A DNA stretch of 64,000 bases from Microbulbifer halophilus (lineage in GTDB: Bacteria > Pseudomonadota > Gammaproteobacteria > Pseudomonadales > Cellvibrionaceae). Positions within the stretch are counted from its first letter, which is position 1, and the number at the start of each line of letters is the position of its first letter. The stretch spans positions 62,001 to 126,000 of the forward strand of contig NZ_JAPIVK010000006.1 of assembly GCF_026183675.1 (NCBI RefSeq). The letters run 5' to 3'. The position numbers were made by a program, and so were the translations under genes. Below the pieces are notes generated by a model. That model was not told the origin of the DNA. It made no database searches and was given only the letters and a program-made list of their open reading frames with translations. Below, piece after piece: positions 1-64,000 of the stretch.

Positions 1-130
1 CGTGTTCGTCACACAGGCTCGCCTCCGAAGGCAGTCCATCCCCCGGCTGGTAGCGGCCGCTGGCGATGGCAGCGCCCAGAACATGTACCAGCTGCTGGGT
101 CAGGTTACGTCCACTCTGCTGTCTGTCCAC
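1..130 (-). CDS. GntR-family regulator, DgoR-like (partial, runs off left edge)
   Basis: Only the first 43 codons are inside the window. The reverse strand opens with a GTG at 130, preceded by an AAGGGG ribosome-binding site (139-144) eight bases upstream. The peptide contains LGAAIASGRYQPGDGLPSEA, the classic GntR winged-helix N-terminus (I.sG.y.PGd.LPsE..L). By eye it most resembles E. coli DgoR, the galactonate repressor, which has LGKQIVSGKYVPGSPLPAEA at the same place. The ligand-binding (FCD) domain would lie outside the window. It diverges from the GH95 operon, which also encodes DgoK- and DgoA-type galactonate enzymes, so a role in sensing galactonate or a related acid is likely but inferred. 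Another FadR-subfamily specificity (for example for a uronate) cannot be excluded. Confidence 0.8.
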   Translation of the reverse strand, partial: MDRQQSGRNLTQQLVHVLGAAIASGRYQPGDGLPSEASLCDEH

Positions 131-422
131 AATTCAATCCCCTTCCATCGGCAAGCAAATAATATGACAAATAAATTGGCATCCGCCAAGCGTCGCGCCC
201 GATTATGCCACTCTTCGGCAAACATTTATGCCTTTATATAAGCACTCACTCGGGCATTCTGGCGATCAATGGCAAGCCTCGTTGCGAGAGGCGCCACTCA
301 ATTAGCATATAATTGATATAAATATTGTAAACGTTTACACGCGATGATACCTTGATCGCAGATACGCTGGATAGCTGCCCCTGTAGGGGGGTGGCCACAA
401 GAATAACGAGCGTGACACAGCG
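131..422. promoter_or_regulatory. Divergent intergenic region, GntR regulator / xyloglucan operon
   Basis: This AT-rich gap between the divergent gntR and GH95 genes holds the locus control region. A perfect TATAAT hexamer sits at 308-313 on the plus strand, just upstream of the LacI-type palindrome at 326-339, with no good -35 seen. On the minus strand the TTTACA inside the palindrome could act as a -35 for gntR, with TATGCT 16 nt further on. The GH95 start has only a weak ribosome-binding site. Promoter assignments are by eye. Confidence 0.5.
326..339. promoter_or_regulatory. LacI-type operator, perfect 14-bp palindrome
   Basis: TGTAAACGTTTACA is a perfect palindrome with the CG centre typical of LacI-family operators. 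Identical copies occur at 31538 and 32830 beside the lacI gene and the sugar transporter, and a 13/14 copy at 28941 before xylX. Its place about 85 bases before GH95 suggests that the window's LacI protein controls the hydrolase operon too. Confidence 0.75.
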
Positions 423-2900
423 ATGACCCGAACCGACAACCGAGCGGCCCTGTGCGCCGCGCCGCGCCACAACCTCGCCCGCCTGCTGCTATGGGCCGCA
501 GTCTGCGCGCCCGCCATTGCCGTGGCGGAAACGCCGCTGACGCTCCACTTCGACAAACCGGCGCAGGACTGGGAAAAAGAGAGCCTGCCGATCGGCAACG
601 GCGCCATGGGCGCCGCCGTGCAGGGCGGCATCGCCGTCGATCATTTGCAGTTCAACGAAAAGACCCTGTGGACCGGCGGCCCCGGATCGCAACAGGGTTA
701 CGATTTCGGCCTGCCGGAAAAACCCCGGACCCGCGCCCTCGCGCAAGTGCAGGAGACCCTGCGCGAAGAGGGCCGGCTGGCGCCGGAACAGGTGGCCGAA
801 ACACTCGGCCGCGAGATCACCGGCTACGGCAACTACCAGAGCTTCGGCACCCTGCAACTGGAGTTTCCCCGACTGGAACAGGTTTCCGGCTACCGCCGCG
901 AACTCGATCTCGCCGACGCCACCGCACAAGTCAGCTATTCCGCCGACGGCATCCGCTACACCCGCGAATACCTGGCCAGCTACCCCGACGGCGTGATCGC
1001 CGTGCACCTCGATGCGGATAAAGAAGGCAGCATCACCTTCTCCGCCAAACTGGAGATCCCCGACAACCGCAGCGCCGATATCGCGGTTCGGGACGGACGC
1101 ATCGCGGTCCGCGGCGCCCTCAAAGACAACGGACTCCAATACGAAACCCAACTACAGATTGTCACCGACGGCGGCCGCATCACCGCCGGTAAAAACGGCG
1201 GGCTCCGCATAACCGGCGCCGACAGCGCCAGCCTACTGCTGGCAGCCGGCACCGATTACGCGGCGGACTACCCCGAATATCGCGGCCGGAATCCCCACAA
1301 GGCGGTGCAGGCGCGCCTGGATAGCGCCACCGAAAAAGGCTATGCAGCCCTGCGCGCAGACCATACCGCCGACTACCAATCCCTTTTCAATCGTGTTGAC
1401 CTGAACCTTGGGCGCGCCGAGCTCGGGGCCCCCCGCCGCCAGCTCCGCAACGGGCCGCAGGCCCGCCGAAAAAATCCCCCCATCGACCAGTGGCTGGAAA
1501 ATTACGGCACCGGCAACCAAACCGCCGACCGCGCCCTGGAAGCCCTCTACTTCCAGTTTGGCCGCTACCTCCTGATTGCCAGTTCCCGCGCCGGCTCCCT
1601 GCCCGCCAACCTGCAGGGCGTCTGGAACAACTCCGCCACGCCGCCGTGGAACGCCGACTACCACGCCAATATCAATCTGCAGATGAACTACTGGCCGGCG
1701 GAAGTCACCAACCTGTCGGAAACCACCGCGCCGCTGTTCGACTTCGTCGAGAGCCTGCAGCAACCCGGCTCGGTGGCCGCGCAGAGACTCCTCGGCAGCC
1801 GCGGCTGGACCCTGTTCCTGAACACCAACATCTGGGGCTTCTCCGGCGTCATCGACTGGCCCACCGCCTTCTGGCAGCCGGAGGCCGGCGCCTGGCTGGC
1901 GGACCATTTCTACCAGCACTACCGCTTCAACAACGACGAACAGTTCCTGCGCGAACGGGCCTACCCGGTCATGAAAGGCGCCGCACAACTGTGGCTGGAC
2001 GCACTGGTAAAAGACCCGCGCGACGGCCAACTGGCAGTCTCCCCCAGCTATTCCCCGGAACACGGCGATTTCACCATGGGCGCCGCCATGTCCCAACAGC
2101 TGGTTTCGCAACTGCTGCGCAACACCCGCGACGCCGCCAGCCTGCTGGGCGACACCGCCTTCGTAGCCGAACTGAACCGCACCCTGGAAAACCTCGACCC
2201 GGGCCTGCGCATCGGCCGCTGGGGCCAGTTGCAGGAATGGAAAGCGGATCTGGACGAGCCGGAAAGCCGGCACCGCCACGTATCCCAACTCTACGCCCTC
2301 TTCCCCGACGACCGCATAGATGCACAGACACCGGACCTGCTGGACGCCGCACGCACCTCCCTGAAAGCCCGCGGCGATGCCGGTACCGGCTGGAGCCGCG
2401 CCTGGAAAATCGCCCTCTGGGCGCGCCTGCGCAACGGCGACCGCGCCCACCGGATTCTCGCCGCGCAACTCAAGGACAGCACCCTGCCCAACCTCTGGAG
2501 CACCCATCCGCCCTTCCAGATAGACGGCAACTTCGGCGCGACGGCCGGCGTGGCGGAAATGCTGCTGCAGTCCCACGGCAAAGATATCCAGCTGCTGCCG
2601 GCCGTGCCGGAAGCGTGGGCCAGCGGCTCGGTCACCGGCCTGCGCGCCCGCGGCGATATCACCATCGATATGCAGTGGCGGGAGCGTGAACTGCAGCAGG
2701 CGGAAATCGAGAGCGGCCGCTCGGGAGAATTGCGCCTGCAGCTGCCTTCAGAAAACGAATACACATTGCGCCGAATCGGCGACAACAAAATTCTCAACCT
2801 GCGCCAGGAAAGCACAACAAGAATCTTCAGCGCACAGGCGGGAGAACGCTATCTCCTCGAGGCCGATGATCCTAATGAATCGCCGGTCACGCGGAAATAG
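423..2900 (+). CDS. afc95A: GH95 alpha-L-fucosidase/galactosidase, secreted
   Basis: An 825-residue GH95 enzyme that removes terminal L-fucose (or L-galactose) from xyloglucan side chains. A signal peptide ends near AIAVA/ET (about residue 36). Family landmarks are IGNGAMGA and NEKTLWTGGPG at the N-terminus, NINLQMNYWPAE near 416-427 (the water-activating asparagine region), SYSPEHGDF with the probable general acid E546, and QIDGNFGA with D701. It is first in a plus-strand run followed 63 bases later by the TonB receptor. The order GH95-receptor-GH35-GH31 matches the C. japonicus xyloglucan locus as I recall it. Between LNLG and the ALEALYFQFGRYLLIAS motif lies an arginine-rich stretch of about 15-20 extra residues whose DNA matches an intergenic repeat family (1416-1473). 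The start is the only in-frame ATG giving a full signal peptide. Its ribosome-binding site is weak. Confidence 0.93.
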   Translation: MTRTDNRAALCAAPRHNLARLLLWAAVCAPAIAVAETPLTLHFDKPAQDWEKESLPIGNGAMGAAVQGGIAVDHLQFNEKTLWTGGPGSQQGYDFGLPEKPRTRALAQVQETLREEGRLAPEQVAETLGREITGYGNYQSFGTLQLEFPRLEQVSGYRRELDLADATAQVSYSADGIRYTREYLASYPDGVIAVHLDADKEGSITFSAKLEIPDNRSADIAVRDGRIAVRGALKDNGLQYETQLQIVTDGGRITAGKNGGLRITGADSASLLLAAGTDYAADYPEYRGRNPHKAVQARLDSATEKGYAALRADHTADYQSLFNRVDLNLGRAELGAPRRQLRNGPQARRKNPPIDQWLENYGTGNQTADRALEALYFQFGRYLLIASSRAGSLPANLQGVWNNSATPPWNADYHANINLQMNYWPAEVTNLSETTAPLFDFVESLQQPGSVAAQRLLGSRGWTLFLNTNIWGFSGVIDWPTAFWQPEAGAWLADHFYQHYRFNNDEQFLRERAYPVMKGAAQLWLDALVKDPRDGQLAVSPSYSPEHGDFTMGAAMSQQLVSQLLRNTRDAASLLGDTAFVAELNRTLENLDPGLRIGRWGQLQEWKADLDEPESRHRHVSQLYALFPDDRIDAQTPDLLDAARTSLKARGDAGTGWSRAWKIALWARLRNGDRAHRILAAQLKDSTLPNLWSTHPPFQIDGNFGATAGVAEMLLQSHGKDIQLLPAVPEAWASGSVTGLRARGDITIDMQWRERELQQAEIESGRSGELRLQLPSENEYTLRRIGDNKILNLRQESTTRIFSAQAGERYLLEADDPNESPVTRK
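1416..1473. repeat. GC-rich palindromic repeat embedded in the GH95 coding sequence
   Basis: The DNA contains CGCCGAGCTC, then CAGCTCCGC, then GGGCCGCAGGCCCG, in the same order as the intergenic copy at 12716-12768 (CGCCGAGCTCCAGCTCGG, then GGGCCGTAGGCCCA). It encodes the unusual stretch RAELGAPRRQLRNGPQARR in a place where GH95 enzymes normally have a short loop. This looks like an in-frame insertion of the repeat. Confidence 0.55.
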
Positions 2901-2963
2901 CGACAACAGCGGTAAGAAAAAGTCTTTGGGGTAAATTGATCAATCAATGATGGGAGAAGAAGA

Positions 2964-5900
2964 ATGACCTATAAAAACAATCAGTCATTTTCAAGAAAAA
3001 TACTGCCGTACTGCATTCATCGAGCCGCCGGTGCTGTCCGGCTGGCATCCGGGATTTCGCTGATGGCCGCAGGCGCGCTGGCAACCGCCCAGGACGCCGC
3101 CACAGAAAAAGAGAACGAGCTTGACGCAACCCTGCTCGAAGAAGTGGTGGTGACCGGTCAGCGGGCCAGCATCCTGTCCGCGCAGGACATCAAGCGCGAC
3201 GCCAGCCAGGTTGTCGATTCCATCGTTGCCTCGGATATCGGCAAGCTGCCGGACCGCAGTATTACTCAGGCCCTGCAGCGGGTCCCCGGTGTCACGGTTA
3301 CCCGCTACGACAATATGAGCGATCCGGAACACTTCGCCGGCGAGGGCTCGGGCGTGGCCGTGCGCGGCCTGAGCCAGGTGCGCAGCGAACTCAACGGTCG
3401 CGATGTCTTCTCCGCGAACGGCGGCCGCAGCCTCAGTTTTGACGATGTACCCGCCGAACTGATGGCCGGCGTCGACACCTACAAGAGCCCCACAGCGGAC
3501 ATGATCGAGGGCGGTCTCGGCGGTGTCGTCAACCTGCGCACCCGCATGCCGTTCGACAGCGATGGGCAACTGTTCAGTGCTACCGTCAAGGGCAACTACG
3601 GCGATCAGATCGAAGAGACCAACGGCGAATATTCAGCGCTGTTCAGCGACCGCTGGGAAACCGGCCTGGGTGAACTCGGCGTACTCGTCAACCTGTCCAC
3701 TTCGGACCTCTCCAGCCGCGCCGACAATATCTACACTCGTGCATACCACCCCCGCGACAATATCGAGGAAGACCAGACCGTCTGGGTACCGCGCGGATCC
3801 GACTGGCGCCGCAATGACTACCAGCGCGAGCGCGACGGCCAGTACCTCGCCCTGCAGTGGGCTCCCAGTGAAGAGCTCGAGCTCTACGCCACCGCTTTCC
3901 GTTCGAAGCATGAGCAGTACTGGGACGAAGCGGCGTTCTTCGTCGATGCTTTCGATTCCAATAGCCTGCTCAAGCGCGACGACTGGGTTTACGACGACCA
4001 AGGGGCCCTGGTTTCCGGCACACTGGCCGCAAAAATCTCCGACTTGCACGAAGACGTCGACGGAGATCCGGCAAACGGGGCGGAAACCAAGGTCGACGAA
4101 CTCTGGGGCATGCCCTTCGGCACCAGCACCCGCTATTCCAAAAACACCGCCGAGACCAGGGATTTCGCCCTGGGCATGGAGTGGCAGGCCACGGAACGCC
4201 TGGCAGTAAAGGCCGACCTGCAGCGTGTCGAGTCCACCTCGACGACAGAGGACTATACGCTCGGACTGGTGGCCTTCCCCGAGGCCATTGAAGTGGGCAA
4301 TCTGAACGGCACGCCCTCCGTCTCCGTCGGCGAGGATTTCCTCTCGGACCCGACAAACTACAGCTACGGCCAGATCCAGTCGCTTCCCTCCGACAACGAA
4401 GGCGAATCCACCGCCGCTCGCCTGGACCTGGAGTACGAATTTGAAAACAACCTCGTGCGTTCCGTCCAGGCCGGCGCCCGCTACAGCGACAAATCCGCCA
4501 CCAACCGGGAAGGCGCCAGTTGGGCGGCCCGATACCAACCCTGGAACGCGGCCGGCGGAAATTATCCCTTCCCGGATGTCGCGGACGGCGACCTGACGCC
4601 CGTTTCCTACGGCAGCTTCCAGCGCGGTGATGCGAACGTACCTTCATCGGCCTTCCTGTTGGACCCGGCACTGCTCGACGACTTCAGAGCCAGTACCGAT
4701 CGCATCGTGGCCAACTCCCCCGGCGGCTGCTGCGGGCTCGACTGGAACAATGCGCTCAACCTGACCGATAACCCCGGCAATATCAACGAGCAGGAAGAGA
4801 GCACCCAGGCGCTCTACACACGGGTCAACTTCGCCCTCGACGACCTGCCCATGCCGATAGACGGCAACCTGGGGCTCCGCTACGTACGCACCGAGAATGT
4901 GGCCGACGGCGATTTCACGATCGAGAACTGGTCAGTGGATGTGGGCTCCGAGGAAGCGGGCAACCTGCAGACCATCAACCTTCTGCCGGCGGCAAGCTCG
5001 GACCTCAAGGCAGAGAATGACTATGACCATCTGCTCCCGAGCCTGAACCTGCGCCTGCATGCATCGGACAATCTGGTGTTCCGCTTCGCCGCCTCGAAAG
5101 CCATCTGGCGACCGGAGTTCTGGCAACTGAAATCGCAGTTAACCCTGTCGGGCGGACTCAAGGAAGGTGAGGAACTTCCCACCGATCCCTCCGAGGTCAC
5201 CCTGGAAAACCTCCAGAACCTGGGTAAAACCCAGTTCAACCTGAGCACGGATGAAACCAACCCTTACCTGGAACCAATGGAGGCCGACCAGTACGACCTG
5301 TCCGCCGAGTGGTACTTCGACGATAACGGCGGCATGGCTCACCTGAGCCTGTTCCGTAAGGATATCTCCGAGTACTTCACCACAGGAGTGGAAAATACCA
5401 CTGTCGAAGGGTTCGACGTAGTCAGCACATGGGTCGGTAACGAGGGCACCGCCGAGATACAAGGCGCCGAAGTAGGCTTTACCAAGTTCTTCGACTTCCT
5501 TCCCGAACCCTGGGACGGTTTCGGCGTACAGGCCAACTACACCTATGTCGACAGCAACCTGGAGGGCCCGGAAGCTACCAATACCGATGCATCCGGATAC
5601 GGTGACCTGCCCGCCGAAGGTATCTCCAAGAATGCCTACAACCTGGTGGGCATGTACGAGAAGTACGGTTTCTATACCCGCCTGGCCTGGAACTGGCGCA
5701 GCGAATACCTTGTCGCGGTGGGCCCCACCGGCTGGAATGGCACTACCAACGATATCAACTGGCAATTGCCGATCTACAACGACGACTACGGCCAACTGGA
5801 TCTGTCCATGGGCTACAACGTCACCGACAATATCTCAGTCAACTTTGAGGCTTCCAACCTCACCAAGGAAGAAACCGTCGGCCTGATGGACCAGGGCGAA

Positions 5901-5972
5901 ATCGGCAAGCGTCACGCGTACACCTACTCCCAGGATGTGCGCTACGCAGCCAGTGTGCGGGTAACTTTCTGA
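2964..5972 (+). CDS. TonB-dependent receptor, xyloglucan oligosaccharide uptake
   Basis: A 1002-residue outer-membrane receptor that would import xyloglucan oligosaccharides using TonB energy. It has a signal peptide (about 1-43), a TonB box EEVVVTG at 59-65, a plug domain (about 70-200, with LPDRSITQALQRVPGV and GGLGGVVNLRTRMPF) and a long beta-barrel ending in the aromatic C-terminus VRVTF. The sequence type is the Xanthomonas/Caulobacter carbohydrate-receptor class (TIGR01782-like). The start is supported by GGGAGAAGAAGA just before the ATG. It lies between the GH95 and GH35 genes and is followed by a probable terminator (5992-6019), so it may be the most abundant product of the operon. 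The ligand is inferred from its neighbours. Confidence 0.95.
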   Translation: MTYKNNQSFSRKILPYCIHRAAGAVRLASGISLMAAGALATAQDAATEKENELDATLLEEVVVTGQRASILSAQDIKRDASQVVDSIVASDIGKLPDRSITQALQRVPGVTVTRYDNMSDPEHFAGEGSGVAVRGLSQVRSELNGRDVFSANGGRSLSFDDVPAELMAGVDTYKSPTADMIEGGLGGVVNLRTRMPFDSDGQLFSATVKGNYGDQIEETNGEYSALFSDRWETGLGELGVLVNLSTSDLSSRADNIYTRAYHPRDNIEEDQTVWVPRGSDWRRNDYQRERDGQYLALQWAPSEELELYATAFRSKHEQYWDEAAFFVDAFDSNSLLKRDDWVYDDQGALVSGTLAAKISDLHEDVDGDPANGAETKVDELWGMPFGTSTRYSKNTAETRDFALGMEWQATERLAVKADLQRVESTSTTEDYTLGLVAFPEAIEVGNLNGTPSVSVGEDFLSDPTNYSYGQIQSLPSDNEGESTAARLDLEYEFENNLVRSVQAGARYSDKSATNREGASWAARYQPWNAAGGNYPFPDVADGDLTPVSYGSFQRGDANVPSSAFLLDPALLDDFRASTDRIVANSPGGCCGLDWNNALNLTDNPGNINEQEESTQALYTRVNFALDDLPMPIDGNLGLRYVRTENVADGDFTIENWSVDVGSEEAGNLQTINLLPAASSDLKAENDYDHLLPSLNLRLHASDNLVFRFAASKAIWRPEFWQLKSQLTLSGGLKEGEELPTDPSEVTLENLQNLGKTQFNLSTDETNPYLEPMEADQYDLSAEWYFDDNGGMAHLSLFRKDISEYFTTGVENTTVEGFDVVSTWVGNEGTAEIQGAEVGFTKFFDFLPEPWDGFGVQANYTYVDSNLEGPEATNTDASGYGDLPAEGISKNAYNLVGMYEKYGFYTRLAWNWRSEYLVAVGPTGWNGTTNDINWQLPIYNDDYGQLDLSMGYNVTDNISVNFEASNLTKEETVGLMDQGEIGKRHAYTYSQDVRYAASVRVTF

Positions 5973-5991
5973 CCCTCGTCAATGACCGCTT

Positions 5992-6019
5992 GAAGGGGCT
6001 CACAAGGGCCCCCTTTTTC
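5992..6019 (+). terminator. Probable rho-independent terminator or attenuator after the TonB receptor
   Basis: AAGGGGCTCACAAGGGCCCCCTT forms an imperfect GC stem and is followed by TTTTTCTC. It lies 20 bases past the receptor stop and before GH35, so it may lower transcription of the downstream genes. Confidence 0.55.
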
Positions 6020-6042
6020 TCAAGACTTATTATCAATTACTA

Positions 6043-7737
6043 ATGAAAACAGATACCAGAAAATTCATTTCGTGTTTGGCCGGACTATTTTTCGCCGTTT
6101 CCCTGAACCCGGCAAGCGCCGCCGAACCCATTCCGGAAATCGTGGAGCGCAACGGCCGCTACACCCTGATGGTGGACAATGCCCCCTACCTGATTCTCGC
6201 CGCACAGACCAACAACTCCGCCAACTACCCGGCGGCACTGCCGGATGTCTGGCCGGTGGTGGAAAAGATGCAGGCCAACACCCTGGTGATTCCCGTCGCC
6301 TGGGAGCAGGTGGAGCCCGAAGAGGGCGAGTTCGATTTTTCCTTTGTCGACACCCTGATCGAACAGGCCCGCGAAAAGCAGGTGCGGCTGGTGCTGCTGT
6401 GGTTCGCCACCTGGAAGAACAATGCCCCCCACTATGCGCCCTCCTGGGTCAAGCTGGACAACCAGCGTTTCCCGCGCGTAAAGACCGAAGATGGCGAAAC
6501 CCTGAACTCCCTGTCGCCCCACTACCGCAGCACCCTGGAGGCGGATAAGCGGGCCTTTGTACAGCTGATGCGGCACCTGAAAGAAGTGGACGAGGAGCGC
6601 ACCGTGATCACCGTGCAGGTGCAGAATGAAGTGGGCACCTACGGTTCCGCGCGGGATTATTCCGAAAAAGCCGAGAAAATTTTCCGACAACCGGTACCGG
6701 AAAAACTGCTGACAGATGTGAACAAAGAAGCCGGCAGCTGGCGCAAAGTGTTCGGCGAGGACGCCGACGAATTTTTCCATGCCTGGCATATCGGCCGCTA
6801 TGTGGATGAAATCACCGCGGCGGGCAAGGCCGAATATCCGCTGCCGATGTACGTGAATGTGGCGCTGCGTAACCCGTTCAATCCGGGCGAGCCGGGCCAA
6901 TACTCCAGCGGCGGCGCTACCGACAATGTCATTCATATCTGGAAATCCGCCGCGCCGCATATCGACATGATTTCCCCGGATATCTATTTCCGCGATCACA
7001 AGACCGCCACCCGCGTGATGGAACTCTATGCGCGCGAAGACAACCCGCTGTATATCGCCGAGATCGGCAACGACCAGCCCTATGTGCGCTACATCTTCGA
7101 CGCCATGGGCCACGGCGCCCTGGGCTTCGCGCCCTTCGGTATGGACGACACCAAATACTCCAACTACCCGCTGGGCGCCGAGAGAATGGACGAGAAAGTC
7201 ATCGAGCCGTTCGCAGAACTCTATCGGGTGTTCGGCCCCATGGGTTCCGAGTGGGCCGATATCAGCCTGAACCACCGCACCTGGGGTTTTTCCGAGCCGG
7301 TGGACACCTACAAGGCGGATGGCGAGCTGTGGAATGCCAAGGGCAGCGACGGCGAAGAGAAGCCGGAAAAGGACCCGGAGGACTATACCCAGCGGCAGAA
7401 CCTGGGTGACTGGACCGCGGAAGTCACCTACGGCCGCCCCGCCTTCTGGATAGACCCGCCCCAGGGCAACAACCCGGCTTCCGGCGGCGCGGTTATTGCG
7501 GAGCTGGGTGAGGACGAATACCTGGTGGTGGGCCACCGCGCGCGGGTCAGTTTCTCTCCCAGTGAAGAACTGGACGGCGAAAAGTATCTGTTCGAGCGCG
7601 TCGAGGAAGGCCATTTCGAAGATGGCGAATGGGTCTTCGAGCGTGTCTGGAACGGGGACCAGACGGACTGGGGGCTGAATTTTATTGAGCAGCCGCATGT
7701 TTTGAAGGTGAAGCTGGCCACTTACAAGACCAATTGA
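6043..7737 (+). CDS. bgl35A: GH35 beta-galactosidase with C-terminal DUF5597-like domain
   Basis: A 564-residue exported enzyme that removes beta-1,2-linked galactose from xyloglucan oligosaccharides. The signal peptide ends at NPASA/A. The TIM barrel has the GH35 acid/base in QVQNEVGTYG (E196) and the nucleophile in YIAEIGND (E340). The C-terminal part (about 410-564) resembles the DUF5597 tail of C. japonicus Bgl35A-type enzymes. Length and neighbours (receptor before, GH31 alpha-xylosidase after) fit that orthologue. The start has no convincing Shine-Dalgarno sequence (upstream is ATTATCAATTACTA), so translation may be weak or depend on the mRNA leader left after the upstream hairpin. Released galactose would feed the galactose dehydrogenase, DgoK, DgoA and symporter genes downstream. 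Confidence 0.88.
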   Translation: MKTDTRKFISCLAGLFFAVSLNPASAAEPIPEIVERNGRYTLMVDNAPYLILAAQTNNSANYPAALPDVWPVVEKMQANTLVIPVAWEQVEPEEGEFDFSFVDTLIEQAREKQVRLVLLWFATWKNNAPHYAPSWVKLDNQRFPRVKTEDGETLNSLSPHYRSTLEADKRAFVQLMRHLKEVDEERTVITVQVQNEVGTYGSARDYSEKAEKIFRQPVPEKLLTDVNKEAGSWRKVFGEDADEFFHAWHIGRYVDEITAAGKAEYPLPMYVNVALRNPFNPGEPGQYSSGGATDNVIHIWKSAAPHIDMISPDIYFRDHKTATRVMELYAREDNPLYIAEIGNDQPYVRYIFDAMGHGALGFAPFGMDDTKYSNYPLGAERMDEKVIEPFAELYRVFGPMGSEWADISLNHRTWGFSEPVDTYKADGELWNAKGSDGEEKPEKDPEDYTQRQNLGDWTAEVTYGRPAFWIDPPQGNNPASGGAVIAELGEDEYLVVGHRARVSFSPSEELDGEKYLFERVEEGHFEDGEWVFERVWNGDQTDWGLNFIEQPHVLKVKLATYKTN

Positions 7738-7753
7738 TTTACGGGGCTGTTTG

Positions 7754-7868
7754 ACCGCCCCTCTCCCTAACCCTCTCCCGGGGGGAGAGGGGACTGGTTC
7801 CCGGTGGCCCCGAAAGTTCAACGACATAGCTCCCCTCTCCCGCCGGGAGAGGGGCCGGGGGAGAGGGC
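7754..7868. repeat. REPIN-like inverted pair of CTCTCCC hairpins
   Basis: Two hairpins of the same family face each other: one at 7754-7793 (CCCTCTCCCGGGGGGAGAGGG core) and one at 7831-7867 (CCCCTCTCCCGCCGGGAGAGGGG core), separated by about 37 unrelated bases. Single or paired copies recur at about 10844-11036, 12810-12852, 25731-25769 and 58171-58221. Confidence 0.7.
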
Positions 7869-7914
7869 GGCCGAAGCCCTCTCCAAGACTTATAAAAAAG
7901 ACAGGTACCAAAAC

Positions 7915-10830
7915 ATGAACAAACACAGAACCTTCACCCCCCCACTGCTGGCAATCGCCCTTTTCCCCTGGCTCTATGCCTGCGACGGCAGCCAGGAACA
8001 GAACACCGAGGCCGCGGCGGCCCCCAACTGGCAGCAGACCGCCCACGGCGCCGTCGTCTCCCTGAACGAGGGCGACTTCAAAAAAGTCCGCCTGCAGGTC
8101 ATCGACGAGGAGATCATCCGCGTTACCGCCACGCCGCAGCAGGGCTTCACGAATCTGCCGGAACCCATGATGGTGACCGCCGAGCCGCGGCAGACCGCCT
8201 TCTCCGTTACCGAAGTGGACGGCGAGCTGGTAGTAAAAACCGACGAAGTCTCCGCCGAGGTGGATCTGCAAAGCGGTGCCGTGGAATTCAAGAACGCCGC
8301 CGGCGAGACACTGCTGTCGGAAGCCGGCCGCAGCCTGGGACCGGTCAGCCGCGATCCGGGTAAGGTGGACGCGGACTCCTTCTCCCTGCGCCAACAGTTC
8401 GATCACCTGCCGGACGAGGCCTTCTACGGCCTGGGCCAGCAGCAGGACGGCGATGTCAATTACGCCGGCGAGAATGTCGAGCTCACCACCTACAATATGG
8501 AAATCGCCATTCCCTACCTGGTTTCCAGCCGCAACTACGGTCTGCTGTGGAACAACGCCGGTATCAGCCGCCTGGGCGATCCGCTGCCGCCCCAGCCGCT
8601 GCCGGAAGGCTTCAAGCTCTTCGATGCCAACGGCGAGCCCGGCGGGCTGACCGCGCGCTACTACGACGGCGACGAGCTCAAGCTCGAGCGCTCCGAAGCG
8701 GACCTCAACTACCAGTTCCTGTCCCACGGCAGCGTGCGCGAAGTTCCACTGCCGGAAGAAGTGGCGGACGCGGAAAACCTGCGTATCGAGTGGACCGGCA
8801 GCATCCAGCCCACGGAAAGCGGCGAGCACGAACTGAAGATGTATTCCAGTGGTTACGCCAACCTGGCCTTGAATGGTGATGAACTGCTGAACCGCTGGCG
8901 CATGAACTGGAATCCCTGGTACCACAATGCGGAAATGGAACTCCAGGCCGGCGAGAAATACCAGCTGGATCTCGACTGGCAGCCCCAGGGCGGCTATATG
9001 CGTCTTCTACAACACGGCCCGCGGCCACAGGAAGAACAGCAGCAACTCTCCTTCGCGGCCGATACCGGCAAGGCGGTGGACTACTACTTTGTTGCCGGCG
9101 AGGACAAAGACGAGGTTGTCTCCGGCTACCGCGAGCTGACCGGCAAGGCCACCATGCTGCCCAAGTGGGCCTTCGGTTTCTGGCAGAGCCGCGAGCGCTA
9201 CAAGTCCCAGGACGAACTGCTGGGCGCGCTGGAGGAGTACCGGGATCTGGAAATCCCCATCGACAATATCGTACTGGACTGGTCCTACTGGCCGGCCGAC
9301 GCCTGGGGCAGCCACGATTTCGACAGCGAGTTTTTCCCCGAGCCCAAAGCCATGGTGGACCGCGTGCACGAGCTGGACGCCAACATCATGATTTCCGTGT
9401 GGCCCAAGTTCTACCCCACCACGGAAAACTACAAGCAGCTCAATGCCGAGGGCTGTATGTTCAACAAAAACATCGAAGAGAATAACCTCGACTGGATCGG
9501 CCCCGGCTATCTCAATACGTTTTACGATGCCTACGATCCCGAGTGTCGCGAACTCTACTGGAGCCAGATGCGGGACAAGCTGAATACCCTCGGCTTCGAC
9601 GCCTGGTGGCTGGACGCGGTGGAGCCGGATATCCACTCCAACCTCAGCTTTGCCCACCGCAAGGACCTGATCAGCCCCAACAACCTGGGCACCGGCGCGG
9701 AGATGTTCAACGCCTATGCCCTGCCCCATGCAGAAACGGTTTACGAAGGGGAGCGCGAAACCGATGGCCACAAGCGCAGCTTTATTCTCACCCGCTCCGG
9801 CTTCGGTGGTATCCAGCGCACCGGCTCCGCCATCTGGAGCGGCGATGTGGTCTCCCGCTGGTCCAACCTAGAGGAACAGATCGCTGCGGGTATCGGCGTG
9901 GGTATGGCGGGCGTGCCCTACTGGACCTTCGATATCGGCGGTTTCACACCGGAGGATCGCTACCGCTACAACGGCGATGTGGTGGTGGGCAATTTCAATG
10001 AAATGCCCGAGAGCGAACAGCAAGAGTGGCAGGAGCTGAACCTGCGCTGGTTCCAGTTCGGCGCCTTCACGCCGCTGTTCCGCTCCCACGGCCAGAACCC
10101 CTATCGGGAGATCTTCAATCTCGCCGACGAGGGCAGCGAGACCTACGACAGCATGGTCTGGTACACCAAACTGCGCTATCGCCTGATGCCCTATATCTAC
10201 ACCCTGGCCGGCGATGCCTATCACAAGGATGGCACCATGATGCGCGGCCTGGCGATGGATTTCGGCGACGACCCGAAAGTGCGCGACATCAACACCCAGT
10301 ACCTGTTCGGCCCGTCGCTGCTGGTAAACCCCATCTCCGAGTTCGGCGCCCGCTCGCGCGACCTCTACCTGCCCGAGGGCAGTGACTGGTACGACTTCCA
10401 CAGCGGCGAGAAATACAGCGGCGGCCAGCAAATCGAAGCGGATGCGCCCTATGATCGCATGCCGCTGTTCGTCAAGGCCGGCAGCATCCTGCCCACCGGC
10501 CCGGAAATCCAGCACACCGGCGAAAGCCTGAACGCACCGCTGACCATCAACGTCTTCACCGGCGCCGACGGCAGCTTCGAGATCTACGAGGACGACGGCA
10601 GCAGCTACGGCTACGAAAACGGAGAATGGTCACGCATTCCGCTGAGCTACAACGAGGCCAGCGGCGAACTGACCATCGGCGAACGCATCGGCGACTTCCC
10701 GGGCATGGCGGAAAGCCGCCAGATCCAGGTGCGCTGGATCGAGGAGGGCAACAAACTGTCCGACTTCGACGCGCCGGCTGCGACAACCGTGGAATACAGC
10801 GGTGATCTGCTCACCCTGAAGCGCGGATAA
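7915..10830 (+). CDS. xyl31A: GH31 alpha-xylosidase with PA14 insert, lipoprotein
   Basis: A 971-residue lipoprotein (lipobox LYAC) that removes alpha-1,6-xylose from the non-reducing end of xyloglucan oligosaccharides. An N-terminal beta-sandwich is interrupted by a PA14 domain (about 243-375, from ARYYDGDELKLE to RPQEEQQQ), the arrangement known for C. japonicus Xyl31A. The (beta/alpha)8 barrel follows, with nucleophile D567 in WWLDAVEPD and acid/base D644 in IWSGDV, then C-terminal beta domains. The start is ATG 7915. A longer open frame begins at 7804, but that part is repeat DNA and would hide the signal peptide. Xylose produced here would go to the xylD/X/C genes at 25-30 kb. The gene is separated from GH35 by the REPIN-like repeat. 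Confidence 0.93.
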   Translation: MNKHRTFTPPLLAIALFPWLYACDGSQEQNTEAAAAPNWQQTAHGAVVSLNEGDFKKVRLQVIDEEIIRVTATPQQGFTNLPEPMMVTAEPRQTAFSVTEVDGELVVKTDEVSAEVDLQSGAVEFKNAAGETLLSEAGRSLGPVSRDPGKVDADSFSLRQQFDHLPDEAFYGLGQQQDGDVNYAGENVELTTYNMEIAIPYLVSSRNYGLLWNNAGISRLGDPLPPQPLPEGFKLFDANGEPGGLTARYYDGDELKLERSEADLNYQFLSHGSVREVPLPEEVADAENLRIEWTGSIQPTESGEHELKMYSSGYANLALNGDELLNRWRMNWNPWYHNAEMELQAGEKYQLDLDWQPQGGYMRLLQHGPRPQEEQQQLSFAADTGKAVDYYFVAGEDKDEVVSGYRELTGKATMLPKWAFGFWQSRERYKSQDELLGALEEYRDLEIPIDNIVLDWSYWPADAWGSHDFDSEFFPEPKAMVDRVHELDANIMISVWPKFYPTTENYKQLNAEGCMFNKNIEENNLDWIGPGYLNTFYDAYDPECRELYWSQMRDKLNTLGFDAWWLDAVEPDIHSNLSFAHRKDLISPNNLGTGAEMFNAYALPHAETVYEGERETDGHKRSFILTRSGFGGIQRTGSAIWSGDVVSRWSNLEEQIAAGIGVGMAGVPYWTFDIGGFTPEDRYRYNGDVVVGNFNEMPESEQQEWQELNLRWFQFGAFTPLFRSHGQNPYREIFNLADEGSETYDSMVWYTKLRYRLMPYIYTLAGDAYHKDGTMMRGLAMDFGDDPKVRDINTQYLFGPSLLVNPISEFGARSRDLYLPEGSDWYDFHSGEKYSGGQQIEADAPYDRMPLFVKAGSILPTGPEIQHTGESLNAPLTINVFTGADGSFEIYEDDGSSYGYENGEWSRIPLSYNEASGELTIGERIGDFPGMAESRQIQVRWIEEGNKLSDFDAPAATTVEYSGDLLTLKRG

Positions 10831-11069
10831 GGACCCAGCGGCCCAATGCTCCCTCGCCCTCCCCGCAAGTGAACGAAGGGAGCGGTTCCCCCTCTCCCAC
10901 CGCGACAAATTTGCGGGGGCCGAAGGCGCCGTGAATACCTGGAGCGGCCGGAACCAGATTTGGACGCCGAAGGCGCCCGACAGGGTGGTCGCCAGGAATG
11001 GCGACCATCAGTGGGGCCGGGGGAGAGGGCCGCTGACGCCGGCACAGAACAAGAAAAGGCAGGCCATGA
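10831..11069. repeat. Repeat-filled gap between GH31 and halogenase genes
   Basis: The gap starts and ends with members of the CTCTCCC family (about 10844-10880 and 11018-11036, in inverted orientation). Between them lie a GCCGTGAATACC motif and the hairpin GGTCGCCaggaatGGCGACC near 10987-11006. I see no intact gene here. Several short open frames have no family features. Confidence 0.5.
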
Positions 11070-11192
11070 AACACTGCTGTTACGCGACCATCCCGACCAC
11101 CCTTTGCCTCCGGAAAAGCGCCGCTGGCTTCCAGCGAAAAGCTGCAGATTTCCATGGCCACCAACGGCGGCTTTGTCATGGTGAATGACTGA
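11070..11192 (+). pseudogene. Possible C-terminal remnant of a lost gene (GH97-like tail)
   Basis: This frame has no start codon. It is open from a TGA at 11067 to a TGA at 11190-11192 and ends in ASSEKLQISMATNGGFVMVN, which resembles the C-terminal strand of GH97-type glycosidases (…LklkLApGGGfa…). Its stop overlaps the halogenase start as TGATG, a typical coupling junction, which suggests that a complete gene once preceded the halogenase and that repeat DNA replaced its 5' part. The family assignment is weak. A chance frame is possible. Confidence 0.3.
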
Positions 11193-12694
11193 TGGCGACG
11201 AAAAGAATCGAGAAGATCACCATCGTCGGCGGCGGCACCGCCGGCTGGATGGCGGCGGCGACGCTCTCAAAGCACTACCGCGAACAACCTCTGAAGATTC
11301 AGCTGGTGGAATCGGAGCAGATAGGCACCGTGGGCGTGGGTGAGGCGACGGTACCGGGCATCATCCGCCTCAACCAGTATCTGGGTATCAACGAGCGCGA
11401 CTTTATCGCCGCCACCGGCGCCACCTTCAAACTGGGGATCGAGTTTTCCGGCTGGCGCAAAACCGGCGAACATTTCTTTCACCCGTTTGCGGATTTCGGC
11501 GCGCCCATCAGTAACCTGCCATTTTTCCCCTGCTGGCTGAAACTGCAGCGCGAAGGTCGGGCGGCACCACTGCAGGAATACTGCCTGTCCGCCGCCATGG
11601 CCAGGGCCAACCGCTTCGCTCAGCCGGACGACAGGGCCACCACGCCACTGGCGCTCTACAGCTACGCCTACCACTTCGATGCCGGCCGCTACGCGCGCTT
11701 TTTGCGCGACTACGCCGAGGCGCGCGGGGTCGAGCGTATCGAGGGCAAGGTCGTGGACCTGCGCCAGAACCCCGACAGCGGCGATATCGAGACACTCTAC
11801 CTGGAAAGCGGAAGCACACTCGACGGCGACCTGTTTATCGACTGCTCCGGCTTCCGCGGCCTGCTGATCGAAGAGGCGCTGAAGACCGGTTACGAGGACT
11901 GGCGCCACTGGCTGCCGGTGGACACGGCACTGGCGGTACAGAGCGAGCGCGACTCCACGCCCCCTCCCTACACGCGCGCCAGCGCCACCGCGGCCGGCTG
12001 GCGCTGGCGGATTCCGCTGCAGCACCGCAGCGGCAACGGCCATGTCTTTTCCAGTGCCCATATGAAACTGGAACAGGCCGGCGAAGACCTGCTGCGCAAC
12101 CTGGATGGCCCGGCCCTGGCCGAACCACGGCCCATCCGCTTTACCGCCGGTATGCGCAAAAAATTCTGGCACAAAAACTGTGTGGCCCTGGGGTTGGCCT
12201 CGGGTTTTATCGAACCATTGGAGAGCACCAGCATTTCCCTGATCCAGACCGGTATCGAAAAACTGCTGCAGTTTCTGCCGGACCTGGTGCCCGAGCCGAC
12301 AAAGATTCGCGAGGCCAACCGCCTCAACCGGGAAGAATACGAACGCCTGCGGGATTTTATCATCCTGCACTACAAGCTGAACGGCCGCGACGACAGCGAT
12401 TTCTGGCGCGAGATGCGGGCCATGCCGGTACCGGACAGCCTGCAGGCAAAGCTGGAGACCTTCCGCGAGGACGGGCGCATGCTGATGTACGAGCAGGAGT
12501 CCTTCAGCGAGGCCAGCTGGATCGCCATCTACAACGGCCTGGGTTACCGGCCGCAGCGCTATCTGGCAGAGGTAGACAAGCTGGACACTGAACAACTGGC
12601 GCAGGTGTTTGAAAAAATGCGCCGCGCCGTGGCGGCGGGTGCGGAAAGCGCGCCCACGCACGGGGAGTTCCTCGCCCAACTGATTCCGGACTAG
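11192..12694 (+). CDS. Flavin-dependent (tryptophan-type) halogenase
   Basis: A 500-residue FADH2-dependent halogenase of the PrnA/RebH family. It has the dinucleotide-binding GGGTAGWMAA at 13-22, the catalytic lysine K80 in GATFKLGIEF, the diagnostic WxWxIP motif (W270, W272, I274, P275) and the EST motif in FIEPLESTS (E344, S345) that positions the substrate. All residues needed for hypohalous acid formation are present. There is no signal peptide, so it acts in the cytoplasm and needs a flavin reductase that is not in the window. Members of this family often sit beside TonB receptors in carbohydrate loci of Xanthomonas, Caulobacter and Cellvibrio relatives, with unknown substrate. Here it lies within the xyloglucan gene run, its ATG overlapping a preceding stop (TGATG). 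Confidence 0.88.
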   Translation: MATKRIEKITIVGGGTAGWMAAATLSKHYREQPLKIQLVESEQIGTVGVGEATVPGIIRLNQYLGINERDFIAATGATFKLGIEFSGWRKTGEHFFHPFADFGAPISNLPFFPCWLKLQREGRAAPLQEYCLSAAMARANRFAQPDDRATTPLALYSYAYHFDAGRYARFLRDYAEARGVERIEGKVVDLRQNPDSGDIETLYLESGSTLDGDLFIDCSGFRGLLIEEALKTGYEDWRHWLPVDTALAVQSERDSTPPPYTRASATAAGWRWRIPLQHRSGNGHVFSSAHMKLEQAGEDLLRNLDGPALAEPRPIRFTAGMRKKFWHKNCVALGLASGFIEPLESTSISLIQTGIEKLLQFLPDLVPEPTKIREANRLNREEYERLRDFIILHYKLNGRDDSDFWREMRAMPVPDSLQAKLETFREDGRMLMYEQESFSEASWIAIYNGLGYRPQRYLAEVDKLDTEQLAQVFEKMRRAVAAGAESAPTHGEFLAQLIPD

Positions 12695-12715
12695 AAACTG
12701 GACAGCTCCCCCCTT

Positions 12716-12899
12716 GGGAACGCCGAGCTCCAGCTCGGCTGGTGGGCCGTAGGCCCACGGCCTCGGAAAACGACGGCGAGAGAGAGCAAAACCGGTGGCT
12801 GCGGCCGGCCCCCTCTCCCCCGGCCCTCTCCCGCAAGCGGGAGAGGGGAGAGCGGGCCTGCGGCCCGCAAGCCGAGCTGGAGCTCGGCGCACCCGGGGG
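12716..12899. repeat. Composite repeat: two inverted GAGCTC/GGCCC elements flanking a CTCTCCC hairpin
   Basis: The left element (12716-12768) reads CGCCGAGCTCCAGCTCGG then GGGCCGTAGGCCC. The right element (12852-12899) is its reverse, GCGGGCCTGCGGCCCGC then CCGAGCTGGAGCTCGG. A CTCTCCC-family hairpin lies between them (12810-12852). Related single copies are at 27664-27712, 28981-29025 and, within coding DNA, 1416-1473. Confidence 0.65.
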
Positions 12900-12929
12900 C
12901 ACACGAAAGAAAAGAATAGTAGATAAGAG

Positions 12930-15149
12930 ATGTTAAAAAGACTGATTACCACAACCCTGCTTCTTGTTACCGCTAGCGGCGTCGCTGCCGGCAACGATTA
13001 CCACTGGCGCAATATCACCGTCGGCGCCGGCGGCTTCGCACCCAATATTGTTTTCAGCGAGGCGGAGGAAAACCTCGCCTACCTGCGCACAGATATGGGC
13101 GGCGCCTATCGCTGGGACGAAATTCGCCAGCGCTGGATACCGCTGCAGGACGGTATGGCGGAATCCAGCTATTTCGGTATCGAAAGTATCGCCGCGGATC
13201 CGGAAGATGCGGACGTGGTGCATATGGCCGCGGGCATGTACAAGCACTATCCGGCGGCCATGCTGCGCTCCTTCGACCGCGGCAGCACCTGGGAAGTGAC
13301 ACCGGTGCCCTTCGCCATGGGCGGCAACGAGGACGGTCGCGGGCTGGGGGAGCGGCTGGCCGTTGATCCGCAGGATACCGATCACCTGCTGTTCGGCTCC
13401 CGCTTCGACGGTCTCTGGCGCAGCCGCGACCGCGGCGCCAGTTGGCAGAAGCTGCAGAGCTTTCCCCACCCGGGGTTGGGCAAACCCCAGGAGCGCTGGA
13501 GCAGCCGTGGCGGTGTGAGTTTTGTACTGTTCAATAGCGACCGTATTTTTGCCGGCGTGGCCGACAGGCGGGCCGCGGGGCTTTACCGCTCCGACGACGG
13601 CGGCGAAAGCTGGGAAAAAATCTCCGGCGGCCCGCATGAGTTGCTGCCGGTGCAGGCCGCCGCAGCCGGCGACAACCTGTACATCACCTACAGCGACGAT
13701 ATCGGCCCCAATGGTATTGAGAGCGGCGCCGTCTACAGACTGGATCTGGAAATCGACGAGTGGAGCAATATCACCCCGCCGCCGGCAAAAGCCGAAGGCG
13801 GATTTATGGGCCTCAGCGTCAGTGAACAGAACCCGGAAACCGTCGCCGTGGCCACTATCGACCGCTGGCGGCCGCGGGACAATATTTTTGTCAGCCACGA
13901 CGGCGGCGACAACTGGCGCGCACTGGAATCCCGAAGCCGGCGCGATGTGAGCGCCACGCCCTATCTCTACTGGGGCGAGGAGGAATCCGACTTCGGCTGG
14001 TGGATCGCGGGCCTCGCCTTCGATCCCTTCGATGAAAACACACTGGTCTATACCACCGGGGCCACCGTCTACCGCACGGACAAACTGCCCGGGGAAAAGC
14101 TGCTCTGGCAGCCCTGGGTCAAAGGGATCGAGCAGACCGCGGTGATTGCATTGACCAGCCTGCCGCAGGGCCCGGAACTGCTGTCCGGCTTCGGCGATAT
14201 CAGCGGCTTCGTGCACGAAGACTTCGATCGCTCGCCGCGGACCATGCTCACCGGTCCGGTATTCGCCAATACCAACCAGATCGACTATGCCGGCGCCGCG
14301 CCCCATATCGTCCTGCGCAGCGGCACGCCGCCGCACCGGGCCGAGGGGCCGGTGCCGACGCTGGCCTGGTCCGACAACCACGGCCGCCAGTGGCACCCTT
14401 TGACGGTGCCGCCGCTGAAAATGGACGGAGAATCCCGGCGTTTCGACCTCAGTGGCGACAACGCCATCACCGTCTCCGCCGACGGCGAGACTTTCGTTTT
14501 CATGGCGCCGATTCCACAGCGCAGCGGGGATCGCGGCGAAAACTGGCGGTCCGTCAAAGACCTGCCCGAAGGACTGCGCCCGGTGGCCGACCGGGTCGAC
14601 GGCGAACGCTTCTACGCGCTGGATTTTGCCAGCGGTGAAATCTATGCAAGCAATGACGCCGCCAGGACTTTTGCCCCGCTCAATTCTCGAGGACTACCGA
14701 AGGGACTAAAAGCCCCGCGCGATCGCGAACAGGCCTGGCCGCTGCTGGCCACACCGGGGCGCAGTGGCGAGCTGTGGCTGGTATCGGAAAAGGGACTGTT
14801 CCACTCCACCGACGGCGGGCACAGTTTCCGGCGCCTGCAGGGCGATATCGCAGTGGAGGAAATGGCCTTCGGCAGGGCCGCCCCCGGCCGCGACCACCCG
14901 GCGCTCTTTGCCATCGGCACACGCGGCGACCTGCGGGCCATCTGGCGCTCGGACAACGCCGGGAAAAGTTGGCAGCGCGTCAACGGCGCCGACAGCGAAT
15001 ACGGCCGTCGCTACCGCACCATCGCCGGCGACCCGCGCCACTTCGGCCGCGTCTATGTGGGCACAGACGGCCGCGGCATCGTTGTGGGCGAGCCGACCGG
15101 GGCAATGCGGATTTCCCGCAAAGAACAATCGGAAACAGGCAACGAATAA
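12930..15149 (+). CDS. GH74 xyloglucanase (single-module)
   Basis: A 739-residue exported GH74 enzyme acting on the xyloglucan backbone or its oligosaccharides. The signal peptide ends at GVAA/GN. Two seven-bladed propellers are expected. Repeated propeller motifs such as SDDGGESW, SHDGGDNW and STDGGHSF are visible, and the catalytic aspartates are D55 in RTDMGGAYRW and D423 in GFGDISGF. It lacks a carbohydrate-binding module, unlike the second GH74 at 19374-22133, so it may be the periplasmic or cell-associated enzyme that trims imported oligosaccharides (inference). The start follows GATAAGAG. It is followed 13 bases later by the SDR gene, so it is probably in the same transcript. Confidence 0.92.
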   Translation: MLKRLITTTLLLVTASGVAAGNDYHWRNITVGAGGFAPNIVFSEAEENLAYLRTDMGGAYRWDEIRQRWIPLQDGMAESSYFGIESIAADPEDADVVHMAAGMYKHYPAAMLRSFDRGSTWEVTPVPFAMGGNEDGRGLGERLAVDPQDTDHLLFGSRFDGLWRSRDRGASWQKLQSFPHPGLGKPQERWSSRGGVSFVLFNSDRIFAGVADRRAAGLYRSDDGGESWEKISGGPHELLPVQAAAAGDNLYITYSDDIGPNGIESGAVYRLDLEIDEWSNITPPPAKAEGGFMGLSVSEQNPETVAVATIDRWRPRDNIFVSHDGGDNWRALESRSRRDVSATPYLYWGEEESDFGWWIAGLAFDPFDENTLVYTTGATVYRTDKLPGEKLLWQPWVKGIEQTAVIALTSLPQGPELLSGFGDISGFVHEDFDRSPRTMLTGPVFANTNQIDYAGAAPHIVLRSGTPPHRAEGPVPTLAWSDNHGRQWHPLTVPPLKMDGESRRFDLSGDNAITVSADGETFVFMAPIPQRSGDRGENWRSVKDLPEGLRPVADRVDGERFYALDFASGEIYASNDAARTFAPLNSRGLPKGLKAPRDREQAWPLLATPGRSGELWLVSEKGLFHSTDGGHSFRRLQGDIAVEEMAFGRAAPGRDHPALFAIGTRGDLRAIWRSDNAGKSWQRVNGADSEYGRRYRTIAGDPRHFGRVYVGTDGRGIVVGEPTGAMRISRKEQSETGNE

Positions 15150-15162
15150 TCTGGAGTAGAGC

Positions 15163-15927
15163 ATGAACAGGGCCAGTTACCCCGACCTGCGCGACAACGC
15201 GATCTTTATCACCGGCGGCGGTTCCGGCATCGGCGCCGCCTTTGTGCGCGCCTTCTGTCGCCAGGGCGCGCGGGTTGCCTTTGTCTCCCTGGACGCCGAC
15301 AAGGCACAGCGACTCTGCAGCGAAGTGGAAGAAGAAACCGGCAGCGCCCCCTTTTTCCAGCGCTGCGATATCGGCGATGTGGAGCACCTGCAGTCCTGTA
15401 TGGAAACGGCCGCACAGCGGCTCGGCAGCATCCGCGTACTGATCAATAATGCCGCCCGGGATACCCGCCACCAGCTGGAAAAATTCACCCCCCGGGAATG
15501 GGATGAATCCCTCAGTACCAATCTGCGTCCGCATTTCTTTACCGCACAGGCCGCCGCAGCGGGGATGCGCGAGCTGGGCGGTGGCAGCATCATCAATGTA
15601 GGTTCCAACTCCGCGCTGCTGGGGCTCTCTGGCTACCCGGCCTACGTCGCCGCCAAAGCGGGTATCGTCGGGCTGAGCAAAGCGCTGGCGCGGGAGCTGG
15701 GGCCGGACAATATCCGCGTCAATGCACTGATTCCCGGCTGGGTGATGACCGAACGGCAGAGAGAGCTGTGGGTCACCGAGGAGGCACTGCGGGAATGCCT
15801 GGATCAACAGTGCCTGAAATCCACCATCGGCGAACAGGACTGTGCCGACAGCGCCCTGTTCCTCGCCTCCGATGCCTCCCGCATGATCACGGCACAATCG
15901 CTGGTGGTGGACGGGGGGCGCGCCTGA
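15163..15927 (+). CDS. SDR sugar 1-dehydrogenase (probably D-galactose)
   Basis: A 254-residue short-chain dehydrogenase with the cofactor motif TGGGSGIG (17-24), NNAA (95-98) and the catalytic set S148, Y161, K165. By eye it closely resembles Caulobacter XylB (xylose dehydrogenase), sharing YPxL..…ITGGGSGIGA near the start and QCLK..…LFLASD near the end. It lies directly in front of dgoK (stop and start overlap as TGATG), so the most likely reaction is NAD(P)-dependent oxidation of D-galactose to galactonolactone, the first step of the De Ley-Doudoroff route. D-xylose or L-arabinose oxidation remains possible. The divergent SDR at 32945 is the other candidate for the xylose step. Confidence 0.85.
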   Translation: MNRASYPDLRDNAIFITGGGSGIGAAFVRAFCRQGARVAFVSLDADKAQRLCSEVEEETGSAPFFQRCDIGDVEHLQSCMETAAQRLGSIRVLINNAARDTRHQLEKFTPREWDESLSTNLRPHFFTAQAAAAGMRELGGGSIINVGSNSALLGLSGYPAYVAAKAGIVGLSKALARELGPDNIRVNALIPGWVMTERQRELWVTEEALRECLDQQCLKSTIGEQDCADSALFLASDASRMITAQSLVVDGGRA

Positions 15928-16862
15928 TGCAACGGATTGTGGTGGACTGGGGCACGACCAATATCCGCGCCCACCTGATTGACGACGACGGCCGCGCACT
16001 GGTGAGCCGCAGCGGCGAGTGCGGCGTGCAGCGCTGCGACGGCGACTACGCCGCGGTGCTGGGGGAATACTGCAGCGACTGGCAACACCGTTGGCCGGGA
16101 ATCCCCACCTACCTCTGCGGCATGATCGGCAGTCGCACCGGCTGGCAGGAAACGCCCTACGTGCCCTGCCCGGTCGAGCCGCCGGCACTGGCAGCCGGCC
16201 TGAAACCCCTCGCCGGCCGCGACAATATTTTTTTCGTGCCGGGGGTACAGTGCCGCACGCCGGCCGGCACACCGGATGTCATGCGCGGCGAGGAATGCCA
16301 GGTGCTCGGCGCACTGGCAATCAGTGGACTGGACGACGGCGTCTTGATACTGCCCGGTACCCACAGTAAATGGGTGCGCGTCCGCGGCGGCCGGATTGTC
16401 GATTTTGCGACTTTTTTTACCGGTGAACTCTTTGCCCTGCTGCACCGGCACAGCTCCATCGGTTCGGTGCTGGATGCCGAGTCGATGGATGCCCACAGCT
16501 TTGATCGCGGACTGGCGCAGAGCTGCGGGAAAGGCGGCCTGCTACACCAGGTGTTTTCCGCCCGCAGCCGCAGCCTGTGCGAAGATACCGGCGATCAGTC
16601 GATGTCCGCCTATCTGTCCGGCATCCTGATCGGCAGCGAGTTCGCCCATGCACTGAGCCTGTTTCCCCCCGCCGGCAAACTGCTGCTGGTGGGCGATCGC
16701 AAACTCGGCAACAGCTACCGGCAGGCCGCACAGCATTTCGACCTGCCCCTGCAACCGATCGACCCGGCACTGGCGGTGGTACGGGGAGTGAAAATCATCT
16801 GCGATGCAGCGGGCGATCACAGCCAGCAAAAGGAGGCCGCCGGTGCTGAAAGCATTTCTTGA
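15927..16862 (+). CDS. dgoK: 2-dehydro-3-deoxygalactonokinase
   Basis: A 311-residue DgoK family kinase that phosphorylates 2-keto-3-deoxygalactonate at O6 with ATP. The family signature VDWGTTNIRAHL opens the protein (residues 5-16), GMIGSRTGW is at about 72, and the phosphate-binding LPGTHSKWV and FFTGELFALL motifs follow, with LLVGDRKLG near the C-terminus. The start ATG at 15927 shares a base with the TGA of the SDR gene. The end overlaps dgoA by 20 bases. These tight junctions show one operon. No galactonate dehydratase (DgoD) or galactonolactonase dedicated to this branch is seen in the window. XylC, XylD or genes to the left may supply these steps. Confidence 0.93.
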   Translation: MQRIVVDWGTTNIRAHLIDDDGRALVSRSGECGVQRCDGDYAAVLGEYCSDWQHRWPGIPTYLCGMIGSRTGWQETPYVPCPVEPPALAAGLKPLAGRDNIFFVPGVQCRTPAGTPDVMRGEECQVLGALAISGLDDGVLILPGTHSKWVRVRGGRIVDFATFFTGELFALLHRHSSIGSVLDAESMDAHSFDRGLAQSCGKGGLLHQVFSARSRSLCEDTGDQSMSAYLSGILIGSEFAHALSLFPPAGKLLLVGDRKLGNSYRQAAQHFDLPLQPIDPALAVVRGVKIICDAAGDHSQQKEAAGAESIS

Positions 16863-17454
16863 ACACTGCCCACTGGTGGCAATTCTCCGCGGTGTTACCC
16901 CGAGCGAGGCGGTACCGGTGGCGGAGACACTGCTGGAGTGCGGATTCTCCACGATTGAGGTACCGCTGAACTCACCCGGGGCGCTGGACTCCATAGCCCG
17001 GCTCAGCGACCGCTTCGGCCGCGATGCACTGATCGGCGCCGGCACGGTCACCGCCGCCGGGGAAGTGCAGCGGGTGGCAGATGCCGGCGGCCGGCTGATC
17101 GTCTCCCCGAACTGCGACACAGCGATCATTGCACAGAGCAAGAAACTGGACCTGGTTTCGCTGCCGGGCTGCTGTACACCCACAGAGGCCTTTGCCGCGC
17201 TGGATGCCGGCGCCGATGCAATCAAGCTGTTTCCGGCCACCCTGCTATCACCACAGACAGTCGCCGCACTGCGAGCGGTACTGCCGCCGGTGCCGCTGCT
17301 GGCGGTGGGTGGTATCGACGAGCGGGATTTTACCGCCTACCTGGCGGCGGGCGCGGACGGTTTCGGCACCGGCTCCAGCCTCTACCGGCCGGGCAAGGCC
17401 CTGGTGGATATCCGGCAAAAGGCGAAGGCCATGATTGCCGCGCTGACTCCGTAG
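16843..17454 (+). CDS. dgoA: 2-dehydro-3-deoxy-6-phosphogalactonate aldolase
   Basis: A 203-residue class I aldolase (KDPG/KDPGal family) that splits 2-keto-3-deoxy-6-phosphogalactonate into pyruvate and glyceraldehyde 3-phosphate. Motifs seen are VAILRGVTP, the catalytic-glutamate region IEVPLNSP, IGAGTV and the Schiff-base lysine K128 in AIKLFPA. It resembles E. coli DgoA along its length (about 205 residues). I chose the GTG at 16843 because a perfect AGGAGG (16831-16836) lies six bases upstream. An ATG at 16804 in the same frame would add 13 residues and lacks a ribosome-binding site. The stop codon lies inside a 25-bp palindrome (17451-17475). Confidence 0.93.
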   Translation: MLKAFLEHCPLVAILRGVTPSEAVPVAETLLECGFSTIEVPLNSPGALDSIARLSDRFGRDALIGAGTVTAAGEVQRVADAGGRLIVSPNCDTAIIAQSKKLDLVSLPGCCTPTEAFAALDAGADAIKLFPATLLSPQTVAALRAVLPPVPLLAVGGIDERDFTAYLAAGADGFGTGSSLYRPGKALVDIRQKAKAMIAALTP

Positions 17455-17475
17455 GGTGCGCCGTGCGCACCCTAC
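17451..17475. repeat. GTAGGGTGCGC palindrome at the dgoA stop
   Basis: GTAGGGTGCG, five bases, then CGCACCCTAC. The dgoA stop TAG is within the left arm. Related palindromes are at 37604-37628 (GCAGGGTGCG…CGCACCCTGC), 40102-40142 (GTAGGATGGGC…GCCCATCCTAC), 61594-61632 and about 63654-63726. Such elements are common between gammaproteobacterial genes. Confidence 0.7.
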
Positions 17476-17534
17476 CAATGAGAAGCCGCCGAAGCGGCAG
17501 TGAATAACAATAAGCACGAGAGAAGGTGAGAGCT

Positions 17535-19115
17535 ATGCAACTGGCACCCATCGACCTGCTGATCTTTATCGCCTATGTGGCGATGCTGATTACCATCGGC
17601 TACCTCGTATCGAGGGAGAAAAGCGGCCACCAGAAAAATACCCGGGATTATTTCCTCGCCGGCAAGGGGCTGCCCTGGTGGGCCGTAGGCGCCTCACTGA
17701 TTGCGGCCAATATTTCCGCCGAGCAGATTATCGGCATGTCCGGTTCGGGCTATGCAATCGGCCTGGCCATCGCCTCCTACGAGTGGATAGGGGCCATCAC
17801 GCTGATCCTGGTCGGCAAGTATTTCCTGCCGGTATTCGTGCGCAAGAAAATCTACACCATGCCGCAGTTCCTGGAACAGCGTTACGACAGCCGGGTGAAA
17901 GTGGTGATGGCCACCTTCTGGCTGGGTGTCTATGTGTTCGTGAACCTGACCTCCGTACTGTGGCTGGGCGCCCTGGCGATCAACGCCATCGCCGGCGTCG
18001 AACTGCTATCCGGGCTGCTGTTCCTGGGCCTGTTTTCCGCCGCCTACTCCCTCTACGGCGGTCTCAAGGCGGTGGCGCTGACCGACATCATCCAGGTGGT
18101 ACTGCTGGTTCTCGGCGGGCTCGTGCTTTCCTACCTGGCACTGGACATGATTTCCGATGGGCGCGGTGTCCTCGCCGGCTTCGCGGAACTCACGCAGAGA
18201 GCACCGGAGAAGTTCGACATGATTCTGTCGAAGGACAATCCCCACTACATGAGCCTGCCGGGCCTGTCGGTACTACTTGGCGGTATGTGGGTGGTGAATT
18301 TCGCCTACTGGGGCTTCAACCAGTACATCATCCAGCGGGCACTGGCGGCGAAATCTGTTGAAGAGGGCCAGAAGGGCATCGCCTTCGCCGCCTACCTGAA
18401 GCTGCTGATGCCGCTGATCGTGGTGCTGCCGGGGATCGCCGCGGCGGTATTGATTCCGGAACTGGAGCGGCCGGACCAGGCCTATCCGCAGCTGATGAAC
18501 CTGATGCCGGTGGGTTTCAAGGGGCTGGTATTCGCGGCGCTGGTGGCCGCCATCGTCTCTTCGCTTTCCTCGATGACCAACAGTATCTCCACCATCTTCA
18601 CCATGGATATCTATTCGCGCTACCAGCCGCAGAGAAGCGAGCAACACTATGTGCGCGTGGGGCGCACCGCCAGCCTCGCGGCCCTGGTGCTGGGTACCAT
18701 CTGCGCACAGCCGTTGCTGGGCCAGTTCGAGCAGGCCTTCCAGTATATCCAGGAATTCACCGGCTTCTTTACGCCGGGCATTACGGTGCTGTTCGTACTC
18801 GGCGTCTTTTGGCCGCGCGCCACTGCCAACGGCGCCCTGGTGGCCGCTATCGGCTCCGCGCTGCTGTCCCTGGTCCTGTGGAAATGGTGGCCGGAACTGC
18901 CGTTTATCGACCGTATGGGACTGGTATTCCTGATCTGCCTGGCGCTGGCGGTGATCGTGTCCCTGTTTGAAAACCGCGACCAGGTCCACACCGACAGTGG
19001 CGGCGGCGAAGTGGTGGCCACGGGCGAAATCAATTTCGCCACCAGCCAGAGTTTCAACCTGGCCGCGCTGGGTGTCACGCTGGTATTGATCGCGCTTTAC
19101 GCCACCTGGTGGTAG
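17535..19115 (+). CDS. Sodium/galactose (glucose) symporter, vSGLT type
   Basis: A 526-residue SSS-family inner-membrane symporter with about 14 membrane helices. By eye it is very close to Vibrio vSGLT. DYFLAGKGLPWWAVGASLIAA, SAEQIIGMSGSGY, SYEW, the WGFNQYIIQR motif, the Na+-site double serine in AIVSSLSSM and AFQYIQEFTG all match. The residues matching vSGLT Q69 and E88 are Q64 and E83. The residue matching S91 is glycine (G86) here. It would bring galactose or glucose freed in the periplasm into the cell, next to the dehydrogenase, DgoK and DgoA. ATG 17535 has AAGGTGAG upstream. A GTG nine bases earlier is less likely. Confidence 0.9.
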   Translation: MQLAPIDLLIFIAYVAMLITIGYLVSREKSGHQKNTRDYFLAGKGLPWWAVGASLIAANISAEQIIGMSGSGYAIGLAIASYEWIGAITLILVGKYFLPVFVRKKIYTMPQFLEQRYDSRVKVVMATFWLGVYVFVNLTSVLWLGALAINAIAGVELLSGLLFLGLFSAAYSLYGGLKAVALTDIIQVVLLVLGGLVLSYLALDMISDGRGVLAGFAELTQRAPEKFDMILSKDNPHYMSLPGLSVLLGGMWVVNFAYWGFNQYIIQRALAAKSVEEGQKGIAFAAYLKLLMPLIVVLPGIAAAVLIPELERPDQAYPQLMNLMPVGFKGLVFAALVAAIVSSLSSMTNSISTIFTMDIYSRYQPQRSEQHYVRVGRTASLAALVLGTICAQPLLGQFEQAFQYIQEFTGFFTPGITVLFVLGVFWPRATANGALVAAIGSALLSLVLWKWWPELPFIDRMGLVFLICLALAVIVSLFENRDQVHTDSGGGEVVATGEINFATSQSFNLAALGVTLVLIALYATWW

Positions 19116-19144
19116 AAGAGCTATTCGATCACTTTCTACAGGCA

Positions 19145-19355
19145 AAAAAGGGCCGGTAGTGCGCCGCAATGCTGTTCACTTAACGAATTTGCGGGCAAAG
19201 GTGTCGATGCCGGGTGCGGTCTTGCGAGACCTTCTGCGAGAGGGACCTCGCAGAAGAGCCCCCAGGGATGGGTTCACGGCGTGTCTCGCAAGACCGTACC
19301 CGGTAGCGACACCGCCACTTAGCAAGCTAAGTGAACGGCATTGCGCCGGCCCTTT
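19145..19355. repeat. Large nested palindrome (~210 bp) between convergent genes
   Basis: The outer arms match with small mismatches: AAAAGGGCCGG…GCGCCGCAATGCTGTTCACTTA on the left and its complement TAAGTGAACGGCATTGCGCCGGCCCTTT on the right. Inner arms GGTGTCG…CCGGGT.CGGTCTTGCGAGAC and their complement (19200-19230 and 19281-19313) follow, and the tip is the perfect hairpin CTTCTGCGAGagggacCTCGCAGAAG (19231-19256). It contains no open frame of note. It may be a MITE-like element and may also work as a bidirectional terminator between the symporter and the GH74 gene. Confidence 0.75.
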
Positions 19356-19373
19356 CTGTTTTCACAGGTTCGG

Positions 19374-22133
19374 TTACTGCGCCGTACAGATTACCGCATC
19401 CAGGTTGCCCGGATTGCCCTGTACCCCGAAGTTGGCAGTCGCACCGGGTTGCAGGCTGCCGTTGTAACCCACACTGCCGCCACTCAGCAGGCTGCCGCTG
19501 GTGGCACCCAGGTCGATGCCCCAGGAATTGGTGACGGTCACGGACTGGCCGAAATCCATCTCCACCGTCCAGCCATCTACCGGCTGGCTGCCGTTGTTGG
19601 TAACGGTAAAGTCCTGCACGAAGCCACCGCCCCAATCGTTGGACGAATCGGCACTGCAGGCGAGGTCGCCGGTACCGCCGGAACTGGAGGAAGACGAACT
19701 GCTGGAGCTGGACGAGCTGCTCGAACTGGAGGAACTACTACTCGAAGAGCTACTGCTGGATGAGCTCGAGCTGGACGAAGAGCTGCTGCTCGACGAACTG
19801 GAACTGCTGGACGAGGAGGACCCCGATCCGCCGTCCACCGGGTCCGCGTAAAACAGGCCGCGGCCGTTGGTACCCAGGTAGACCCGGCCGTAGACGCGCG
19901 GGTCGCCGGTTATGGCCTCGCCCATATTGCCGTACTGGTGTTGATCGTCGTTGATGCGTACCCAGTTGTCGCCCTCCTCGGTGGAGCGGAATACACCGGT
20001 GACACCGTCCACGGTCCCCACCAGGTAGAGCGTCTGGTAGGTGGCCCCCGGGGCAGCGGCGCCGAGCCCGATATTCACCCCTTCGCCGACACTCGCGATG
20101 CGCTCGAAACTGGCACCGGAATCGGTGGAGCGCCACAGGCCGGTCGCAGTGGATTCGTCGGCATCCACACCGCCACCGGCGAGCCAGATATGCCCCTCCA
20201 GTCCGGGCGCGGCGAGAAACTTGCCGGATTCCGGCAGGCCACTGGCCGCGGTGGCCGCGAAAGTGGCGCCGCCATCGGTGGAGACATAAAAGCTGCCTTC
20301 CGCGAGCGCGTAAAACTTATCCGCGTTTACCCGGTCACTTTCAATCCGCGCGCCCTCCGGGACACCGCTGGCGGCACTCCAGGAACTGCCGAAGGTAGTG
20401 GAGTAATGCACCGCGGCGCCTTCCGGACTCCAGACGATGCTGCCGCCGTCCGCACCGAGGGCCACATTGCCGCCGCCGGTAACGCCCGCCGGCTCCTGCG
20501 GCTGCCACCAACTATCGCCGGCGGAAGTGGAGACACCGATGTGCGCCTCATCCGCATTGCCGACCCGTACCATGGTGGACGGGTCCAGCGCGGCGAAGTC
20601 GATACCGGTGGTGCTGGTGAGATACGGCATCTGGTACATCAGGTCCGGCACCGCATCCAGGTCGGTGTGTTTGAAGCCGCCGATATCGCCCAGCGCGGAA
20701 AATACCGGTGCGTCACCACTGGGCGGGCTGGCGAGATCCAGCACCGCGGTTTCCTCCAGCCCCTCGATCATCGGCTCGACGGTAATCACACCGCCGGCAT
20801 CCCAGTTGGTGAGATCGTTGGAGCCGTAAATGGTGGCGCCGGTACCGTACATGAACCGGTTGGAATCGTGCGGATCGATTTCCACCGACTCGTTCATCCA
20901 GCCGAGTTTCAATGCCTCTTCCGGCGGTTGCGGATTGGCGCCCAAGTCCAGCCAGGGCACGCTGCTGATATCCATGGTGTAGCGCTTGGTGCGCTCCGGA
21001 TAGGCGCCCCACTCCCAGATACGGGTCCAGCTTTCACCGCCGTCGGTACTGCGGAAGTGAATCATGTCCGGCCACCAGGAGTTCAGCGAGGCCACCATGA
21101 TGGTGTCGGGATTCTGGCGGTCGATGGTCAGGCCGGAGAAACCGAAGTAGAGATCGTCGCCGTCGACCGGGGTGATATCGGTCCAGCTCTCGGCGGCGGC
21201 GTCGAATTTCCACACCGCGCCGTCCTCGCCGTCGTAGGGGCCGCCGGTATCGCTGGTGGCCACATACAGCTGGCCGTTGACCTCGTCGTAGACGCCCTTG
21301 TGGGGAATGTAACCCGCCGGCGCACCGGGAATCGCTTCCCAGGTGGCGCCGCCGTCGGTGGAGCGGTAGAGGGATTCCCCCTTGTCCGCCACGCCCACAT
21401 AAATGACGTCACTGCCCTGGCCCGGTGTACCCGACGAGGGATCGAAGGTGACCCAGACCACCCCCTGCAACTGGTTGAAGTAGTTGTTGGGATCTTCCGG
21501 ATCCTGGGCGTAGCTGCCGGGATTGGGGAAGTCGCTCACCTCGGACCAGGTGACGCCGTAATCGGTGCTGCGCCAGAGCCCGTTGCCGCCTTCGGCACCG
21601 TAGTAAAGGGTGCTGTTGTCGTTGGGGTCGATGCGCAACCGCTCCCCCATGCCGCGGCCGGGCATATTGCCGCCCACCTTGAACGGCAGCTCGGTCACGG
21701 CCCAGGTTTCGCCGCGATCGGTCGAGCGGGCGATGGCGCCGTTGTTGGGATCCCAGCTGTTGGTGTACATACCCAGCGCCGCGTAGACGTGGTCGGTATC
21801 CACCGGGTCCGTGGCCAGGCTCATGACACCGTTCCAGCCCCAGTTTTCCCAGCCGATCCAGTCGAGCAGCGGCTTCCACTGCTGCTCGGTTTCATTCCAG
21901 CGGTAGGCGCCGCCAATATCCGTGCGCGCGTAGATCAGGTCCGGCTCGGTGCGGTTGAAGATGATGCCCGGCACAAAGCCGCCGCCATCGATACGCACAT
22001 TCTGCCACTGGTACTCTTCCTGCGGCGCCGCGATGGCACCACCGGCGATCAGCGCAAAAGCACTGGCCTGCAACAGACCGCGGCACAGAGCCCGCAGGCC
22101 GCTGCACCCGTTCTTTATCCGTATATCTCTCAT
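19374..22133 (-). CDS. GH74 endo-xyloglucanase with poly-Ser linker and CBM2, secreted
   Basis: A 919-residue secreted enzyme that cleaves the beta-1,4-glucan backbone of xyloglucan. Order: signal peptide (about 1-36), two GH74 propellers (about 40-765; catalytic aspartates in ARTDIGGAYRW and ALGDIGGFK), an almost pure serine linker of about 45 residues (about 771-818, DNA 19683-19823, mixed Ser codons) and a C-terminal CBM2 (about 819-919, NDWGGGF…VDGWTVEMDF, with the terminal cysteine pair ACS…ICT). Linker and CBM2 are typical of the cell-wall-degrading Cellvibrionales. It would work outside the cell on wall-bound xyloglucan and supply oligosaccharides to the TonB receptor. It is transcribed alone on the minus strand, convergent with the symporter gene. 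Confidence 0.95.
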   Translation of the reverse strand: MRDIRIKNGCSGLRALCRGLLQASAFALIAGGAIAAPQEEYQWQNVRIDGGGFVPGIIFNRTEPDLIYARTDIGGAYRWNETEQQWKPLLDWIGWENWGWNGVMSLATDPVDTDHVYAALGMYTNSWDPNNGAIARSTDRGETWAVTELPFKVGGNMPGRGMGERLRIDPNDNSTLYYGAEGGNGLWRSTDYGVTWSEVSDFPNPGSYAQDPEDPNNYFNQLQGVVWVTFDPSSGTPGQGSDVIYVGVADKGESLYRSTDGGATWEAIPGAPAGYIPHKGVYDEVNGQLYVATSDTGGPYDGEDGAVWKFDAAAESWTDITPVDGDDLYFGFSGLTIDRQNPDTIMVASLNSWWPDMIHFRSTDGGESWTRIWEWGAYPERTKRYTMDISSVPWLDLGANPQPPEEALKLGWMNESVEIDPHDSNRFMYGTGATIYGSNDLTNWDAGGVITVEPMIEGLEETAVLDLASPPSGDAPVFSALGDIGGFKHTDLDAVPDLMYQMPYLTSTTGIDFAALDPSTMVRVGNADEAHIGVSTSAGDSWWQPQEPAGVTGGGNVALGADGGSIVWSPEGAAVHYSTTFGSSWSAASGVPEGARIESDRVNADKFYALAEGSFYVSTDGGATFAATAASGLPESGKFLAAPGLEGHIWLAGGGVDADESTATGLWRSTDSGASFERIASVGEGVNIGLGAAAPGATYQTLYLVGTVDGVTGVFRSTEEGDNWVRINDDQHQYGNMGEAITGDPRVYGRVYLGTNGRGLFYADPVDGGSGSSSSSSSSSSSSSSSSSSSSSSSSSSSSSSSSSSSSSSSSSSSSSSSGGTGDLACSADSSNDWGGGFVQDFTVTNNGSQPVDGWTVEMDFGQSVTVTNSWGIDLGATSGSLLSGGSVGYNGSLQPGATANFGVQGNPGNLDAVICTAQ

Positions 22134-22518
22134 CGATCTATCCTTTTGTTGGTTTTATTCGGCCGATACTGCATTTGGCTCTTGTGAAGCCCCCGGAAAC
22201 AAACCGAAGGGCGCAATGCGCGCGCAATAGAGGACGACAACAAACGAAAGGATGAAAGAATGGTTTCAGCCATCTCGCCTTCATCACACATTGCGCACAC
22301 AAACGGATCTTGCAGCGGCAATACCGCTGCAAAATTCATTGCATTTTTCAGTCACAATGGTGCAAAAGTAAGTTGACTGCTTTTTTATATTTTTTTGATG
22401 CTAGGCCGCCATGGATGGCAGTCATGCAGATCACGCATGGAGCAGTTATCTGCCACGGTGCACCCTACGGACCTGTAGAAGCCCCATTCCGCGAGCGAGT
22501 ACCGCGGCGACCGCTGTG
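22134..22518. other. Intergenic region upstream of GH74-CBM2
   Basis: This 385-base gap holds the GH74 promoter, which I cannot place with confidence. It has a perfect hairpin GCAGCGG-caata-CCGCTGC (22312-22330) and a T-rich stretch near 22380-22398. Toward the GH3 end it has a scrap of the GTAGGGTGCACC palindrome family (about 22455-22480). No TGTAAACGTTTACA copy is present and I see no gene. Confidence 0.4.
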
Positions 22519-25500
22519 TCACTCCCCCAGCAGCCTGGCCAGTGTCGGCTCCATGGCCTCGGCCCAGATTTGGTAACCGCGCTCGTTCGGGTGCAGGAAG
22601 TCGGGCATGATCTCTTCTGTCAGTTTTCCATCCTCTGTCAGGAATTCGTTGTAGATTTCCCGATAGAAGATATGCTCGTTGTCGGCGTAGCCGGCGATGA
22701 TTTCGTTGACCTCCCGATTTATTTGGCGCATGTGCGTACCCGGTTCCTGATCGCGGGGGAAGATGCCCAGCAACAGGATTTTCATCTGCGGCTGGCGCTG
22801 GCGCAGTTCGTCCAGCACTGCGCGGATACCGGCGGCGGTGAGTTCCGGATCCTCGCGGCGGTGACTGGTATTGTTGGTGCCGATCAGTACCACGCCGACT
22901 TCCGGTTCGATATGGTCGACTTCGCCGTTCCGCAGGCGCCAGAGCAGGTTTTCCGTGCGGTCGCCGCCGAAGCCCAGGTTCAGCGCATTGCGGTCGCCGT
23001 AGTATTCCTCCCACACGGCCTTGCCCTGGTTGGCCCAGCCTTCGGTAATAGAATCGCCGATCATCAGCAGGTCGATATCGCGCTTTTTCAGCATCGCCAG
23101 CTTCTCCTTGTGTCGGGGCAACCACCAGTCCCGCGCCCAGTAGGTGTCGAGCATCGCCGGGGTGACGGAGAGCTTGCGATAGTCGGGGCAACTCTCGCTG
23201 GCCTCGCCGCTTTTCTCCATCCGCACATTGGCCACCGCCACCTGGCCCTGGCCGCCGGCGCGCAGTGAGAAGGGGACGGTGACTTTCGAGAAGTCGTCGC
23301 CTTCGCGTACAAAACAGCTCAGGCTGTAGCTTCTGCGGTGCCAGCCCTTATCTTCCCCGTCGAGCTCCACACTGCGTTCACAGTTCTCGCCGCACTGCAG
23401 CGCCAGTGCCAGGTCCCCGTCTTCGAGGTCGTCCACTTTCAGGTCGAAAGACAGTACGCCCTCGTCGATGTAGTTGCTCAGGTCCAGCGGGCCGCCGTGC
23501 TCGAGACTGAGGCGGGCCAGCCAGGTATCGCGCCATTTGAAGGTGAGTGCATCTTCCTGCACCTCTTTGTCACTGGTCACCACAGTGACGCGCCCACTGG
23601 GCAGTTTGGCGAAGGCGCCGCTCAGCATCTGGTCCTGCTCGAAGTCCGCGATCTGCACCCCCCAGGGCTGCATCGGCCGGCCGACATAGAGATCGTATTT
23701 CGTGGGTTCGCCGCGCATCAGGCCGGGCACATTTTCGGCGAGGTTTTCCGGCCCGGTTTCGCCGGACCGGTAATCCAGGCCGTCGCCATAGGCGAACAGC
23801 GGATCGTAATCCGGGTGTTGCGGGTTGAGGCGACCCTGCAGCGGCAGTTTCGGCCAGGAGAACGACAGGCGCCCGTTGAAGTCGTGGCGCGGCTCGCCGT
23901 CTTCGCCGGCGACAATCACATCCGCCACACCGGCGCCTTCGGTGCCCGGCAGCCAGGCGGCGACAAAGGCATCGGAGGCGTTCAGTTCCGGGTTGACCCA
24001 GCGCGGACGGCCGGACAGGAACACGGACACCACCGGGATATCCGCGCTGCGGAATTTTTTCAGCAGTGCCAGGCTGTCTTTTTTGCCGGCCTCGAATTCC
24101 AGCGAGTTGAGATCGCCCTGCCCTTCCGCATAGGGCGTCTCGCCGAATACCACCACCGCCGCATCCGGTTTTTTTTCGAACTGGCCGTCTTCGGACAGCT
24201 GCGCGCTGCCGCCGGCCGTTTCCACCGCGTTTTTGATTCCCGCATAAATGGAAGTGGCGCCGGGGAATTTTTCGTTGGCAATACCGGCCCCCTGCCAGCT
24301 GACACTCCAGCCGCCGGACTGCATGGCAATACTGTCCGCACCGGGGCCGGCGACGAGAACCTCCTGCCCGGGATCCAGCGGCAGAATACCGTCGCGGTTT
24401 TTCAGCAGCACCAGGCTCTCGCGCACGGCGCGGCGTGCCAGCCTGCGGTGTTCGGCACTGCCGACCACGGATTCGTCGCCGGCCAGCGCGCGCGCGGACG
24501 GCTTCCGTTCAAACAGGCCCGCGCGCAACTTGACCCGCAGGATGCGACGCACCGCATCGTCCAGGCGCGCCTCGGAAATTTCGCCGCTGCGCACCTGTGC
24601 CAGGGTGTTGGCGATCATGGCCTTCCAGTCGTAGGTGACCATCAGCAGGTCGATGCCGGCGTTGATCGCCTGCGCACAGCTATCGTTGGTGCAACCGGGT
24701 ACCTGGCCGTGGCCGTTCCAGTCGCCCACCACCAGGCCGTCGAAGCCCATGCGCTTTTTCAGCACCTCAGTGAGCAGGTATTCGCTGCCGTGGGTCTTCT
24801 CCCCGTTCCAGGAAGAAAAGCTGGCCATGATGGTCTGGACACCGCTCTCGATGGCCGCCGGGTAGCCGGCGTTGTGGATGTCGATCAGCTCCCTTTCATC
24901 GATGCGGGCATCGCCCTGGTCGTCGCCTTCAAGGGTGCCACCGTCGGCGAGGAAATGTTTGGCGGAGGCCAGCACGCGATTTTCTGCGAGGAATTCACCG
25001 GAACCGGCGTCGCCCTGCAGGCCCTCCACCATGGCCGCGGCGTATTCGCGCACCAGTGCGGGATTTTCGCTGTAGCTCTCGTAGGTGCGACCCCAGAAAT
25101 CGTTTTGGGCCACCGCCAGGGTCGGAGCGAAAACCCATTCCACGCCGGTGGTGCGCACCTCTTTCGCGGTGGCGGCGCCGATGGCTTTCACCAGTTCCGG
25201 GTCACCGGCGGCGCCGAGGCCGATATTGTGCGGAAACAGGGTGGCACCCAGCAGGTTGCCATTGCCGTGTACCGCGTCCGTGCCCCAGAAAACCGGTATT
25301 GCGGTGCCGCCGTCGGCGGTGTCCATGGAGGCTTCCCAGTAGGCGTCCGCCAGTGCCAGCCAGTCGTCCGGGCCGGCCTCGCTGTCGCGGTTGGGCATGG
25401 AGCCGCCGCCGTTCAGCACCGAGCCGATATGGTATTTCCTTACCTGCTCCGGCGTGATCGACTGGATTTCCGGCTGCATGATCTGGCCGACCTTTTCCTC

Positions 25501-25686
25501 CAGGGTCATTTTTTCCAGCAGGGATTCGGCGCGGCGCTCGATGGTCGGGTCGGTGGCGGGGCTGGAGGCTTTTGGCCATAAATCCAGGTTCCGCGTTGGT
25601 TCCTGCGCGAAAGCGGCGGTGGGGAGCAGCAAGGCTGCGGAGAGAATTGTGGATAAGGTCTTTTCGCTTAGGCTTTTTTTGATCAT
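22519..25686 (-). CDS. GH3 beta-glucosidase fused to an SGNH/GDSL esterase
   Basis: A 1055-residue exported protein. After a signal peptide (…AAFA/QE) come a GH3 N-domain (about 50-380; nucleophile D322 in VVGDWNGHG; KHFLADGGT) and a GH3 C-domain (about 400-650), an ExoP-type galactose-binding-like domain (about 680-835; SYSLSCF…VPFSL) and an SGNH hydrolase (about 860-1055). The last has all four blocks: GDSITEGW with S879, GFGGDRTENLLW, GTNN, and DFLHPN with D1029/H1032. The GH3 part would remove glucose from debranched xyloglucan oligosaccharides. The esterase might remove acetyl groups, which plant xyloglucan carries, but this is inference. The fusion is not a usual domain set. Both active sites look intact. 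Upstream is a CTCTCCC repeat, then xylD. Confidence 0.92.
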   Translation of the reverse strand: MIKKSLSEKTLSTILSAALLLPTAAFAQEPTRNLDLWPKASSPATDPTIERRAESLLEKMTLEEKVGQIMQPEIQSITPEQVRKYHIGSVLNGGGSMPNRDSEAGPDDWLALADAYWEASMDTADGGTAIPVFWGTDAVHGNGNLLGATLFPHNIGLGAAGDPELVKAIGAATAKEVRTTGVEWVFAPTLAVAQNDFWGRTYESYSENPALVREYAAAMVEGLQGDAGSGEFLAENRVLASAKHFLADGGTLEGDDQGDARIDERELIDIHNAGYPAAIESGVQTIMASFSSWNGEKTHGSEYLLTEVLKKRMGFDGLVVGDWNGHGQVPGCTNDSCAQAINAGIDLLMVTYDWKAMIANTLAQVRSGEISEARLDDAVRRILRVKLRAGLFERKPSARALAGDESVVGSAEHRRLARRAVRESLVLLKNRDGILPLDPGQEVLVAGPGADSIAMQSGGWSVSWQGAGIANEKFPGATSIYAGIKNAVETAGGSAQLSEDGQFEKKPDAAVVVFGETPYAEGQGDLNSLEFEAGKKDSLALLKKFRSADIPVVSVFLSGRPRWVNPELNASDAFVAAWLPGTEGAGVADVIVAGEDGEPRHDFNGRLSFSWPKLPLQGRLNPQHPDYDPLFAYGDGLDYRSGETGPENLAENVPGLMRGEPTKYDLYVGRPMQPWGVQIADFEQDQMLSGAFAKLPSGRVTVVTSDKEVQEDALTFKWRDTWLARLSLEHGGPLDLSNYIDEGVLSFDLKVDDLEDGDLALALQCGENCERSVELDGEDKGWHRRSYSLSCFVREGDDFSKVTVPFSLRAGGQGQVAVANVRMEKSGEASESCPDYRKLSVTPAMLDTYWARDWWLPRHKEKLAMLKKRDIDLLMIGDSITEGWANQGKAVWEEYYGDRNALNLGFGGDRTENLLWRLRNGEVDHIEPEVGVVLIGTNNTSHRREDPELTAAGIRAVLDELRQRQPQMKILLLGIFPRDQEPGTHMRQINREVNEIIAGYADNEHIFYREIYNEFLTEDGKLTEEIMPDFLHPNERGYQIWAEAMEPTLARLLGE

Positions 25687-25730
25687 CGCGGTTTCTATTT
25701 TTATTTTCCGGTTTCGGTGGCGCGGCGACT

Positions 25731-25769
25731 GCCCTCTCCCCCAGCCCCTCTCCCGGAGGGAGAAGGGAG
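25731..25769. repeat. CTCTCCC-family palindrome
   Basis: GCCCTCTCCCCCAGCCCCTCTCCC then GGAGGGAGAAGGGA, an imperfect copy of the hairpin family seen at 7754. It lies between the xylD stop and the GH3 start (both minus strand). Confidence 0.6.
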
Positions 25770-25784
25770 CTCGCTGTTCGAGCT

Positions 25785-27572
25785 CTAGTGGGAATTTCGG
25801 GGAGTGCCGTGGGTTTCGACGATGCGGATATGTTCCTCATCCATTTTCATATCGCCGCCTTCATCCAACTGGGTGACGTGGTTGCGATAGATTTCCTGCC
25901 AGGGGGTCTGATTGACCAGTTGCGGCGGCGGCAGGTCGGCGCGGCGGCGTTGCAGTTCCTCTTCGCTTACCAGCACGTCGACGCGGTTGTTGTTCAGGTC
26001 CACCTGCACCCGGTCGTCGGTCTGCAGCAGCGCCAGCCCGCCGCCGGCGGCGGCCTCCGGCGAGGCGTTCAGGATCGACGGGCTGGCGGAGGTGCCGCTC
26101 TGGCGGCCGTCGCCGATACAGGGCAGGCCGGTGACGCCGCGCTTGATCAGGTAGTCCGGCGGGCGCATGTTCACCACCTCGGCGGAGCCGGGGTAACCCA
26201 GCGGACCGCAGTTGCGGATTACCAGGATGCAGTGCTCGTCCATTTCCAGCGCCGGGTCGTCGATGCGGTGGTGGTAGTCCTCCGGCCCCTCGAACACGAT
26301 GGCGCGGCCCCGCAGTACATTCGGGTGTTCCGGATTCTGCAGGTAGTGTTCGCGGAAGCTGTCGCCGATCACGGATTTTTTCATGATGGCGCTGTCGAAC
26401 AGATTGCCGCGCATCACCGCAAAGCCGGCGTTTTCCATCAGCGGCTGCGTGTAGGGCAGGATCACTTTTTCGTTGCGCGGTACCTGCTCGCCGTAGAGTT
26501 CGCCCAGGGTCTTGCCGCTGACATTGCGGCAACTGCCGTCGGCGACGCCGGCGCGCAGCAGTTCGCCCATCACCGCTGGCACGCCGCCGGCGCGATAGAA
26601 ATCCTCCCCCAGGAATTCGCCCGCGGGCTGGCAGTTCACCAGCAGCGGGATTTCCTCGCCGTGATCCTGCCAGTCCTCGAGGGACAGCTTCACCCCCAGG
26701 CGGTTGGCGATGGCCTGCAGATGCGGCGGCGCATTGGTGGAGCCGCCGATGGCGGAGCAGAGGCGGATGGCGTTGAGGAAGGATTCCCGGGTCATGATAT
26801 CGGAGGGCTTCAGGTCCTCGAACACCATATCGACGATGCGCTTGCCGGTGTGGAAGGCGATGGCCGGGCGCTCCTTGTAGGTCGCGGGAATCGCCGCACA
26901 GCCGGGCAGCGACATGCCCATCGCTTCCGCCAGGCTGTTCATGGTCAGCGCCGTGCCCATGGTGTTGCAGTGGCCGACGCTGGGTGCGGAAGCGGTGACA
27001 TTGTCCATGAACTGTTCGTAGTCGATATCGCCGCGGGCGTAGTCCTCGCGGGAGGTCCAGATGATGGAGCCTGATCCCACGCGCTGATCGGTATCCTCGC
27101 GCCCCCAACCGTTCAGCATGGGGCCGCCGGACAGCACGATGGCGGGAATATCCACTGCCGCCGCGGCCATCAGGGTGGCCGGCGTGGTCTTGTCGCAGCC
27201 GGTGGTCAGCACCACACCGTCGAGCGGGTAGCCGTAGAGGATTTCCACCAGCCCCAGGTAGGCCAGGTTGCGGTCCAGGGCCGCGGTGGGCCTTTTGCCC
27301 ATCTCGGCGATCGGGTGCACCGGAAACTCGAAAGGCACACCGCCGGCATCGCGGATCCCCTCGCGCACGCGCCGGGCGAGATCCATATGGTGGCGGTTGC
27401 AGGGGGTGAGGTCGTTGCCGGTCTGGGCGATACCGATGATGGGCCTGCCGGACTGCAATTCCTCGCGGGTGAGGCCGTAGTTCAGGTAGCGCTCGATATA
27501 GATCGCCGTCTGGTCCGGCTGGCTCGGGTCATTGAACCAGTCCGCGCTTCTGAGTTTCCGCTTCGTATTCAT
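25785..27572 (-). CDS. xylD: D-xylonate dehydratase (IlvD/Edd family)
   Basis: A 595-residue Fe-S dehydratase that turns D-xylonate into 2-keto-3-deoxyxylonate. It matches Caulobacter XylD along its whole length by eye: RSxDWFxxP at the N-terminus, GIAQTG, RPTAALDRNL.YLGLVE, TTGCDKTTPA, GHCNTMGTA, and TPWQEIYR.H..QLD.GG near the end. The iron-sulphur cysteines are C58, C126 and C202. It belongs with xylX and xylC as the Weimberg/Dahms pathway. D-galactonate may also be a substrate, since the window has no DgoD (inference). The start ATG lacks a Shine-Dalgarno sequence (upstream GATTTAACCT). A TATGAT hexamer lies 7 bases before it, so a leaderless transcript is conceivable. Otherwise it is read through from xylX. 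Confidence 0.93.
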   Translation of the reverse strand: MNTKRKLRSADWFNDPSQPDQTAIYIERYLNYGLTREELQSGRPIIGIAQTGNDLTPCNRHHMDLARRVREGIRDAGGVPFEFPVHPIAEMGKRPTAALDRNLAYLGLVEILYGYPLDGVVLTTGCDKTTPATLMAAAAVDIPAIVLSGGPMLNGWGREDTDQRVGSGSIIWTSREDYARGDIDYEQFMDNVTASAPSVGHCNTMGTALTMNSLAEAMGMSLPGCAAIPATYKERPAIAFHTGKRIVDMVFEDLKPSDIMTRESFLNAIRLCSAIGGSTNAPPHLQAIANRLGVKLSLEDWQDHGEEIPLLVNCQPAGEFLGEDFYRAGGVPAVMGELLRAGVADGSCRNVSGKTLGELYGEQVPRNEKVILPYTQPLMENAGFAVMRGNLFDSAIMKKSVIGDSFREHYLQNPEHPNVLRGRAIVFEGPEDYHHRIDDPALEMDEHCILVIRNCGPLGYPGSAEVVNMRPPDYLIKRGVTGLPCIGDGRQSGTSASPSILNASPEAAAGGGLALLQTDDRVQVDLNNNRVDVLVSEEELQRRRADLPPPQLVNQTPWQEIYRNHVTQLDEGGDMKMDEEHIRIVETHGTPRNSH

Positions 27573-27606
27573 AGGTTAAATCATATAATTAATTTCAAGA
27601 CAATGC

Positions 27607-27712
27607 AGGGCCCTGAGGGCCCTTTTGGTCGCCGGGAAGAACTTCGCCCGCAAACAGACTCCTACAGCGGGCCTGTGGCCCGCGGGCGGAGCTGGAGCCG
27701 CGGTCCCAGGCA
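27607..27712. repeat. Repeat DNA between xylX and xylD
   Basis: It contains the hairpin GGGCCCtgaGGGCCC (about 27608-27622) and a copy of the GGCCC/GAGCTC element (27664-27712: GCGGGCCTGTGGCCCGC then GGAGCTGGAGCC). No gene. Confidence 0.5.
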
Positions 27713-27724
27713 GCCCCCAAAAAC

Positions 27725-28921
27725 CTACAGCAGCCCCCTGGCCGCCAGGTTCCGCATCAGCGCGGAGATACCGAATTCCCACTCCGGTGCCTTATCGCTG
27801 GTGGTGACAGTATTGCTCAGCGCACCCAGTTTGGGCGAGCTGATACGCACGCGGTCGCCCTCCTTGTGGGTGAAGCCCATGCTCTCATTGTCGCGATCCT
27901 GGGTGGGCGCGAACAGGGTGCCGGTAAACAGGGCCACGCCATCCGGGTACTGATGGGTGCGGCCGATGGTCTGCTCCACCAGGTTCAGCGGGTCGCGGCT
28001 GATTTCGCTCATGGGGCTGACTTCGCGCAGCGCGAAACCGTCTTCGCCCTCGATCTCCAGGGTCACTTCGGCGGAGCGCACATCGTCGATGGAGAAGGTG
28101 TTATCGAACAGGCGGATAAAGGGCCCGATGGCGCAGGAGGCGTTGTTGTCCTTGGCCTTGCCCAGCAGCAGGGCGCTGCGGCCCTCGATATCGCGCAGGT
28201 TGACGTCGTTGCCGAGGGTGGCGCCGACGGTCTTGCCGCGGCTGTCGACGATCAGCACCACTTCCGGTTCCGGGTTGTTCCAGGAGGAAACCGGGTGCAC
28301 CCCCACCTGCTCGCAGGGCCCCACCGACGACAGCGGCTGAGATTTGGTAAACACCTCGGCGAAGGGGCCGATGCCCACTTCCAGGTACTGGGACCAGATA
28401 CCCGCTTCCTGCAGCGCCGCCTTCAGGGATTCCGCCTCTTCCGAACCGGGCACCACGCCCGAGATATCGCCGCCGATTTTCTCCGCCAGCTTCCCCCGCA
28501 GCTCTTTGGCGCGGGCGGGATCGCCGGCGGCGCGCTCCTCGATGACCCGTTCCAGCATGGAACAGACAAAGGTCACACCGCAGGCCTTGATCGCCTGCAG
28601 GTCCACCGGCGCGAGGAAGTGCGGCACGGATTCATCGCGCTCCGCCGCCTGTGTATTGCGCAGGATTTCCTCCACGGAGCCGATGCGCTGTGCCCGGCCC
28701 AGGTCCGCGCTGTCGGGGCCGAAGCCCGTTTCCAGCAGTTGCGCCAGCGTCGGTGCCAGCGGGCTCAAATCGAAGACGCCGTCTTCGCACAGCCACACCG
28801 GGCTGGGGCCGGCGACGCCGGAGGGCGACAGTGCGGCCGGTACCCGGGCGCGGCCCAGCAGCGTGCCGGCCAGGCCGTCTTCCGGCAGGATTTGTGTTTG
28901 CGGGTTTTCGTTCGCTGTCAT
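27725..28921 (-). CDS. xylX: 2-keto-3-deoxy-D-xylonate dehydratase (FAH family)
   Basis: A 398-residue fumarylacetoacetate-hydrolase-fold enzyme that dehydrates 2-keto-3-deoxyxylonate to alpha-ketoglutarate semialdehyde, the Weimberg step. It matches Caulobacter XylX closely: LERVIEERA, PGSE.….LK.AL, WSQYLEV.IGP.AE.FTK, SSWNNPEPEVVLI, GNDVNLRD.EGRSALLL, KAKDNNASCAIGPFIRLFD, HQYPDG.ALF.GTLFAP and a final NLAARGLL. The ATG at 28921 follows GGAAGT. Upstream in-frame codons to 29494 are only the shadow of the next gene. A near-perfect LacI-type operator lies 20-33 bases before the start. It is followed by xylD on the same strand. Confidence 0.93.
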   Translation of the reverse strand: MTANENPQTQILPEDGLAGTLLGRARVPAALSPSGVAGPSPVWLCEDGVFDLSPLAPTLAQLLETGFGPDSADLGRAQRIGSVEEILRNTQAAERDESVPHFLAPVDLQAIKACGVTFVCSMLERVIEERAAGDPARAKELRGKLAEKIGGDISGVVPGSEEAESLKAALQEAGIWSQYLEVGIGPFAEVFTKSQPLSSVGPCEQVGVHPVSSWNNPEPEVVLIVDSRGKTVGATLGNDVNLRDIEGRSALLLGKAKDNNASCAIGPFIRLFDNTFSIDDVRSAEVTLEIEGEDGFALREVSPMSEISRDPLNLVEQTIGRTHQYPDGVALFTGTLFAPTQDRDNESMGFTHKEGDRVRISSPKLGALSNTVTTSDKAPEWEFGISALMRNLAARGLL

Positions 28922-28940
28922 ACTTCCATCACTTCCGCTT

Positions 28941-28954
28941 CGTAAACGTTTACA
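28941..28954. promoter_or_regulatory. LacI-type operator before xylX (13/14)
   Basis: It reads CGTAAACGTTTACA, one base off the perfect TGTAAACGTTTACA palindrome. It lies in the 5' leader or promoter of xylX, about 20 bases before the ATG. Confidence 0.7.
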
Positions 28955-28980
28955 TTCCACCTTGAAAAAATGTGCCGATC

Positions 28981-29025
28981 GGGCGGGCCTGCGGCCCGCT
29001 TGCCGGGCTGGGGCCCGGCGCTCCC
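28981..29025. repeat. GGCCC/GAGCTC-family repeat
   Basis: GGGCGGGCCTGCGGCCCGC then GCCGGGCTGGGGCCCGGCG, two hairpins in a row between the xylC stop and the xylX leader, related to the element at 12852. Confidence 0.55.
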
Positions 29026-29028
29026 GGC

Positions 29029-29916
29029 TCAGCCGCGGAACAGCGGCTGTTCGACCCCGCGCACACCCGGCTTGCAGCGGAAGAGGCCGCCGGCCAGCGG
29101 CTGTTCGGCCAGTTCCCGCTCGCCCAGGCCCTTGCGCGCGGTGGTGATCAGCAGCGTGTCCCGATCCGGGCCGGCGAAGGTGCAGCTGGTGACATTGGCC
29201 ACCGGCAGTTCGATGCGGCCGATCGCCTCGCCCGCAGGGGAAAAGCGCGTGATGCCCCAGCCGTTCCAGTGGCACTGCCACAGGCAGCCCTCGGCATCCA
29301 CGGTATGGCCGTCCGGGAAACCGGAATCCTCCGGCAGTTCCAGGAAGACACGCCGATTGTTCGGCCGGCCCTGTGCGTCCAGGTCGAAGGTGTAGACGGT
29401 GCGCTTCGGGGTGTCGTTGTGATACATGGTGCGGCCGTCCGGGCTGAAAGCCGGGCCGTTGGTGATCACATAGCCGTCGTCCTGCGCTCGCCACTGCAGG
29501 TCGCCGTCCAGGCGGTAGAGGACGCCGGTGGGCTTTTCCTCGCCGTCGTCCATACTGCCGGCCCAGAAGTTGCCGCGGCCGTCCACCTTGCCGTCGTTGA
29601 AGCGGTTGCCGGGCAGATCCGCCTCCGGGCCACCCAGGGGATGCACCGCGGCCTCTTCACCGCGCAGGTCGACGGTGGCAAAGCCCTCGCGGAAGGTGCC
29701 CACGAAGCCGCCACCGGCCCGCGGCGCCAGTGCGCTGAGCGGGCTGTCGAACTGCCAGCTGCGGCGGTTGCCACCATCGATATCACAGCGGTGCAACTGC
29801 ATCCGCTTGATATCCACCCAGTAGAGCGCGCGCTCGCGCTCCACCCACAGGGGGCCCTCGCCGAGGGTGGCGCCGGCTTCCCAGATACACTGCAGATCCC
29901 GATCGTACTGCTGCAT
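29029..29916 (-). CDS. xylC: Sugar-acid lactonase, SMP-30/gluconolactonase family
   Basis: A 295-residue six-bladed propeller lactonase that hydrolyses xylonolactone (and probably galactonolactone). The metal-binding residues of the family are in place: E20 in LGEGPLW, the asparagine in NRFNDGKVD, N and D in ITNGPAFSPDG, and the aspartate in GFPDGHTVD. ATG 29916 has GGAAGG six bases upstream. The TTG two codons earlier would overlap the transporter stop and is less likely. Only two bases separate it from the sugar MFS gene, so it is cotranscribed with it from the operator-controlled promoter at 31514-31551. Assigned as XylC by context and family, not by proven substrate. Confidence 0.88.
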   Translation of the reverse strand: MQQYDRDLQCIWEAGATLGEGPLWVERERALYWVDIKRMQLHRCDIDGGNRRSWQFDSPLSALAPRAGGGFVGTFREGFATVDLRGEEAAVHPLGGPEADLPGNRFNDGKVDGRGNFWAGSMDDGEEKPTGVLYRLDGDLQWRAQDDGYVITNGPAFSPDGRTMYHNDTPKRTVYTFDLDAQGRPNNRRVFLELPEDSGFPDGHTVDAEGCLWQCHWNGWGITRFSPAGEAIGRIELPVANVTSCTFAGPDRDTLLITTARKGLGERELAEQPLAGGLFRCKPGVRGVEQPLFRG

Positions 29917-29918
29917 GA

Positions 29919-31364
29919 TCAACCTTCCATCTGTTCCAGTTCGCGGCCGCGGGTCTCGCGCACATATTTACCCACGAAGAAGATCGAGATGGCCGCGGCC
30001 AGTGCATAGAGACCGTAGCTGCCGGACAGCTGGATCGAGGCCAGCAGTATCGGGAAGGACAGCGTGATGCCGAAGTTGGCCAGCCACTGCGCCAGGCCGC
30101 TGACGGCGAGGCCGGAACCGCGCATCTGGTTGGGGAACATCTCCCCCAGCATGACCCACATCACCGGGCCCCAGGAGGCGTTGAAGAAGACCACATAGGC
30201 GTTGGCCGCCAGCAGCGCGACCACGCCGATGCCGTCGGACAGGCTCAGCGAGCCGCTCTCGTCGATGGTGGCCTGGGAGAAGGCCCCGGCCATGATCGCC
30301 AGGGTGATCGTCATGCCGATGGAACCGAACCACAGCAGCGGTTTGCGCCCGATCTTGTCCACCAGGATCAGCGCGGTGATCACCGCGGCGATACTCACCG
30401 CACCGGAGACCACATTGATCAGCAGCGCGTCGCTCTCGGTAAAGCCCACCGACTGCCATAGCACGGCGCCGTAGTAGAAGACCACATTGATGCCCACCAG
30501 TTGCTGGAACACCGCCAGGCCGATACCCACCCAGACGATGGAGCGCAGTTTGCCGCTGGCCGGGTCGAACAGGTCTCTCAGGCTGGGGCGGTGATCCTCC
30601 GCCAGGGACTCGCGGATCTCGTCGACTTTCTCACCGCCGGCGCGCTCGCCGAACAGTTTACCCAACACCTTCTCGGCGCCGTCGCCCCGGCCGCTGGCCA
30701 CCAGAAAGCGCGGGCTCTCGGGAATAAAGTAGAGGCCCACCAGGAAGACCGCTGCCGGGATCAGCTCCATCCAGAACATCCAGCGCCAGGCCTCGAAGCC
30801 CATCCAGAATTCGCCGGTGGAGGCGCCGGCCCAGTTGGCGATGACGTAGTTACTGACAAAGGCGCAGAAGAGGCCGCAGATGATCGCCACCTGCTGCACC
30901 GTGGCGAGGCGACCGCGATAGGCCGCCGGTGCCACCTCGGCGATGTAGGCCGGCGTCATCACACTGGCGGCGCCCACGGCCAGGCCGCCGAGGATGCGGT
31001 AGATCACGAATTCCAGCGAGCCGGTGGCGATACCGGAGCCCCAGGCGGAGACAACAAAGCAGATTGCCGAGACCACGAGCAGCGTCTTGCGACCGAACCT
31101 GTCCGCCAGGGAGCCGGCAAAAAAGGCGCCGCCGGCGCAGCCCAGCAACATGGAGGCGACATTGAAGCCGGTGCCGGCGCTGTCGGAGTTGAACGCGGCC
31201 TGCAGGCCGTCGACGGTGCCGTTGATTACACCGCTGTCGAAGCCGAACAGGAAACCACCGAGGGTGGCCACGATGCTGATGGCGATCACCATTACATGGT
31301 TGGTTTCGGATTGCGCGGCCGTGGGCGCATCGCCCAGTACGGCGCTATCGGTCGTGGGATTCAT
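29919..31364 (-). CDS. Sugar porter MFS (XylE-like), probable xylose uptake
   Basis: A 481-residue major facilitator of the sugar-porter subfamily with 12 membrane helices. It shows GGFLFGFDSGVINGT in helix 1, ADRFGRK between helices 2 and 3, PESPRFL after helix 6, the sugar-binding QQLVGINVVFYY in helix 7, DKIGRKPLL and the PETRG-type end (VRETRGREL). It would bring D-xylose (or another monosaccharide from xyloglucan) across the inner membrane by proton symport. It is first in the minus-strand operon with xylC. Its promoter (TTTACA-18-TATAAA on the minus strand) overlaps the LacI operator, so it should be repressed without inducer. Confidence 0.9.
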   Translation of the reverse strand: MNPTTDSAVLGDAPTAAQSETNHVMVIAISIVATLGGFLFGFDSGVINGTVDGLQAAFNSDSAGTGFNVASMLLGCAGGAFFAGSLADRFGRKTLLVVSAICFVVSAWGSGIATGSLEFVIYRILGGLAVGAASVMTPAYIAEVAPAAYRGRLATVQQVAIICGLFCAFVSNYVIANWAGASTGEFWMGFEAWRWMFWMELIPAAVFLVGLYFIPESPRFLVASGRGDGAEKVLGKLFGERAGGEKVDEIRESLAEDHRPSLRDLFDPASGKLRSIVWVGIGLAVFQQLVGINVVFYYGAVLWQSVGFTESDALLINVVSGAVSIAAVITALILVDKIGRKPLLWFGSIGMTITLAIMAGAFSQATIDESGSLSLSDGIGVVALLAANAYVVFFNASWGPVMWVMLGEMFPNQMRGSGLAVSGLAQWLANFGITLSFPILLASIQLSGSYGLYALAAAISIFFVGKYVRETRGRELEQMEG

Positions 31365-31685
31365 CTTGTTATTCCCTCACTCACTGTAGCGGCCGCCGTG
31401 CGGCCGGTGTTTATTGTTATCGACGCGGTCTTTGAGAAATCGTTTTAGCAACTAGTGGGCCGCGCGTGAAGCTCTGCAACAGAGGGCACAGCCAAAACCG
31501 CATCGCCGCCCCATTTATACAATTTCCGGCGCATGTATGTAAACGTTTACATCCAGTTGACGGAAAAACCCGAGTCATTACACCCGCAACAGCCTGCCCT
31601 GCAGGCGATGGCAGGCGGCGGTTTTGGCGCGGGCAGCGGCCGCGACGGTGCGCGCGGCGCATCCTGCCCGCCCGCGCATTGCCGC
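31365..31685. other. Intergenic region between sugar MFS and lacI
   Basis: This 321-base gap lies between two minus-strand genes and carries the promoter and operator of the MFS-xylC operon (31514-31551), a GC hairpin GCGGCCGCcgtGCGGCCG near 31389-31405 and the downstream region of lacI. No gene is seen. Confidence 0.5.
31514..31551 (-). promoter_or_regulatory. MFS-xylC promoter with LacI operator over the -35
   Basis: On the minus strand, TTTACA (31543-31538) and TATAAA (31519-31514) are separated by 18 bases. The -35 is the right half of the perfect operator TGTAAACGTTTACA (31538-31551), so repressor binding would block RNA polymerase directly. Confidence 0.7.
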
Positions 31686-32723
31686 TCACTCCGCCGGCGG
31701 CGCCGCGGTGGAGCTGCGCAGCACCAGCCGGTGCGGCACCACCTCCGGCTCGGCGCCGATATCGCCGCCGAGCATGGCGCGGCACAGGCGCTCCATGGTG
31801 TGCTCGCCGATCTCCTCGGCGGGCTGGGCCACGGTGGTCAGCGGCGGCGAGGCAGTGGCGGCATAGCGCACATCGTCGAAGCCGACGATGGAAATATCCG
31901 CGGGTATTGCCAGGCCGTTGGCGCGGATCTCGTGCATGGCGCCGAGCGCCATTTCGTCGGTGGCACAGAAAATGGCCGTCGGGCGCGGCCGCTGCGCCAG
32001 CAGCTCCCGCACCGCGCGCCGGGCGCCATCGATGCTCAGGTCGCCCTCCAGTACCCAGCCGTCATCCACCGCCAGCCCGGCATCTGCCATGGCACCCCGA
32101 TAGCCGCGCTCGCGATCGCTGGTGAGCAGCGAGTCGCGTGCACCGGAAATGAATGCGATGCGCCGGTGACCGAGGCCGATCAGGTGTCGGGAGGCCTCGC
32201 GGGCGGCGCCGACGTTGTCCACACGCACGCTGGGAAAATGGCTCAGTTGCGGTGTCACTGTCTCACAGCCGATCACCACCGGCGGCACGGTGCCATCCGG
32301 GCGACGCTCCAGGGCGCTGCTGCCGGCCCCGCCGTCGCGCATGAACGGCGAGATACTGGCCAGCAGGATGATACCGTCCGCCTGCTTGGAGAAGACCATA
32401 TCGGCGTACTCGTTGAAACCCTCGGTGTTGAACTGGGTTTCGCTGATCAGGATGCTGTAGCCCTCGCGCCGCGCCACGCGCCAGATACCGCGCATCACGC
32501 CGGAGAAAAACGGATCGCCCACCTCCGGCAGCACCACCATCACCAGGCTGGTCTTGCCGCGGCGAAAATTGCGCGCGAGGGCATTGCGCGAGAAGCCGGT
32601 CTTCTCGATTGCCGCCTGCACCTTGAGGCGGGTCTTCTCCCGCACATGTTCGGGGCTGTTCAGATAGCGGGAGACCGTGGCGATGGAAACGCCGGCTTCT
32701 TTGGCAACTTGTTTGATCGACAC
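31686..32723 (-). CDS. LacI-family transcriptional regulator (XylR-like)
   Basis: A 345-residue LacI/GalR repressor. The N-terminal helix-turn-helix (residues 2-21, SIKQVAKEAGVSIATVSRYL) and hinge region (about 50-60) are followed by a periplasmic-binding-protein-like effector domain (VMVVLPEVGDPFFSGVMRGI, then HLIGLGHRRIAFISG, CATDEMALGAM and VGFDDV). It sits between the sugar MFS and the divergent SDR, as LacI-type XylR does beside xylose genes in Caulobacter. Candidate operators of its family lie on both sides (31538, 32763, 32830, 32849), before xylX (28941) and before the GH95 operon (326). The inducer is probably xylose or an early intermediate (inference). The sites at 32763-32862 suggest autoregulation. 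Confidence 0.92.
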   Translation of the reverse strand: MSIKQVAKEAGVSIATVSRYLNSPEHVREKTRLKVQAAIEKTGFSRNALARNFRRGKTSLVMVVLPEVGDPFFSGVMRGIWRVARREGYSILISETQFNTEGFNEYADMVFSKQADGIILLASISPFMRDGGAGSSALERRPDGTVPPVVIGCETVTPQLSHFPSVRVDNVGAAREASRHLIGLGHRRIAFISGARDSLLTSDRERGYRGAMADAGLAVDDGWVLEGDLSIDGARRAVRELLAQRPRPTAIFCATDEMALGAMHEIRANGLAIPADISIVGFDDVRYAATASPPLTTVAQPAEEIGEHTMERLCRAMLGGDIGAEPEVVPHRLVLRSSTAAPPAE

Positions 32724-32762
32724 CTGTGATTTCCTGTGCGAGAGACTTCCGGTCGGGAGTGT

Positions 32763-32862
32763 ATGGTAACGTTTTCAGCGATATTCATCTCACCGGCGCG
32801 CCACTATTACTGCCACGACTCACCTCAATTGTAAACGTTTACATAAAATGGTAGCGTTCACA
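32763..32862. promoter_or_regulatory. Cluster of LacI-type operators between lacI and SDR
   Basis: A perfect TGTAAACGTTTACA (32830-32843) is flanked by two weaker pseudo-palindromes with the same CG centre: TGGTAACGTTTTCA (32763-32776) and TGGTAGCGTTCACA (32849-32862). The perfect and right-hand sites are 19 bp apart from start to start. The region must hold divergent promoters for lacI (minus) and the SDR (plus). Confidence 0.65.
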
Positions 32863-32944
32863 CCAGTTAGGTTTTTCCTATTTGTTTTGTTGTCCCGGCG
32901 GGAGTTTTGCCGGGCAAATCGGCTGTACGGATAGAGATCGCAGT

Positions 32945-33766
32945 ATGAAGAACAACAAGCTGGCGGTAGTCACTGGCGGTACTACCGGCATCGGCAGGGG
33001 TATAGCCCTGCACCTGGCCCGGGCGGGCTGGGATATCGCGGTAAACAACCTGCGCGACGACGTCGAAGCGCGGCAACTGGTAGCGGAAATCGAGTCACTG
33101 GGTCGCGAGGTTCTGTTTGCCCACTGCGATGTAGGTGACAGTAGAGAGGTAGACGCCTTTTACCGCCAGGTGGTGGAACACTTCAATCGGGTGCCCGAGC
33201 TGTTGGTAAACAACGCCGGCGTGCAGACCTGGGCACCGCTGCTGGAACTGTCCGAAGAGGACTGGGACAAGGTGATCCGCACCAATCTGAAGGGCTGCTT
33301 CCTCAATACCCAGCGCGCCGCGCGGCTGATGATCGAGAGCGGTGTGCGCGGCGCCATCGTCAATATCGGCTCCGGCTGCAACAAGCTCGCCTTCCCCAAC
33401 CTCGTCGACTACGCCGCCAGCAAGGGCGGTATCGAAGTGTTCACCAAGACCTCGGCGGTCGAGCTGGGGGAATACGGTATCCGCGTCAACTGTGTGGCGC
33501 CGGGGGGTGTACTGACCGAGCGCACTGAACGCGAGGCCCCGGACTACGCCGGCAGCTGGGCGGCAATCACACCGCTGGGGCGCGTCGGCTACACCGAGGA
33601 TATCGCGCGCGCCGTGGAATTCCTCGCCGACGAAAAGGCCTCATTTATCAGCGGCCAGACCCTCTGGGTAGATGGCGGCGCTTTCAGCAAGGCCAACTGG
33701 CCCTACCCTTCCAGGGAGGATGTCAGCGTCTCCGGCAGCACTTCCACCGTTTCCGCGCAGAGCTGA
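32945..33766 (+). CDS. SDR sugar dehydrogenase (candidate D-xylose 1-dehydrogenase)
   Basis: A 273-residue classical SDR with TGGTTGIG (10-17), NNAG (89-92) and catalytic S143, Y156, K160, ending in a family-typical FISGQTLWVDGG and an unusual Ser/Thr-rich tail. It is divergent from lacI and under the operator cluster, so it is the best candidate for the first xylose-oxidising step of the Weimberg pathway. By sequence it is a generic glucose/sugar dehydrogenase type rather than an obvious XylB. The SDR at 15163 looks more XylB-like, so the two may differ in sugar or act on both. ATG 32945 is chosen. The earlier in-frame ATG at 32882 would add 21 residues of no SDR character. Confidence 0.8.
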   Translation: MKNNKLAVVTGGTTGIGRGIALHLARAGWDIAVNNLRDDVEARQLVAEIESLGREVLFAHCDVGDSREVDAFYRQVVEHFNRVPELLVNNAGVQTWAPLLELSEEDWDKVIRTNLKGCFLNTQRAARLMIESGVRGAIVNIGSGCNKLAFPNLVDYAASKGGIEVFTKTSAVELGEYGIRVNCVAPGGVLTERTEREAPDYAGSWAAITPLGRVGYTEDIARAVEFLADEKASFISGQTLWVDGGAFSKANWPYPSREDVSVSGSTSTVSAQS

Positions 33767-33935
33767 TAGCGCACCCTCCCCCCGGCGGTACAACCCTGTT
33801 TCCGCCCCGGGCTGATCGCCTGCCGGGCGGGCTCCTACTGGCTGTATCCGGATCGAAACTTCGGCCGCTCCAAGACAGGGACCGCGGAGCGGCGCCCCCT
33901 CCCGACTCCCGAAAACTCGAGTGCGAGACGCCCCA

Positions 33936-35486
33936 TCAGACAGCTTGCGGATCGGCCTCCAGCTGCTCACTCTCCGGCTGCGCCACCCGCAGTGCAGCCA
34001 CCGCCGCCAACAGCCAACTGGCACCGCCGATCATCAGCGCATAGATCGCCTCACCGTCGAAGAACTGCTTGAGCAGAAAGCCGAGAATACTCGCCGCCAG
34101 AAGCTGTGGAATCACGATAAAGCCGTTGAAGATGCCCATGAAGACACCCATCTTGCGGTGCGGCACAGCACTGGACAGCATCGCGTAGGGCAGCGACAGG
34201 ATCGACGCCCAGGCAAAACCGACCCCCACCATCGGCAGCAGCAGCCAACGCGGATCGGCGATAAAGAAGAAAGACAGAAGACCAACGGCACCCAGGCACA
34301 GGTTGATGCAGTGGGCCCCGCGCAGGCCGGTACGTTTCGCGATCAACGGAATCAACAGCGCCGCAATCGCGGCGAAGCCGTTGTAGGCGGCGAACAGGAT
34401 ACCCGCCCAGTCGGCGCCGTCGTTGTAGGCTTTTGAGGTCACATCGCTGCTGCCGAAGTGGAAGCTGCTCACCGCCGCGGTGGTATAGATCCACATCGCA
34501 AACAGCGCGAACCAGGAGAAGAACTGCACCAGCGCCAGCTGCTTCATTGCCACCGGCATGCGGTAGATATTGGACACTATCTCATCCAGCGCATTGAAGC
34601 GCCCTCTGCGCAGCCACTGGGCCAGCAACTGCAGCAGCCCCAGGCCGCCGATCAGGCCGCTAAAAATATACAGCTGCGGATCCAGCCCCCAGTGCCATAC
34701 CGCCGCCGAAATCAGCGCGCCGGCAATGGTGAACCCCAGCCCCAGGGCCCGGTAGCGCGCGGGCGACGGCGCCGCCTCTTCCTCGCCCTCCTGCTCGGGT
34801 TCTGCCGCGGCGAAGTCATCCAGCTGCTGCGGGCTGTACTCGCGGGTCTTCAACACGCTCCATAGCACCGCCAGCAGAAACACTGCGCCGCCCACATAGA
34901 AAGACAGCTTCACCGAATCCGGAATCGCGCCCTCGGCCGCAGTGTTGGAGACACCGAACCAGTTGCTCAGCATCCACGGCAGCGCCGAGGCCACTACCGA
35001 ACTGATGCCGATAAAAAAACTCTGCAGCGAATAGCCGAAGGCCCGCTGCTTCTGCGGCAGCATATCCCCCACCAGCGCACGGAAGGGTTCCATGGACACA
35101 TTGATGGAGGCATCCATGACCCACAGCATGCCGGCGGCAATCCACAGGGTGGGCGAGTTGGGCATGAAGATGATGGCAATGGAGGACAGCACCGCCCCGG
35201 CCAGGAAGAAGGGACGGCGGCGCCCCAGCGGCGTCCAGGTGCGATCGCTGAAGTAGCCGATCACCGGCTGCACCAGCAGGCCGGTCAGCGGTGCGGCGAT
35301 CCAGAGTACCGGGATATCCTCGATATCCGCCCCCAGAGTCTGGAAGATACGGCTGACATTGGCGTTCTGCAGCGCAAAACCGAACTGGATGCCGAGAAAG
35401 CCGAAACACATATTCCAGATCTGCCAGAAGCTGAGCTGGGGCTTCTGTCGCGGGGACGAAGGGGAAGCTGCTTGAGACTGAGACAT
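33936..35486 (-). CDS. Maltose/maltodextrin-type MFS transporter
   Basis: A 516-residue inner-membrane transporter of the glycoside-pentoside-hexuronide/SLC45-like class seen as MalT/MalY-type maltose permeases in Xanthomonas, Caulobacter and Shewanella. Features are FWQIWNMCFGFLGIQFGFALQ in helix 1, PVIGYFSDRTWTPLGRRRPF between helices 2 and 3, WVMDASINVSMEPFRALVGD in helix 4, and a charged, Glu-rich loop before helix 7. It would import maltose or short maltodextrins made in the periplasm by the adjacent GH13/GH31 enzymes. ATG 35486 is preferred. A GTG three codons upstream is possible. It is divergent from the GH13-GH31-GH13 operon, with a shared MalT-box-like inverted pair 64 bases upstream. 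Confidence 0.88.
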   Translation of the reverse strand: MSQSQAASPSSPRQKPQLSFWQIWNMCFGFLGIQFGFALQNANVSRIFQTLGADIEDIPVLWIAAPLTGLLVQPVIGYFSDRTWTPLGRRRPFFLAGAVLSSIAIIFMPNSPTLWIAAGMLWVMDASINVSMEPFRALVGDMLPQKQRAFGYSLQSFFIGISSVVASALPWMLSNWFGVSNTAAEGAIPDSVKLSFYVGGAVFLLAVLWSVLKTREYSPQQLDDFAAAEPEQEGEEEAAPSPARYRALGLGFTIAGALISAAVWHWGLDPQLYIFSGLIGGLGLLQLLAQWLRRGRFNALDEIVSNIYRMPVAMKQLALVQFFSWFALFAMWIYTTAAVSSFHFGSSDVTSKAYNDGADWAGILFAAYNGFAAIAALLIPLIAKRTGLRGAHCINLCLGAVGLLSFFFIADPRWLLLPMVGVGFAWASILSLPYAMLSSAVPHRKMGVFMGIFNGFIVIPQLLAASILGFLLKQFFDGEAIYALMIGGASWLLAAVAALRVAQPESEQLEADPQAV

Positions 35487-35549
35487 GGGGATCACCGCTG
35501 AAACTGTTTATGGTTATCGGGCCATCCTGACACGGCGGTCCGGCGCGGC

Positions 35550-35573
35550 CATCCTCCCCCGAGGGGGTGGATG
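35550..35573. promoter_or_regulatory. MalT-box-like inverted pair (MFS / GH13 divergent promoter)
   Basis: CATCCTCCCCC-GA-GGGGGTGGATG, an almost perfect inverted repeat. The right half ends 19 nt before TAACAT (35593), a -10-like hexamer toward GH13. The left half ends 20 nt before CAGGAT toward the MFS gene. It is related to the sites at 47842, 49648, 51681 and 56744. Confidence 0.6.
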
Positions 35574-35653
35574 CTGCCAGCGCTCACTGCACTAACATGA
35601 AGCTGCCCTGAGCGGCGCTCGATCCCACAATAAATAAAGGCCCGGTCCGCACC

Positions 35654-37579
35654 ATGATCCCGAACTCCCTTCGCCGCCCGACCCGCCGGCTATCAGCGGT
35701 CGATGGCACCATATTCTACCATGCTCGCAGAGTATGTAAGTACCTACTCGCAAGCCTGTTGACCTGCCTACCGCTGGCGGCCCCCGCCGAGTCCATCGAC
35801 CGTGTCGAACCACCTTTCTGGTGGACGGGCATGGCCGAGGAAGAACTGCAGCTGATGGTCCACGGCCGCGATATCGCCGGCCTCGAACCGTCGGTCACCT
35901 ACCCCGGGGTCACCCTGCTGGGAACCGAGACCACCGGCAACGACAACTACCTGTTCATCAACCTGCGCCTGGCGCCGGACACCGAGCCCGGTCGCCTGGA
36001 GATCGCCCTGCGCGACAGCGGCGAGGCGCGGGCGACAATCGAATACCCGCTGAAAGCGCGGGCTCCCGGTTCCGCCGACCGCCGCGGCTTCGATGCCACC
36101 GACGCCATCTACCTGGTCACCCCGGACCGCTTCGCCAACGGCGATACCGCCAACGACAGCACCGCCGACACCCTCGAGGAAGCGGACCGCGACAACCCCG
36201 GCGGCCGCCACGGCGGCGATATCGCCGGTATGCGCAAACACCTGGACTATATCGCCGATATGGGCTTTACCCAGGTGTGGCCCAACCCGCTGGTGGAAAA
36301 TGACCAGCCGGCCTACTCCTACCACGGCTACTCCGCCACCGACTTCTACCGCGTGGACCCGCGCTTCGGCAGCAATGAAGATTTCCGCGAATTCGTCGAC
36401 GCGGCCCGCAAACGGGGCATCGGCGTGATCCAGGACATGGTGCTCAACCATATCGGCAACGGCCACTGGTGGCTGCGCGACCTGCCCGCCGCGAGCTGGC
36501 TGAACGGCGACGGCACCGACAAGGGCGAGTACACACTCACCAACCACAGCCGCACCACACTGGTGGACCCGCACGCGAGTGACAGCGACCGCGCGGCCTT
36601 CGTACAGGGCTGGTTCGTGGACTCGATGCCGGACCTGAACCAACGCAACCCGCTGCTGGCCAACTACCTGGTCCAGAACAGCATCTGGTGGATCGAGTAC
36701 GCCGGCCTGTCCGGTATCCGCGCCGACACCTACGCCTATTCCGACGGCGACTTCCTGCAGCAGTGGGCGGCACGCATCCACCGGGAGTACCCGGATTTCA
36801 ATATCGTCGGCGAGGAGTGGACCCGCAACCCGGCGCTGGTGGCCCACTGGCAGCGCGGCGAAGGCGCACAGGTCAGCGGCGGCCGCCTGAAAAGCATGAT
36901 GGACTTCCCGCTGCACTACGCACTGCGCGAGGGGCTGGCCGAGGAGGACAGCTGGGACAGCGGACTCACGACCCTGTACGAGTCCCTGGCCAACGACTTC
37001 CTCTACCCGCAGCCGCAGCAGCTGGTGATCTTCGGCGGCAACCACGACACCAGCCGCCTGTTCAGCCAGCTCAATGACGACCCCGCGCTGTTCAGGATGG
37101 CGATTGCCTACCTGGCCACGATGCGCGGCATCCCGCAGTTTTTCTACGGCGACGAAGTACTGATGGAAAGCCCAAAGGAACGCAACGACGGTATCGTGCG
37201 CAGTGACTTTCCCGGCGGCTGGGCCGGCGACGATAGCGATGCGTTTACCGGCAAAGGCCTGGGCGGGCACCAACAGCAGGCGCAGGAGACCGTGCGCAAA
37301 TTGTTCCGGTGGCGCCGGCAGGCGCCGGTGATACACAGCGGCAGACTGAAGCACTTCTCGCCGCGGGAGAACACCTACGTTTATTTCCGCTACAACGATA
37401 AAGATGCCGTCATGGTGGCGATCAACAAGGGCAACGAACCCTATCGGCTGCCGCAGGCGCGCTTTGCGGAAGCGCTCGGTGACAGCACAGGGGGCGTCGA
37501 CGTACTGACCGGCGAGCGCCATGCGCTGGAGCAACTGGAGATTCCGGCGCGGGATGTGCTGGTGCTGGAACTGGATTGA
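35654..37579 (+). CDS. GH13 cyclomaltodextrinase/neopullulanase-type amylase, exported
   Basis: A 641-residue GH13 enzyme of the cyclomaltodextrinase/SusA class. It hydrolyses alpha-1,4 links in maltodextrins or cyclodextrins in the periplasm. A long n-region and hydrophobic stretch end at LPLAAPA/ES, followed by an N-terminal beta domain (about 48-135, VEPPFWWTGM…), the catalytic barrel with nucleophile D358 (GIRADTYAY), acid E387 (VGEEW) and D465 (GGNHDTSR), and a C-terminal beta domain ending at residue 641. It is first in a probable operon with the GH31 (74 bases later) and GH13 lipoprotein genes. The start has only a distant AAGG as ribosome-binding site. A MalT-box-like pair lies 81 bases upstream. 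Confidence 0.9.
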   Translation: MIPNSLRRPTRRLSAVDGTIFYHARRVCKYLLASLLTCLPLAAPAESIDRVEPPFWWTGMAEEELQLMVHGRDIAGLEPSVTYPGVTLLGTETTGNDNYLFINLRLAPDTEPGRLEIALRDSGEARATIEYPLKARAPGSADRRGFDATDAIYLVTPDRFANGDTANDSTADTLEEADRDNPGGRHGGDIAGMRKHLDYIADMGFTQVWPNPLVENDQPAYSYHGYSATDFYRVDPRFGSNEDFREFVDAARKRGIGVIQDMVLNHIGNGHWWLRDLPAASWLNGDGTDKGEYTLTNHSRTTLVDPHASDSDRAAFVQGWFVDSMPDLNQRNPLLANYLVQNSIWWIEYAGLSGIRADTYAYSDGDFLQQWAARIHREYPDFNIVGEEWTRNPALVAHWQRGEGAQVSGGRLKSMMDFPLHYALREGLAEEDSWDSGLTTLYESLANDFLYPQPQQLVIFGGNHDTSRLFSQLNDDPALFRMAIAYLATMRGIPQFFYGDEVLMESPKERNDGIVRSDFPGGWAGDDSDAFTGKGLGGHQQQAQETVRKLFRWRRQAPVIHSGRLKHFSPRENTYVYFRYNDKDAVMVAINKGNEPYRLPQARFAEALGDSTGGVDVLTGERHALEQLEIPARDVLVLELD

Positions 37580-37603
37580 TGGGCACCAATCGGGACGGAA
37601 CCT

Positions 37604-37628
37604 GCAGGGTGCGCCCTGCGCACCCTGC
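37604..37628. repeat. GCAGGGTGCG palindrome
   Basis: GCAGGGTGCG-ccctg-CGCACCCTGC, a member of the family at 17451, lies in the short gap between the GH13 and GH31 genes. Without a T-tract it is not an obvious terminator. Confidence 0.65.
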
Positions 37629-37653
37629 AAAACAGACAAGATGTAAAAGAGCG

Positions 37654-40092
37654 ATGACAAACCGAAATACCCTGCTGCGCGGTTTCGCGCTTGTTTTCCT
37701 GTTCTATACCGGCCTCGCCAGCGCCGGCGAAACACGCGAGTACCGGAGCCACCAGCTGGATTCGGGCGCACTGACCATCGCCCTCAGCGACGGCAGCGTT
37801 ACCCTGACGCCACTCAACGACGCCGCACTGGAAGTGCACTACCAGCGCGACGGCCTGAAACAGCTGCCCTCCTTCGCCATCGATAGTGACCGGCCGCAGC
37901 GCACTGCCGCGGCAAAACTCACGGAGGGGCGGGACAGACTGGCCTACAGCCTGCCCGGCCTCACCGCCCTGATCCACAAATCCCCGTTCCGCATCGAATA
38001 CCTCCGCCGCGGGCGGCTGCTGGTCGGTGAGGAAAGCGGCTTTTTCGGTACCGAAACCCTGCGCGGTTTCCGCTTCTCGCTACAGCCGCAGGAGAAACTG
38101 CTCGGCGGCGGCGAGCGGGTGCTGGGCATGGACCGCCGCGGCCAGCGCCTGCCGCTCTACAACAAGGCCCACTACGGCTACACCACCGAATCGAAGCAGA
38201 TGTACTTCGGCCTGCCGGCGGTCATGAGCAGCAACAAATACCTGTTGCTGTTCGACAACAGCGCCAGCGGCGCCATGGACCTGGGCGCCGCTGAGGAGGA
38301 CGTGTTGCAGTTCGAGGCCGCAGCCGGCCGCACCAGCTATATCGTCGTCTCCGGGGACAGCTACCCGGGGCTGATCGAACACTATGTCGACGTAACCGGC
38401 CGCCAACCGCTGCCACCGCGCTGGGCACTGGGCAATTTCGCCTCCCGCTTCGGCTACCGCACAGAGAAAGAAGTGCGGCATACGGTGGAGAAGTTCGCCG
38501 ATGAGGATTTCCCGCTGGACGCGCTGGTGCTGGACCTCTACTGGTTCGGCCCCGATGTCAAAGGCCATATGGGCAACCTGGCCTGGGACAGGAACGCTTT
38601 TCCCGAGCCGGAGAAAATGCTGGCCGACCTGAAGGAGCGCGGTATCCAGACCATCCTGGTTACCGAACCCTTTGTGCTGACCAGCTCCAGACGCTGGGAC
38701 CAGGCCGTGGCCGCAAACGCGCTGGCGAAAAACCTGGCCGGCGAGCCCAAGCGCTTCGACTTCTTTTTTGGCAACACCGGCCTGGTGGATGTATTTTCCG
38801 AAGACGGCCGCGACTGGTTCTGGAATATCTACGACGGCCTCTACCGGCAGGGCGTAGCCGGCTGGTGGGGCGACCTGGGCGAACCGGAAGTGCACCCGGC
38901 CGACACAGTGCACGCCATCGGCACCGCAGACGAAATCCACAATGCCTACGGCCACCGCTGGGCACAGCTACTGTTCGAGCGGCAGAAAGAAAACTATCCC
39001 GAGCGACGCCCGTTCATCATGATGCGCGCCGGTTTCGCCGGCTCCCAGCGTTACGGCATGATTCCCTGGACCGGCGACGTGGCCCGCGACTGGGGCGGTC
39101 TTAAGCCGCAGGTGGAGCTGTCGCTGCAGATGGGCCTGCTGGGTTTCGGCTACACCCACTCCGACCTGGGCGGCTTTGCCGGCGGCGAGGAATTCGATCG
39201 CGAGATGTATATCCGCTGGCTGCAGTACGGCGTCTTCCAACCGGTCTACCGCCCGCACGCACAGGAGGAGATTGCCCCGGAACCGGTATTCCACGACCGC
39301 AGGACCCGCGACATAGTCCGCGACTACATCAAGCTGCGCTACCGCCTGCTGCCCTACAACTACACCCTGGCCTTCGAAAACAGCCAGACCGGCATGCCGC
39401 TGATGCGCCCGCTGTTTTTCGAGAACGAAAAAGAGATCGAGCTGATCGATTACAAGGACGCCTACCTCTGGGGCGACGACTTCCTGGTGGCACCGGTAAC
39501 CGACTCCGGCGTCACGGAGGTTACTGTAAAACTGCCCGGCGGCGTCTGGTTCGATTACTGGAGCGACGAGCCGTACAGCGGCGACACGGCACAGGTGGAT
39601 GTGGACCTCGAAACCATCCCGGTACTGGTACGCGCCGGCGCCTTTATCCCGACCGTCGACCATCTCGACAATACCCGCGATTACTCCAGCGAAACACTGA
39701 ACCTGGACTACTACGCCCACCCGACCGCGGCCAGCTCCAGCGGCCGCATCTACGAAGACGACGGCCAGACCGTCGACGCCTACGGCCGCGGCGAATACCA
39801 GATGCTCGAGTTCAACGCCGAGCGCAGCGCCGATGGAATCGACTTCAGCTTTACCAGCGAGGGCGACGGCTACGATGGCGCACCGGAAGAACGCCATATT
39901 CGCCTGAATATCCACAACTGGAAACCGGCTCCGGCAAGCGTTTCCGTCGACGGACAGCAACTCCGGATACTGGAGCGCGAAAGCGATTTCGAGAAAGCCA
40001 CCCGAGGCGCCTGGCTGGAAAAATCCAGCGGGCAGTTGCATATCAAATTCAACTGGCGCGGCAGGCCGCTGGAGCTGGCCGTCCGGCATTGA
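37654..40092 (+). CDS. GH31 alpha-glucosidase / 4-alpha-glucosyltransferase
   Basis: An 812-residue exported GH31 enzyme (signal peptide to GLASA/GE) acting on maltodextrins. The nucleophile is D407 in GWWGDLGEPE and the acid/base D475 in PWTGDVARDW. FGYTHSDLGGF and the C-terminal beta domains follow. The 68-residue spacing and length agree with C. japonicus Agd31B, a 4-alpha-glucosyltransferase of about 817 residues whose catalytic residues are D412 and D480 as I recall. Orthology is therefore likely, and it may transfer rather than hydrolyse glucose. It lacks the PA14 insert of the xyloglucan GH31 at 7915. The start is ATG 37654 (AAGAGCG upstream, good signal peptide). The open frame from 37576 covers a repeat. 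Confidence 0.9.
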   Translation: MTNRNTLLRGFALVFLFYTGLASAGETREYRSHQLDSGALTIALSDGSVTLTPLNDAALEVHYQRDGLKQLPSFAIDSDRPQRTAAAKLTEGRDRLAYSLPGLTALIHKSPFRIEYLRRGRLLVGEESGFFGTETLRGFRFSLQPQEKLLGGGERVLGMDRRGQRLPLYNKAHYGYTTESKQMYFGLPAVMSSNKYLLLFDNSASGAMDLGAAEEDVLQFEAAAGRTSYIVVSGDSYPGLIEHYVDVTGRQPLPPRWALGNFASRFGYRTEKEVRHTVEKFADEDFPLDALVLDLYWFGPDVKGHMGNLAWDRNAFPEPEKMLADLKERGIQTILVTEPFVLTSSRRWDQAVAANALAKNLAGEPKRFDFFFGNTGLVDVFSEDGRDWFWNIYDGLYRQGVAGWWGDLGEPEVHPADTVHAIGTADEIHNAYGHRWAQLLFERQKENYPERRPFIMMRAGFAGSQRYGMIPWTGDVARDWGGLKPQVELSLQMGLLGFGYTHSDLGGFAGGEEFDREMYIRWLQYGVFQPVYRPHAQEEIAPEPVFHDRRTRDIVRDYIKLRYRLLPYNYTLAFENSQTGMPLMRPLFFENEKEIELIDYKDAYLWGDDFLVAPVTDSGVTEVTVKLPGGVWFDYWSDEPYSGDTAQVDVDLETIPVLVRAGAFIPTVDHLDNTRDYSSETLNLDYYAHPTAASSSGRIYEDDGQTVDAYGRGEYQMLEFNAERSADGIDFSFTSEGDGYDGAPEERHIRLNIHNWKPAPASVSVDGQQLRILERESDFEKATRGAWLEKSSGQLHIKFNWRGRPLELAVRH

Positions 40093-40101
40093 ATACAGGC
40101 C

Positions 40102-40142
40102 GTAGGATGGGCAAAGGAGCGCAGCGACGCGCCCATCCTACA
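40102..40142. repeat. GTAGGATGGGC palindrome
   Basis: GTAGGATGGGC, a 17-base spacer, then GCGCCCATCCTAC. It fills most of the 98-base gap between the GH31 and GH13 genes. Confidence 0.65.
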
Positions 40143-40190
40143 AAACGCACCGCACTGCCGTAGGAGCAGAATTCAAGGGCACAATTACCA

Positions 40191-42035
40191 ATGAAGAAAT
40201 TTCCCCCCCTGATCGCCGCCTTGCTTACCATCGCCACCGGTTGCACTGAAAAAGCCACCGAAGCTGCCGAGCTGGAGCCCGGCACGCCCGGCGAAAAACC
40301 GATCATCTACCAGACCCTGCCGCGCCTGTTCGGCAACACCAACCCCGCCAACAAACCCTGGGGCACCATCGAAGAGAACGGCACGGGCAAGTTCAACGAT
40401 TTCACGCCGGAAGTGCTCGCCGATATCCGCGAGCTGGGGGCCAATTACATCTGGTATACCGGCTCGCTGCATCACGCATTGGTAGGCGACTACACCCAAT
40501 ACGGTATCAGTAACGACGACCCGGACGTGATCAAGGGCCGCGCCGGCTCCCCCTATGCGATCAAGGATTACTACAGCGTCAACCCGGACCTGGCAGAAGA
40601 CCCGGCAAAGCGCCTGGATGAATTCCGCGCGCTGATTCGGCGCAGCCACGCGCAGGGCCTCAAGGTCATCATCGATATCGTCCCCAACCATGTGGCCCGC
40701 GCCTACGAATCACTCGACAAACCGGAGGGGGTTCGGGATTTCGGTGCCACCGACGATACCTCGCTCACCTACGCCCGCGACAACAGTTTCTACTACGTGG
40801 TCGGCGAGGACTTCAAAGTGCCCGAGAGCGACGACTATCGGCCGCTGGGCGGCGAGCCGCACCCGCTGGCGGACGGCGAGTTCGAGGAGAGCCCGGCCAA
40901 GTGGACCGGCAACGGCGCCCGCGCGGCGCAACCGGACATTGACGACTGGTACGAGACGGTCAAGATCAATTTCGGCGTGCGTCCGGACGGCAGCAAGGAC
41001 TTCCCGGAACTGTCTGCGGCGTTCGCGCAGAAAGATTACCGGGTGCACGCCGAATTCTGGTCGGACAAGGATGTACCGGACTCCTGGGAAAAACTCCGCG
41101 ATATCACCCACTACTGGCTCGATTTCGGCGTCGACGGATTCCGCTACGATATGGCCGGCATGGTGCCGGTGGAGTTCTGGAGCTACCTGAACTCCTCCAT
41201 CAAGATGGAGAAGCCGGACACCCTGTTGCTGGCCGAGATCTATACGCCCGAGCGCTACCGCGACTATATCCGGCAGGGCAAGATGGATTACCTCTACGAC
41301 AAGGTGGGCAGCTACGATGCCATCCGCGCAGTACTGGAAGGCGAGGGTAGTACTGACACGGTCGCGGAGGTCCAGCGGAGCCTGCAGGATATCGCCCCGC
41401 ATATGCTGCGCTTTATGGAAAACCACGATGAACAGCGCATCGCCAGCCCGGAGTTCGCCGGCAGCGCCGGGGCCGGCAAACCGGCGATGCTGGTTTCCGC
41501 CACCGTGTCCGCCGCCCCCACGCTGGTCTACTTCGGCCAGGAACTGGGCGAGCCGGCACGCCGGGACGCCGGCTTCGGCAAGGCCAGCCGCACCACCATT
41601 TTCGATTACTGGTCGGTACCGAGTGTACGCCGCTGGCTGCAGGGAGAATCCACCGCGGAGGAAAAGCAACTGCGCGACTTTTACAGTCGCCTTCTGAATT
41701 TTTCCGCCTCGAGCAGCGCCCTGCGCGGTCAATACTTCGACCTGCACCGCTACAACCGCGAGCACAGCGACGGCTACGGCGGGCAACAATTCGCCTTTGC
41801 CCGCTGGGCCGGCGACGAAAAGCTGATGGTGATCGCCAACTTCGGCGACAGGGAAAAGGCTCTGACACTGCGGTTGCCGCCGGCGCTGATGCAGCAGTGG
41901 CAACTCGAAGAAGGTCGTTACGCGCTGACGGATCAGCTGGACACAGCGACCGCAGAGTTATTGTTCGATGAAGAAGAGGGGAAAATCGAGCTGAGGCTGG
42001 CGCCGCAGTCGGGACATATTTTCCGGCTGCAATAG
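40191..42035 (+). CDS. GH13 alpha-amylase family lipoprotein
   Basis: A 614-residue GH13 lipoprotein (lipobox TGC after ALLTIA), probably anchored in the periplasm or on the outer membrane. The barrel has nucleophile D320 (DGFRYDMAG), acid E349 (LLLAEIY) and D413 (MENHDEQR). Around 40-60 it reads IYQTLPRLFGNTN, typical of the Bacteroidetes/Cellvibrio alpha-amylases that follow SusA/GH31-like genes. It degrades maltodextrins to small sugars. The exact product pattern cannot be read from sequence. It is third in the plus-strand operon starting at 35654 and convergent with the TPR gene, 60 bases away. A long insert between the second and third conserved regions (about 195-300) carries two clusters of acidic residues. 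Confidence 0.88.
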   Translation: MKKFPPLIAALLTIATGCTEKATEAAELEPGTPGEKPIIYQTLPRLFGNTNPANKPWGTIEENGTGKFNDFTPEVLADIRELGANYIWYTGSLHHALVGDYTQYGISNDDPDVIKGRAGSPYAIKDYYSVNPDLAEDPAKRLDEFRALIRRSHAQGLKVIIDIVPNHVARAYESLDKPEGVRDFGATDDTSLTYARDNSFYYVVGEDFKVPESDDYRPLGGEPHPLADGEFEESPAKWTGNGARAAQPDIDDWYETVKINFGVRPDGSKDFPELSAAFAQKDYRVHAEFWSDKDVPDSWEKLRDITHYWLDFGVDGFRYDMAGMVPVEFWSYLNSSIKMEKPDTLLLAEIYTPERYRDYIRQGKMDYLYDKVGSYDAIRAVLEGEGSTDTVAEVQRSLQDIAPHMLRFMENHDEQRIASPEFAGSAGAGKPAMLVSATVSAAPTLVYFGQELGEPARRDAGFGKASRTTIFDYWSVPSVRRWLQGESTAEEKQLRDFYSRLLNFSASSSALRGQYFDLHRYNREHSDGYGGQQFAFARWAGDEKLMVIANFGDREKALTLRLPPALMQQWQLEEGRYALTDQLDTATAELLFDEEEGKIELRLAPQSGHIFRLQ

Positions 42036-42095
42036 AGCCGGGACCTTTACGAAAACAACACTCAAACAATCGCCTGCGGTGCGGGCTCTACGGGG

Positions 42096-44582
42096 TCAGT
42101 GATTGAGTGCCAGCCGCTGCGGCAGCGGATTGCGGGCGCGGAATGCGGCCCGGTCTTCGTCGGCGACCTGTTCCAGCAGGTTGCTGTAGAAACGGTTGGC
42201 GCTGGCCCGGGCGGCCAGGTCGGCACGGCCCCGGTGCTGGGACAGCAGGAAGTCCAGGTGCTCGAAGATATAGCTACGCCAGTAGCCGTCCACTTTCTTC
42301 AGTAGCGGCCGTGCCACCGACAGGCTCTGCTGTAGCCCGCTCCAGTCGCCGCGCTGCCGCTGGCGGCGGCACTGCACTTCCAGCCAGCGCAACTGCTCCA
42401 CGGGGTAATCCTCCCACTGCACCTCTTCCAGCGCCGCCTGCCCGTCCAGGCCCAGCTCCACCGCGGCGATGCGCGCGCGCAGCCCCAGCCGGTGCGGCAC
42501 TTCCGGGCCCAATAGCGGATCTAGCTCCCCATGGATTTTTTCCGCGCGCTGAGATTCGCCCCTTTCCCGGGCCAGTTGCAGGCGCAACAACTTTTCCGCC
42601 ACCCGCTGCTCGACACTGCCGTATTCGGCCAGGGGCTTCGCCAGTTCTGTCAGTTGTCGCTCGGCCCGCTGCAACTGCCCCAGGGCCAGGGACAGCTCGG
42701 CGCGCCAGAGATCAAACTCGACGATGCCGCGCCTGTCTCCGCGGCTGTGCATGAATTCGCTCACCGAGTCCCATTTTTCCGACGCGGACCTGAAGCGTCC
42801 CTGCAGAAATGCCAACCGGCCCAGATAGGCGCGAATGACGATTTCGTAATCTTCCAGGTTTTCCCGCCGGGCCAGTTTCTCGCCGGTCCGCAGGGCCCGG
42901 TAGGCTTCCGGCCAGTTGCCACGCTGCAGTTCCAGCTGGGCGATATTCTGCCGCACCTCCACTTCGCCCATGGGGTCGTGGGCTTTTGCAAAATTTTCCC
43001 GGGCGCTGCGCCAGTAGACCATGGAGTGGTCGTAGTCGGACAGCAGGAAGTAGATGAAGCCCACGTTGTTCTGGCTCTCGGCGCGCAGCCAGATATCGTC
43101 CAGGCGCATGCGGATGGAGAGCGCGCTGCGATAGCGCTCCAGTGCATCGCGATAGTGGCCGCGCTCCTCCGCCAGCAGGCCCATCTGGTTGTAGATTTCG
43201 CTCTGTGCCTTTTCGTCCCCAAGGTCCCCGGCCAGGGCCAGCGCCTCGCCCAGTTTCCGTTCCGCGGCCTCGCCCTCACCGCGCATGCTGTGCAGTGTGG
43301 CGAGATTGCCGAGGCTGGTAACCTGGCCGCGCCTGTCGCCCTCGGCGCGTCGCTGTTCCAGGCCCCGGACGTAGTAGTCCCGCGCCTGCTGCAACTGGCC
43401 CAGGCGCTGGTGGGCCACGCCGTAGGCGTTCAGCACATCGCCACGACCGGACAGGTCGCGCAGGCGCTCGTGGGCTTCCAGTGCCCGCGGCAGGTATTCG
43501 TCCAGCGCCCGCTGGCCGCGGCCGGATACGATGGCGGCCTTGGACAGCTCCAGCCAGGCGCGGGCATGTTTCGGGTCCAGCACCACCACCTTCTGCAACT
43601 CCACCAGCGCCTCTTCGAACAGGCCCTGCTCCATCTGCAGTGCGGCCAGCTCCATGCGCGCGCGTGTACGGCCGGGAAAGGTCTCGATCAAGCGGTGCAG
43701 GAAGGTTTCCGCCGCGTCGGCATCCCCCCGCCAGCGGGCGGACAGGGCCTGGGCCCAATAGGCGGTCGCGGAATCCGGGCGGCTGGCTGCGACGGTGTGC
43801 TGCAGGCTGGCTTCGGCTTCCGCGGTATCCCCCTGATCACTGGCGATACGGGCCCGCAGTAGCCAGCCGGGCCCGTAGTCGGGCTGGGATCGCACCAGTT
43901 GGTCGGCAGCGTCGCGCGCCCTCTGTAGCTGCCCCAGTCGATAGGCCTCTTTTGCGCTGGCGAAGCGCTGGGCGTCTGCAGTCCACAGGGGCACCTCCCG
44001 TCCGGAGGTGCCATCGATCTGCAACGCGTCCCCCACCAGGGTGCCGGCCCGCTGGAAGAATGCGGGCAGCGCGTCCGCTGCCAGCCGCTGGTCCGCCAGG
44101 GTCTGCGCGGCGCGATTCGGCGCGTGCAGGCTGCGCAGCTTCAATACAACCCGGTAGTTGTCCCGCACTGGGAAAACCCGGGCCGCGAGCAGGTAGTCGG
44201 CCCCCATCAGTCGGGCGACCTTTGCCGCCTGGCGATCGTCCGCTCCCGGATAGGTCTGCTGGAACAACTGCAGCGCCCTGTTCACATCGCCGGGTTGCAA
44301 CACCCGGATTTTCCGCAGATCCCGCAGCGACTGGTTCAACAGTAGCTGCCCGCCGTCTTCCAACCAGTCGGTATCGCCCGACAGGCCGGACAACTTCACC
44401 GGCAACACCGCGAGAGCGTGCGCAGCGCCCGCGGATGGCGGCTGCGGTGCCGCCGAATCCCGGGTACCGAACAGCCCCAGCAGCACGACGGCGGTGAGCG
44501 CAGAGAAAGTCATCACCAGTCCGCGACGGATGTCGTCACGCGCGAACCGGTCCCCGCCGGTTATCTCGCTCTTCTCGGACAT
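42096..44582 (-). CDS. Membrane-anchored TPR protein with FlgO/TolB-like N-domain
   Basis: An 828-residue protein with a short cytoplasmic start, one membrane helix (about 23-43, VMTFSALTAVVLLGLFG) and a periplasmic part. Residues 55-200 (LAVLPVKLSGLSGDTDWL, then GADYLLAARV) look like the FlgO/TolB-like domain found in CadC-type sensors and adenylate cyclases. From about 215 onward it is made of tetratricopeptide repeats (for example YNQMGLLAEERGHYRDALERY). No winged-helix or cyclase domain is present, so a direct regulator role is not supported. Its ATG overlaps the stop of the upstream gene as TGATG, so the two are translated together. Function unknown. It may scaffold a complex or sense an envelope signal. 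It is unrelated in type to the starch genes around it. Confidence 0.75.
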   Translation of the reverse strand: MSEKSEITGGDRFARDDIRRGLVMTFSALTAVVLLGLFGTRDSAAPQPPSAGAAHALAVLPVKLSGLSGDTDWLEDGGQLLLNQSLRDLRKIRVLQPGDVNRALQLFQQTYPGADDRQAAKVARLMGADYLLAARVFPVRDNYRVVLKLRSLHAPNRAAQTLADQRLAADALPAFFQRAGTLVGDALQIDGTSGREVPLWTADAQRFASAKEAYRLGQLQRARDAADQLVRSQPDYGPGWLLRARIASDQGDTAEAEASLQHTVAASRPDSATAYWAQALSARWRGDADAAETFLHRLIETFPGRTRARMELAALQMEQGLFEEALVELQKVVVLDPKHARAWLELSKAAIVSGRGQRALDEYLPRALEAHERLRDLSGRGDVLNAYGVAHQRLGQLQQARDYYVRGLEQRRAEGDRRGQVTSLGNLATLHSMRGEGEAAERKLGEALALAGDLGDEKAQSEIYNQMGLLAEERGHYRDALERYRSALSIRMRLDDIWLRAESQNNVGFIYFLLSDYDHSMVYWRSARENFAKAHDPMGEVEVRQNIAQLELQRGNWPEAYRALRTGEKLARRENLEDYEIVIRAYLGRLAFLQGRFRSASEKWDSVSEFMHSRGDRRGIVEFDLWRAELSLALGQLQRAERQLTELAKPLAEYGSVEQRVAEKLLRLQLARERGESQRAEKIHGELDPLLGPEVPHRLGLRARIAAVELGLDGQAALEEVQWEDYPVEQLRWLEVQCRRQRQRGDWSGLQQSLSVARPLLKKVDGYWRSYIFEHLDFLLSQHRGRADLAARASANRFYSNLLEQVADEDRAAFRARNPLPQRLALNH

Positions 44583-45547
44583 CAGTCGGGAAGCTCCAGG
44601 CTGAAGATCAGGGTTTGTGCCGACGCGCTGAGTTCGCCGGCGACATTGTCGATATCGCGGCTGGAGCGCCAGATATTGGGAATCCAGTAACCACTGTTCC
44701 TGTCGATGATGGCCAGTGCGGACTCCAGCCTCCGCACGGCCTCGGCATCGTCTTCGAAGGCCCAGGCGCCCTTCGCATAGACCACTTTCAGGTAGAGACT
44801 CCAGTATATCCAGGCCGGCATCTGGCTGCGGAATTCGTGCAGCTTGTCTTGCAGCCGGTAAAATTTGCCGGCGATCACGGTATCTGTCTCCCGCTTGTCC
44901 TCCACTACCAGGAACTCGGAAAACTTGCCCCGCCGGCCGCGACAGCGATAGCTGCCAGAGCCGACATAGGTGGTGATATCGCGGAAGTCCTCGCCCTCGG
45001 AGGCGGCAAACAGGCGCAGCCTTGTGCCCGGTTCGTACTCCAGGTTGTGGGTGTGTAGCTCCAGCTCCACGGTATCGGTGAAGGTGAGGCCGCCGACCGG
45101 CTCTATCCCGATCAGCATCGGGAATTCGGCCGGGGGCAACACCCGGGTGCCAGGCGGCAGACGATGTAGCAGGCTGGGTTCGACAGGATCGAACCGGTCG
45201 ACGGAGAGACCGATATTCTGTTCGGTCAGCCCGAATACCTGGTCGAAGGTAATCAGCAGATCGGACTCTATATCGCCGGGCAGGGAGAGAAAGGCGATCA
45301 CCTGGTTGCCGTCGATCTCCAACTCCACCAGGCCCAACAGGCCCACGTCCAATACCAGATTATCGAGATTGAGGTCGATCAGCCCGGTATTGATTTCGAT
45401 TTTCGTTTTTCTGAGCAGATCCAGCAGACCCGCACTGGCACCGGCGGCCAGCAGTAACAGCAGCAGTCCGCCCAGCAGCCGCGCCTTCAGCGATACCCTC
45501 GTAGCCCGGCGGGATCCATTTCTCCCGGTTTTGCGATATCGCAACAT
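44582..45547 (-). CDS. Exported protein of unknown function coupled to the TPR gene
   Basis: A 321-residue protein I do not recognise. A basic N-terminus and a strong hydrophobic stretch (about 24-40) look like a signal peptide or anchor. The mature part opens with alternating leucine/aspartate strands (TGLIDLNLDNLVLDVGLLGLVEL), then beta-rich sequence with two cysteine-free blocks, and ends in a helical region (about 235-321). It overlaps the TPR gene by TGATG. Because both products should be exported, they may form an envelope complex. There is no link in sequence to carbohydrate use. It begins the two-gene minus-strand unit. I found no clear promoter. Confidence 0.65.
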   Translation of the reverse strand: MLRYRKTGRNGSRRATRVSLKARLLGGLLLLLLAAGASAGLLDLLRKTKIEINTGLIDLNLDNLVLDVGLLGLVELEIDGNQVIAFLSLPGDIESDLLITFDQVFGLTEQNIGLSVDRFDPVEPSLLHRLPPGTRVLPPAEFPMLIGIEPVGGLTFTDTVELELHTHNLEYEPGTRLRLFAASEGEDFRDITTYVGSGSYRCRGRRGKFSEFLVVEDKRETDTVIAGKFYRLQDKLHEFRSQMPAWIYWSLYLKVVYAKGAWAFEDDAEAVRRLESALAIIDRNSGYWIPNIWRSSRDIDNVAGELSASAQTLIFSLELPD

Positions 45548-45704
45548 CTCCGTGCCCTCGTTTTTATCTTTACGGAGAGGCTAGTAGTACAGAGGCTCGG
45601 GTGCTGGCGAGGTGCAAAGCTGACCGGGAATTTCCGCTAAAAAATGTGATCTGCTCGGCAGGCATGTCGCAGGAGTTATCTTGTTGTCTCTCGCCCGGAG
45701 GGAA

Positions 45705-45731
45705 TTCCGCGCCGAAAAAAGCGGCGCGGAA
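45705..45731. terminator. GC hairpin after the GH13 amylase
   Basis: TTCCGCGCCG-aaaaaag-CGGCGCGGAA, a perfect 10-bp stem 17 bases beyond the minus-strand GH13 stop. Neither side has a clear T-tract, so termination is likely but not certain. Confidence 0.45.
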
Positions 45732-45747
45732 AGGGAAGGCGGGGCGG

Positions 45748-47742
45748 TTATTCGGTTTCAAGCGAATAGGTCATGGCCGTGTCGTCCACGGTAACACGGT
45801 AGCTGCCATTTACAACGGTGGGGATATCGACACCGGCCCGGTCCAGGATGCCATCTCCGTCGCTGTCCCCGTAGTTTTCTGTCCAGTCGCCGTACACATC
45901 GAATTTGAAGCGCTGATCCTCGCTGCCGTCGAAGCTCACTATCGCTTCCCAGGTGTTGTCCGCCACCAGTGTCATCGCAGTGCTGCCCCAGCTGTTGGCT
46001 GTGCCGCGGAAGTGAAGTGAGGGCAGGTTGGATTGCAGGGTGCCGCAATCCGATATGCAGGCCAGGCTGTAGGTCAGGGTCCGGTCGTTGACCTCCACGC
46101 GATAGGTACCACTGATCGGTGTATGGATATCGCCGCCGCCCTGCTCCAGGATGCCGTCGCCATCGCTATCGCCGTAATTCCAGCTCCAGTCACCCTCCAC
46201 ATCAAACTTGAAACGCTGTTCACTGCTGCCGTCAAACACCACCGTCGTACGCCAGGTGTTATCCGCCACCAGATCCATTGCCGTGGTGCCCCAGTTATTG
46301 GGCGTACCGCGGAAATAGAGCTGCGGGAAGTTCTGCGCGATGCAGTCGCTGCAAGGCGCTGCGGGGGCACCGCCGTGAATCGCGGCGGCACTGTTGGCGG
46401 CCACACTGAATTGTGCGTAACCATCGGCTCCCACGCTGATTACATCGCCGCTGCAGGGCTCGTCCCCGTCCAGGACATTGCAGTAGGCCCCGGCGGGCAG
46501 GCCGGTGTACAGGTTCTGCTCCAGGCTGCCGCTCTCGTTGTTGATCACGACGAACCCCTTCTGTCCGCGGCTGAAGGCGATCTGGTTATCGCCGTTGTCC
46601 CACCAGTTCTGCAGCGGGGTGCCATCCACATGGTTGCGAAAACCGACCATATTGGCGATGTTGCCCCAGCGGTGCTGGCAGACCCAGGCGCTGTTGCCAC
46701 AGTCCTGCGGGCCACTGGCGGGCGGGCCGATCTCCGTATCGCTGAAGGCATAGCCGGACATAATTTTCGGGTAACCGTAGGGATGTGCCAGCATGAAAAT
46801 ATTGGCGAGGTTGTACCTGGCCCCGTCCTTATAGGTAAGGTTTCCGCCACCGCCGTGGCCACGCTCGCGGTCGTGGTTGTCGATGAAGTTCACCGCTTTC
46901 CCGGAGCCGAGAAGCCCCCAGGATTCACCAATTGTCTCCAGGTATTTGATCTGGCCGTTGAAGTTGCCAGCAACATCGGTACCGTATTTGAATTCCGTGA
47001 CCCGGCCAAGGTGGGTGTAGTTTGCGGGCTGGATTTCGGCCGCTTCCCCGGCCGCGCCGATCACCTCGGAAAAAACCCAGGGGTTGCCGGCCGCGCCGAG
47101 GATGACATCGAGGTCGGTGGGGCTCATATGCTTGACCGCATCGATACGGAATCCATCCACGCCCATGTTCGACAGCTTGTTGAAATAGGCCGCCAGGGTG
47201 TCGCGCACATAACCGGAACCGGTATCCAGGTCCGGCAGGCCGCTGAGGCGGCAATTCCAGACGTTGCCGGCATCACCGTAATCAGTGATATCACAGCCGG
47301 CGTGGTAATCCGCGGGGGAGAATTCCGGGTGGTTGGTCAGGCTCCAGGGCGTGCCGCCCCAGCCGGTACCGCCGCTGTTGTGGGCGGCGGTGTGATTGAT
47401 TACCGCATCTGCATACACCTTGACACCGGCGGCGTGGCAACGCTGGATCATGCTGGCCAGTTCCGACTCGGTGCCGCTGCGACTGCTGAGGTTGGTGTAG
47501 GTTACCGGCTGGTAGCGGGCCCACCAGGTATCGTGACTAATATGCTCCTGGGGCGGCGATATCTGAACTGCGTCGTAACCTTTGGGGCCGAGAAAATTTT
47601 CGCACTCGCTGGCGATATCGTTCCAGCGCCATTCGAACAGGTGCACAAACGCTGTGCCGGCGGAGAGATTGTTACTGGCGAGCGCGCCGATCACCATGGC
47701 CGCGCCCGCAAACCAGTTGCTGGTCTGGGTCTGTGGTTTCAT
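45748..47742 (-). CDS. GH13 alpha-amylase with two C-terminal starch-binding-like repeats, secreted
   Basis: A 664-residue secreted alpha-amylase. After the signal peptide (…NNLSA/GT) the catalytic barrel has FVHLFEWRW at its start, D201 (DGFRIDAVKH), E226 (VFSEVIG) and D291 (FIDNHDRERGH), then domain C (about 370-455). This is followed by two copies of a roughly 95-residue beta module (about 467-560 and 571-664). Both share FRGT.N.WG.TAM.LVADNTW, then FDGS..QRFKFDV.GDW..NYGDSDGDGIL and a short Tyr-Ser-Leu end. The conserved Trp residues suggest starch binding, but I cannot name the CBM family. It would attack starch outside the cell and feed the TonB receptor at 53898. A MalT-box-like site lies 100 bases upstream. 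Confidence 0.93.
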   Translation of the reverse strand: MKPQTQTSNWFAGAAMVIGALASNNLSAGTAFVHLFEWRWNDIASECENFLGPKGYDAVQISPPQEHISHDTWWARYQPVTYTNLSSRSGTESELASMIQRCHAAGVKVYADAVINHTAAHNSGGTGWGGTPWSLTNHPEFSPADYHAGCDITDYGDAGNVWNCRLSGLPDLDTGSGYVRDTLAAYFNKLSNMGVDGFRIDAVKHMSPTDLDVILGAAGNPWVFSEVIGAAGEAAEIQPANYTHLGRVTEFKYGTDVAGNFNGQIKYLETIGESWGLLGSGKAVNFIDNHDRERGHGGGGNLTYKDGARYNLANIFMLAHPYGYPKIMSGYAFSDTEIGPPASGPQDCGNSAWVCQHRWGNIANMVGFRNHVDGTPLQNWWDNGDNQIAFSRGQKGFVVINNESGSLEQNLYTGLPAGAYCNVLDGDEPCSGDVISVGADGYAQFSVAANSAAAIHGGAPAAPCSDCIAQNFPQLYFRGTPNNWGTTAMDLVADNTWRTTVVFDGSSEQRFKFDVEGDWSWNYGDSDGDGILEQGGGDIHTPISGTYRVEVNDRTLTYSLACISDCGTLQSNLPSLHFRGTANSWGSTAMTLVADNTWEAIVSFDGSEDQRFKFDVYGDWTENYGDSDGDGILDRAGVDIPTVVNGSYRVTVDDTAMTYSLETE

Positions 47743-47841
47743 CGCTGTTTCCCGTTATTGTTATTTAGGAACTTTCAACTGCCGGCCGGACAGCTTGCCG
47801 GGCAGCGCGGGAACAGCTTAAGGAAAGGGACAAATCCCCGG

Positions 47842-47865
47842 CATCCACCCGCTGTGGGGCGTAGC
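47842..47865. promoter_or_regulatory. MalT-box-like inverted pair before secreted amylase
   Basis: CATCCACCC-gctgt-GGGGCGTAGC. Toward the amylase (minus strand) GGGTGGATG is followed after 21 nt by TAAGCT. It shares the GGGGCGTAGC half with the site at 49648. Confidence 0.5.
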
Positions 47866-47883
47866 AAATTCAAGCGCCAGAAA

Positions 47884-47907
47884 ATCCCCCGCCCGATGGC
47901 GGGGGAT
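47884..47907 (-). terminator. Rho-independent terminator of the GH13 lipoprotein gene
   Basis: ATCCCCCGCC-cgat-GGCGGGGGAT, a perfect 10-bp stem. Read on the minus strand it ends in GATTTTC, 23 bases past the stop of the gene at 47931-49583. Confidence 0.8.
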
Positions 47908-47930
47908 CCGCCGGGAGACGGGAAGATGGT

Positions 47931-49583
47931 CTATTCGGCCGGCGCCAGGAGCACCAGTCCGGAGGGCGTATCCAGGCTTACGCGACCGCCCTCGACGACC
48001 GCCGTTTTGCCGGAATAGAAATCCTCCAACCGCGCCCCTTCGGCAAAGGTATCGCCCACGGCAATGGATTTTTCGCCGCGCCCGCTGTCGACAGCAACCA
48101 CCACCGGGGATTCACCGTCCAGCGTGCGGGCAAAGGTATAGGGCTTGTCGGCGATCTTACTGTGTACACCGGCACCCACCGCCGGATGCTCTCGGCGGAA
48201 CTGGCCCAGCTTCTGCCAGTGGGCCAGCAGCTCGCGGGTCTGCGGCTTTTCCAGATCCTGCCAGTTCATCGGGCTGCGCAGCTGGGCGTCGCCGTTGGCG
48301 GATGCGGTCAGGGGGCGGCCCAGTTCGTCGCCGTAGTAGATTTGCGCGGCGCCGGGGGCCAGCATCAGCTTGAACGCGGCCTCCCGCGCATGCTCGCGCT
48401 CGCGGTCGAAGGAGTGCATGTCGTCGTGCGAAGTCAGGTAGTTGAGCACGCTGACGCCATCGAGCGCACCGCCGTGCAGGCTGTCCGAGTAGCTGGAGAA
48501 GATACTTTCCATATCTTCGCCGGCGCGCTGGACCAGGTCGAAGTTGATCAGGCTGTCGAAGCCGTAGTCGAAGAAATCCACTCGGCGATCGCCGAAGTCG
48601 TACTCGCGGCCCTCGCTCGCTCCGAAATCGTTGATGCCGTAGCCATAGACTTCACCGACCATATAAAAATCGCGATCGTCGAGCTTTTTATCGGGGTTTT
48701 CCGCTTTCCACTGTGCCAGCGCATGACTTGCCTCTTTCTTGAGTTCCGCCCAGGCCCGCGGCTCCACATGCTTGGTGGTATCCACGCGGAAGCCGTCCAC
48801 ACCGTATTCCCACACCCAGTCGGTCGTCCACTTGATCAGGTAGTATCTCGGCGTGCGCGGATAGCCGGTGCGCTCGAAAAATGTATCCAGTTCCGCCCGC
48901 TCCTGTGCCAGGCGCCCCTCTTCGCGCCATTTTTCAACCAGTTGCGGCGGCAGCGATACCGGCTCTTCACTCTCTGTGCGGATATCCGGCAGGTTCTCCA
49001 CCAGAGTGCAGCGCACTGTGCCGGCGAATCCGGTCCAGTCGCAGACCGGTCCGGGCCTGACCCAGGACTCGGGCCACAGCGGATCCTTTTCGGTCACCGG
49101 GCCGGTGTGGTTGATGACCACATCCAGTAGCACCCGGATTCCACGGCGGTGGGCGGTATCGATCAGTTCGGCCAGGTCGGCCTCAGTGCCGAAGTTCCTG
49201 TCGACTCCAGTCCAGTCACGGGGCCAGTAGCCGTGGTAGGGATAGGTGAGGCCCGTGCCCTCGTCGGTGGCGCCTTCAATCTGTTCGTATACCGGCGACA
49301 TCCACAGGGCGTCCACGCCCAGGTCACTGAAGTAGCCCTCCTCGAGCTTGTCGATCACGCCGCGCAGGTCGCCGCCGGTGAAACTGCGCAGCCGGGCTCC
49401 GTCGCGCCCGCGGCCGTAGCTGAGGTCGTTGTCCGGATCGCCGTTGCGAAAGCGGTCCGGCAACATGAAATAGATGGTGGCATTGGACCAGAAACTGTCG
49501 CCGGGCTGTGGATCGGCAACGGTGGTGTCGGTACAGGCGCTGATTCCCAGCATGGCAATCAGGCTCGCGGCGATGCGTTTCAT
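47931..49583 (-). CDS. GH13 alpha-amylase lipoprotein, MalS-like
   Basis: A 550-residue lipoprotein (lipobox ISAC) of GH13, resembling periplasmic alpha-amylases of the MalS type. It has [16 protein letters not shown] at the N-terminus of the barrel, [13 protein letters not shown], nucleophile D268 ([10 protein letters not shown]), acid E311 (VGEVYG) and D387 (SHDDMHS), and a C-terminal beta domain ending VLLAPAE. Large insert loops (about 170-255) precede the nucleophile. It trims maltodextrins for uptake. The start is ATG 49583 with GAGAATAAA upstream. The longer frame to 49652 runs into the regulatory site. It is transcribed alone, with a terminator after and a MalT-box-like pair 65 bases before. 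Confidence 0.9.
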
Positions 49584-49647
49584 TTTATTCTCTCGACATA
49601 CTTTCACGGTTTCTCGAGCAGACAACTCTACCAGCGGCCGCGCCGTC

Positions 49648-49674
49648 CACATCCTCCAGGCCGGGGGCGTAGCG
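49648..49674. promoter_or_regulatory. MalT-box-like pair before MalS-like amylase
   Basis: CATCCTCCAGG-cc-GGGGGCGTAGC. On the minus strand GGAGGATG is followed after 19 nt by TAGAGT, a -10-like hexamer, then the amylase start. Confidence 0.55.
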
Positions 49675-49694
49675 CGACTGCCGGGTCAATACGA

Positions 49695-49723
49695 TTGCAT
49701 TATGCCGGTGTCTACCATACAAA
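49695..49723 (+). promoter_or_regulatory. Candidate promoter of the DUF3014-like gene
   Basis: TTGCAT (49695-49700), 17 bases, TACAAA (49718-49723). It lies about 80 bases before the ATG at 49806. Confidence 0.4.
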
Positions 49724-49805
49724 GAGAGGCGGCGGGAACTTTCCCAACGAGAAGTCCATCACAGTACACTATCGAACAGCCTATTCAGATCAAGGAGAGC
49801 TGGGG

Positions 49806-50633
49806 ATGTCGGAACAACAATCGAATCGCGGCTGGATCATCGGCCTGGCAGTCATCGCCATCATCGCCATTGCCGCCTACTTTATCCTGTCCGCGGACAA
49901 GGCGCCCGAGCCGGCGCCGCCGGTGGCGGTCGAAGAGCCGGAGCAGGCGGAGGAGCCGGCACCGGACCTGGAACCCGCACCCGCCGAACCGGAACCCGCC
50001 CCCGCGGAGCCAGCCCCGGAACCGGAGCGCGAGCTGCCGCCGCTGAACGACAGCGACGAGACCTTCCGCGGCGACCTGCTGAGCCTGGCACCGGACGGCG
50101 CCCTGGGTCGCTGGCTGGTTTCCGACGAACTGCTGCGCAAATGGGTGGCCGCCGTCAACGCCGCCTCCAGCGGCCAGATGATGGCCAAGAACCGCCCCTA
50201 TAACTCGCCCAGAGGGGAGCTGGCGGTCGATGAGGAAGGGGCCACCGGAATGGTGCTGTCGGAGGAAAACTACCGTCGCTACGACACGCCCGTGCGCCTG
50301 TTTGCCGCCATGGATACCGACACCGCCATCGATCTCTACCAGTTCTGGTACCCGCGCCTGCGGGAGGCCTTCGGCGAACTGGGAATGCGGGATAAAAAAT
50401 TCCACAACGTGCTGCTGAAAGCCATCGACCAGGCCCTGGCCGCCTCCGATGTAGACGAGCCCATCCAGTTGGTGCGCCCGTCGGTCTACTACAAATTTGC
50501 CGACCCCAAGCTGGAGCGGTTGCCCGGGGTGCACAAACTGATGATCCGCATGGGGCCGGACAATGCGGCGCGGGTGAAGGAAAAACTGAAGGAACTGAAA
50601 GCAGAACTGGAACAGATAACACCGGAAAGCTGA
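49806..50633 (+). CDS. DUF3014-like membrane protein with Pro/Glu-rich stalk
   Basis: A 275-residue protein with one membrane helix (about 9-29, WIIGLAVIAIIAIAAYFIL), then a Pro/Glu/Ala-rich stalk (about 32-78) and a conserved globular part (about 80-260, DLLSLAPDG.LGRWLVSDELLRKWVAAVN, PYNSPRGELAVDEE, YRRYDTPVRLFAAMDTD). This architecture fits the proteobacterial DUF3014 family, of unknown function, as I recall it. ATG 49806 has AAGGAG upstream. It is divergent from the MalS-like gene with its own candidate promoter. There is no evidence that it belongs to starch use. It is followed by a GC hairpin region and the UspA gene. Confidence 0.75.
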   Translation: MSEQQSNRGWIIGLAVIAIIAIAAYFILSADKAPEPAPPVAVEEPEQAEEPAPDLEPAPAEPEPAPAEPAPEPERELPPLNDSDETFRGDLLSLAPDGALGRWLVSDELLRKWVAAVNAASSGQMMAKNRPYNSPRGELAVDEEGATGMVLSEENYRRYDTPVRLFAAMDTDTAIDLYQFWYPRLREAFGELGMRDKKFHNVLLKAIDQALAASDVDEPIQLVRPSVYYKFADPKLERLPGVHKLMIRMGPDNAARVKEKLKELKAELEQITPES

Positions 50634-50789
50634 ACTCCGAAAACAGACACGGAGGTGTGTTAATCTACCCCTGCCGGCTGCAGCCGGCCGAGGGGTATGC
50701 GCGGCTGGCGCGGCCGGGGACTGGCTCGTTCGATGGTAGTTTCCGAACCATCGGGCGTGCATCAGGGAATTCCCAGCTGAGGAGAGAAA
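50634..50789. other. Hairpin-rich spacer between DUF3014-like and UspA genes
   Basis: Two hairpins are visible: ACCCCTGCCGGCTGCAGCCGGCCGAGGGGT (about 50667-50696) and CGATGGTagtttccgaACCATCG (about 50733-50755). Neither has a T-tract. They may be part of the leader of the UspA gene. Confidence 0.4.
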
Positions 50790-51629
50790 ATGCAAGCCGA
50801 GCAGAAAACCATCTTTGTCGTCGTCGACCCCAACGATGAAAAGCACGTAGCCCTGGAACGGGCCCTCACCACCGCCAGACTGCGCAACCCCCAACCCAGG
50901 TTGGTCATTTTTGTCGCCGTGGACGGCGAGGCCGTCGACACCCGCGCAAGCAACGACCACCTGTTTCGCGACGAGTTCTGGTTCCGCGACCAGATCCGCA
51001 CCCCGCTAGAGGAAGCCGGCCTGGATTACGAGCTGCAGGTGTGCTGGTCCAGCGACTGGCAGGGCGCGATCATACAGGAGTCCAAGCGCTACAGTGCCGA
51101 ACTGGTCTACCTGCCGGTACACGCCAAGACCAGCCGTCGATTTACATTCACAGAATCCAAATGGCAGGTGCTGAAACAGGCCAGGTGCCCGGTGGTACTG
51201 ATTCGCCCCGGCGCCAAGGACAACCGCAAGGTGGTGCTGGCCACAGTCAACTACCAGGCACAGAAAGCCGGGCAGCGGGAACTCAACCGCCTGATCAGTT
51301 CACAGGCCAACTATTTCGCCGAGCGCTACGATGCGGAGCTGCACCTGGTGAACGCCTACCTGGATTCCATGCTCTACCCGGACCGCGGCGCCCTGGCCAA
51401 GCTGGCGGACAAGACCGGCGTCCCCACCCACCGCATTCACGTCAAGCAGGGCTATACCAACGAAGTGGTGGCGGACATAGCCAGCGAAATCGACGCGGAC
51501 CTGGTGGTGATGGGCACCCTCAACCAGTACGGCGCCACCGGCTCGCTGCTGCGGGGCAACACCGCCGAGCGGGTGATCGGCTCGCTGGATACGGATGTTA
51601 TGGTCTGTAACGAGTTTAGCCACGCCTAA
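50790..51629 (+). CDS. Universal stress protein, tandem Usp domains (UspE-like)
   Basis: A 279-residue cytoplasmic protein with two Usp folds: residues 6-130 (degenerate, ending in ARCPVVLIRPGAK) and about 135-275. The second carries the ATP-binding signature VMGTLNQYGATGSLLRGNTAERV (G-2x-G-9x-G-S/T-like), ending TDVMVCNEF. AGGAGAGAAA precedes the ATG. Usp proteins help cells survive starvation or stress. A role in the starch genes is not supported. It is probably a separate unit between two starch-locus promoters. Confidence 0.85.
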   Translation: MQAEQKTIFVVVDPNDEKHVALERALTTARLRNPQPRLVIFVAVDGEAVDTRASNDHLFRDEFWFRDQIRTPLEEAGLDYELQVCWSSDWQGAIIQESKRYSAELVYLPVHAKTSRRFTFTESKWQVLKQARCPVVLIRPGAKDNRKVVLATVNYQAQKAGQRELNRLISSQANYFAERYDAELHLVNAYLDSMLYPDRGALAKLADKTGVPTHRIHVKQGYTNEVVADIASEIDADLVVMGTLNQYGATGSLLRGNTAERVIGSLDTDVMVCNEFSHA

Positions 51630-51680
51630 TCGACTGAGCTGCAAGCCAACCGGCCGCCGGCCCTGTCCGGCGGCCACCCC

Positions 51681-51708
51681 CCACCCTACTCCCCACAAGG
51701 GGCTGACG
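51681..51708 (+). promoter_or_regulatory. MalT-box-like pair before GH13 at 51888
   Basis: CCCTACTCCCC-acaa-GGGGCTGACG. The reverse of the left half, GGGGAGTAGG, is one base off the E. coli MalT box GGGGA(T/G)GAGG. The right half is followed after 20 nt by GATACT. The gene starts 180 bases downstream. Confidence 0.45.
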
Positions 51709-51887
51709 CGGTAGTCGGCCTACCATTGGATACTGGAAAACTATCGTCACCGGTACCTCTGGAGGTCAGCACCGTGAGAACCGCAACCCCGCTCGGCATT
51801 TATTTGCCGCCGAAACCCCGCCCCTGCACAACTCCCGCACCCTTGTAAGTTGTACATTGACACAGGCTGATACAAGAGAAGCTCAAC

Positions 51888-53738
51888 ATGAAGAATATTA
51901 ACCGGCTTGCGACAATCGCCCTGTCCTCCGCGATGCTCAGTGGCCCCACGGTTTCCAGCGCCCAGGACGGCGAGGAATTCGTGCCGCAATGGGCGAAGCG
52001 GGCCGTCTGGTACCAGATTTTCCCCGAACGCTTCCGCAATGGCGACCCTTCCAACGACCCGAAAATGAAGGATATTCTCGGCGCCGATCCGCAGGAGCCG
52101 CCCAGGGAATGGCAGATTCACCCTTGGGGTAGCGACTGGTACCGGTTGCAACCCTACGAACAAGCCAATGACGAGCGGGAACTCTGGAAGCACCTGTTGC
52201 GGCGCCGCTATGGCGGCGACCTTCAGGGAATCATCGATCAGCTCGACTATGTGAGCGACCTAGGCATCAATGCCATTTACCTGAATCCCGTCTTCGACTC
52301 GCCGTCGCTGCATAAGTACGACGGCGCCAGCTACCACCATATCGACCCCAATTTCGGGCCGGACCCCGAAGGCGACCGGAAATTGATGGCCGAGGAGAAC
52401 CCGCAGGATCCTTCCAGCTGGGTCTGGACCAGGGCCGATGAACTGGCGCTGAAGCTGATTGACGAAGCCCATGAACGCGGTATCAGGATCATATTCGACG
52501 GCGTATTCAATCATATGGGCACCAATAGTTTTGCCTTCCAGAACCTGCTCGAGTACCAGGAAGAGTCGCCCTACAAAGACTGGTTTACGGTCGAGTCCTT
52601 CCGCAATGAACGCAAGGGGACGAAATTCAGGTACTCCGGCTGGTTCGGCGTGGAGTCCCTGCCCGAGTTCAAGGAGGATGAAAACGGCCTGGTAGAGGGA
52701 CCGAGAAACTATGTATTTGCCGCTACCCGGCGCTGGATGAACCCGATGGGCAAGGGTGTCGGGCACGGCATTGACGGCTGGCGGCTGGATGTCGCCTACG
52801 ACGTTCACCACAATTTCTGGAAGGCCTGGCGCAACCACGTAAAATCGATCAATCCCGAGGCCTATCTGACCGCAGAGATCGTCGACGAGCCGGAAACAGT
52901 AAAACCCTACTTCCAGGGCGACGAATTCGACGGCGAGATGAATTACAACTTTGCCTTCGCCGCTGCCGAGTTCTTCTTCAATCCCACAGACACAGACATC
53001 AGCGTCAGCGAGTTCAACCGGAAACTGGCGGATCTCCGGGGGCTCTATCCACAGGGCGTGGCTTACGTCGTGCAGAACCTGTTTGGAAGCCACGACGCCA
53101 ACCGGATTGGCTCGCATATCGTCAATCGCGGAATCGGCAACTTCCGGGACTGGGGGGATTACTTTACCAAGTCACAGGTTACCAACAACCCCGACTACTC
53201 TGTGCGCAAACCCAACCGGCATGAGATTCAGTTGCAAAAACTCTTTGCCATCTTCCAGATGACCTACGTGGGCGCGCCGATGATCTACTACGGCGACGAA
53301 GTGGGCATGTGGGGTGCAAATGACCCGGATTCACGCAAACCGATGATCTGGTCCGATATCGAGTATGAAGACGAAGTCTACATGCCCGACGGCAGTACGC
53401 GATCCCCCGACAAAGTGGCTGTCAATACGGGTCTGCTATCCCACTACCGGGCTTTGATTCGGGTTCGCAACCGAAATCCGGCGCTGCAACTGGGTGATTT
53501 CGAGCCGGTACTGATCGACGATGAGCGCCAGCTCTACGGCTATCAGCGCACCTATCGCGACAACCGGGCCCTGGTCATACTGAACAACTCCCCCCGGGAA
53601 AAGGCCGTTTCGACAGCAATACTGGGAGACTCGCGCTGGCGCGATGTACTGAATGAAAAGGGACAGGCTTTCGACCACCAGCCCAACGATATGGCAATCG
53701 ATGCACGGGATGGACTGATCCTGATCAGGGAGCGGTAG
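51888..53738 (+). CDS. GH13 alpha-glucosidase/neopullulanase-like, exported
   Basis: A 616-residue GH13 enzyme with a signal peptide ending VSSAQ/DG. It shows WYQIFPERFRNGDPSNDP, YGGDLQGIIDQLDYVSDLG, nucleophile D301 (DGWRLDVAYD), acid E330 (LTAEIVDEP) and D403 (GSHDANR), then a short C-terminal beta domain (DDERQLYGYQRTY). The WQIHPWGSDWYRLQ insert near 73-90 is typical of periplasmic maltodextrin glucosidases/neopullulanases in this bacterial group. It probably makes glucose from short maltodextrins, feeding glucokinase at 57142. A terminator shared with the convergent TonB receptor gene follows at 53837-53875. Confidence 0.9.
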   Translation: MKNINRLATIALSSAMLSGPTVSSAQDGEEFVPQWAKRAVWYQIFPERFRNGDPSNDPKMKDILGADPQEPPREWQIHPWGSDWYRLQPYEQANDERELWKHLLRRRYGGDLQGIIDQLDYVSDLGINAIYLNPVFDSPSLHKYDGASYHHIDPNFGPDPEGDRKLMAEENPQDPSSWVWTRADELALKLIDEAHERGIRIIFDGVFNHMGTNSFAFQNLLEYQEESPYKDWFTVESFRNERKGTKFRYSGWFGVESLPEFKEDENGLVEGPRNYVFAATRRWMNPMGKGVGHGIDGWRLDVAYDVHHNFWKAWRNHVKSINPEAYLTAEIVDEPETVKPYFQGDEFDGEMNYNFAFAAAEFFFNPTDTDISVSEFNRKLADLRGLYPQGVAYVVQNLFGSHDANRIGSHIVNRGIGNFRDWGDYFTKSQVTNNPDYSVRKPNRHEIQLQKLFAIFQMTYVGAPMIYYGDEVGMWGANDPDSRKPMIWSDIEYEDEVYMPDGSTRSPDKVAVNTGLLSHYRALIRVRNRNPALQLGDFEPVLIDDERQLYGYQRTYRDNRALVILNNSPREKAVSTAILGDSRWRDVLNEKGQAFDHQPNDMAIDARDGLILIRER

Positions 53739-53836
53739 CCCGGTCCGGCCTGTTTGAAACAGCCGCTTGATGGCGAAGAGATGGTTCGATCCTGAATAGA
53801 AGTGCAGCTGTCATTTTCGCAATCCTCGCGATCGAC

Positions 53837-53875
53837 AAAAAAACCCCTGCAATACGGAATTGCAGGGGTCTTTTA
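53837..53875. terminator. Bidirectional rho-independent terminator
   Basis: AAAAAAACCCCTGCAAT-acgg-AATTGCAGGGGTCTTTTAT, an 11-bp stem with A-tract and T-tract, between the convergent GH13 and TonB receptor genes. Confidence 0.9.
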
Positions 53876-53897
53876 TCTGCGAGACTAGCTGGCGGAA

Positions 53898-56681
53898 TTA
53901 CAGCTCGTAGCTGAAGCCCAACAGGTAAGTCTTGCCGTAGCTCTGGTAGTCGCGTACCTGGAGCTCATTGTCGCCACTCAGGGTGGTGAAGGGTTCGTCA
54001 GTCAGGTTGATTCCCTGCAGATAGACGGACAGCCCCTCAAGGCCGGAGATACCGGCATCGGTAAAGTCGTAACCGAGCTGGGCGTCGACAATGGTTTCAC
54101 CCAGTACATCCACCTGCTCGGTATTAAAGCCGAGACCGTAGACATCGCCCTTGAAGTCGGAACGCTTGCGCACGCTGGTGCGGGCGGAGAAACCATGGTT
54201 CTCGTAGTACAGGGTCAGGGTTTCGATACGGTCGGACAGTCCCGGCAGTTCGAACTCGTTGTCGTTCTGGTCCTCGATATCGGAACTCACGCCGGTGTGG
54301 CTGGCCAGCAGGCCGAAACCATCCAGGCTCTCGGAGAAGGCGTTGAATGGCAGGGTCACAGACAGCTCGTAACCCTGCAGGGTACCGCCGCCGGCGTTGA
54401 TCTTGCCATAGGCAGTGGCTGTGGAATTCTCCGGCACTTCCCCGGTGGACGGATCCGCCACACCCGTCAGCTCAACCTGATAGTTGTCGTCAAAGTGCCA
54501 GTTGCTCAGATCCTTCCAGAAAAGAGCGGCCGAGAAGTAACCTTCGTCGCTGAAGTAGTTTTCGTAGGAGAGGTCGACACCGACCGCCTCCTTCGGCTCC
54601 AGCGTCGGGTTGCCGCCACTAATTACCCAGTTGTTGCCATTCGTATCCGGCGTCTGGTTGTAATTCACTTCCAGGGACGCGTTCATTTCATCCATGCGCG
54701 CGCGGGAAATGGTTTTTGCCGCACCGAAGCGCAGGGTCTGCTGGTCGTCGATCTCCAACGCCAGGTTCAGGCTCGGCAACAGCCGGCCGTAATCATGACC
54801 GAGTTTGGTCGGCGTGGCGACGACCAGGCCCTCTTCGGTGGTCTGGCCGGCATGGCCCCTGGACTGCTGTTCGGTGTAGACGTAGCGCAGCCCGGCATTG
54901 CCGGAAAGCGGCAGCCCCGCCACCTGGGTTTCAAAGCCTGCCTGCGCAAACGCAGCGGTCACTTCTTCGCTGACACTGTAGGACTTTGTCAGGTGGTCGA
55001 TCCCGGTGAGCGACTCGTCCAGCAGGTTGTAGTAACCGTCGTTCATCATTGCTGCGGCGTCGTAGGCGATCATGTCGCCCATGCCGATAAAGTCCAGGGA
55101 AGCCGTACCCAGACGGTAGTCCTCCGGCACTTCCAGCATCTCCGGGAAGTCCGTCAGAGTCATGTAGTAACCGCCGGACTGCTTGGTCTTGGTGCGATCG
55201 CGGTAGGAAACGCCGTAGTTGATTTCGTTGACTAAGCCCAGATCCACCATCTGGCTGGCGGCGAGTTTGATCGTGGTCAGCTCGTCATCGATAGTCGGCG
55301 TATTGAGGAAGCCGTCCTGTGCGGTATTCTCGCCTGCTGTACCGGTCAGGTTGTAGTAATCGTTCAACGCGGAGCTGGCACCCCAAGACAGCGGACCACC
55401 TAGCTGGATCAGATCCCAATCACTGTAGTCCAGTTCGTGGTCGAATTTGGCGCCGGTGTTGCCTCCGTCAAAGGTATAGGTGAGGTCTTCGGCAATACCT
55501 TCGTTATCACCGCGGCCAGTGCCGGAGTAACTCTCGAAGCTCCAGATATCCCGCTCGACAGTTGAATGGCTGGCATCGAACTCCAACTGGAAAGTGTCGC
55601 TGAAATCGTACTTGGTATTGAAACCGAAGGATCCCAGCTCGGCCTGGCGAGTTTCCAGGTCGTTACGCACAACGACGCGTTGGTCTTCCACGGTACCGCT
55701 GCTGACAAAGCCGGACGCTTCGTCGATTTCGTTGGCACTGACAGGACCCTGCCCCCAGGCCATCGGAACCTCGATACCACGCAGGATCTTCTCGTCATTG
55801 AAGTCCACGTAGAGGGCATCGAAAGTGGTGTGCAGCTTGTCGTTGGGCTGCAGTTCCACTACCAGCATGGCGCTGTCGCGTTCCAGTACGGAGGAGCGTA
55901 CAAAGGGCTTGGCCCCACCCAGTACAGAGTAATCTTCCAGCCCCGGCGTGTCTGTGCGATAGCCCCACGTATTCCAGCGCTCTTCCTGGTTCGGGGAGCT
56001 CATGGTGTTGTAGGCGAAAGCTACACCGATAGTGTCGTCGGCGAACTGGTCGATATAGGAGAAGGTGGCGCGATGACCGCTATCTTCGCCGTCCGGATTC
56101 AGCTTGTCGAAACCAGTCTGCTCCAGCTGCCCATTGAACTTGACCACACGCTCGCCACGCTCCAGCGGTTTGACGGTCTGCATGTCGATCACGCCGGCAA
56201 TACCTTCTGCCTCGATATTGGCCTGCGGCGTTTTATAGACAGTGACACCACTCATGATCTCTGAGGGATAGAGATCGAACTCTACGCCGCGGTTATCGCC
56301 AATGGAAACCTGCTCGCGGCCATTGAAGGTGGTGGCACTCTCGTTTTCACCAAAACCGCGGATGGTCACCCGACTGGCGCGACCATCCAGACGCTGGGTG
56401 GCGAGCCCCGGCAGGCGCGAGATGGACTCGGCGATGGAGGAATCCGGCAGCTTGCCGATATCCTCGGCGGAGATAGCCTCAACCACGGCCTTGGCGTCGC
56501 GTTTGGTGTCGATGGAGTCCATCACACTCTTGCGGAAGCCGGTGACAGTTACCTCTTCAAGTGTATTGGAGACGCCCTCTTCTGCGGCGAAAGCCGGCAG
56601 CGAAACACTCACGGCTGCTACCGCAGCGGACAGCAAAGTGGGCCGGAAGGCCCCCTTACCTTTATAGGATTGACTCATCAT
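53898..56681 (-). CDS. TonB-dependent receptor for maltodextrins (MalA-like)
   Basis: A 927-residue outer-membrane receptor. It has a signal peptide ending LPAFA/AE (about 32), a TonB box LEEVTVTG at 41-48, a plug (IGKLPDSSIAESISRLPGL, RASRVTIRGFGENESATTFNGRE, NIEAEGIAGVIDMQT) and a barrel ending in LLGFSYEL. It belongs to the same broad class as the receptor at 2964 but is clearly a different clade. Its place among amylases fits uptake of maltodextrins, like Caulobacter MalA. Translation may start at either of two adjacent ATGs (56681 or 56678) after GGGAGAAG. A MalT-box-like inverted pair lies 63 bases upstream with TAGGAT 20 nt from it. Confidence 0.93.
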   Translation of the reverse strand: MMSQSYKGKGAFRPTLLSAAVAAVSVSLPAFAAEEGVSNTLEEVTVTGFRKSVMDSIDTKRDAKAVVEAISAEDIGKLPDSSIAESISRLPGLATQRLDGRASRVTIRGFGENESATTFNGREQVSIGDNRGVEFDLYPSEIMSGVTVYKTPQANIEAEGIAGVIDMQTVKPLERGERVVKFNGQLEQTGFDKLNPDGEDSGHRATFSYIDQFADDTIGVAFAYNTMSSPNQEERWNTWGYRTDTPGLEDYSVLGGAKPFVRSSVLERDSAMLVVELQPNDKLHTTFDALYVDFNDEKILRGIEVPMAWGQGPVSANEIDEASGFVSSGTVEDQRVVVRNDLETRQAELGSFGFNTKYDFSDTFQLEFDASHSTVERDIWSFESYSGTGRGDNEGIAEDLTYTFDGGNTGAKFDHELDYSDWDLIQLGGPLSWGASSALNDYYNLTGTAGENTAQDGFLNTPTIDDELTTIKLAASQMVDLGLVNEINYGVSYRDRTKTKQSGGYYMTLTDFPEMLEVPEDYRLGTASLDFIGMGDMIAYDAAAMMNDGYYNLLDESLTGIDHLTKSYSVSEEVTAAFAQAGFETQVAGLPLSGNAGLRYVYTEQQSRGHAGQTTEEGLVVATPTKLGHDYGRLLPSLNLALEIDDQQTLRFGAAKTISRARMDEMNASLEVNYNQTPDTNGNNWVISGGNPTLEPKEAVGVDLSYENYFSDEGYFSAALFWKDLSNWHFDDNYQVELTGVADPSTGEVPENSTATAYGKINAGGGTLQGYELSVTLPFNAFSESLDGFGLLASHTGVSSDIEDQNDNEFELPGLSDRIETLTLYYENHGFSARTSVRKRSDFKGDVYGLGFNTEQVDVLGETIVDAQLGYDFTDAGISGLEGLSVYLQGINLTDEPFTTLSGDNELQVRDYQSYGKTYLLGFSYEL

Positions 56682-56743
56682 CTTCTCCCTGGATTTATCG
56701 TTATGGTGAGTAGTTGCATCCTATGAGCGCCTATCATCCATAA

Positions 56744-56768
56744 CATCCTCCCCCCGAGGGGGAGGAGG
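56744..56768 (-). promoter_or_regulatory. MalT-box-like inverted pair before the maltodextrin receptor
   Basis: CATCCTCCCCCC-ga-GGGGGAGGAGG. The right half contains a full E. coli MalT box, GGGGAGGAGG. Toward the receptor (minus strand) GGGGGAGGATG is followed after 20 nt by TAGGAT. Confidence 0.65.
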
Positions 56769-57141
56769 CGGGAGAAGCGACCGGGCCCCCGGGCCCGGCG
56801 CGATAACACACCGTAACCACTTGTTTTACATAGACTTTATCGGGCCCAAGTGACCCGACCCGGAAGCGGCGGAACCATCTGGAGAGACTCGATATGCCCC
56901 TCCACCCCTCGATCCACCACAGTCCCCGTCCGGGCCGCATATGATGATTTCACAGGCCCAATCTGTCCAGAAAACAATCAAAACGTTGGCAGAACGTCCA
57001 GAAAAGACTCGATTTCGATCTATCCGGGAAATGGAAATCCCTCCGGATAGCGATGAAAGGAATCAGAATCCCCTCCTCCCACCTGCATTTCCGGTGGCGC
57101 GGGATTGCGTGGGCCAGACTGAAATGGAAGCTGCCGCCCGC
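56769..57141. other. Gap between receptor promoter and glucokinase end
   Basis: About 370 bases with no convincing gene. It contains the end of glucokinase's transcript and a short inverted sequence GGGAaatggaaaTCCC near 57026. No terminator with a T-tract is evident, so glucokinase transcription could run on into the receptor gene, which is on the same strand. Confidence 0.4.
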
Positions 57142-58104
57142 TCAGTTATCCAGCTGTACCGCGGCCCCGATCAGGGCCTGAAACCCGGCTTTCAGGGCGT
57201 ACAGGGGGACCGTCTCCATCCAGCCGTGGACCCGGCCCTTGTCGAGAAAACGCTGTTCGAAGTCGCTTTCCGGCAGCAGTTCGGCGATACGCGGCAGTAT
57301 GCCGCCGCCGAGGAAAACACCGCCGCGGCCCCCCAGGTACAGCGCCGCGTCGCCGGCGGTGCTGCCGAGGAAGTTGAGGAAGTCGATCAGGGCTTCACGG
57401 CACATCGGGTCGGAACCATCCAGGCCGCGGCTCCCCACATCCGGCGGGGTCAGATCTTCGGCCCGCTTGCCGTTCAGTTCGCAGACGGCGCGATAGAGAT
57501 TCACCAGGCCGTTGCCGGACAGCACCCACTCGTTGAACACCGGCTGGCGGTCCCGCATCAGTATCTGCAGTAGCTGCAGGTCGCGCTCGGTGGCCGGGGC
57601 CAGGTTGGCGTGGCCACCTTCACCGGCCAGTACGTGATAGCGGCCGTTTTCCACCGCCAGGCCGGCCACGCCAAGGCCGGTGCCCGGACCCAGCACCGCC
57701 ATCTGTGCGCCCTCGATCCGCGGCGCGTCCCTCAGCACCGTGTAGTCCTCGCTGCCCAGTTTGGGCAGGGACAGGGCCAGCGCGGCGAAATCGTTGATCA
57801 ATTCCAGGTGGGCAAAGCCGAACTCCCTACGCAGCGAATCGGCGCAAATACTCCAGCCCAGGTTGGTCATATAGACGCGGCCGCCGGCCTCGGTCCTGTC
57901 CACCGGGCCGGCCGCGGCGATACAGGCGCGCTCGGGCACCGACCGGTCGAGGCTCTCGATCCAGTGGTGGAAGGCGGCATCGAAGCCGGCGAACTGCTGG
58001 CAGTCCACCACCTTGAGGCACTGCAGTTCATAGCCGCCGTCGGTGGGCTGGGCGATGGCAAAGCGGGCGTTGGTACCGCCGATATCCGCTACGATGCTTG
58101 TCAT
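57142..58104 (-). CDS. glk: Glucokinase
   Basis: A 320-residue proteobacterial glucokinase (Glk family) that phosphorylates glucose with ATP in the cytoplasm. It has the phosphate-binding ADIGGTNARFA at 6-16, the catalytic-aspartate region LINDFAAL, LGPGTGLGVAGL and GEGGHANLAP, and a helical C-terminus typical of the group. It completes the starch route: amylases and glucosidases, transport, glucose, glucose 6-phosphate. It may equally serve glucose from xyloglucan. Its 5' leader region may contain the minus-strand terminator at 58267-58293, about 165 bases upstream. No MalT-box-like site is found near it. Confidence 0.93.
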   Translation of the reverse strand: MTSIVADIGGTNARFAIAQPTDGGYELQCLKVVDCQQFAGFDAAFHHWIESLDRSVPERACIAAAGPVDRTEAGGRVYMTNLGWSICADSLRREFGFAHLELINDFAALALSLPKLGSEDYTVLRDAPRIEGAQMAVLGPGTGLGVAGLAVENGRYHVLAGEGGHANLAPATERDLQLLQILMRDRQPVFNEWVLSGNGLVNLYRAVCELNGKRAEDLTPPDVGSRGLDGSDPMCREALIDFLNFLGSTAGDAALYLGGRGGVFLGGGILPRIAELLPESDFEQRFLDKGRVHGWMETVPLYALKAGFQALIGAAVQLDN

Positions 58105-58266
58105 TGCTTATTACCTGTTATCTCCCTGAAAAGCGGCGCTATAAGTTACGGATTCGGCGGGTAAAAAACCAGCCCTCCCCGGCGCCGATGGCGTCTCCCC
58201 TCCACCGGGAGGGGGAGACAGGCGCCAGTCGGCACTTTTGCGGGGGGCGCCGACAAACATGCGGCC
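58105..58266. repeat. Leader of glk with CTCTCCC-family repeat
   Basis: An imperfect palindrome (about 58171-58221), GTCTCCCCTCCACCGGGAGGGGGAGAC inside longer GGCGCC arms, lies between glk and the terminator at 58267. No gene. Confidence 0.5.
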
Positions 58267-58293
58267 AAAAAAAGACCGGCACTGGGGCCGGTC
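58267..58293 (-). terminator. Orphan rho-independent terminator upstream of glk
   Basis: On the minus strand: GACCGGC-cccagt-GCCGGTC followed by seven T. No minus-strand gene is recognisable between it and the AraC gene start at 58742, so it either ends a small RNA or attenuates transcription entering glk. Confidence 0.8.
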
Positions 58294-58741
58294 CAACTAG
58301 CAGAAAGGAAGAAGAAGGCGATGGAGCCCACTGCCTCGGCGACCGCAGTAACCAGGGATGCCGCCTGTGTGGCAGCGGCGGTCGCGTGATGCGGATCATC
58401 GCCGCAGGGGCCGGGTCTGTCGGCCCACTTTCGCCACCGGGGGCAAACTGGGGCCTTGCCACTTTGCCCGGCGGGCGGGACGCCGGCCATTCCGGGGCCG
58501 GGATCTCCGCAGGACTGGAATCGTTGACTGCTCGGTCGGAGCGCTTTCCACTCTGTCGCAAACCGCGGGTTGCCCTTTTCCCAGTATGGATGCCGAAATG
58601 AAACAACCGCCAACAGAGCGTATGGCAACCGGCGACAGCCACAAAATTCATCGCAAGCCAAGATAGGCGCGGCGCTGGTTATTCTCTATACTGCGCGACA
58701 GAACAACACTACAAACAACTCTAATAACCAGCCCGAGCGAG
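58294..58741. other. Intergenic region upstream of the AraC gene
   Basis: Some 450 bases without a gene I can support. Frames here have no family character. A TATACT hexamer at 58687-58692 may be the -10 of the AraC gene, with no good -35. The minus strand of this stretch may encode a small RNA ending at 58267. Confidence 0.4.
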
Positions 58742-59905
58742 ATGAAAGAATACGTATTCAATATCCCCGATGTGGTATTGCTGATGACCGCTGCGGAGTG
58801 CCTGCTGCTGTCCATCTTTCAACTGGTACTGCCACAGCGCGAACGCAACTACGCTCTGCTGCTGACCGCCTTCCTGCTGATCGTGGCCCTGGCCTCCACC
58901 TGTACCCTGATTCTCTGGAACGACCAGTTCACGCTGTGGCCGCTGTTCGAGCAGCACATGGTGCCCTACCTGCTGTTCGCCGCACTGATGCTGAAGGGGC
59001 CGGCCTTCTACCTCTACGTTTCGGCCCTGACCCAGCAGAACCTGCGCCTGCAGCGACACCATGCACTCCACCTGCTGCCGGCAGTGGTAATGCTGCTGTG
59101 CATCGCCATATTCGGCCTGAGCGCCGACGACCTGCGTCACATTGCCGTGGCCGGCCAGGGCATTCCCTCGGGGCTGGTGGATCTTGTCTGGGACCTGTCC
59201 ACGCTGGTGCCACTCGCCTACGCGCTGGCCGCGGTGCTGCTGATCCGCCGCTACCGCGGTGAATTGAAGGACGAGTACTCCCACTTCTCCACCGAGGAGC
59301 TGAGCTGGCTGAGCGGCCTCACGCTGGCCGTGACCGCCAGTTGGGGCTGGACTCTGCTGGTGCATATCCTCGCCCGGTTCTCGTCCGTGGCCCTTGCCGA
59401 CTACCTGGGGATCGCCGACAACTACATCACCTTCATCCTGGTGAACGCCTTTTTCGCCTATACCCTGACCTACGCCCACCGGCTGCTGGACACCAGGCCG
59501 GAAGCCAGCCGCGAGGTACCGGAGGAGGAGCCATCCGACAGTGCCATCGACCGGGTCCGCCGTGCGATGGAGGGCGACAAGGTATTCCTGAAGAAGAACC
59601 TGAACCTGGAACAGTTTTCCGAAAGAGTGGACCTGCCGGCAAAAGAGGTCTCCGCCGTTATCAACAAACACTTCGGCACCAACTTCTTCGAGTTCGTGAA
59701 TTCCTATCGCGTGGAGGAGGCCAAAGCGTTGCTGGCCGATGCGAAAAACGCCGACATGACGATTCTCGATATCCTGCTGCAGTCCGGCTTCAATAGTAAG
59801 TCCGCCTTCCACCGCTTCTTCAGCCGGCTGGTGGGAATGTCGCCGACGGAGTACCGTAAACAGACGCGGGCGCCCAGGGAAGAAACATCGGTCGCACAGC
59901 CATAG
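58742..59905 (+). CDS. AraC-family regulator with multi-pass membrane N-terminus
   Basis: A 387-residue protein with about seven hydrophobic helices in the first 240 residues (for example VVLLMTAAECLLLSIFQLVL, LLLTAFLLIVALASTCTLIL, LLPAVVMLLCIAIFGL) and a C-terminal AraC DNA-binding domain (about 275-378). The latter has both helix-turn-helix units, LNLEQFSERVDLPAKEVSAV and DMTILDILLQSGFNSKSAFH, ending FSRLVGMSPTEYRK. This membrane-AraC type is common in gammaproteobacteria and Bacteroidetes and is thought to sense envelope or extracellular signals. Targets are unknown. Candidates are the broken GH16/GH3 beta-glucan genes to the right or the starch genes to the left. Confidence 0.88.
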   Translation: MKEYVFNIPDVVLLMTAAECLLLSIFQLVLPQRERNYALLLTAFLLIVALASTCTLILWNDQFTLWPLFEQHMVPYLLFAALMLKGPAFYLYVSALTQQNLRLQRHHALHLLPAVVMLLCIAIFGLSADDLRHIAVAGQGIPSGLVDLVWDLSTLVPLAYALAAVLLIRRYRGELKDEYSHFSTEELSWLSGLTLAVTASWGWTLLVHILARFSSVALADYLGIADNYITFILVNAFFAYTLTYAHRLLDTRPEASREVPEEEPSDSAIDRVRRAMEGDKVFLKKNLNLEQFSERVDLPAKEVSAVINKHFGTNFFEFVNSYRVEEAKALLADAKNADMTILDILLQSGFNSKSAFHRFFSRLVGMSPTEYRKQTRAPREETSVAQP

Positions 59906-59939
59906 TCCGCCGGCTCCAATACAACCGTCGTGGACAGCG

Positions 59940-60254
59940 ATGTCCGCGGCGGAAATAGCCGCATACCCACCATTACTCATCAACGGCACGCTGGATACCA
60001 CCTACCTCGGCGGCCTGGGCCAGAGCGACGGCGTCTACCGCCGCATTCCCTACGGCGTGCCCAAACTCTTCTACGAGGCCTCCAACGCCGGCCATAAGGT
60101 CTGGGGCGGACCGGAAGATGCCAATCGCTACGTGGGCCAACTGGCACCGGCCTTCCAGAAAACCTTCCTCGACGGCGATACCCACTGGGCCGAATTCCTG
60201 GACCGCCCGCCCCTCTATGTGGCAACTTTCGAAAGCGCCCACCTCCCCAACTGA
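59940..60254 (+). pseudogene. C-terminal fragment of an alpha/beta-hydrolase-like protein
   Basis: A 104-codon open frame with the look of the last third of an alpha/beta hydrolase: PPLLINGTLDTTYLGG (the strand carrying the acidic residue), then FYEASNAGHKVWGG with a candidate catalytic histidine and THWAEFLD near the end. There is no nucleophile-elbow (GxSxG) region or ribosome-binding site before the ATG, and the frame upstream is open only because it runs over the AraC gene. It may be a decayed gene. A short expressed protein cannot be ruled out. A strong terminator follows. Confidence 0.4.
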
Positions 60255-60279
60255 TCTTTCCACCAAAAGACAGGCACTG

Positions 60280-60307
60280 TGCACCGGCGTTTGTCGGTGC
60301 ATTTTTT
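60280..60307 (+). terminator. Rho-independent terminator
   Basis: TGCACCG-gcgtttgt-CGGTGCA followed by TTTTTT, 25 bases after the hydrolase fragment. It ends the AraC transcription unit. Confidence 0.9.
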
Positions 60308-60451
60308 GTGGGGAAGCCGAGAGATACCGCAGGACAGGAGGAAGATTACGCCCCTATTGACATCCAGCAGTTCTCTGCGAGAAATTTCGTGTCATCATCC
60401 ATCAGGATCATTTTCAGGGAACAGAAGCCAACTGCTTTCTCGCACAGTCCT

Positions 60452-60481
60452 TTGACAACTTTTCCCCCTGAGACTCATGAT
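60452..60481 (+). promoter_or_regulatory. Candidate sigma-70 promoter for the amidase gene
   Basis: TTGACA (60452-60457), 18 bases, CATGAT (60476-60481), about 40 bases before the amidase ATG. The surrounding DNA is clearly more AT-rich than its neighbours. Confidence 0.55.
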
Positions 60482-60519
60482 AGCGATCTGTTCGGAATAA
60501 AACCTGACAAGGATGCCTC

Positions 60520-61128
60520 ATGCCAACCCTAAAGAATGGATTACTGATTGACCCTAAAGTACATCAACGGGTATTTCCCGGCCTTGAAAAAGGGCCTCTA
60601 AATTCTGTCAATGCCTTAGTCATTCACCAAACTGGGGCCCCTACTGCACAACACACTTTCAATTCATATCAGAAATCCAGTTATGGGGCGCACTTTTTAA
60701 TCGACAAATCAGGAAAGGTCTACCAAACAGCAAGCCTTGAAAAGAAGGCTTATCACGTTGGCAAAATAAAATCGAAATGCTATGAAAACAACAACTGCAA
60801 GAAAGCAGAGCTACAAACTGTAACCAGCATTCTATTTGCGCAGGGAAAACGCTATTCAACCCGCATTTCTAACCTACATTCTCACGAAAAGGCAAAGCCT
60901 TACCCGGATTGATTCCCCCTCAACCTGGACTCTCTTGGCATTGAAATCGTGGGGGAGTACGATGCCGCCGCCAAATCCTACGAAAGCGTATCTCCTCAAC
61001 AGAACACTTCACTACAATGGCTTATCGGCACTCTATATCAGTTATTCAGCCTAACCAAAGCTGATATATACCGGCACCCTGACGTTTCCTACAAAATGCC
61101 CTCTGAAGCAGGCACTGCAAAATGGTAA
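60520..61128 (+). pseudogene. Peptidoglycan amidase (Amidase_2/PGRP type) interrupted by an in-frame TGA
   Basis: The frame from ATG 60520 (AAGGA six bases upstream) reads an N-acetylmuramoyl-L-alanine amidase: LVIHQTGAPTAQHTFNSY with zinc ligand H36, YGAHFLIDKSGKVYQTASL, and SLHSHEK-like sequence. A single TGA (codon 131, 60910-60912) follows AKPYPD. Directly after it the same frame continues FPLNLDSLGIEIVGEY, then TSLQWLIGTLYQLF and the second zinc-ligand region IYRHPDVSYK (H186), to TAA at 61126. Homologues read PDRFPxNxDSIGIEIVG here, so the stop looks like a CGA-to-TGA change. The 130-residue product would lack half of the zinc site. This amidase type is used as a type VI secretion effector in other proteobacteria. 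The gene ends on the start of the lipoprotein gene. Confidence 0.8.
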
Positions 61129-61505
61129 AGCAAATACTGTTTTTTACGCTCTCTCTTCTCACTGTTCAGTTTCTGCCCGGCTGCACAAAGGCCAATACAG
61201 ATATCACAGTTACGGAGATAACAGGAAGGGGAGTTGATGATGACAGCGGGGCTTTCTGCTCAGATTTTTCCCTGACCACTGAAGAGGCCCAACACTATTT
61301 CGACAAAACGCGAAAAGTATCTGTCAAGGAACTTCACGATCGGTACGACTTTCTTCCCTGCTATGTAAAAGGGAAGGCCACGAGGGGTGGCCAGATTTGC
61401 GAATGGGAAATCCGCGCGGGAGGGACAGGGCGTTTTACTTGTGGGGAGGACGCCGGTTTGACGGCATGCGTGGATTGCCTTCCCGCCGCCAAAACCTCGC
61501 ATTGA
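61122..61505 (+). CDS. Small Cys-rich lipoprotein, candidate immunity protein
   Basis: A 127-residue lipoprotein (hydrophobic LFFTLSLLTVQFLPGC with lipobox cysteine at 21). The mature part is acidic at first (GRGVDDDSGAFCSDF) and contains six further cysteines, with AFCSDFSLT, LPCYVKGKA and GGQICEWEIR. I do not recognise a named family. Its ATG overlaps the end of the amidase frame, so the two were coexpressed. Small periplasmic lipoproteins beside secreted amidases are typical immunity proteins, and this is the most economical explanation (inference). The gene is intact although the amidase is not, and it shares the AT-richer composition. A terminator follows. Confidence 0.7.
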   Translation: MVKQILFFTLSLLTVQFLPGCTKANTDITVTEITGRGVDDDSGAFCSDFSLTTEEAQHYFDKTRKVSVKELHDRYDFLPCYVKGKATRGGQICEWEIRAGGTGRFTCGEDAGLTACVDCLPAAKTSH

Positions 61506-61517
61506 TTTCCGGCCAGT

Positions 61518-61549
61518 AAAAAGCCCGGCTTTTTCGACCCGGGTTTTTT
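61518..61549. terminator. Terminator after the lipoprotein gene
   Basis: AAAAAGCCCGGCTTTTT and the overlapping CCCGG…CCGGGTTTTTT give a stem with T-tracts, 13 bases past the lipoprotein stop. It probably works in both directions. Confidence 0.75.
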
Positions 61550-61593
61550 ATCGGGGTGGAAAACCCTGTGGTAACCGATCCGCACCGAGGCAG

Positions 61594-61632
61594 GCGTAGG
61601 TTGTAGTGAGCCCCGCGAACTCCAACCTACAC
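61594..61632. repeat. GTAGGTTG palindrome
   Basis: CGTAGGTTG…CCAACCTACAC, a member of the GTAGGxTG family, between the lipoprotein terminator and the end of the GH16 pseudogene. Confidence 0.55.
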
Positions 61633-61639
61633 CAATTTG

Positions 61640-63407
61640 TCAGTCGCGGTTGAATGGCGGCTTGCCTTTTTTCCAGCCCCGCTTCTCACCACGCAGGGGC
61701 AGGCATTTGTGTCGGCCTTTTTTCCAGCGCACCGTTTTGCATTTCTCTCCACTGTCGCCGCCGGAGAGGTAGATATTGTCGATCGACGGGTCGCTCACCT
61801 CGCCGATGCCCAGCACCTGGAAAAGTTGGCGCATATCGGCAAATTCCAGATCTGCCGCCAGGTCCGTCATCGGAATGGCGATATGGTGCCATTGGCCATC
61901 GCGGGAGAAACCGTAGGGGTCACTGCCGGGACTGAAGGTCACCCAGGTCTGGCCAATATCCTGCACATTACCGCTCTTCATACCGATGCGGAATTCGGTC
62001 TGGTCCGTGGTGCGCATGGAAAAGTGCAGCGCTGCCTCCTCGTTGTCGAAGGCAGAGAGATCGAAACCCTCTCGGTCAGCGAAGCCCATTCCGAACCAGC
62101 CCAGGCCGGTGGAGGCCAGGTTGAGTGCGCTGTCGCCCTCCGGGGCATTGCCGTGGGACAGGTTCAGCGTACCTTCCCAGATAAACAGGTCGCTGTCCTC
62201 GCCCTCCACCAGGGTGCCGGCGCTGCTGTTGGTATCGGTTTCGGTGTAGATGCCGAAGCTGCCATCCTGCGGTGCCGGCAGCGGCTCGCTCTCGGTGAGA
62301 TAGATATTGTCCACGGCGATCTCGAAGGCCTCCGCCGGCGCCGGGCTGGAGAGGCTGAACAGCGTCTGTACGGTTTCCATATCCACACCCTCGAAACCGG
62401 ACAGGGGAATCGCTACATGATGCCAGGCACCATCTCGCACCAGACCGTACTGTTCCAGATATAGAGGCTGGTGTTGTTCTCCCAGTCCAGCGCATTTTTC
62501 ACTTCCCGGGTTTCGGTCATGATACCAAAATCGCCGCTCGGGTAGTCTTCACTGGCCACTTCCAGTTCGGTGTGCTCGTTGGTATAGAGGCGCACGTAAT
62601 CCACGTACATTCTCGCCGGGAAGTCCGCGGTGATCTGCACGGCATCGGTGATCTCGACAAAATTCCAGCCGCCAACCGCCAGGTTGAGCAGGATATGCAT
62701 GGGGTTGTCGCGGAACTCCGACATATTGGGGTCGGTGATATCCATGGTAAGCACCTGCGTGTCGTCCACGGAGATCACCAGTTCCTCGGGTGTCCAGTCC
62801 AGGCGATAGGTGCGATAGTCGGAGTAGAGCGGATCGGACAGCACCACGTCCTCGGCGTGGTCCGCCTGCAGCCAGTCGCTCCAGGTGCCGGACTCGTGCC
62901 ACCAGTGCACCGCGCCGGACACCGCGTGATTGACGGTGCCGTTGTCGATTGCAGAGCGGAAGCCGGCCTCGAGAATATCGATCTCGCCGGACCGGGGCCA
63001 ACCGTCCACACCGTAGTTGTCACCCATCAGCCAGAAGGCCGGCCACAGGCCATTATCCAGTTGCGGCAGCTTGATACGCGCCTCGAGAGTACCGTAACGG
63101 AAGCCAACGCGGCCGTTGGTATGCAGGCGCGCAGAGGTGAACGGCTTGCCCTCGTATTCTTCGCGGCGCGCCTCGATCACCAGGTTGCCGTCTTCGAGGT
63201 AGACGTTGTCTTGCGAGGCGGTGTAATACTGCAACTCGCCGTTACCAAAGCCGCTGCCGCCGGTGTTGTAGGTCCAGACACTGCGGTCGATGCGCTCGCC
63301 GTCGAACTCGTCTGACCAGATGGGGCCGACTGTGCACTCGCGAACGACGCTGCTAACAGACCGGCCGCGAAGGTGCCCGACACTGCGGGGATTCCTATTT
63401 TACGCAT
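61640..63407 (-). pseudogene. GH16 beta-glucanase (laminarinase-type), broken by two lesions
   Basis: The start at 63407 gives a signal peptide (MRKIGIPAVSGTFAAGLLAA, then SFASAQ). Immediately after, near 63331, the frame shifts by one base and the GH16 sequence continues in another frame: IWSDEFDGERIDRSVW, GFGNGELQYYT, the catalytic RSGEIDILEAGF and VDYVRLY. After about residue 275 comes the first of two tandem modules (DFGIMTET.….SLYIW). Near 62446-62456 it jumps straight to YGLVRDGAWHHVAIP, losing roughly 80-85 residues that the second module has (IWEGTLNLSHGN to SDPYGFSRDGQWHH), and the frame changes again. The second module and a basic tail (61640-62440) are intact. It was probably a secreted laminarinase with two carbohydrate-binding-like domains. 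Its partner is the GH3 gene at 63773. Confidence 0.85.
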
Positions 63408-63772
63408 GGGTTTTCTCTCGCTTTTTGCTTTTATCATCGATTGATTGTCGGAGCGGACGCACCGGCGGGTTGAGGTAAAAACAGCGCTCGCCGCCAGTTG
63501 CGTTCCGGGCGCGGATCTCACAGCCAACTGCGTGGACGGGGTTCCGGCGGATGGGTAGAGATGTGCCGGAGCTGTCCTGAAACTGCAGAGAAGTTCGGTT
63601 TTTATTGTTCTTTTAAACTCAAGTTTCGGGGTTTGGTTCAGGGAGCTGGAGCGGGGTGCGCCGTGCGTACCGTCTAAAGCCTGGCATCGGCGCCAGGCCT
63701 TTCGGTGCGCAGGGTGCACCCTACGATTGCGATGACCTTATTGTCCTCCGGGTATCGTGTACCGGAATCAGA
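63408..63772. other. Intergenic region between GH3 end and GH16 pseudogene
   Basis: About 365 bases with no gene. It carries a GTGCGC/GCACCC palindromic repeat (about 63654-63726) around the hairpin AGCCTGGC-atcg-GCGCCAGGC, and an unplaced GH16 promoter. Confidence 0.45.
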
Positions 63773-64000
63773 TCAGCCGCACTGGATATCCGCCTCCACA
63801 TCGGTGGCGATGCGGATGCTGTTGACCGATACATCCATCTCGCCTTCGGTCAGCATAAAGAAGGGCGACAGCACCATATCCATCTGCGCCCCCTGCTCGG
63901 CCATGCACTGCAGCGCCACGGAGACGGTGCCCCACTGGCCCGGTTCGGCGGCGCGCAACAGGTCGGTGACCGGCTGGGTGGCCAGGCAGTCGGTGCCGCA
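63773..64000 (-). CDS. C-terminus of an ExoP-type GH3 glucosidase (partial, runs off right edge)
   Basis: Seventy-five codons are present on the minus strand, entering the window open at 64000 and ending at 63773. The peptide (CGTDCLATQP, then EPGQWGTVSVALQCM, SPFFMLTEGEMDVSVNSIRI) matches the last beta-strands of the galactose-binding-like domain that ends ExoP-type GH3 enzymes. The GH3-SGNH protein at 22519 shows the same pattern (CGENC, then GWHRRSYSLSCF, VPFSL, VANVRM). The catalytic part is outside the window. With the GH16 gene it suggests a beta-1,3- or mixed-linkage-glucan locus. The family call is by eye from a short piece. Confidence 0.65.
   Translation of the reverse strand, partial: CGTDCLATQPVTDLLRAAEPGQWGTVSVALQCMAEQGAQMDMVLSPFFMLTEGEMDVSVNSIRIATDVEADIQCG

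Follow-up and report, generated by a model that had tools for sequence, protein, structure and literature searches.

Five inverted pairs of GGGG-type boxes in a starch-use locus of Microbulbifer halophilus most probably serve as operators for MalT, a STAND activator that responds to maltotriose and whose gene lies elsewhere in the genome. The locus lies in a 64-kb window, the whole stretch of DNA analyzed, and is best read as part of a predicted MalT regulon that governs starch use of the TonB/MFS type through compact head-to-head boxes separated by 4–5 bp. MalT is a textbook STAND activator, a class that also includes apoptosome and NLR-type switches, and has been studied mostly in E. coli. 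The central idea of the original prediction, that the sites are MalT boxes at a fixed distance from −10 sequences, is supported by the presence of MalT in the genome, by the co-occurrence of MalT and boxes over 66 promoters, and by a spacing of 19–20 nt.

All five inverted pairs were confirmed in the window sequence (Table 1). The pairs were re-read in a common 10-bp register, which shifted the start coordinates of two sites by 2–4 bases; in this register the gap between the halves is 4 or 5 bp, so the pairing originally described stands while its spacing of 2–5 bases does not. The half-site consensus proposed at the time has exceptions in CGGGTGGATG (47842), CTGGAGGATG (49650), and GGGGCTGACG (51685). 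Family matches to GH13, GH31, a TonB receptor, and a sugar transporter identify genes for maltodextrin use at the locus. The longest open reading frame of the GH13 gene at 47931–49583 extends across the 49650 site, to 49652. Inside the starch locus, the interval 42096–45547 (−) encodes an 828-aa TPR protein adjoining a DUF6689 protein; by eye it is likely to have one membrane segment, and its weak similarity to the MalT TPR region is below the curated cut-off.

Table 1. Box pairs, −10-like hexamers, and genes of the starch locus, with the pair of the malT promoter (positions in the window unless a contig is named).
Feature	Position	Strand	Remarks
Inverted MalT box pair	35550–35573		CATCCTCCCC-N4-GGGGTGGATG; flanked by genes for MFS sugar transporter (−) and cyclomaltodextrinase-like enzyme (+)
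Inverted MalT box pair	47842–47865	−	CATCCACCCG-N4-GGGGCGTAGC; upstream of GH13 gene 45748–47742
Inverted MalT box pair	49650–49673	−	CATCCTCCAG-N4-GGGGCGTAGC; upstream of GH13 gene 47931–49583
Inverted MalT box pair	51685–51708	+	CCTACTCCCC-N4-GGGGCTGACG; upstream of GH13 gene 51888–53738
Inverted MalT box pair	56744–56768	−	CATCCTCCCC-N5-GGGGAGGAGG; upstream of TonB-dependent receptor gene
Third box	56769–56778		CGGGAGAAGC; direct repeat with distal box of 56744, abutting
−10-like TAACAT	35593–35598	+	Cyclomaltodextrinase side, 19 nt from box; not conserved in 5 homologues
−10-like CAGGAT	35524–35529	−	MFS side, 20 nt from box; match averaged over 5 homologues peaks at this offset
−10-like TAGGAT	56718–56723	−	20 nt from 56744 box; match averaged over 26 other genomes peaks at this offset
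MFS sugar transporter	33936–35495	−	GPH sucrose-like; below curated cut-off of that model
Cyclomaltodextrinase-like GH13	35654–37579	+	Followed by GH31 (37576–40092) and GH13 (40191–42035)
Alpha-amylase family protein (GH13)	45748–47742	−	
Alpha-amylase family protein (GH13)	47931–49583	−	Start chosen by eye at ATG 49583
Cyclomaltodextrinase/maltodextrin glucosidase-like GH13	51888–53738	+	
TonB-dependent receptor (TonB-Xanth-Caul subfamily)	53898–56681	−	NCBIfam 564 bits, cut-off 310
Inverted pair in own malT promoter	C28:52744–52767		Genome of the window (G000)

The distances from box to hexamer are 19 (TAACAT), 20 (CAGGAT), 21 (TAAGCT), 19 (TAGAGT), 20 (GATACT), and 20 nt (TAGGAT), and these hexamers agree with TATAAT at only 3–4 of 6 positions. 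Among homologous promoters, TATAAT-like matches peak at offset 20 for the receptor gene (26 genomes), at 20 for the MFS gene (5), and at 19 for the GH13 gene (16), with a mean match of 3.6–4.0 at the peak versus 1.3–1.4 over all offsets. The fixed distance is therefore conserved, at 19–20 nt, in the receptor, MFS, and GH13 promoter sets. In MalT-dependent promoters, the proximal MalT box lies near −38. The pair at 35550 had been assigned to two divergent promoters: this was upheld on the MFS side, where a hexamer lies at 20 nt in 5/5 homologues, and is weaker than proposed on the cyclomaltodextrinase side, where the five homologues have no common −10-like hexamer and TAACAT at 19 nt is found in the window itself.

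Conservation was assessed in 144 genomes of the family, 69 of which contain the receptor gene (33 with MalT and 36 without). MalT occurs in 49 of the 144, namely 47 members of the genus together with G007 and G113. Assessable receptor promoters of MalT-bearing genomes have a pair scoring 18–20 of 20 in 31 of 32 cases, versus 0 of 34 in MalT-less genomes, where none exceeded 16, the level of shuffled sequence (Fisher p = 5e-18, uncorrected for shared ancestry). The MalT-bearing set leaves out L035 (G081) because its contig ends before the promoter; the MalT-less set leaves out G018 and G028, whose best matches are partial, and counts L039 (G126) as MalT-less. Second copies of the receptor gene in 7 genomes were left out of these counts. 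Since 47 of the 49 MalT genomes belong to one genus, the co-occurrence is close to a single evolutionary event. The one exception, M. harenosus (G078), has MalT and no pair at its receptor gene, and strong pairs at its malT promoter and at a nearby amylase gene.

The other promoters were compared with homologue sets drawn from 20 genomes (GH13, MFS, and cyclomaltodextrinase), scored, like the receptor promoters, with a consensus that came from the window and was then applied elsewhere. A pair scoring at least 17/20 lies upstream of 16 of 17 homologues of the GH13 gene 47931–49583 (gap 1–5, mostly 4), of all five MFS homologues (37–39% identical; one not beside a cyclomaltodextrinase gene), and of five of six cyclomaltodextrinase homologues; the sixth is from G126, a genome without MalT. 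Among shuffled 660-bp promoters, individual ones scored as high as 17/20, and once 18/20, so scores of 17 in these smaller sets are modest evidence. The GH13 gene 45748–47742 has three matches, two of which (L058 and L059), beginning at residue 476, could not be assessed; the 47842 pair is the same in the sole assessable homologue, L051, which is also the sole homologue available for the 51685 pair and has the same pair there. The third box, at gap 0, is conserved over 27 aligned receptor promoters (mean score −3.3 versus −18.7 for background). This distal direct-repeat box is clear at the receptor promoter only, the other promoter sets having the pair alone.

The sites were also scored with a half-site matrix built solely from promoters of other genomes. 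The test is not fully independent, because the half-sites were first picked with the window-derived consensus. The scores were 31.1 (56744), 28.1 (35550), 21.6 (51685), 18.0 (47842), and 12.5 (49650), and the first four of these rank above all other independent inverted pairs in the window. When the window was dinucleotide-shuffled 60 times, the top inverted pair (gap 2–6) had a mean score of 13.0 and a maximum of 20.1; 56744, 35550, and 51685 therefore beat every shuffle, whereas 47842 is over the shuffle mean and under the maximum, and 49650 on its own is within shuffle noise. A pair at 43721 (score 14.3), chance-like and inside a coding region, was dropped, as was one at C33:167157 (score 13.0), taken as noise. 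Further candidate pairs considered elsewhere in the genome were C13:27872 and C28:38387.

Across the whole genome (4.66 Mb), the strict pattern matches only 35550 and 56744, with 0 matches in the control. Allowing up to 2 mismatches at gap 4 or 5 gave 8 places, 4 of them in the starch locus and 1 in the malT promoter (the controls are not split by mismatch number). At up to 3 mismatches noise dominates, with 30 matches versus 17 in the control for gap 4 and 17 versus 36 for gap 5. A strict E. coli-box palindrome pattern gave 0 matches, and a 44-nt stretch of the window had no match in E. coli genomes. Could the pairs be chance matches in G/C-rich DNA? The control counts at 3 mismatches, of the same order as the real ones and higher for gap 5, speak for this, as does the standing of 49650 by itself. 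Conservation is, however, a stronger test of the sites than matrix score. Sequence, place, and spacing are conserved in homologous promoters for 56744, 35550, and 49650, which is not the pattern of a motif scattered at random through GC-rich intergenic DNA; for 47842 and 51685, conservation rests on one homologue each. We give a chance origin almost no credence.

That the inverted repeats form RNA hairpins, as terminators or attenuators, rather than protein sites is similarly far-fetched. The pair at 35550 is a near-perfect palindrome and that at 56744 is close to one, which speaks for a hairpin, yet the repeats lie upstream of a conserved −10-like hexamer and no T-run follows either site. Furthermore, the halves in GH13 homologues are conserved without being complementary (CTACGCCCC with CGGGAGGATG).

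The preferred reading, MalT operators, calls for a MalT in the genome, and one was found on another contig (C28). It matches NF003420 at 874.5 bits (cut-off 537) and contains a STAND ATPase (PF13401), TPR_MalT (PF17874), and a LuxR HTH (PF00196). Both solved MalT structures, 8bob and 1hz4, are matched, and the protein is about 36–37% identical to E. coli MalT over its full length, so that nearly two thirds of the residues differ. The HTH is closer, with 37/58 identical residues and 13/16 in the recognition region (APSTIKTHIRSLYQKL versus AATTIKTHIRNLYQKL). Among named MalT proteins, that of M. litoralis is the nearest, at 90% identity. The protein is otherwise rare: among 369 genomes drawn across the class, only 2 have it at E 1e-150, the window's own and G508. 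The earlier statement that no malT gene is nearby is correct for the window, but in 8 of 31 MalT-bearing genomes malT lies 22.7–33.5 kb from the receptor gene. The two genes share a contig in 23 of these 31, which are all of the 33 genomes except G000 and G081.

The genome also encodes a second MalT-like STAND protein (L002; G000:C39:20654–23023, −) of 838 aa with a MalT TPR region, which scores 290.7 bits. The existence of this protein raises the alternative that a different LuxR/STAND-type activator binds the sites. We regard this as very unlikely: a Pfam scan found no LuxR HTH in the second protein, its match ends at model position 787, and the boxes equal those of E. coli MalT, whose HTH is closely conserved in the MalT of C28. 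In E. coli, MalK inhibits MalT. Such regulation is not expected here because MalF was not found in the window's genome at E 1e-10. A MalF-like permease match is present in 30 of 48 genomes of the genus (e.g., G088:C9:68998–69648); its distance to the receptor gene, 2.3 kb in G088, often ranges from a few kb to tens of kb.

The box arrangement was then compared with four promoters of E. coli K-12, malP, malK, malS, and malE, which we take to be MalT-dependent; the box consensus, which we assume to be of the GGGGA(T/G)GAGG type, was checked against these four regions. Arrangements were read from the MG1655 sequence by consensus scan rather than from experimental site data. The inverted pairing had been described as a departure from the usual direct repeats of MalT promoters, a contrast that the scan does not sustain: the proximal box is inverted relative to the next one in malP (gap 2) and, with a gap of 14 in both, in malK and malS, the malS boxes being weak. 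In malE the boxes point in the same direction, and GGGGCGTAGG upstream of this gene equals the variant at 47842 and 49650.

The malK promoter bears a close likeness to the receptor promoter, with abutting leftward boxes CGGGAGGATG and GGGGAGGAGG followed by a rightward GGGGTGGAGG. The malP promoter resembles the receptor promoter in its left-left-right boxes, its inverted proximal box, and a hexamer (CAAACT) 20 nt from that box; it differs in its gap (2 versus 4–5), in having two leftward boxes 24 bp apart, and in controlling maltodextrin phosphorylase. The malS promoter resembles the window sites in having one inverted pair, with 2–3 mismatches per box, and a hexamer (CAAACT) at 20 nt, while malK has ACGCAT at this distance, a poor −10 match. 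Unlike the window pairs, malK and malS have an inverted gap of 14, about one helical turn longer, and serve an ABC importer or an amylase. At 26 named Microbulbifer malT loci, 44 inverted pairs scored above 18, compared with 12 everted and 4 direct ones; of the inverted pairs, 36 have a gap of 4 or 5. In G508, an order-level relative with MalT, a gap-2 inverted pair lies upstream of a gene reading like malE, and an additional leftward box was seen by eye. G113 has only weak gap-13 pairs near malT (15.0 and 16.2); its MalT homologue, L166 (G113:C11), lies beside GH127 and sugar transporter genes, and the genome also has a LacI orthologue. Taken together, the E. coli scan and the Microbulbifer loci indicate that known MalT promoters have the inverted arrangement too and that the near-uniform gap of 4–5 bp is a lineage trait. 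A literature search found nothing on MalT boxes with direct and inverted repeats together.

The malT promoter itself carries a pair scoring at least 18 in 17 of 30 cases, 12 of them at gap 4; loci were available for 30 of the 49 malT genes, and all 30 were counted. G007 has no pair at this promoter. Because the same pair recurs in many species, self-activation of malT is likely on the sequence evidence. In 16 of these 17 promoters, the best −10 (CATAAT or TACAAT) is found 33 nt from the box rather than at 20 nt, and in the remaining one the distance is 30 nt. All but one of the 17 have a weaker hexamer, NANNCT, at 20 nt (CACACT in 8), which resembles the CAAACT of E. coli malP and malS. Possibly malT has two starts, one MalT-dependent at 20 nt and one basal at 33 nt. 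On the malT side of the E. coli malP–malT region, the consensus scan found no box with up to 2 mismatches, and to our knowledge E. coli malT is not autoregulated.

A possible pair (G000:C18:19435–19458) also lies 157 nt upstream of a phosphofructokinase gene. The gene is present in 48 genomes; of 30 homologous Microbulbifer promoters, 8 score at least 17, one of these elsewhere with gap 3. In 12 of the 30 a best gap-4 pair lies at 143–160 nt, and a thirteenth has it at 224 nt; many score only 16–17, and the 16 of several is the shuffle level. Phosphofructokinase as an additional MalT target is thus suggestive only.

In related genera the receptor promoter looks different. The LacI-type palindrome TGNATACGTATNCA matches at 13/14 or better in 28 of 34 MalT-less receptor promoters versus 0 of 32 MalT-bearing ones, where the match is at most 11/14. 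A LacI group with 52–91% mutual identity (11 examined) occurs in 57 of 144 family genomes and in 33 of the 34 MalT-less genomes with the receptor, all except G124; in 14 of the 34, its gene and the receptor gene are no more than 8 kb apart. We infer that this LacI binds the TGAATACGTATGCA-like palindrome. At E 1e-85, neither the genus of the window nor G007 yielded the orthologue; among the 49 MalT genomes, G113 alone has it too. A literature search found nothing on the palindrome TGCATACGTATGCA.

Operators of a LacI-family repressor must accordingly be weighed for the window as well. A Shewanella study (PMC2996990) predicts that a LacI-type MalR controls the TonB receptor locus corresponding to this one; the Mal pathway described there likewise relies on a TonB-dependent receptor, a symporter, and amylases instead of MalEFGK, and differs in its LacI-type regulator, “MalT” being a transporter name in that work (PMC2996990). 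A LacI gene also adjoins the locus inside the window (31686–32723, −). It sits beside genes for a dehydratase, an FAA-hydrolase family protein, a sugar transporter, and an SDR, which is probably a separate sugar-acid cluster. Against a repressor stand the dissimilarity of the relatives' palindrome to the GGGG boxes, its absence from all 32 MalT-bearing promoters together with the lack of the orthologue in the genus at E 1e-85, and the place of the pair upstream of the −10, an activator position. We therefore consider LacI operators in the window to be a slim prospect.

G126 is an instructive case. Its receptor (L039, G126:C4) is 74% identical to that of the window, versus 43% for its genus mates G127 and G128, whereas its promoter and signal-peptide region match G127/G128 at 77–83%; similarity turns Microbulbifer-type just after. 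The gene looks like a chimera, a natural promoter swap that placed a Microbulbifer-type receptor behind the LacI-type promoter and signal peptide of its own lineage: promoter type here follows the resident regulator, not the receptor gene. Given that MalT-less relatives carry the LacI-type palindrome in the receptor promoter, it appears that in this clade MalT has taken the place of a LacI-type regulator. No work joining Microbulbifer, MalT, LacI, and TonB-dependent was found in a literature search.

In the mechanism that we propose for MalT control, starch fragments would enter via the TonB receptor and the MFS transporter, and maltotriose would activate MalT. MalT multimers would bind both halves of a pair cooperatively, and the proximal subunit would recruit RNA polymerase; at the receptor promoter, the third box gives a left-left-right array like that of E. 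coli malK. A broader proposal, to which we assign a little less than an even chance, is that starch use in Microbulbifer was rewired, a LacI-type regulator giving way to a self-amplifying MalT switch that acts on a minimal head-to-head two-box operator with a 4–5 bp gap.

These results predict part of the starch regulon for a genus studied for its polysaccharide-degrading enzymes, and the contrast across genomes with and without MalT is clear. The locus points to a regulator change in polysaccharide uptake, with a LacI-type palindrome before this kind of receptor gene in one set of genera and MalT boxes in another. As a well-delimited second regulon with short two-box operators in many sequenced species, it offers material on how MalT multimers read the orientation and spacing of their boxes.
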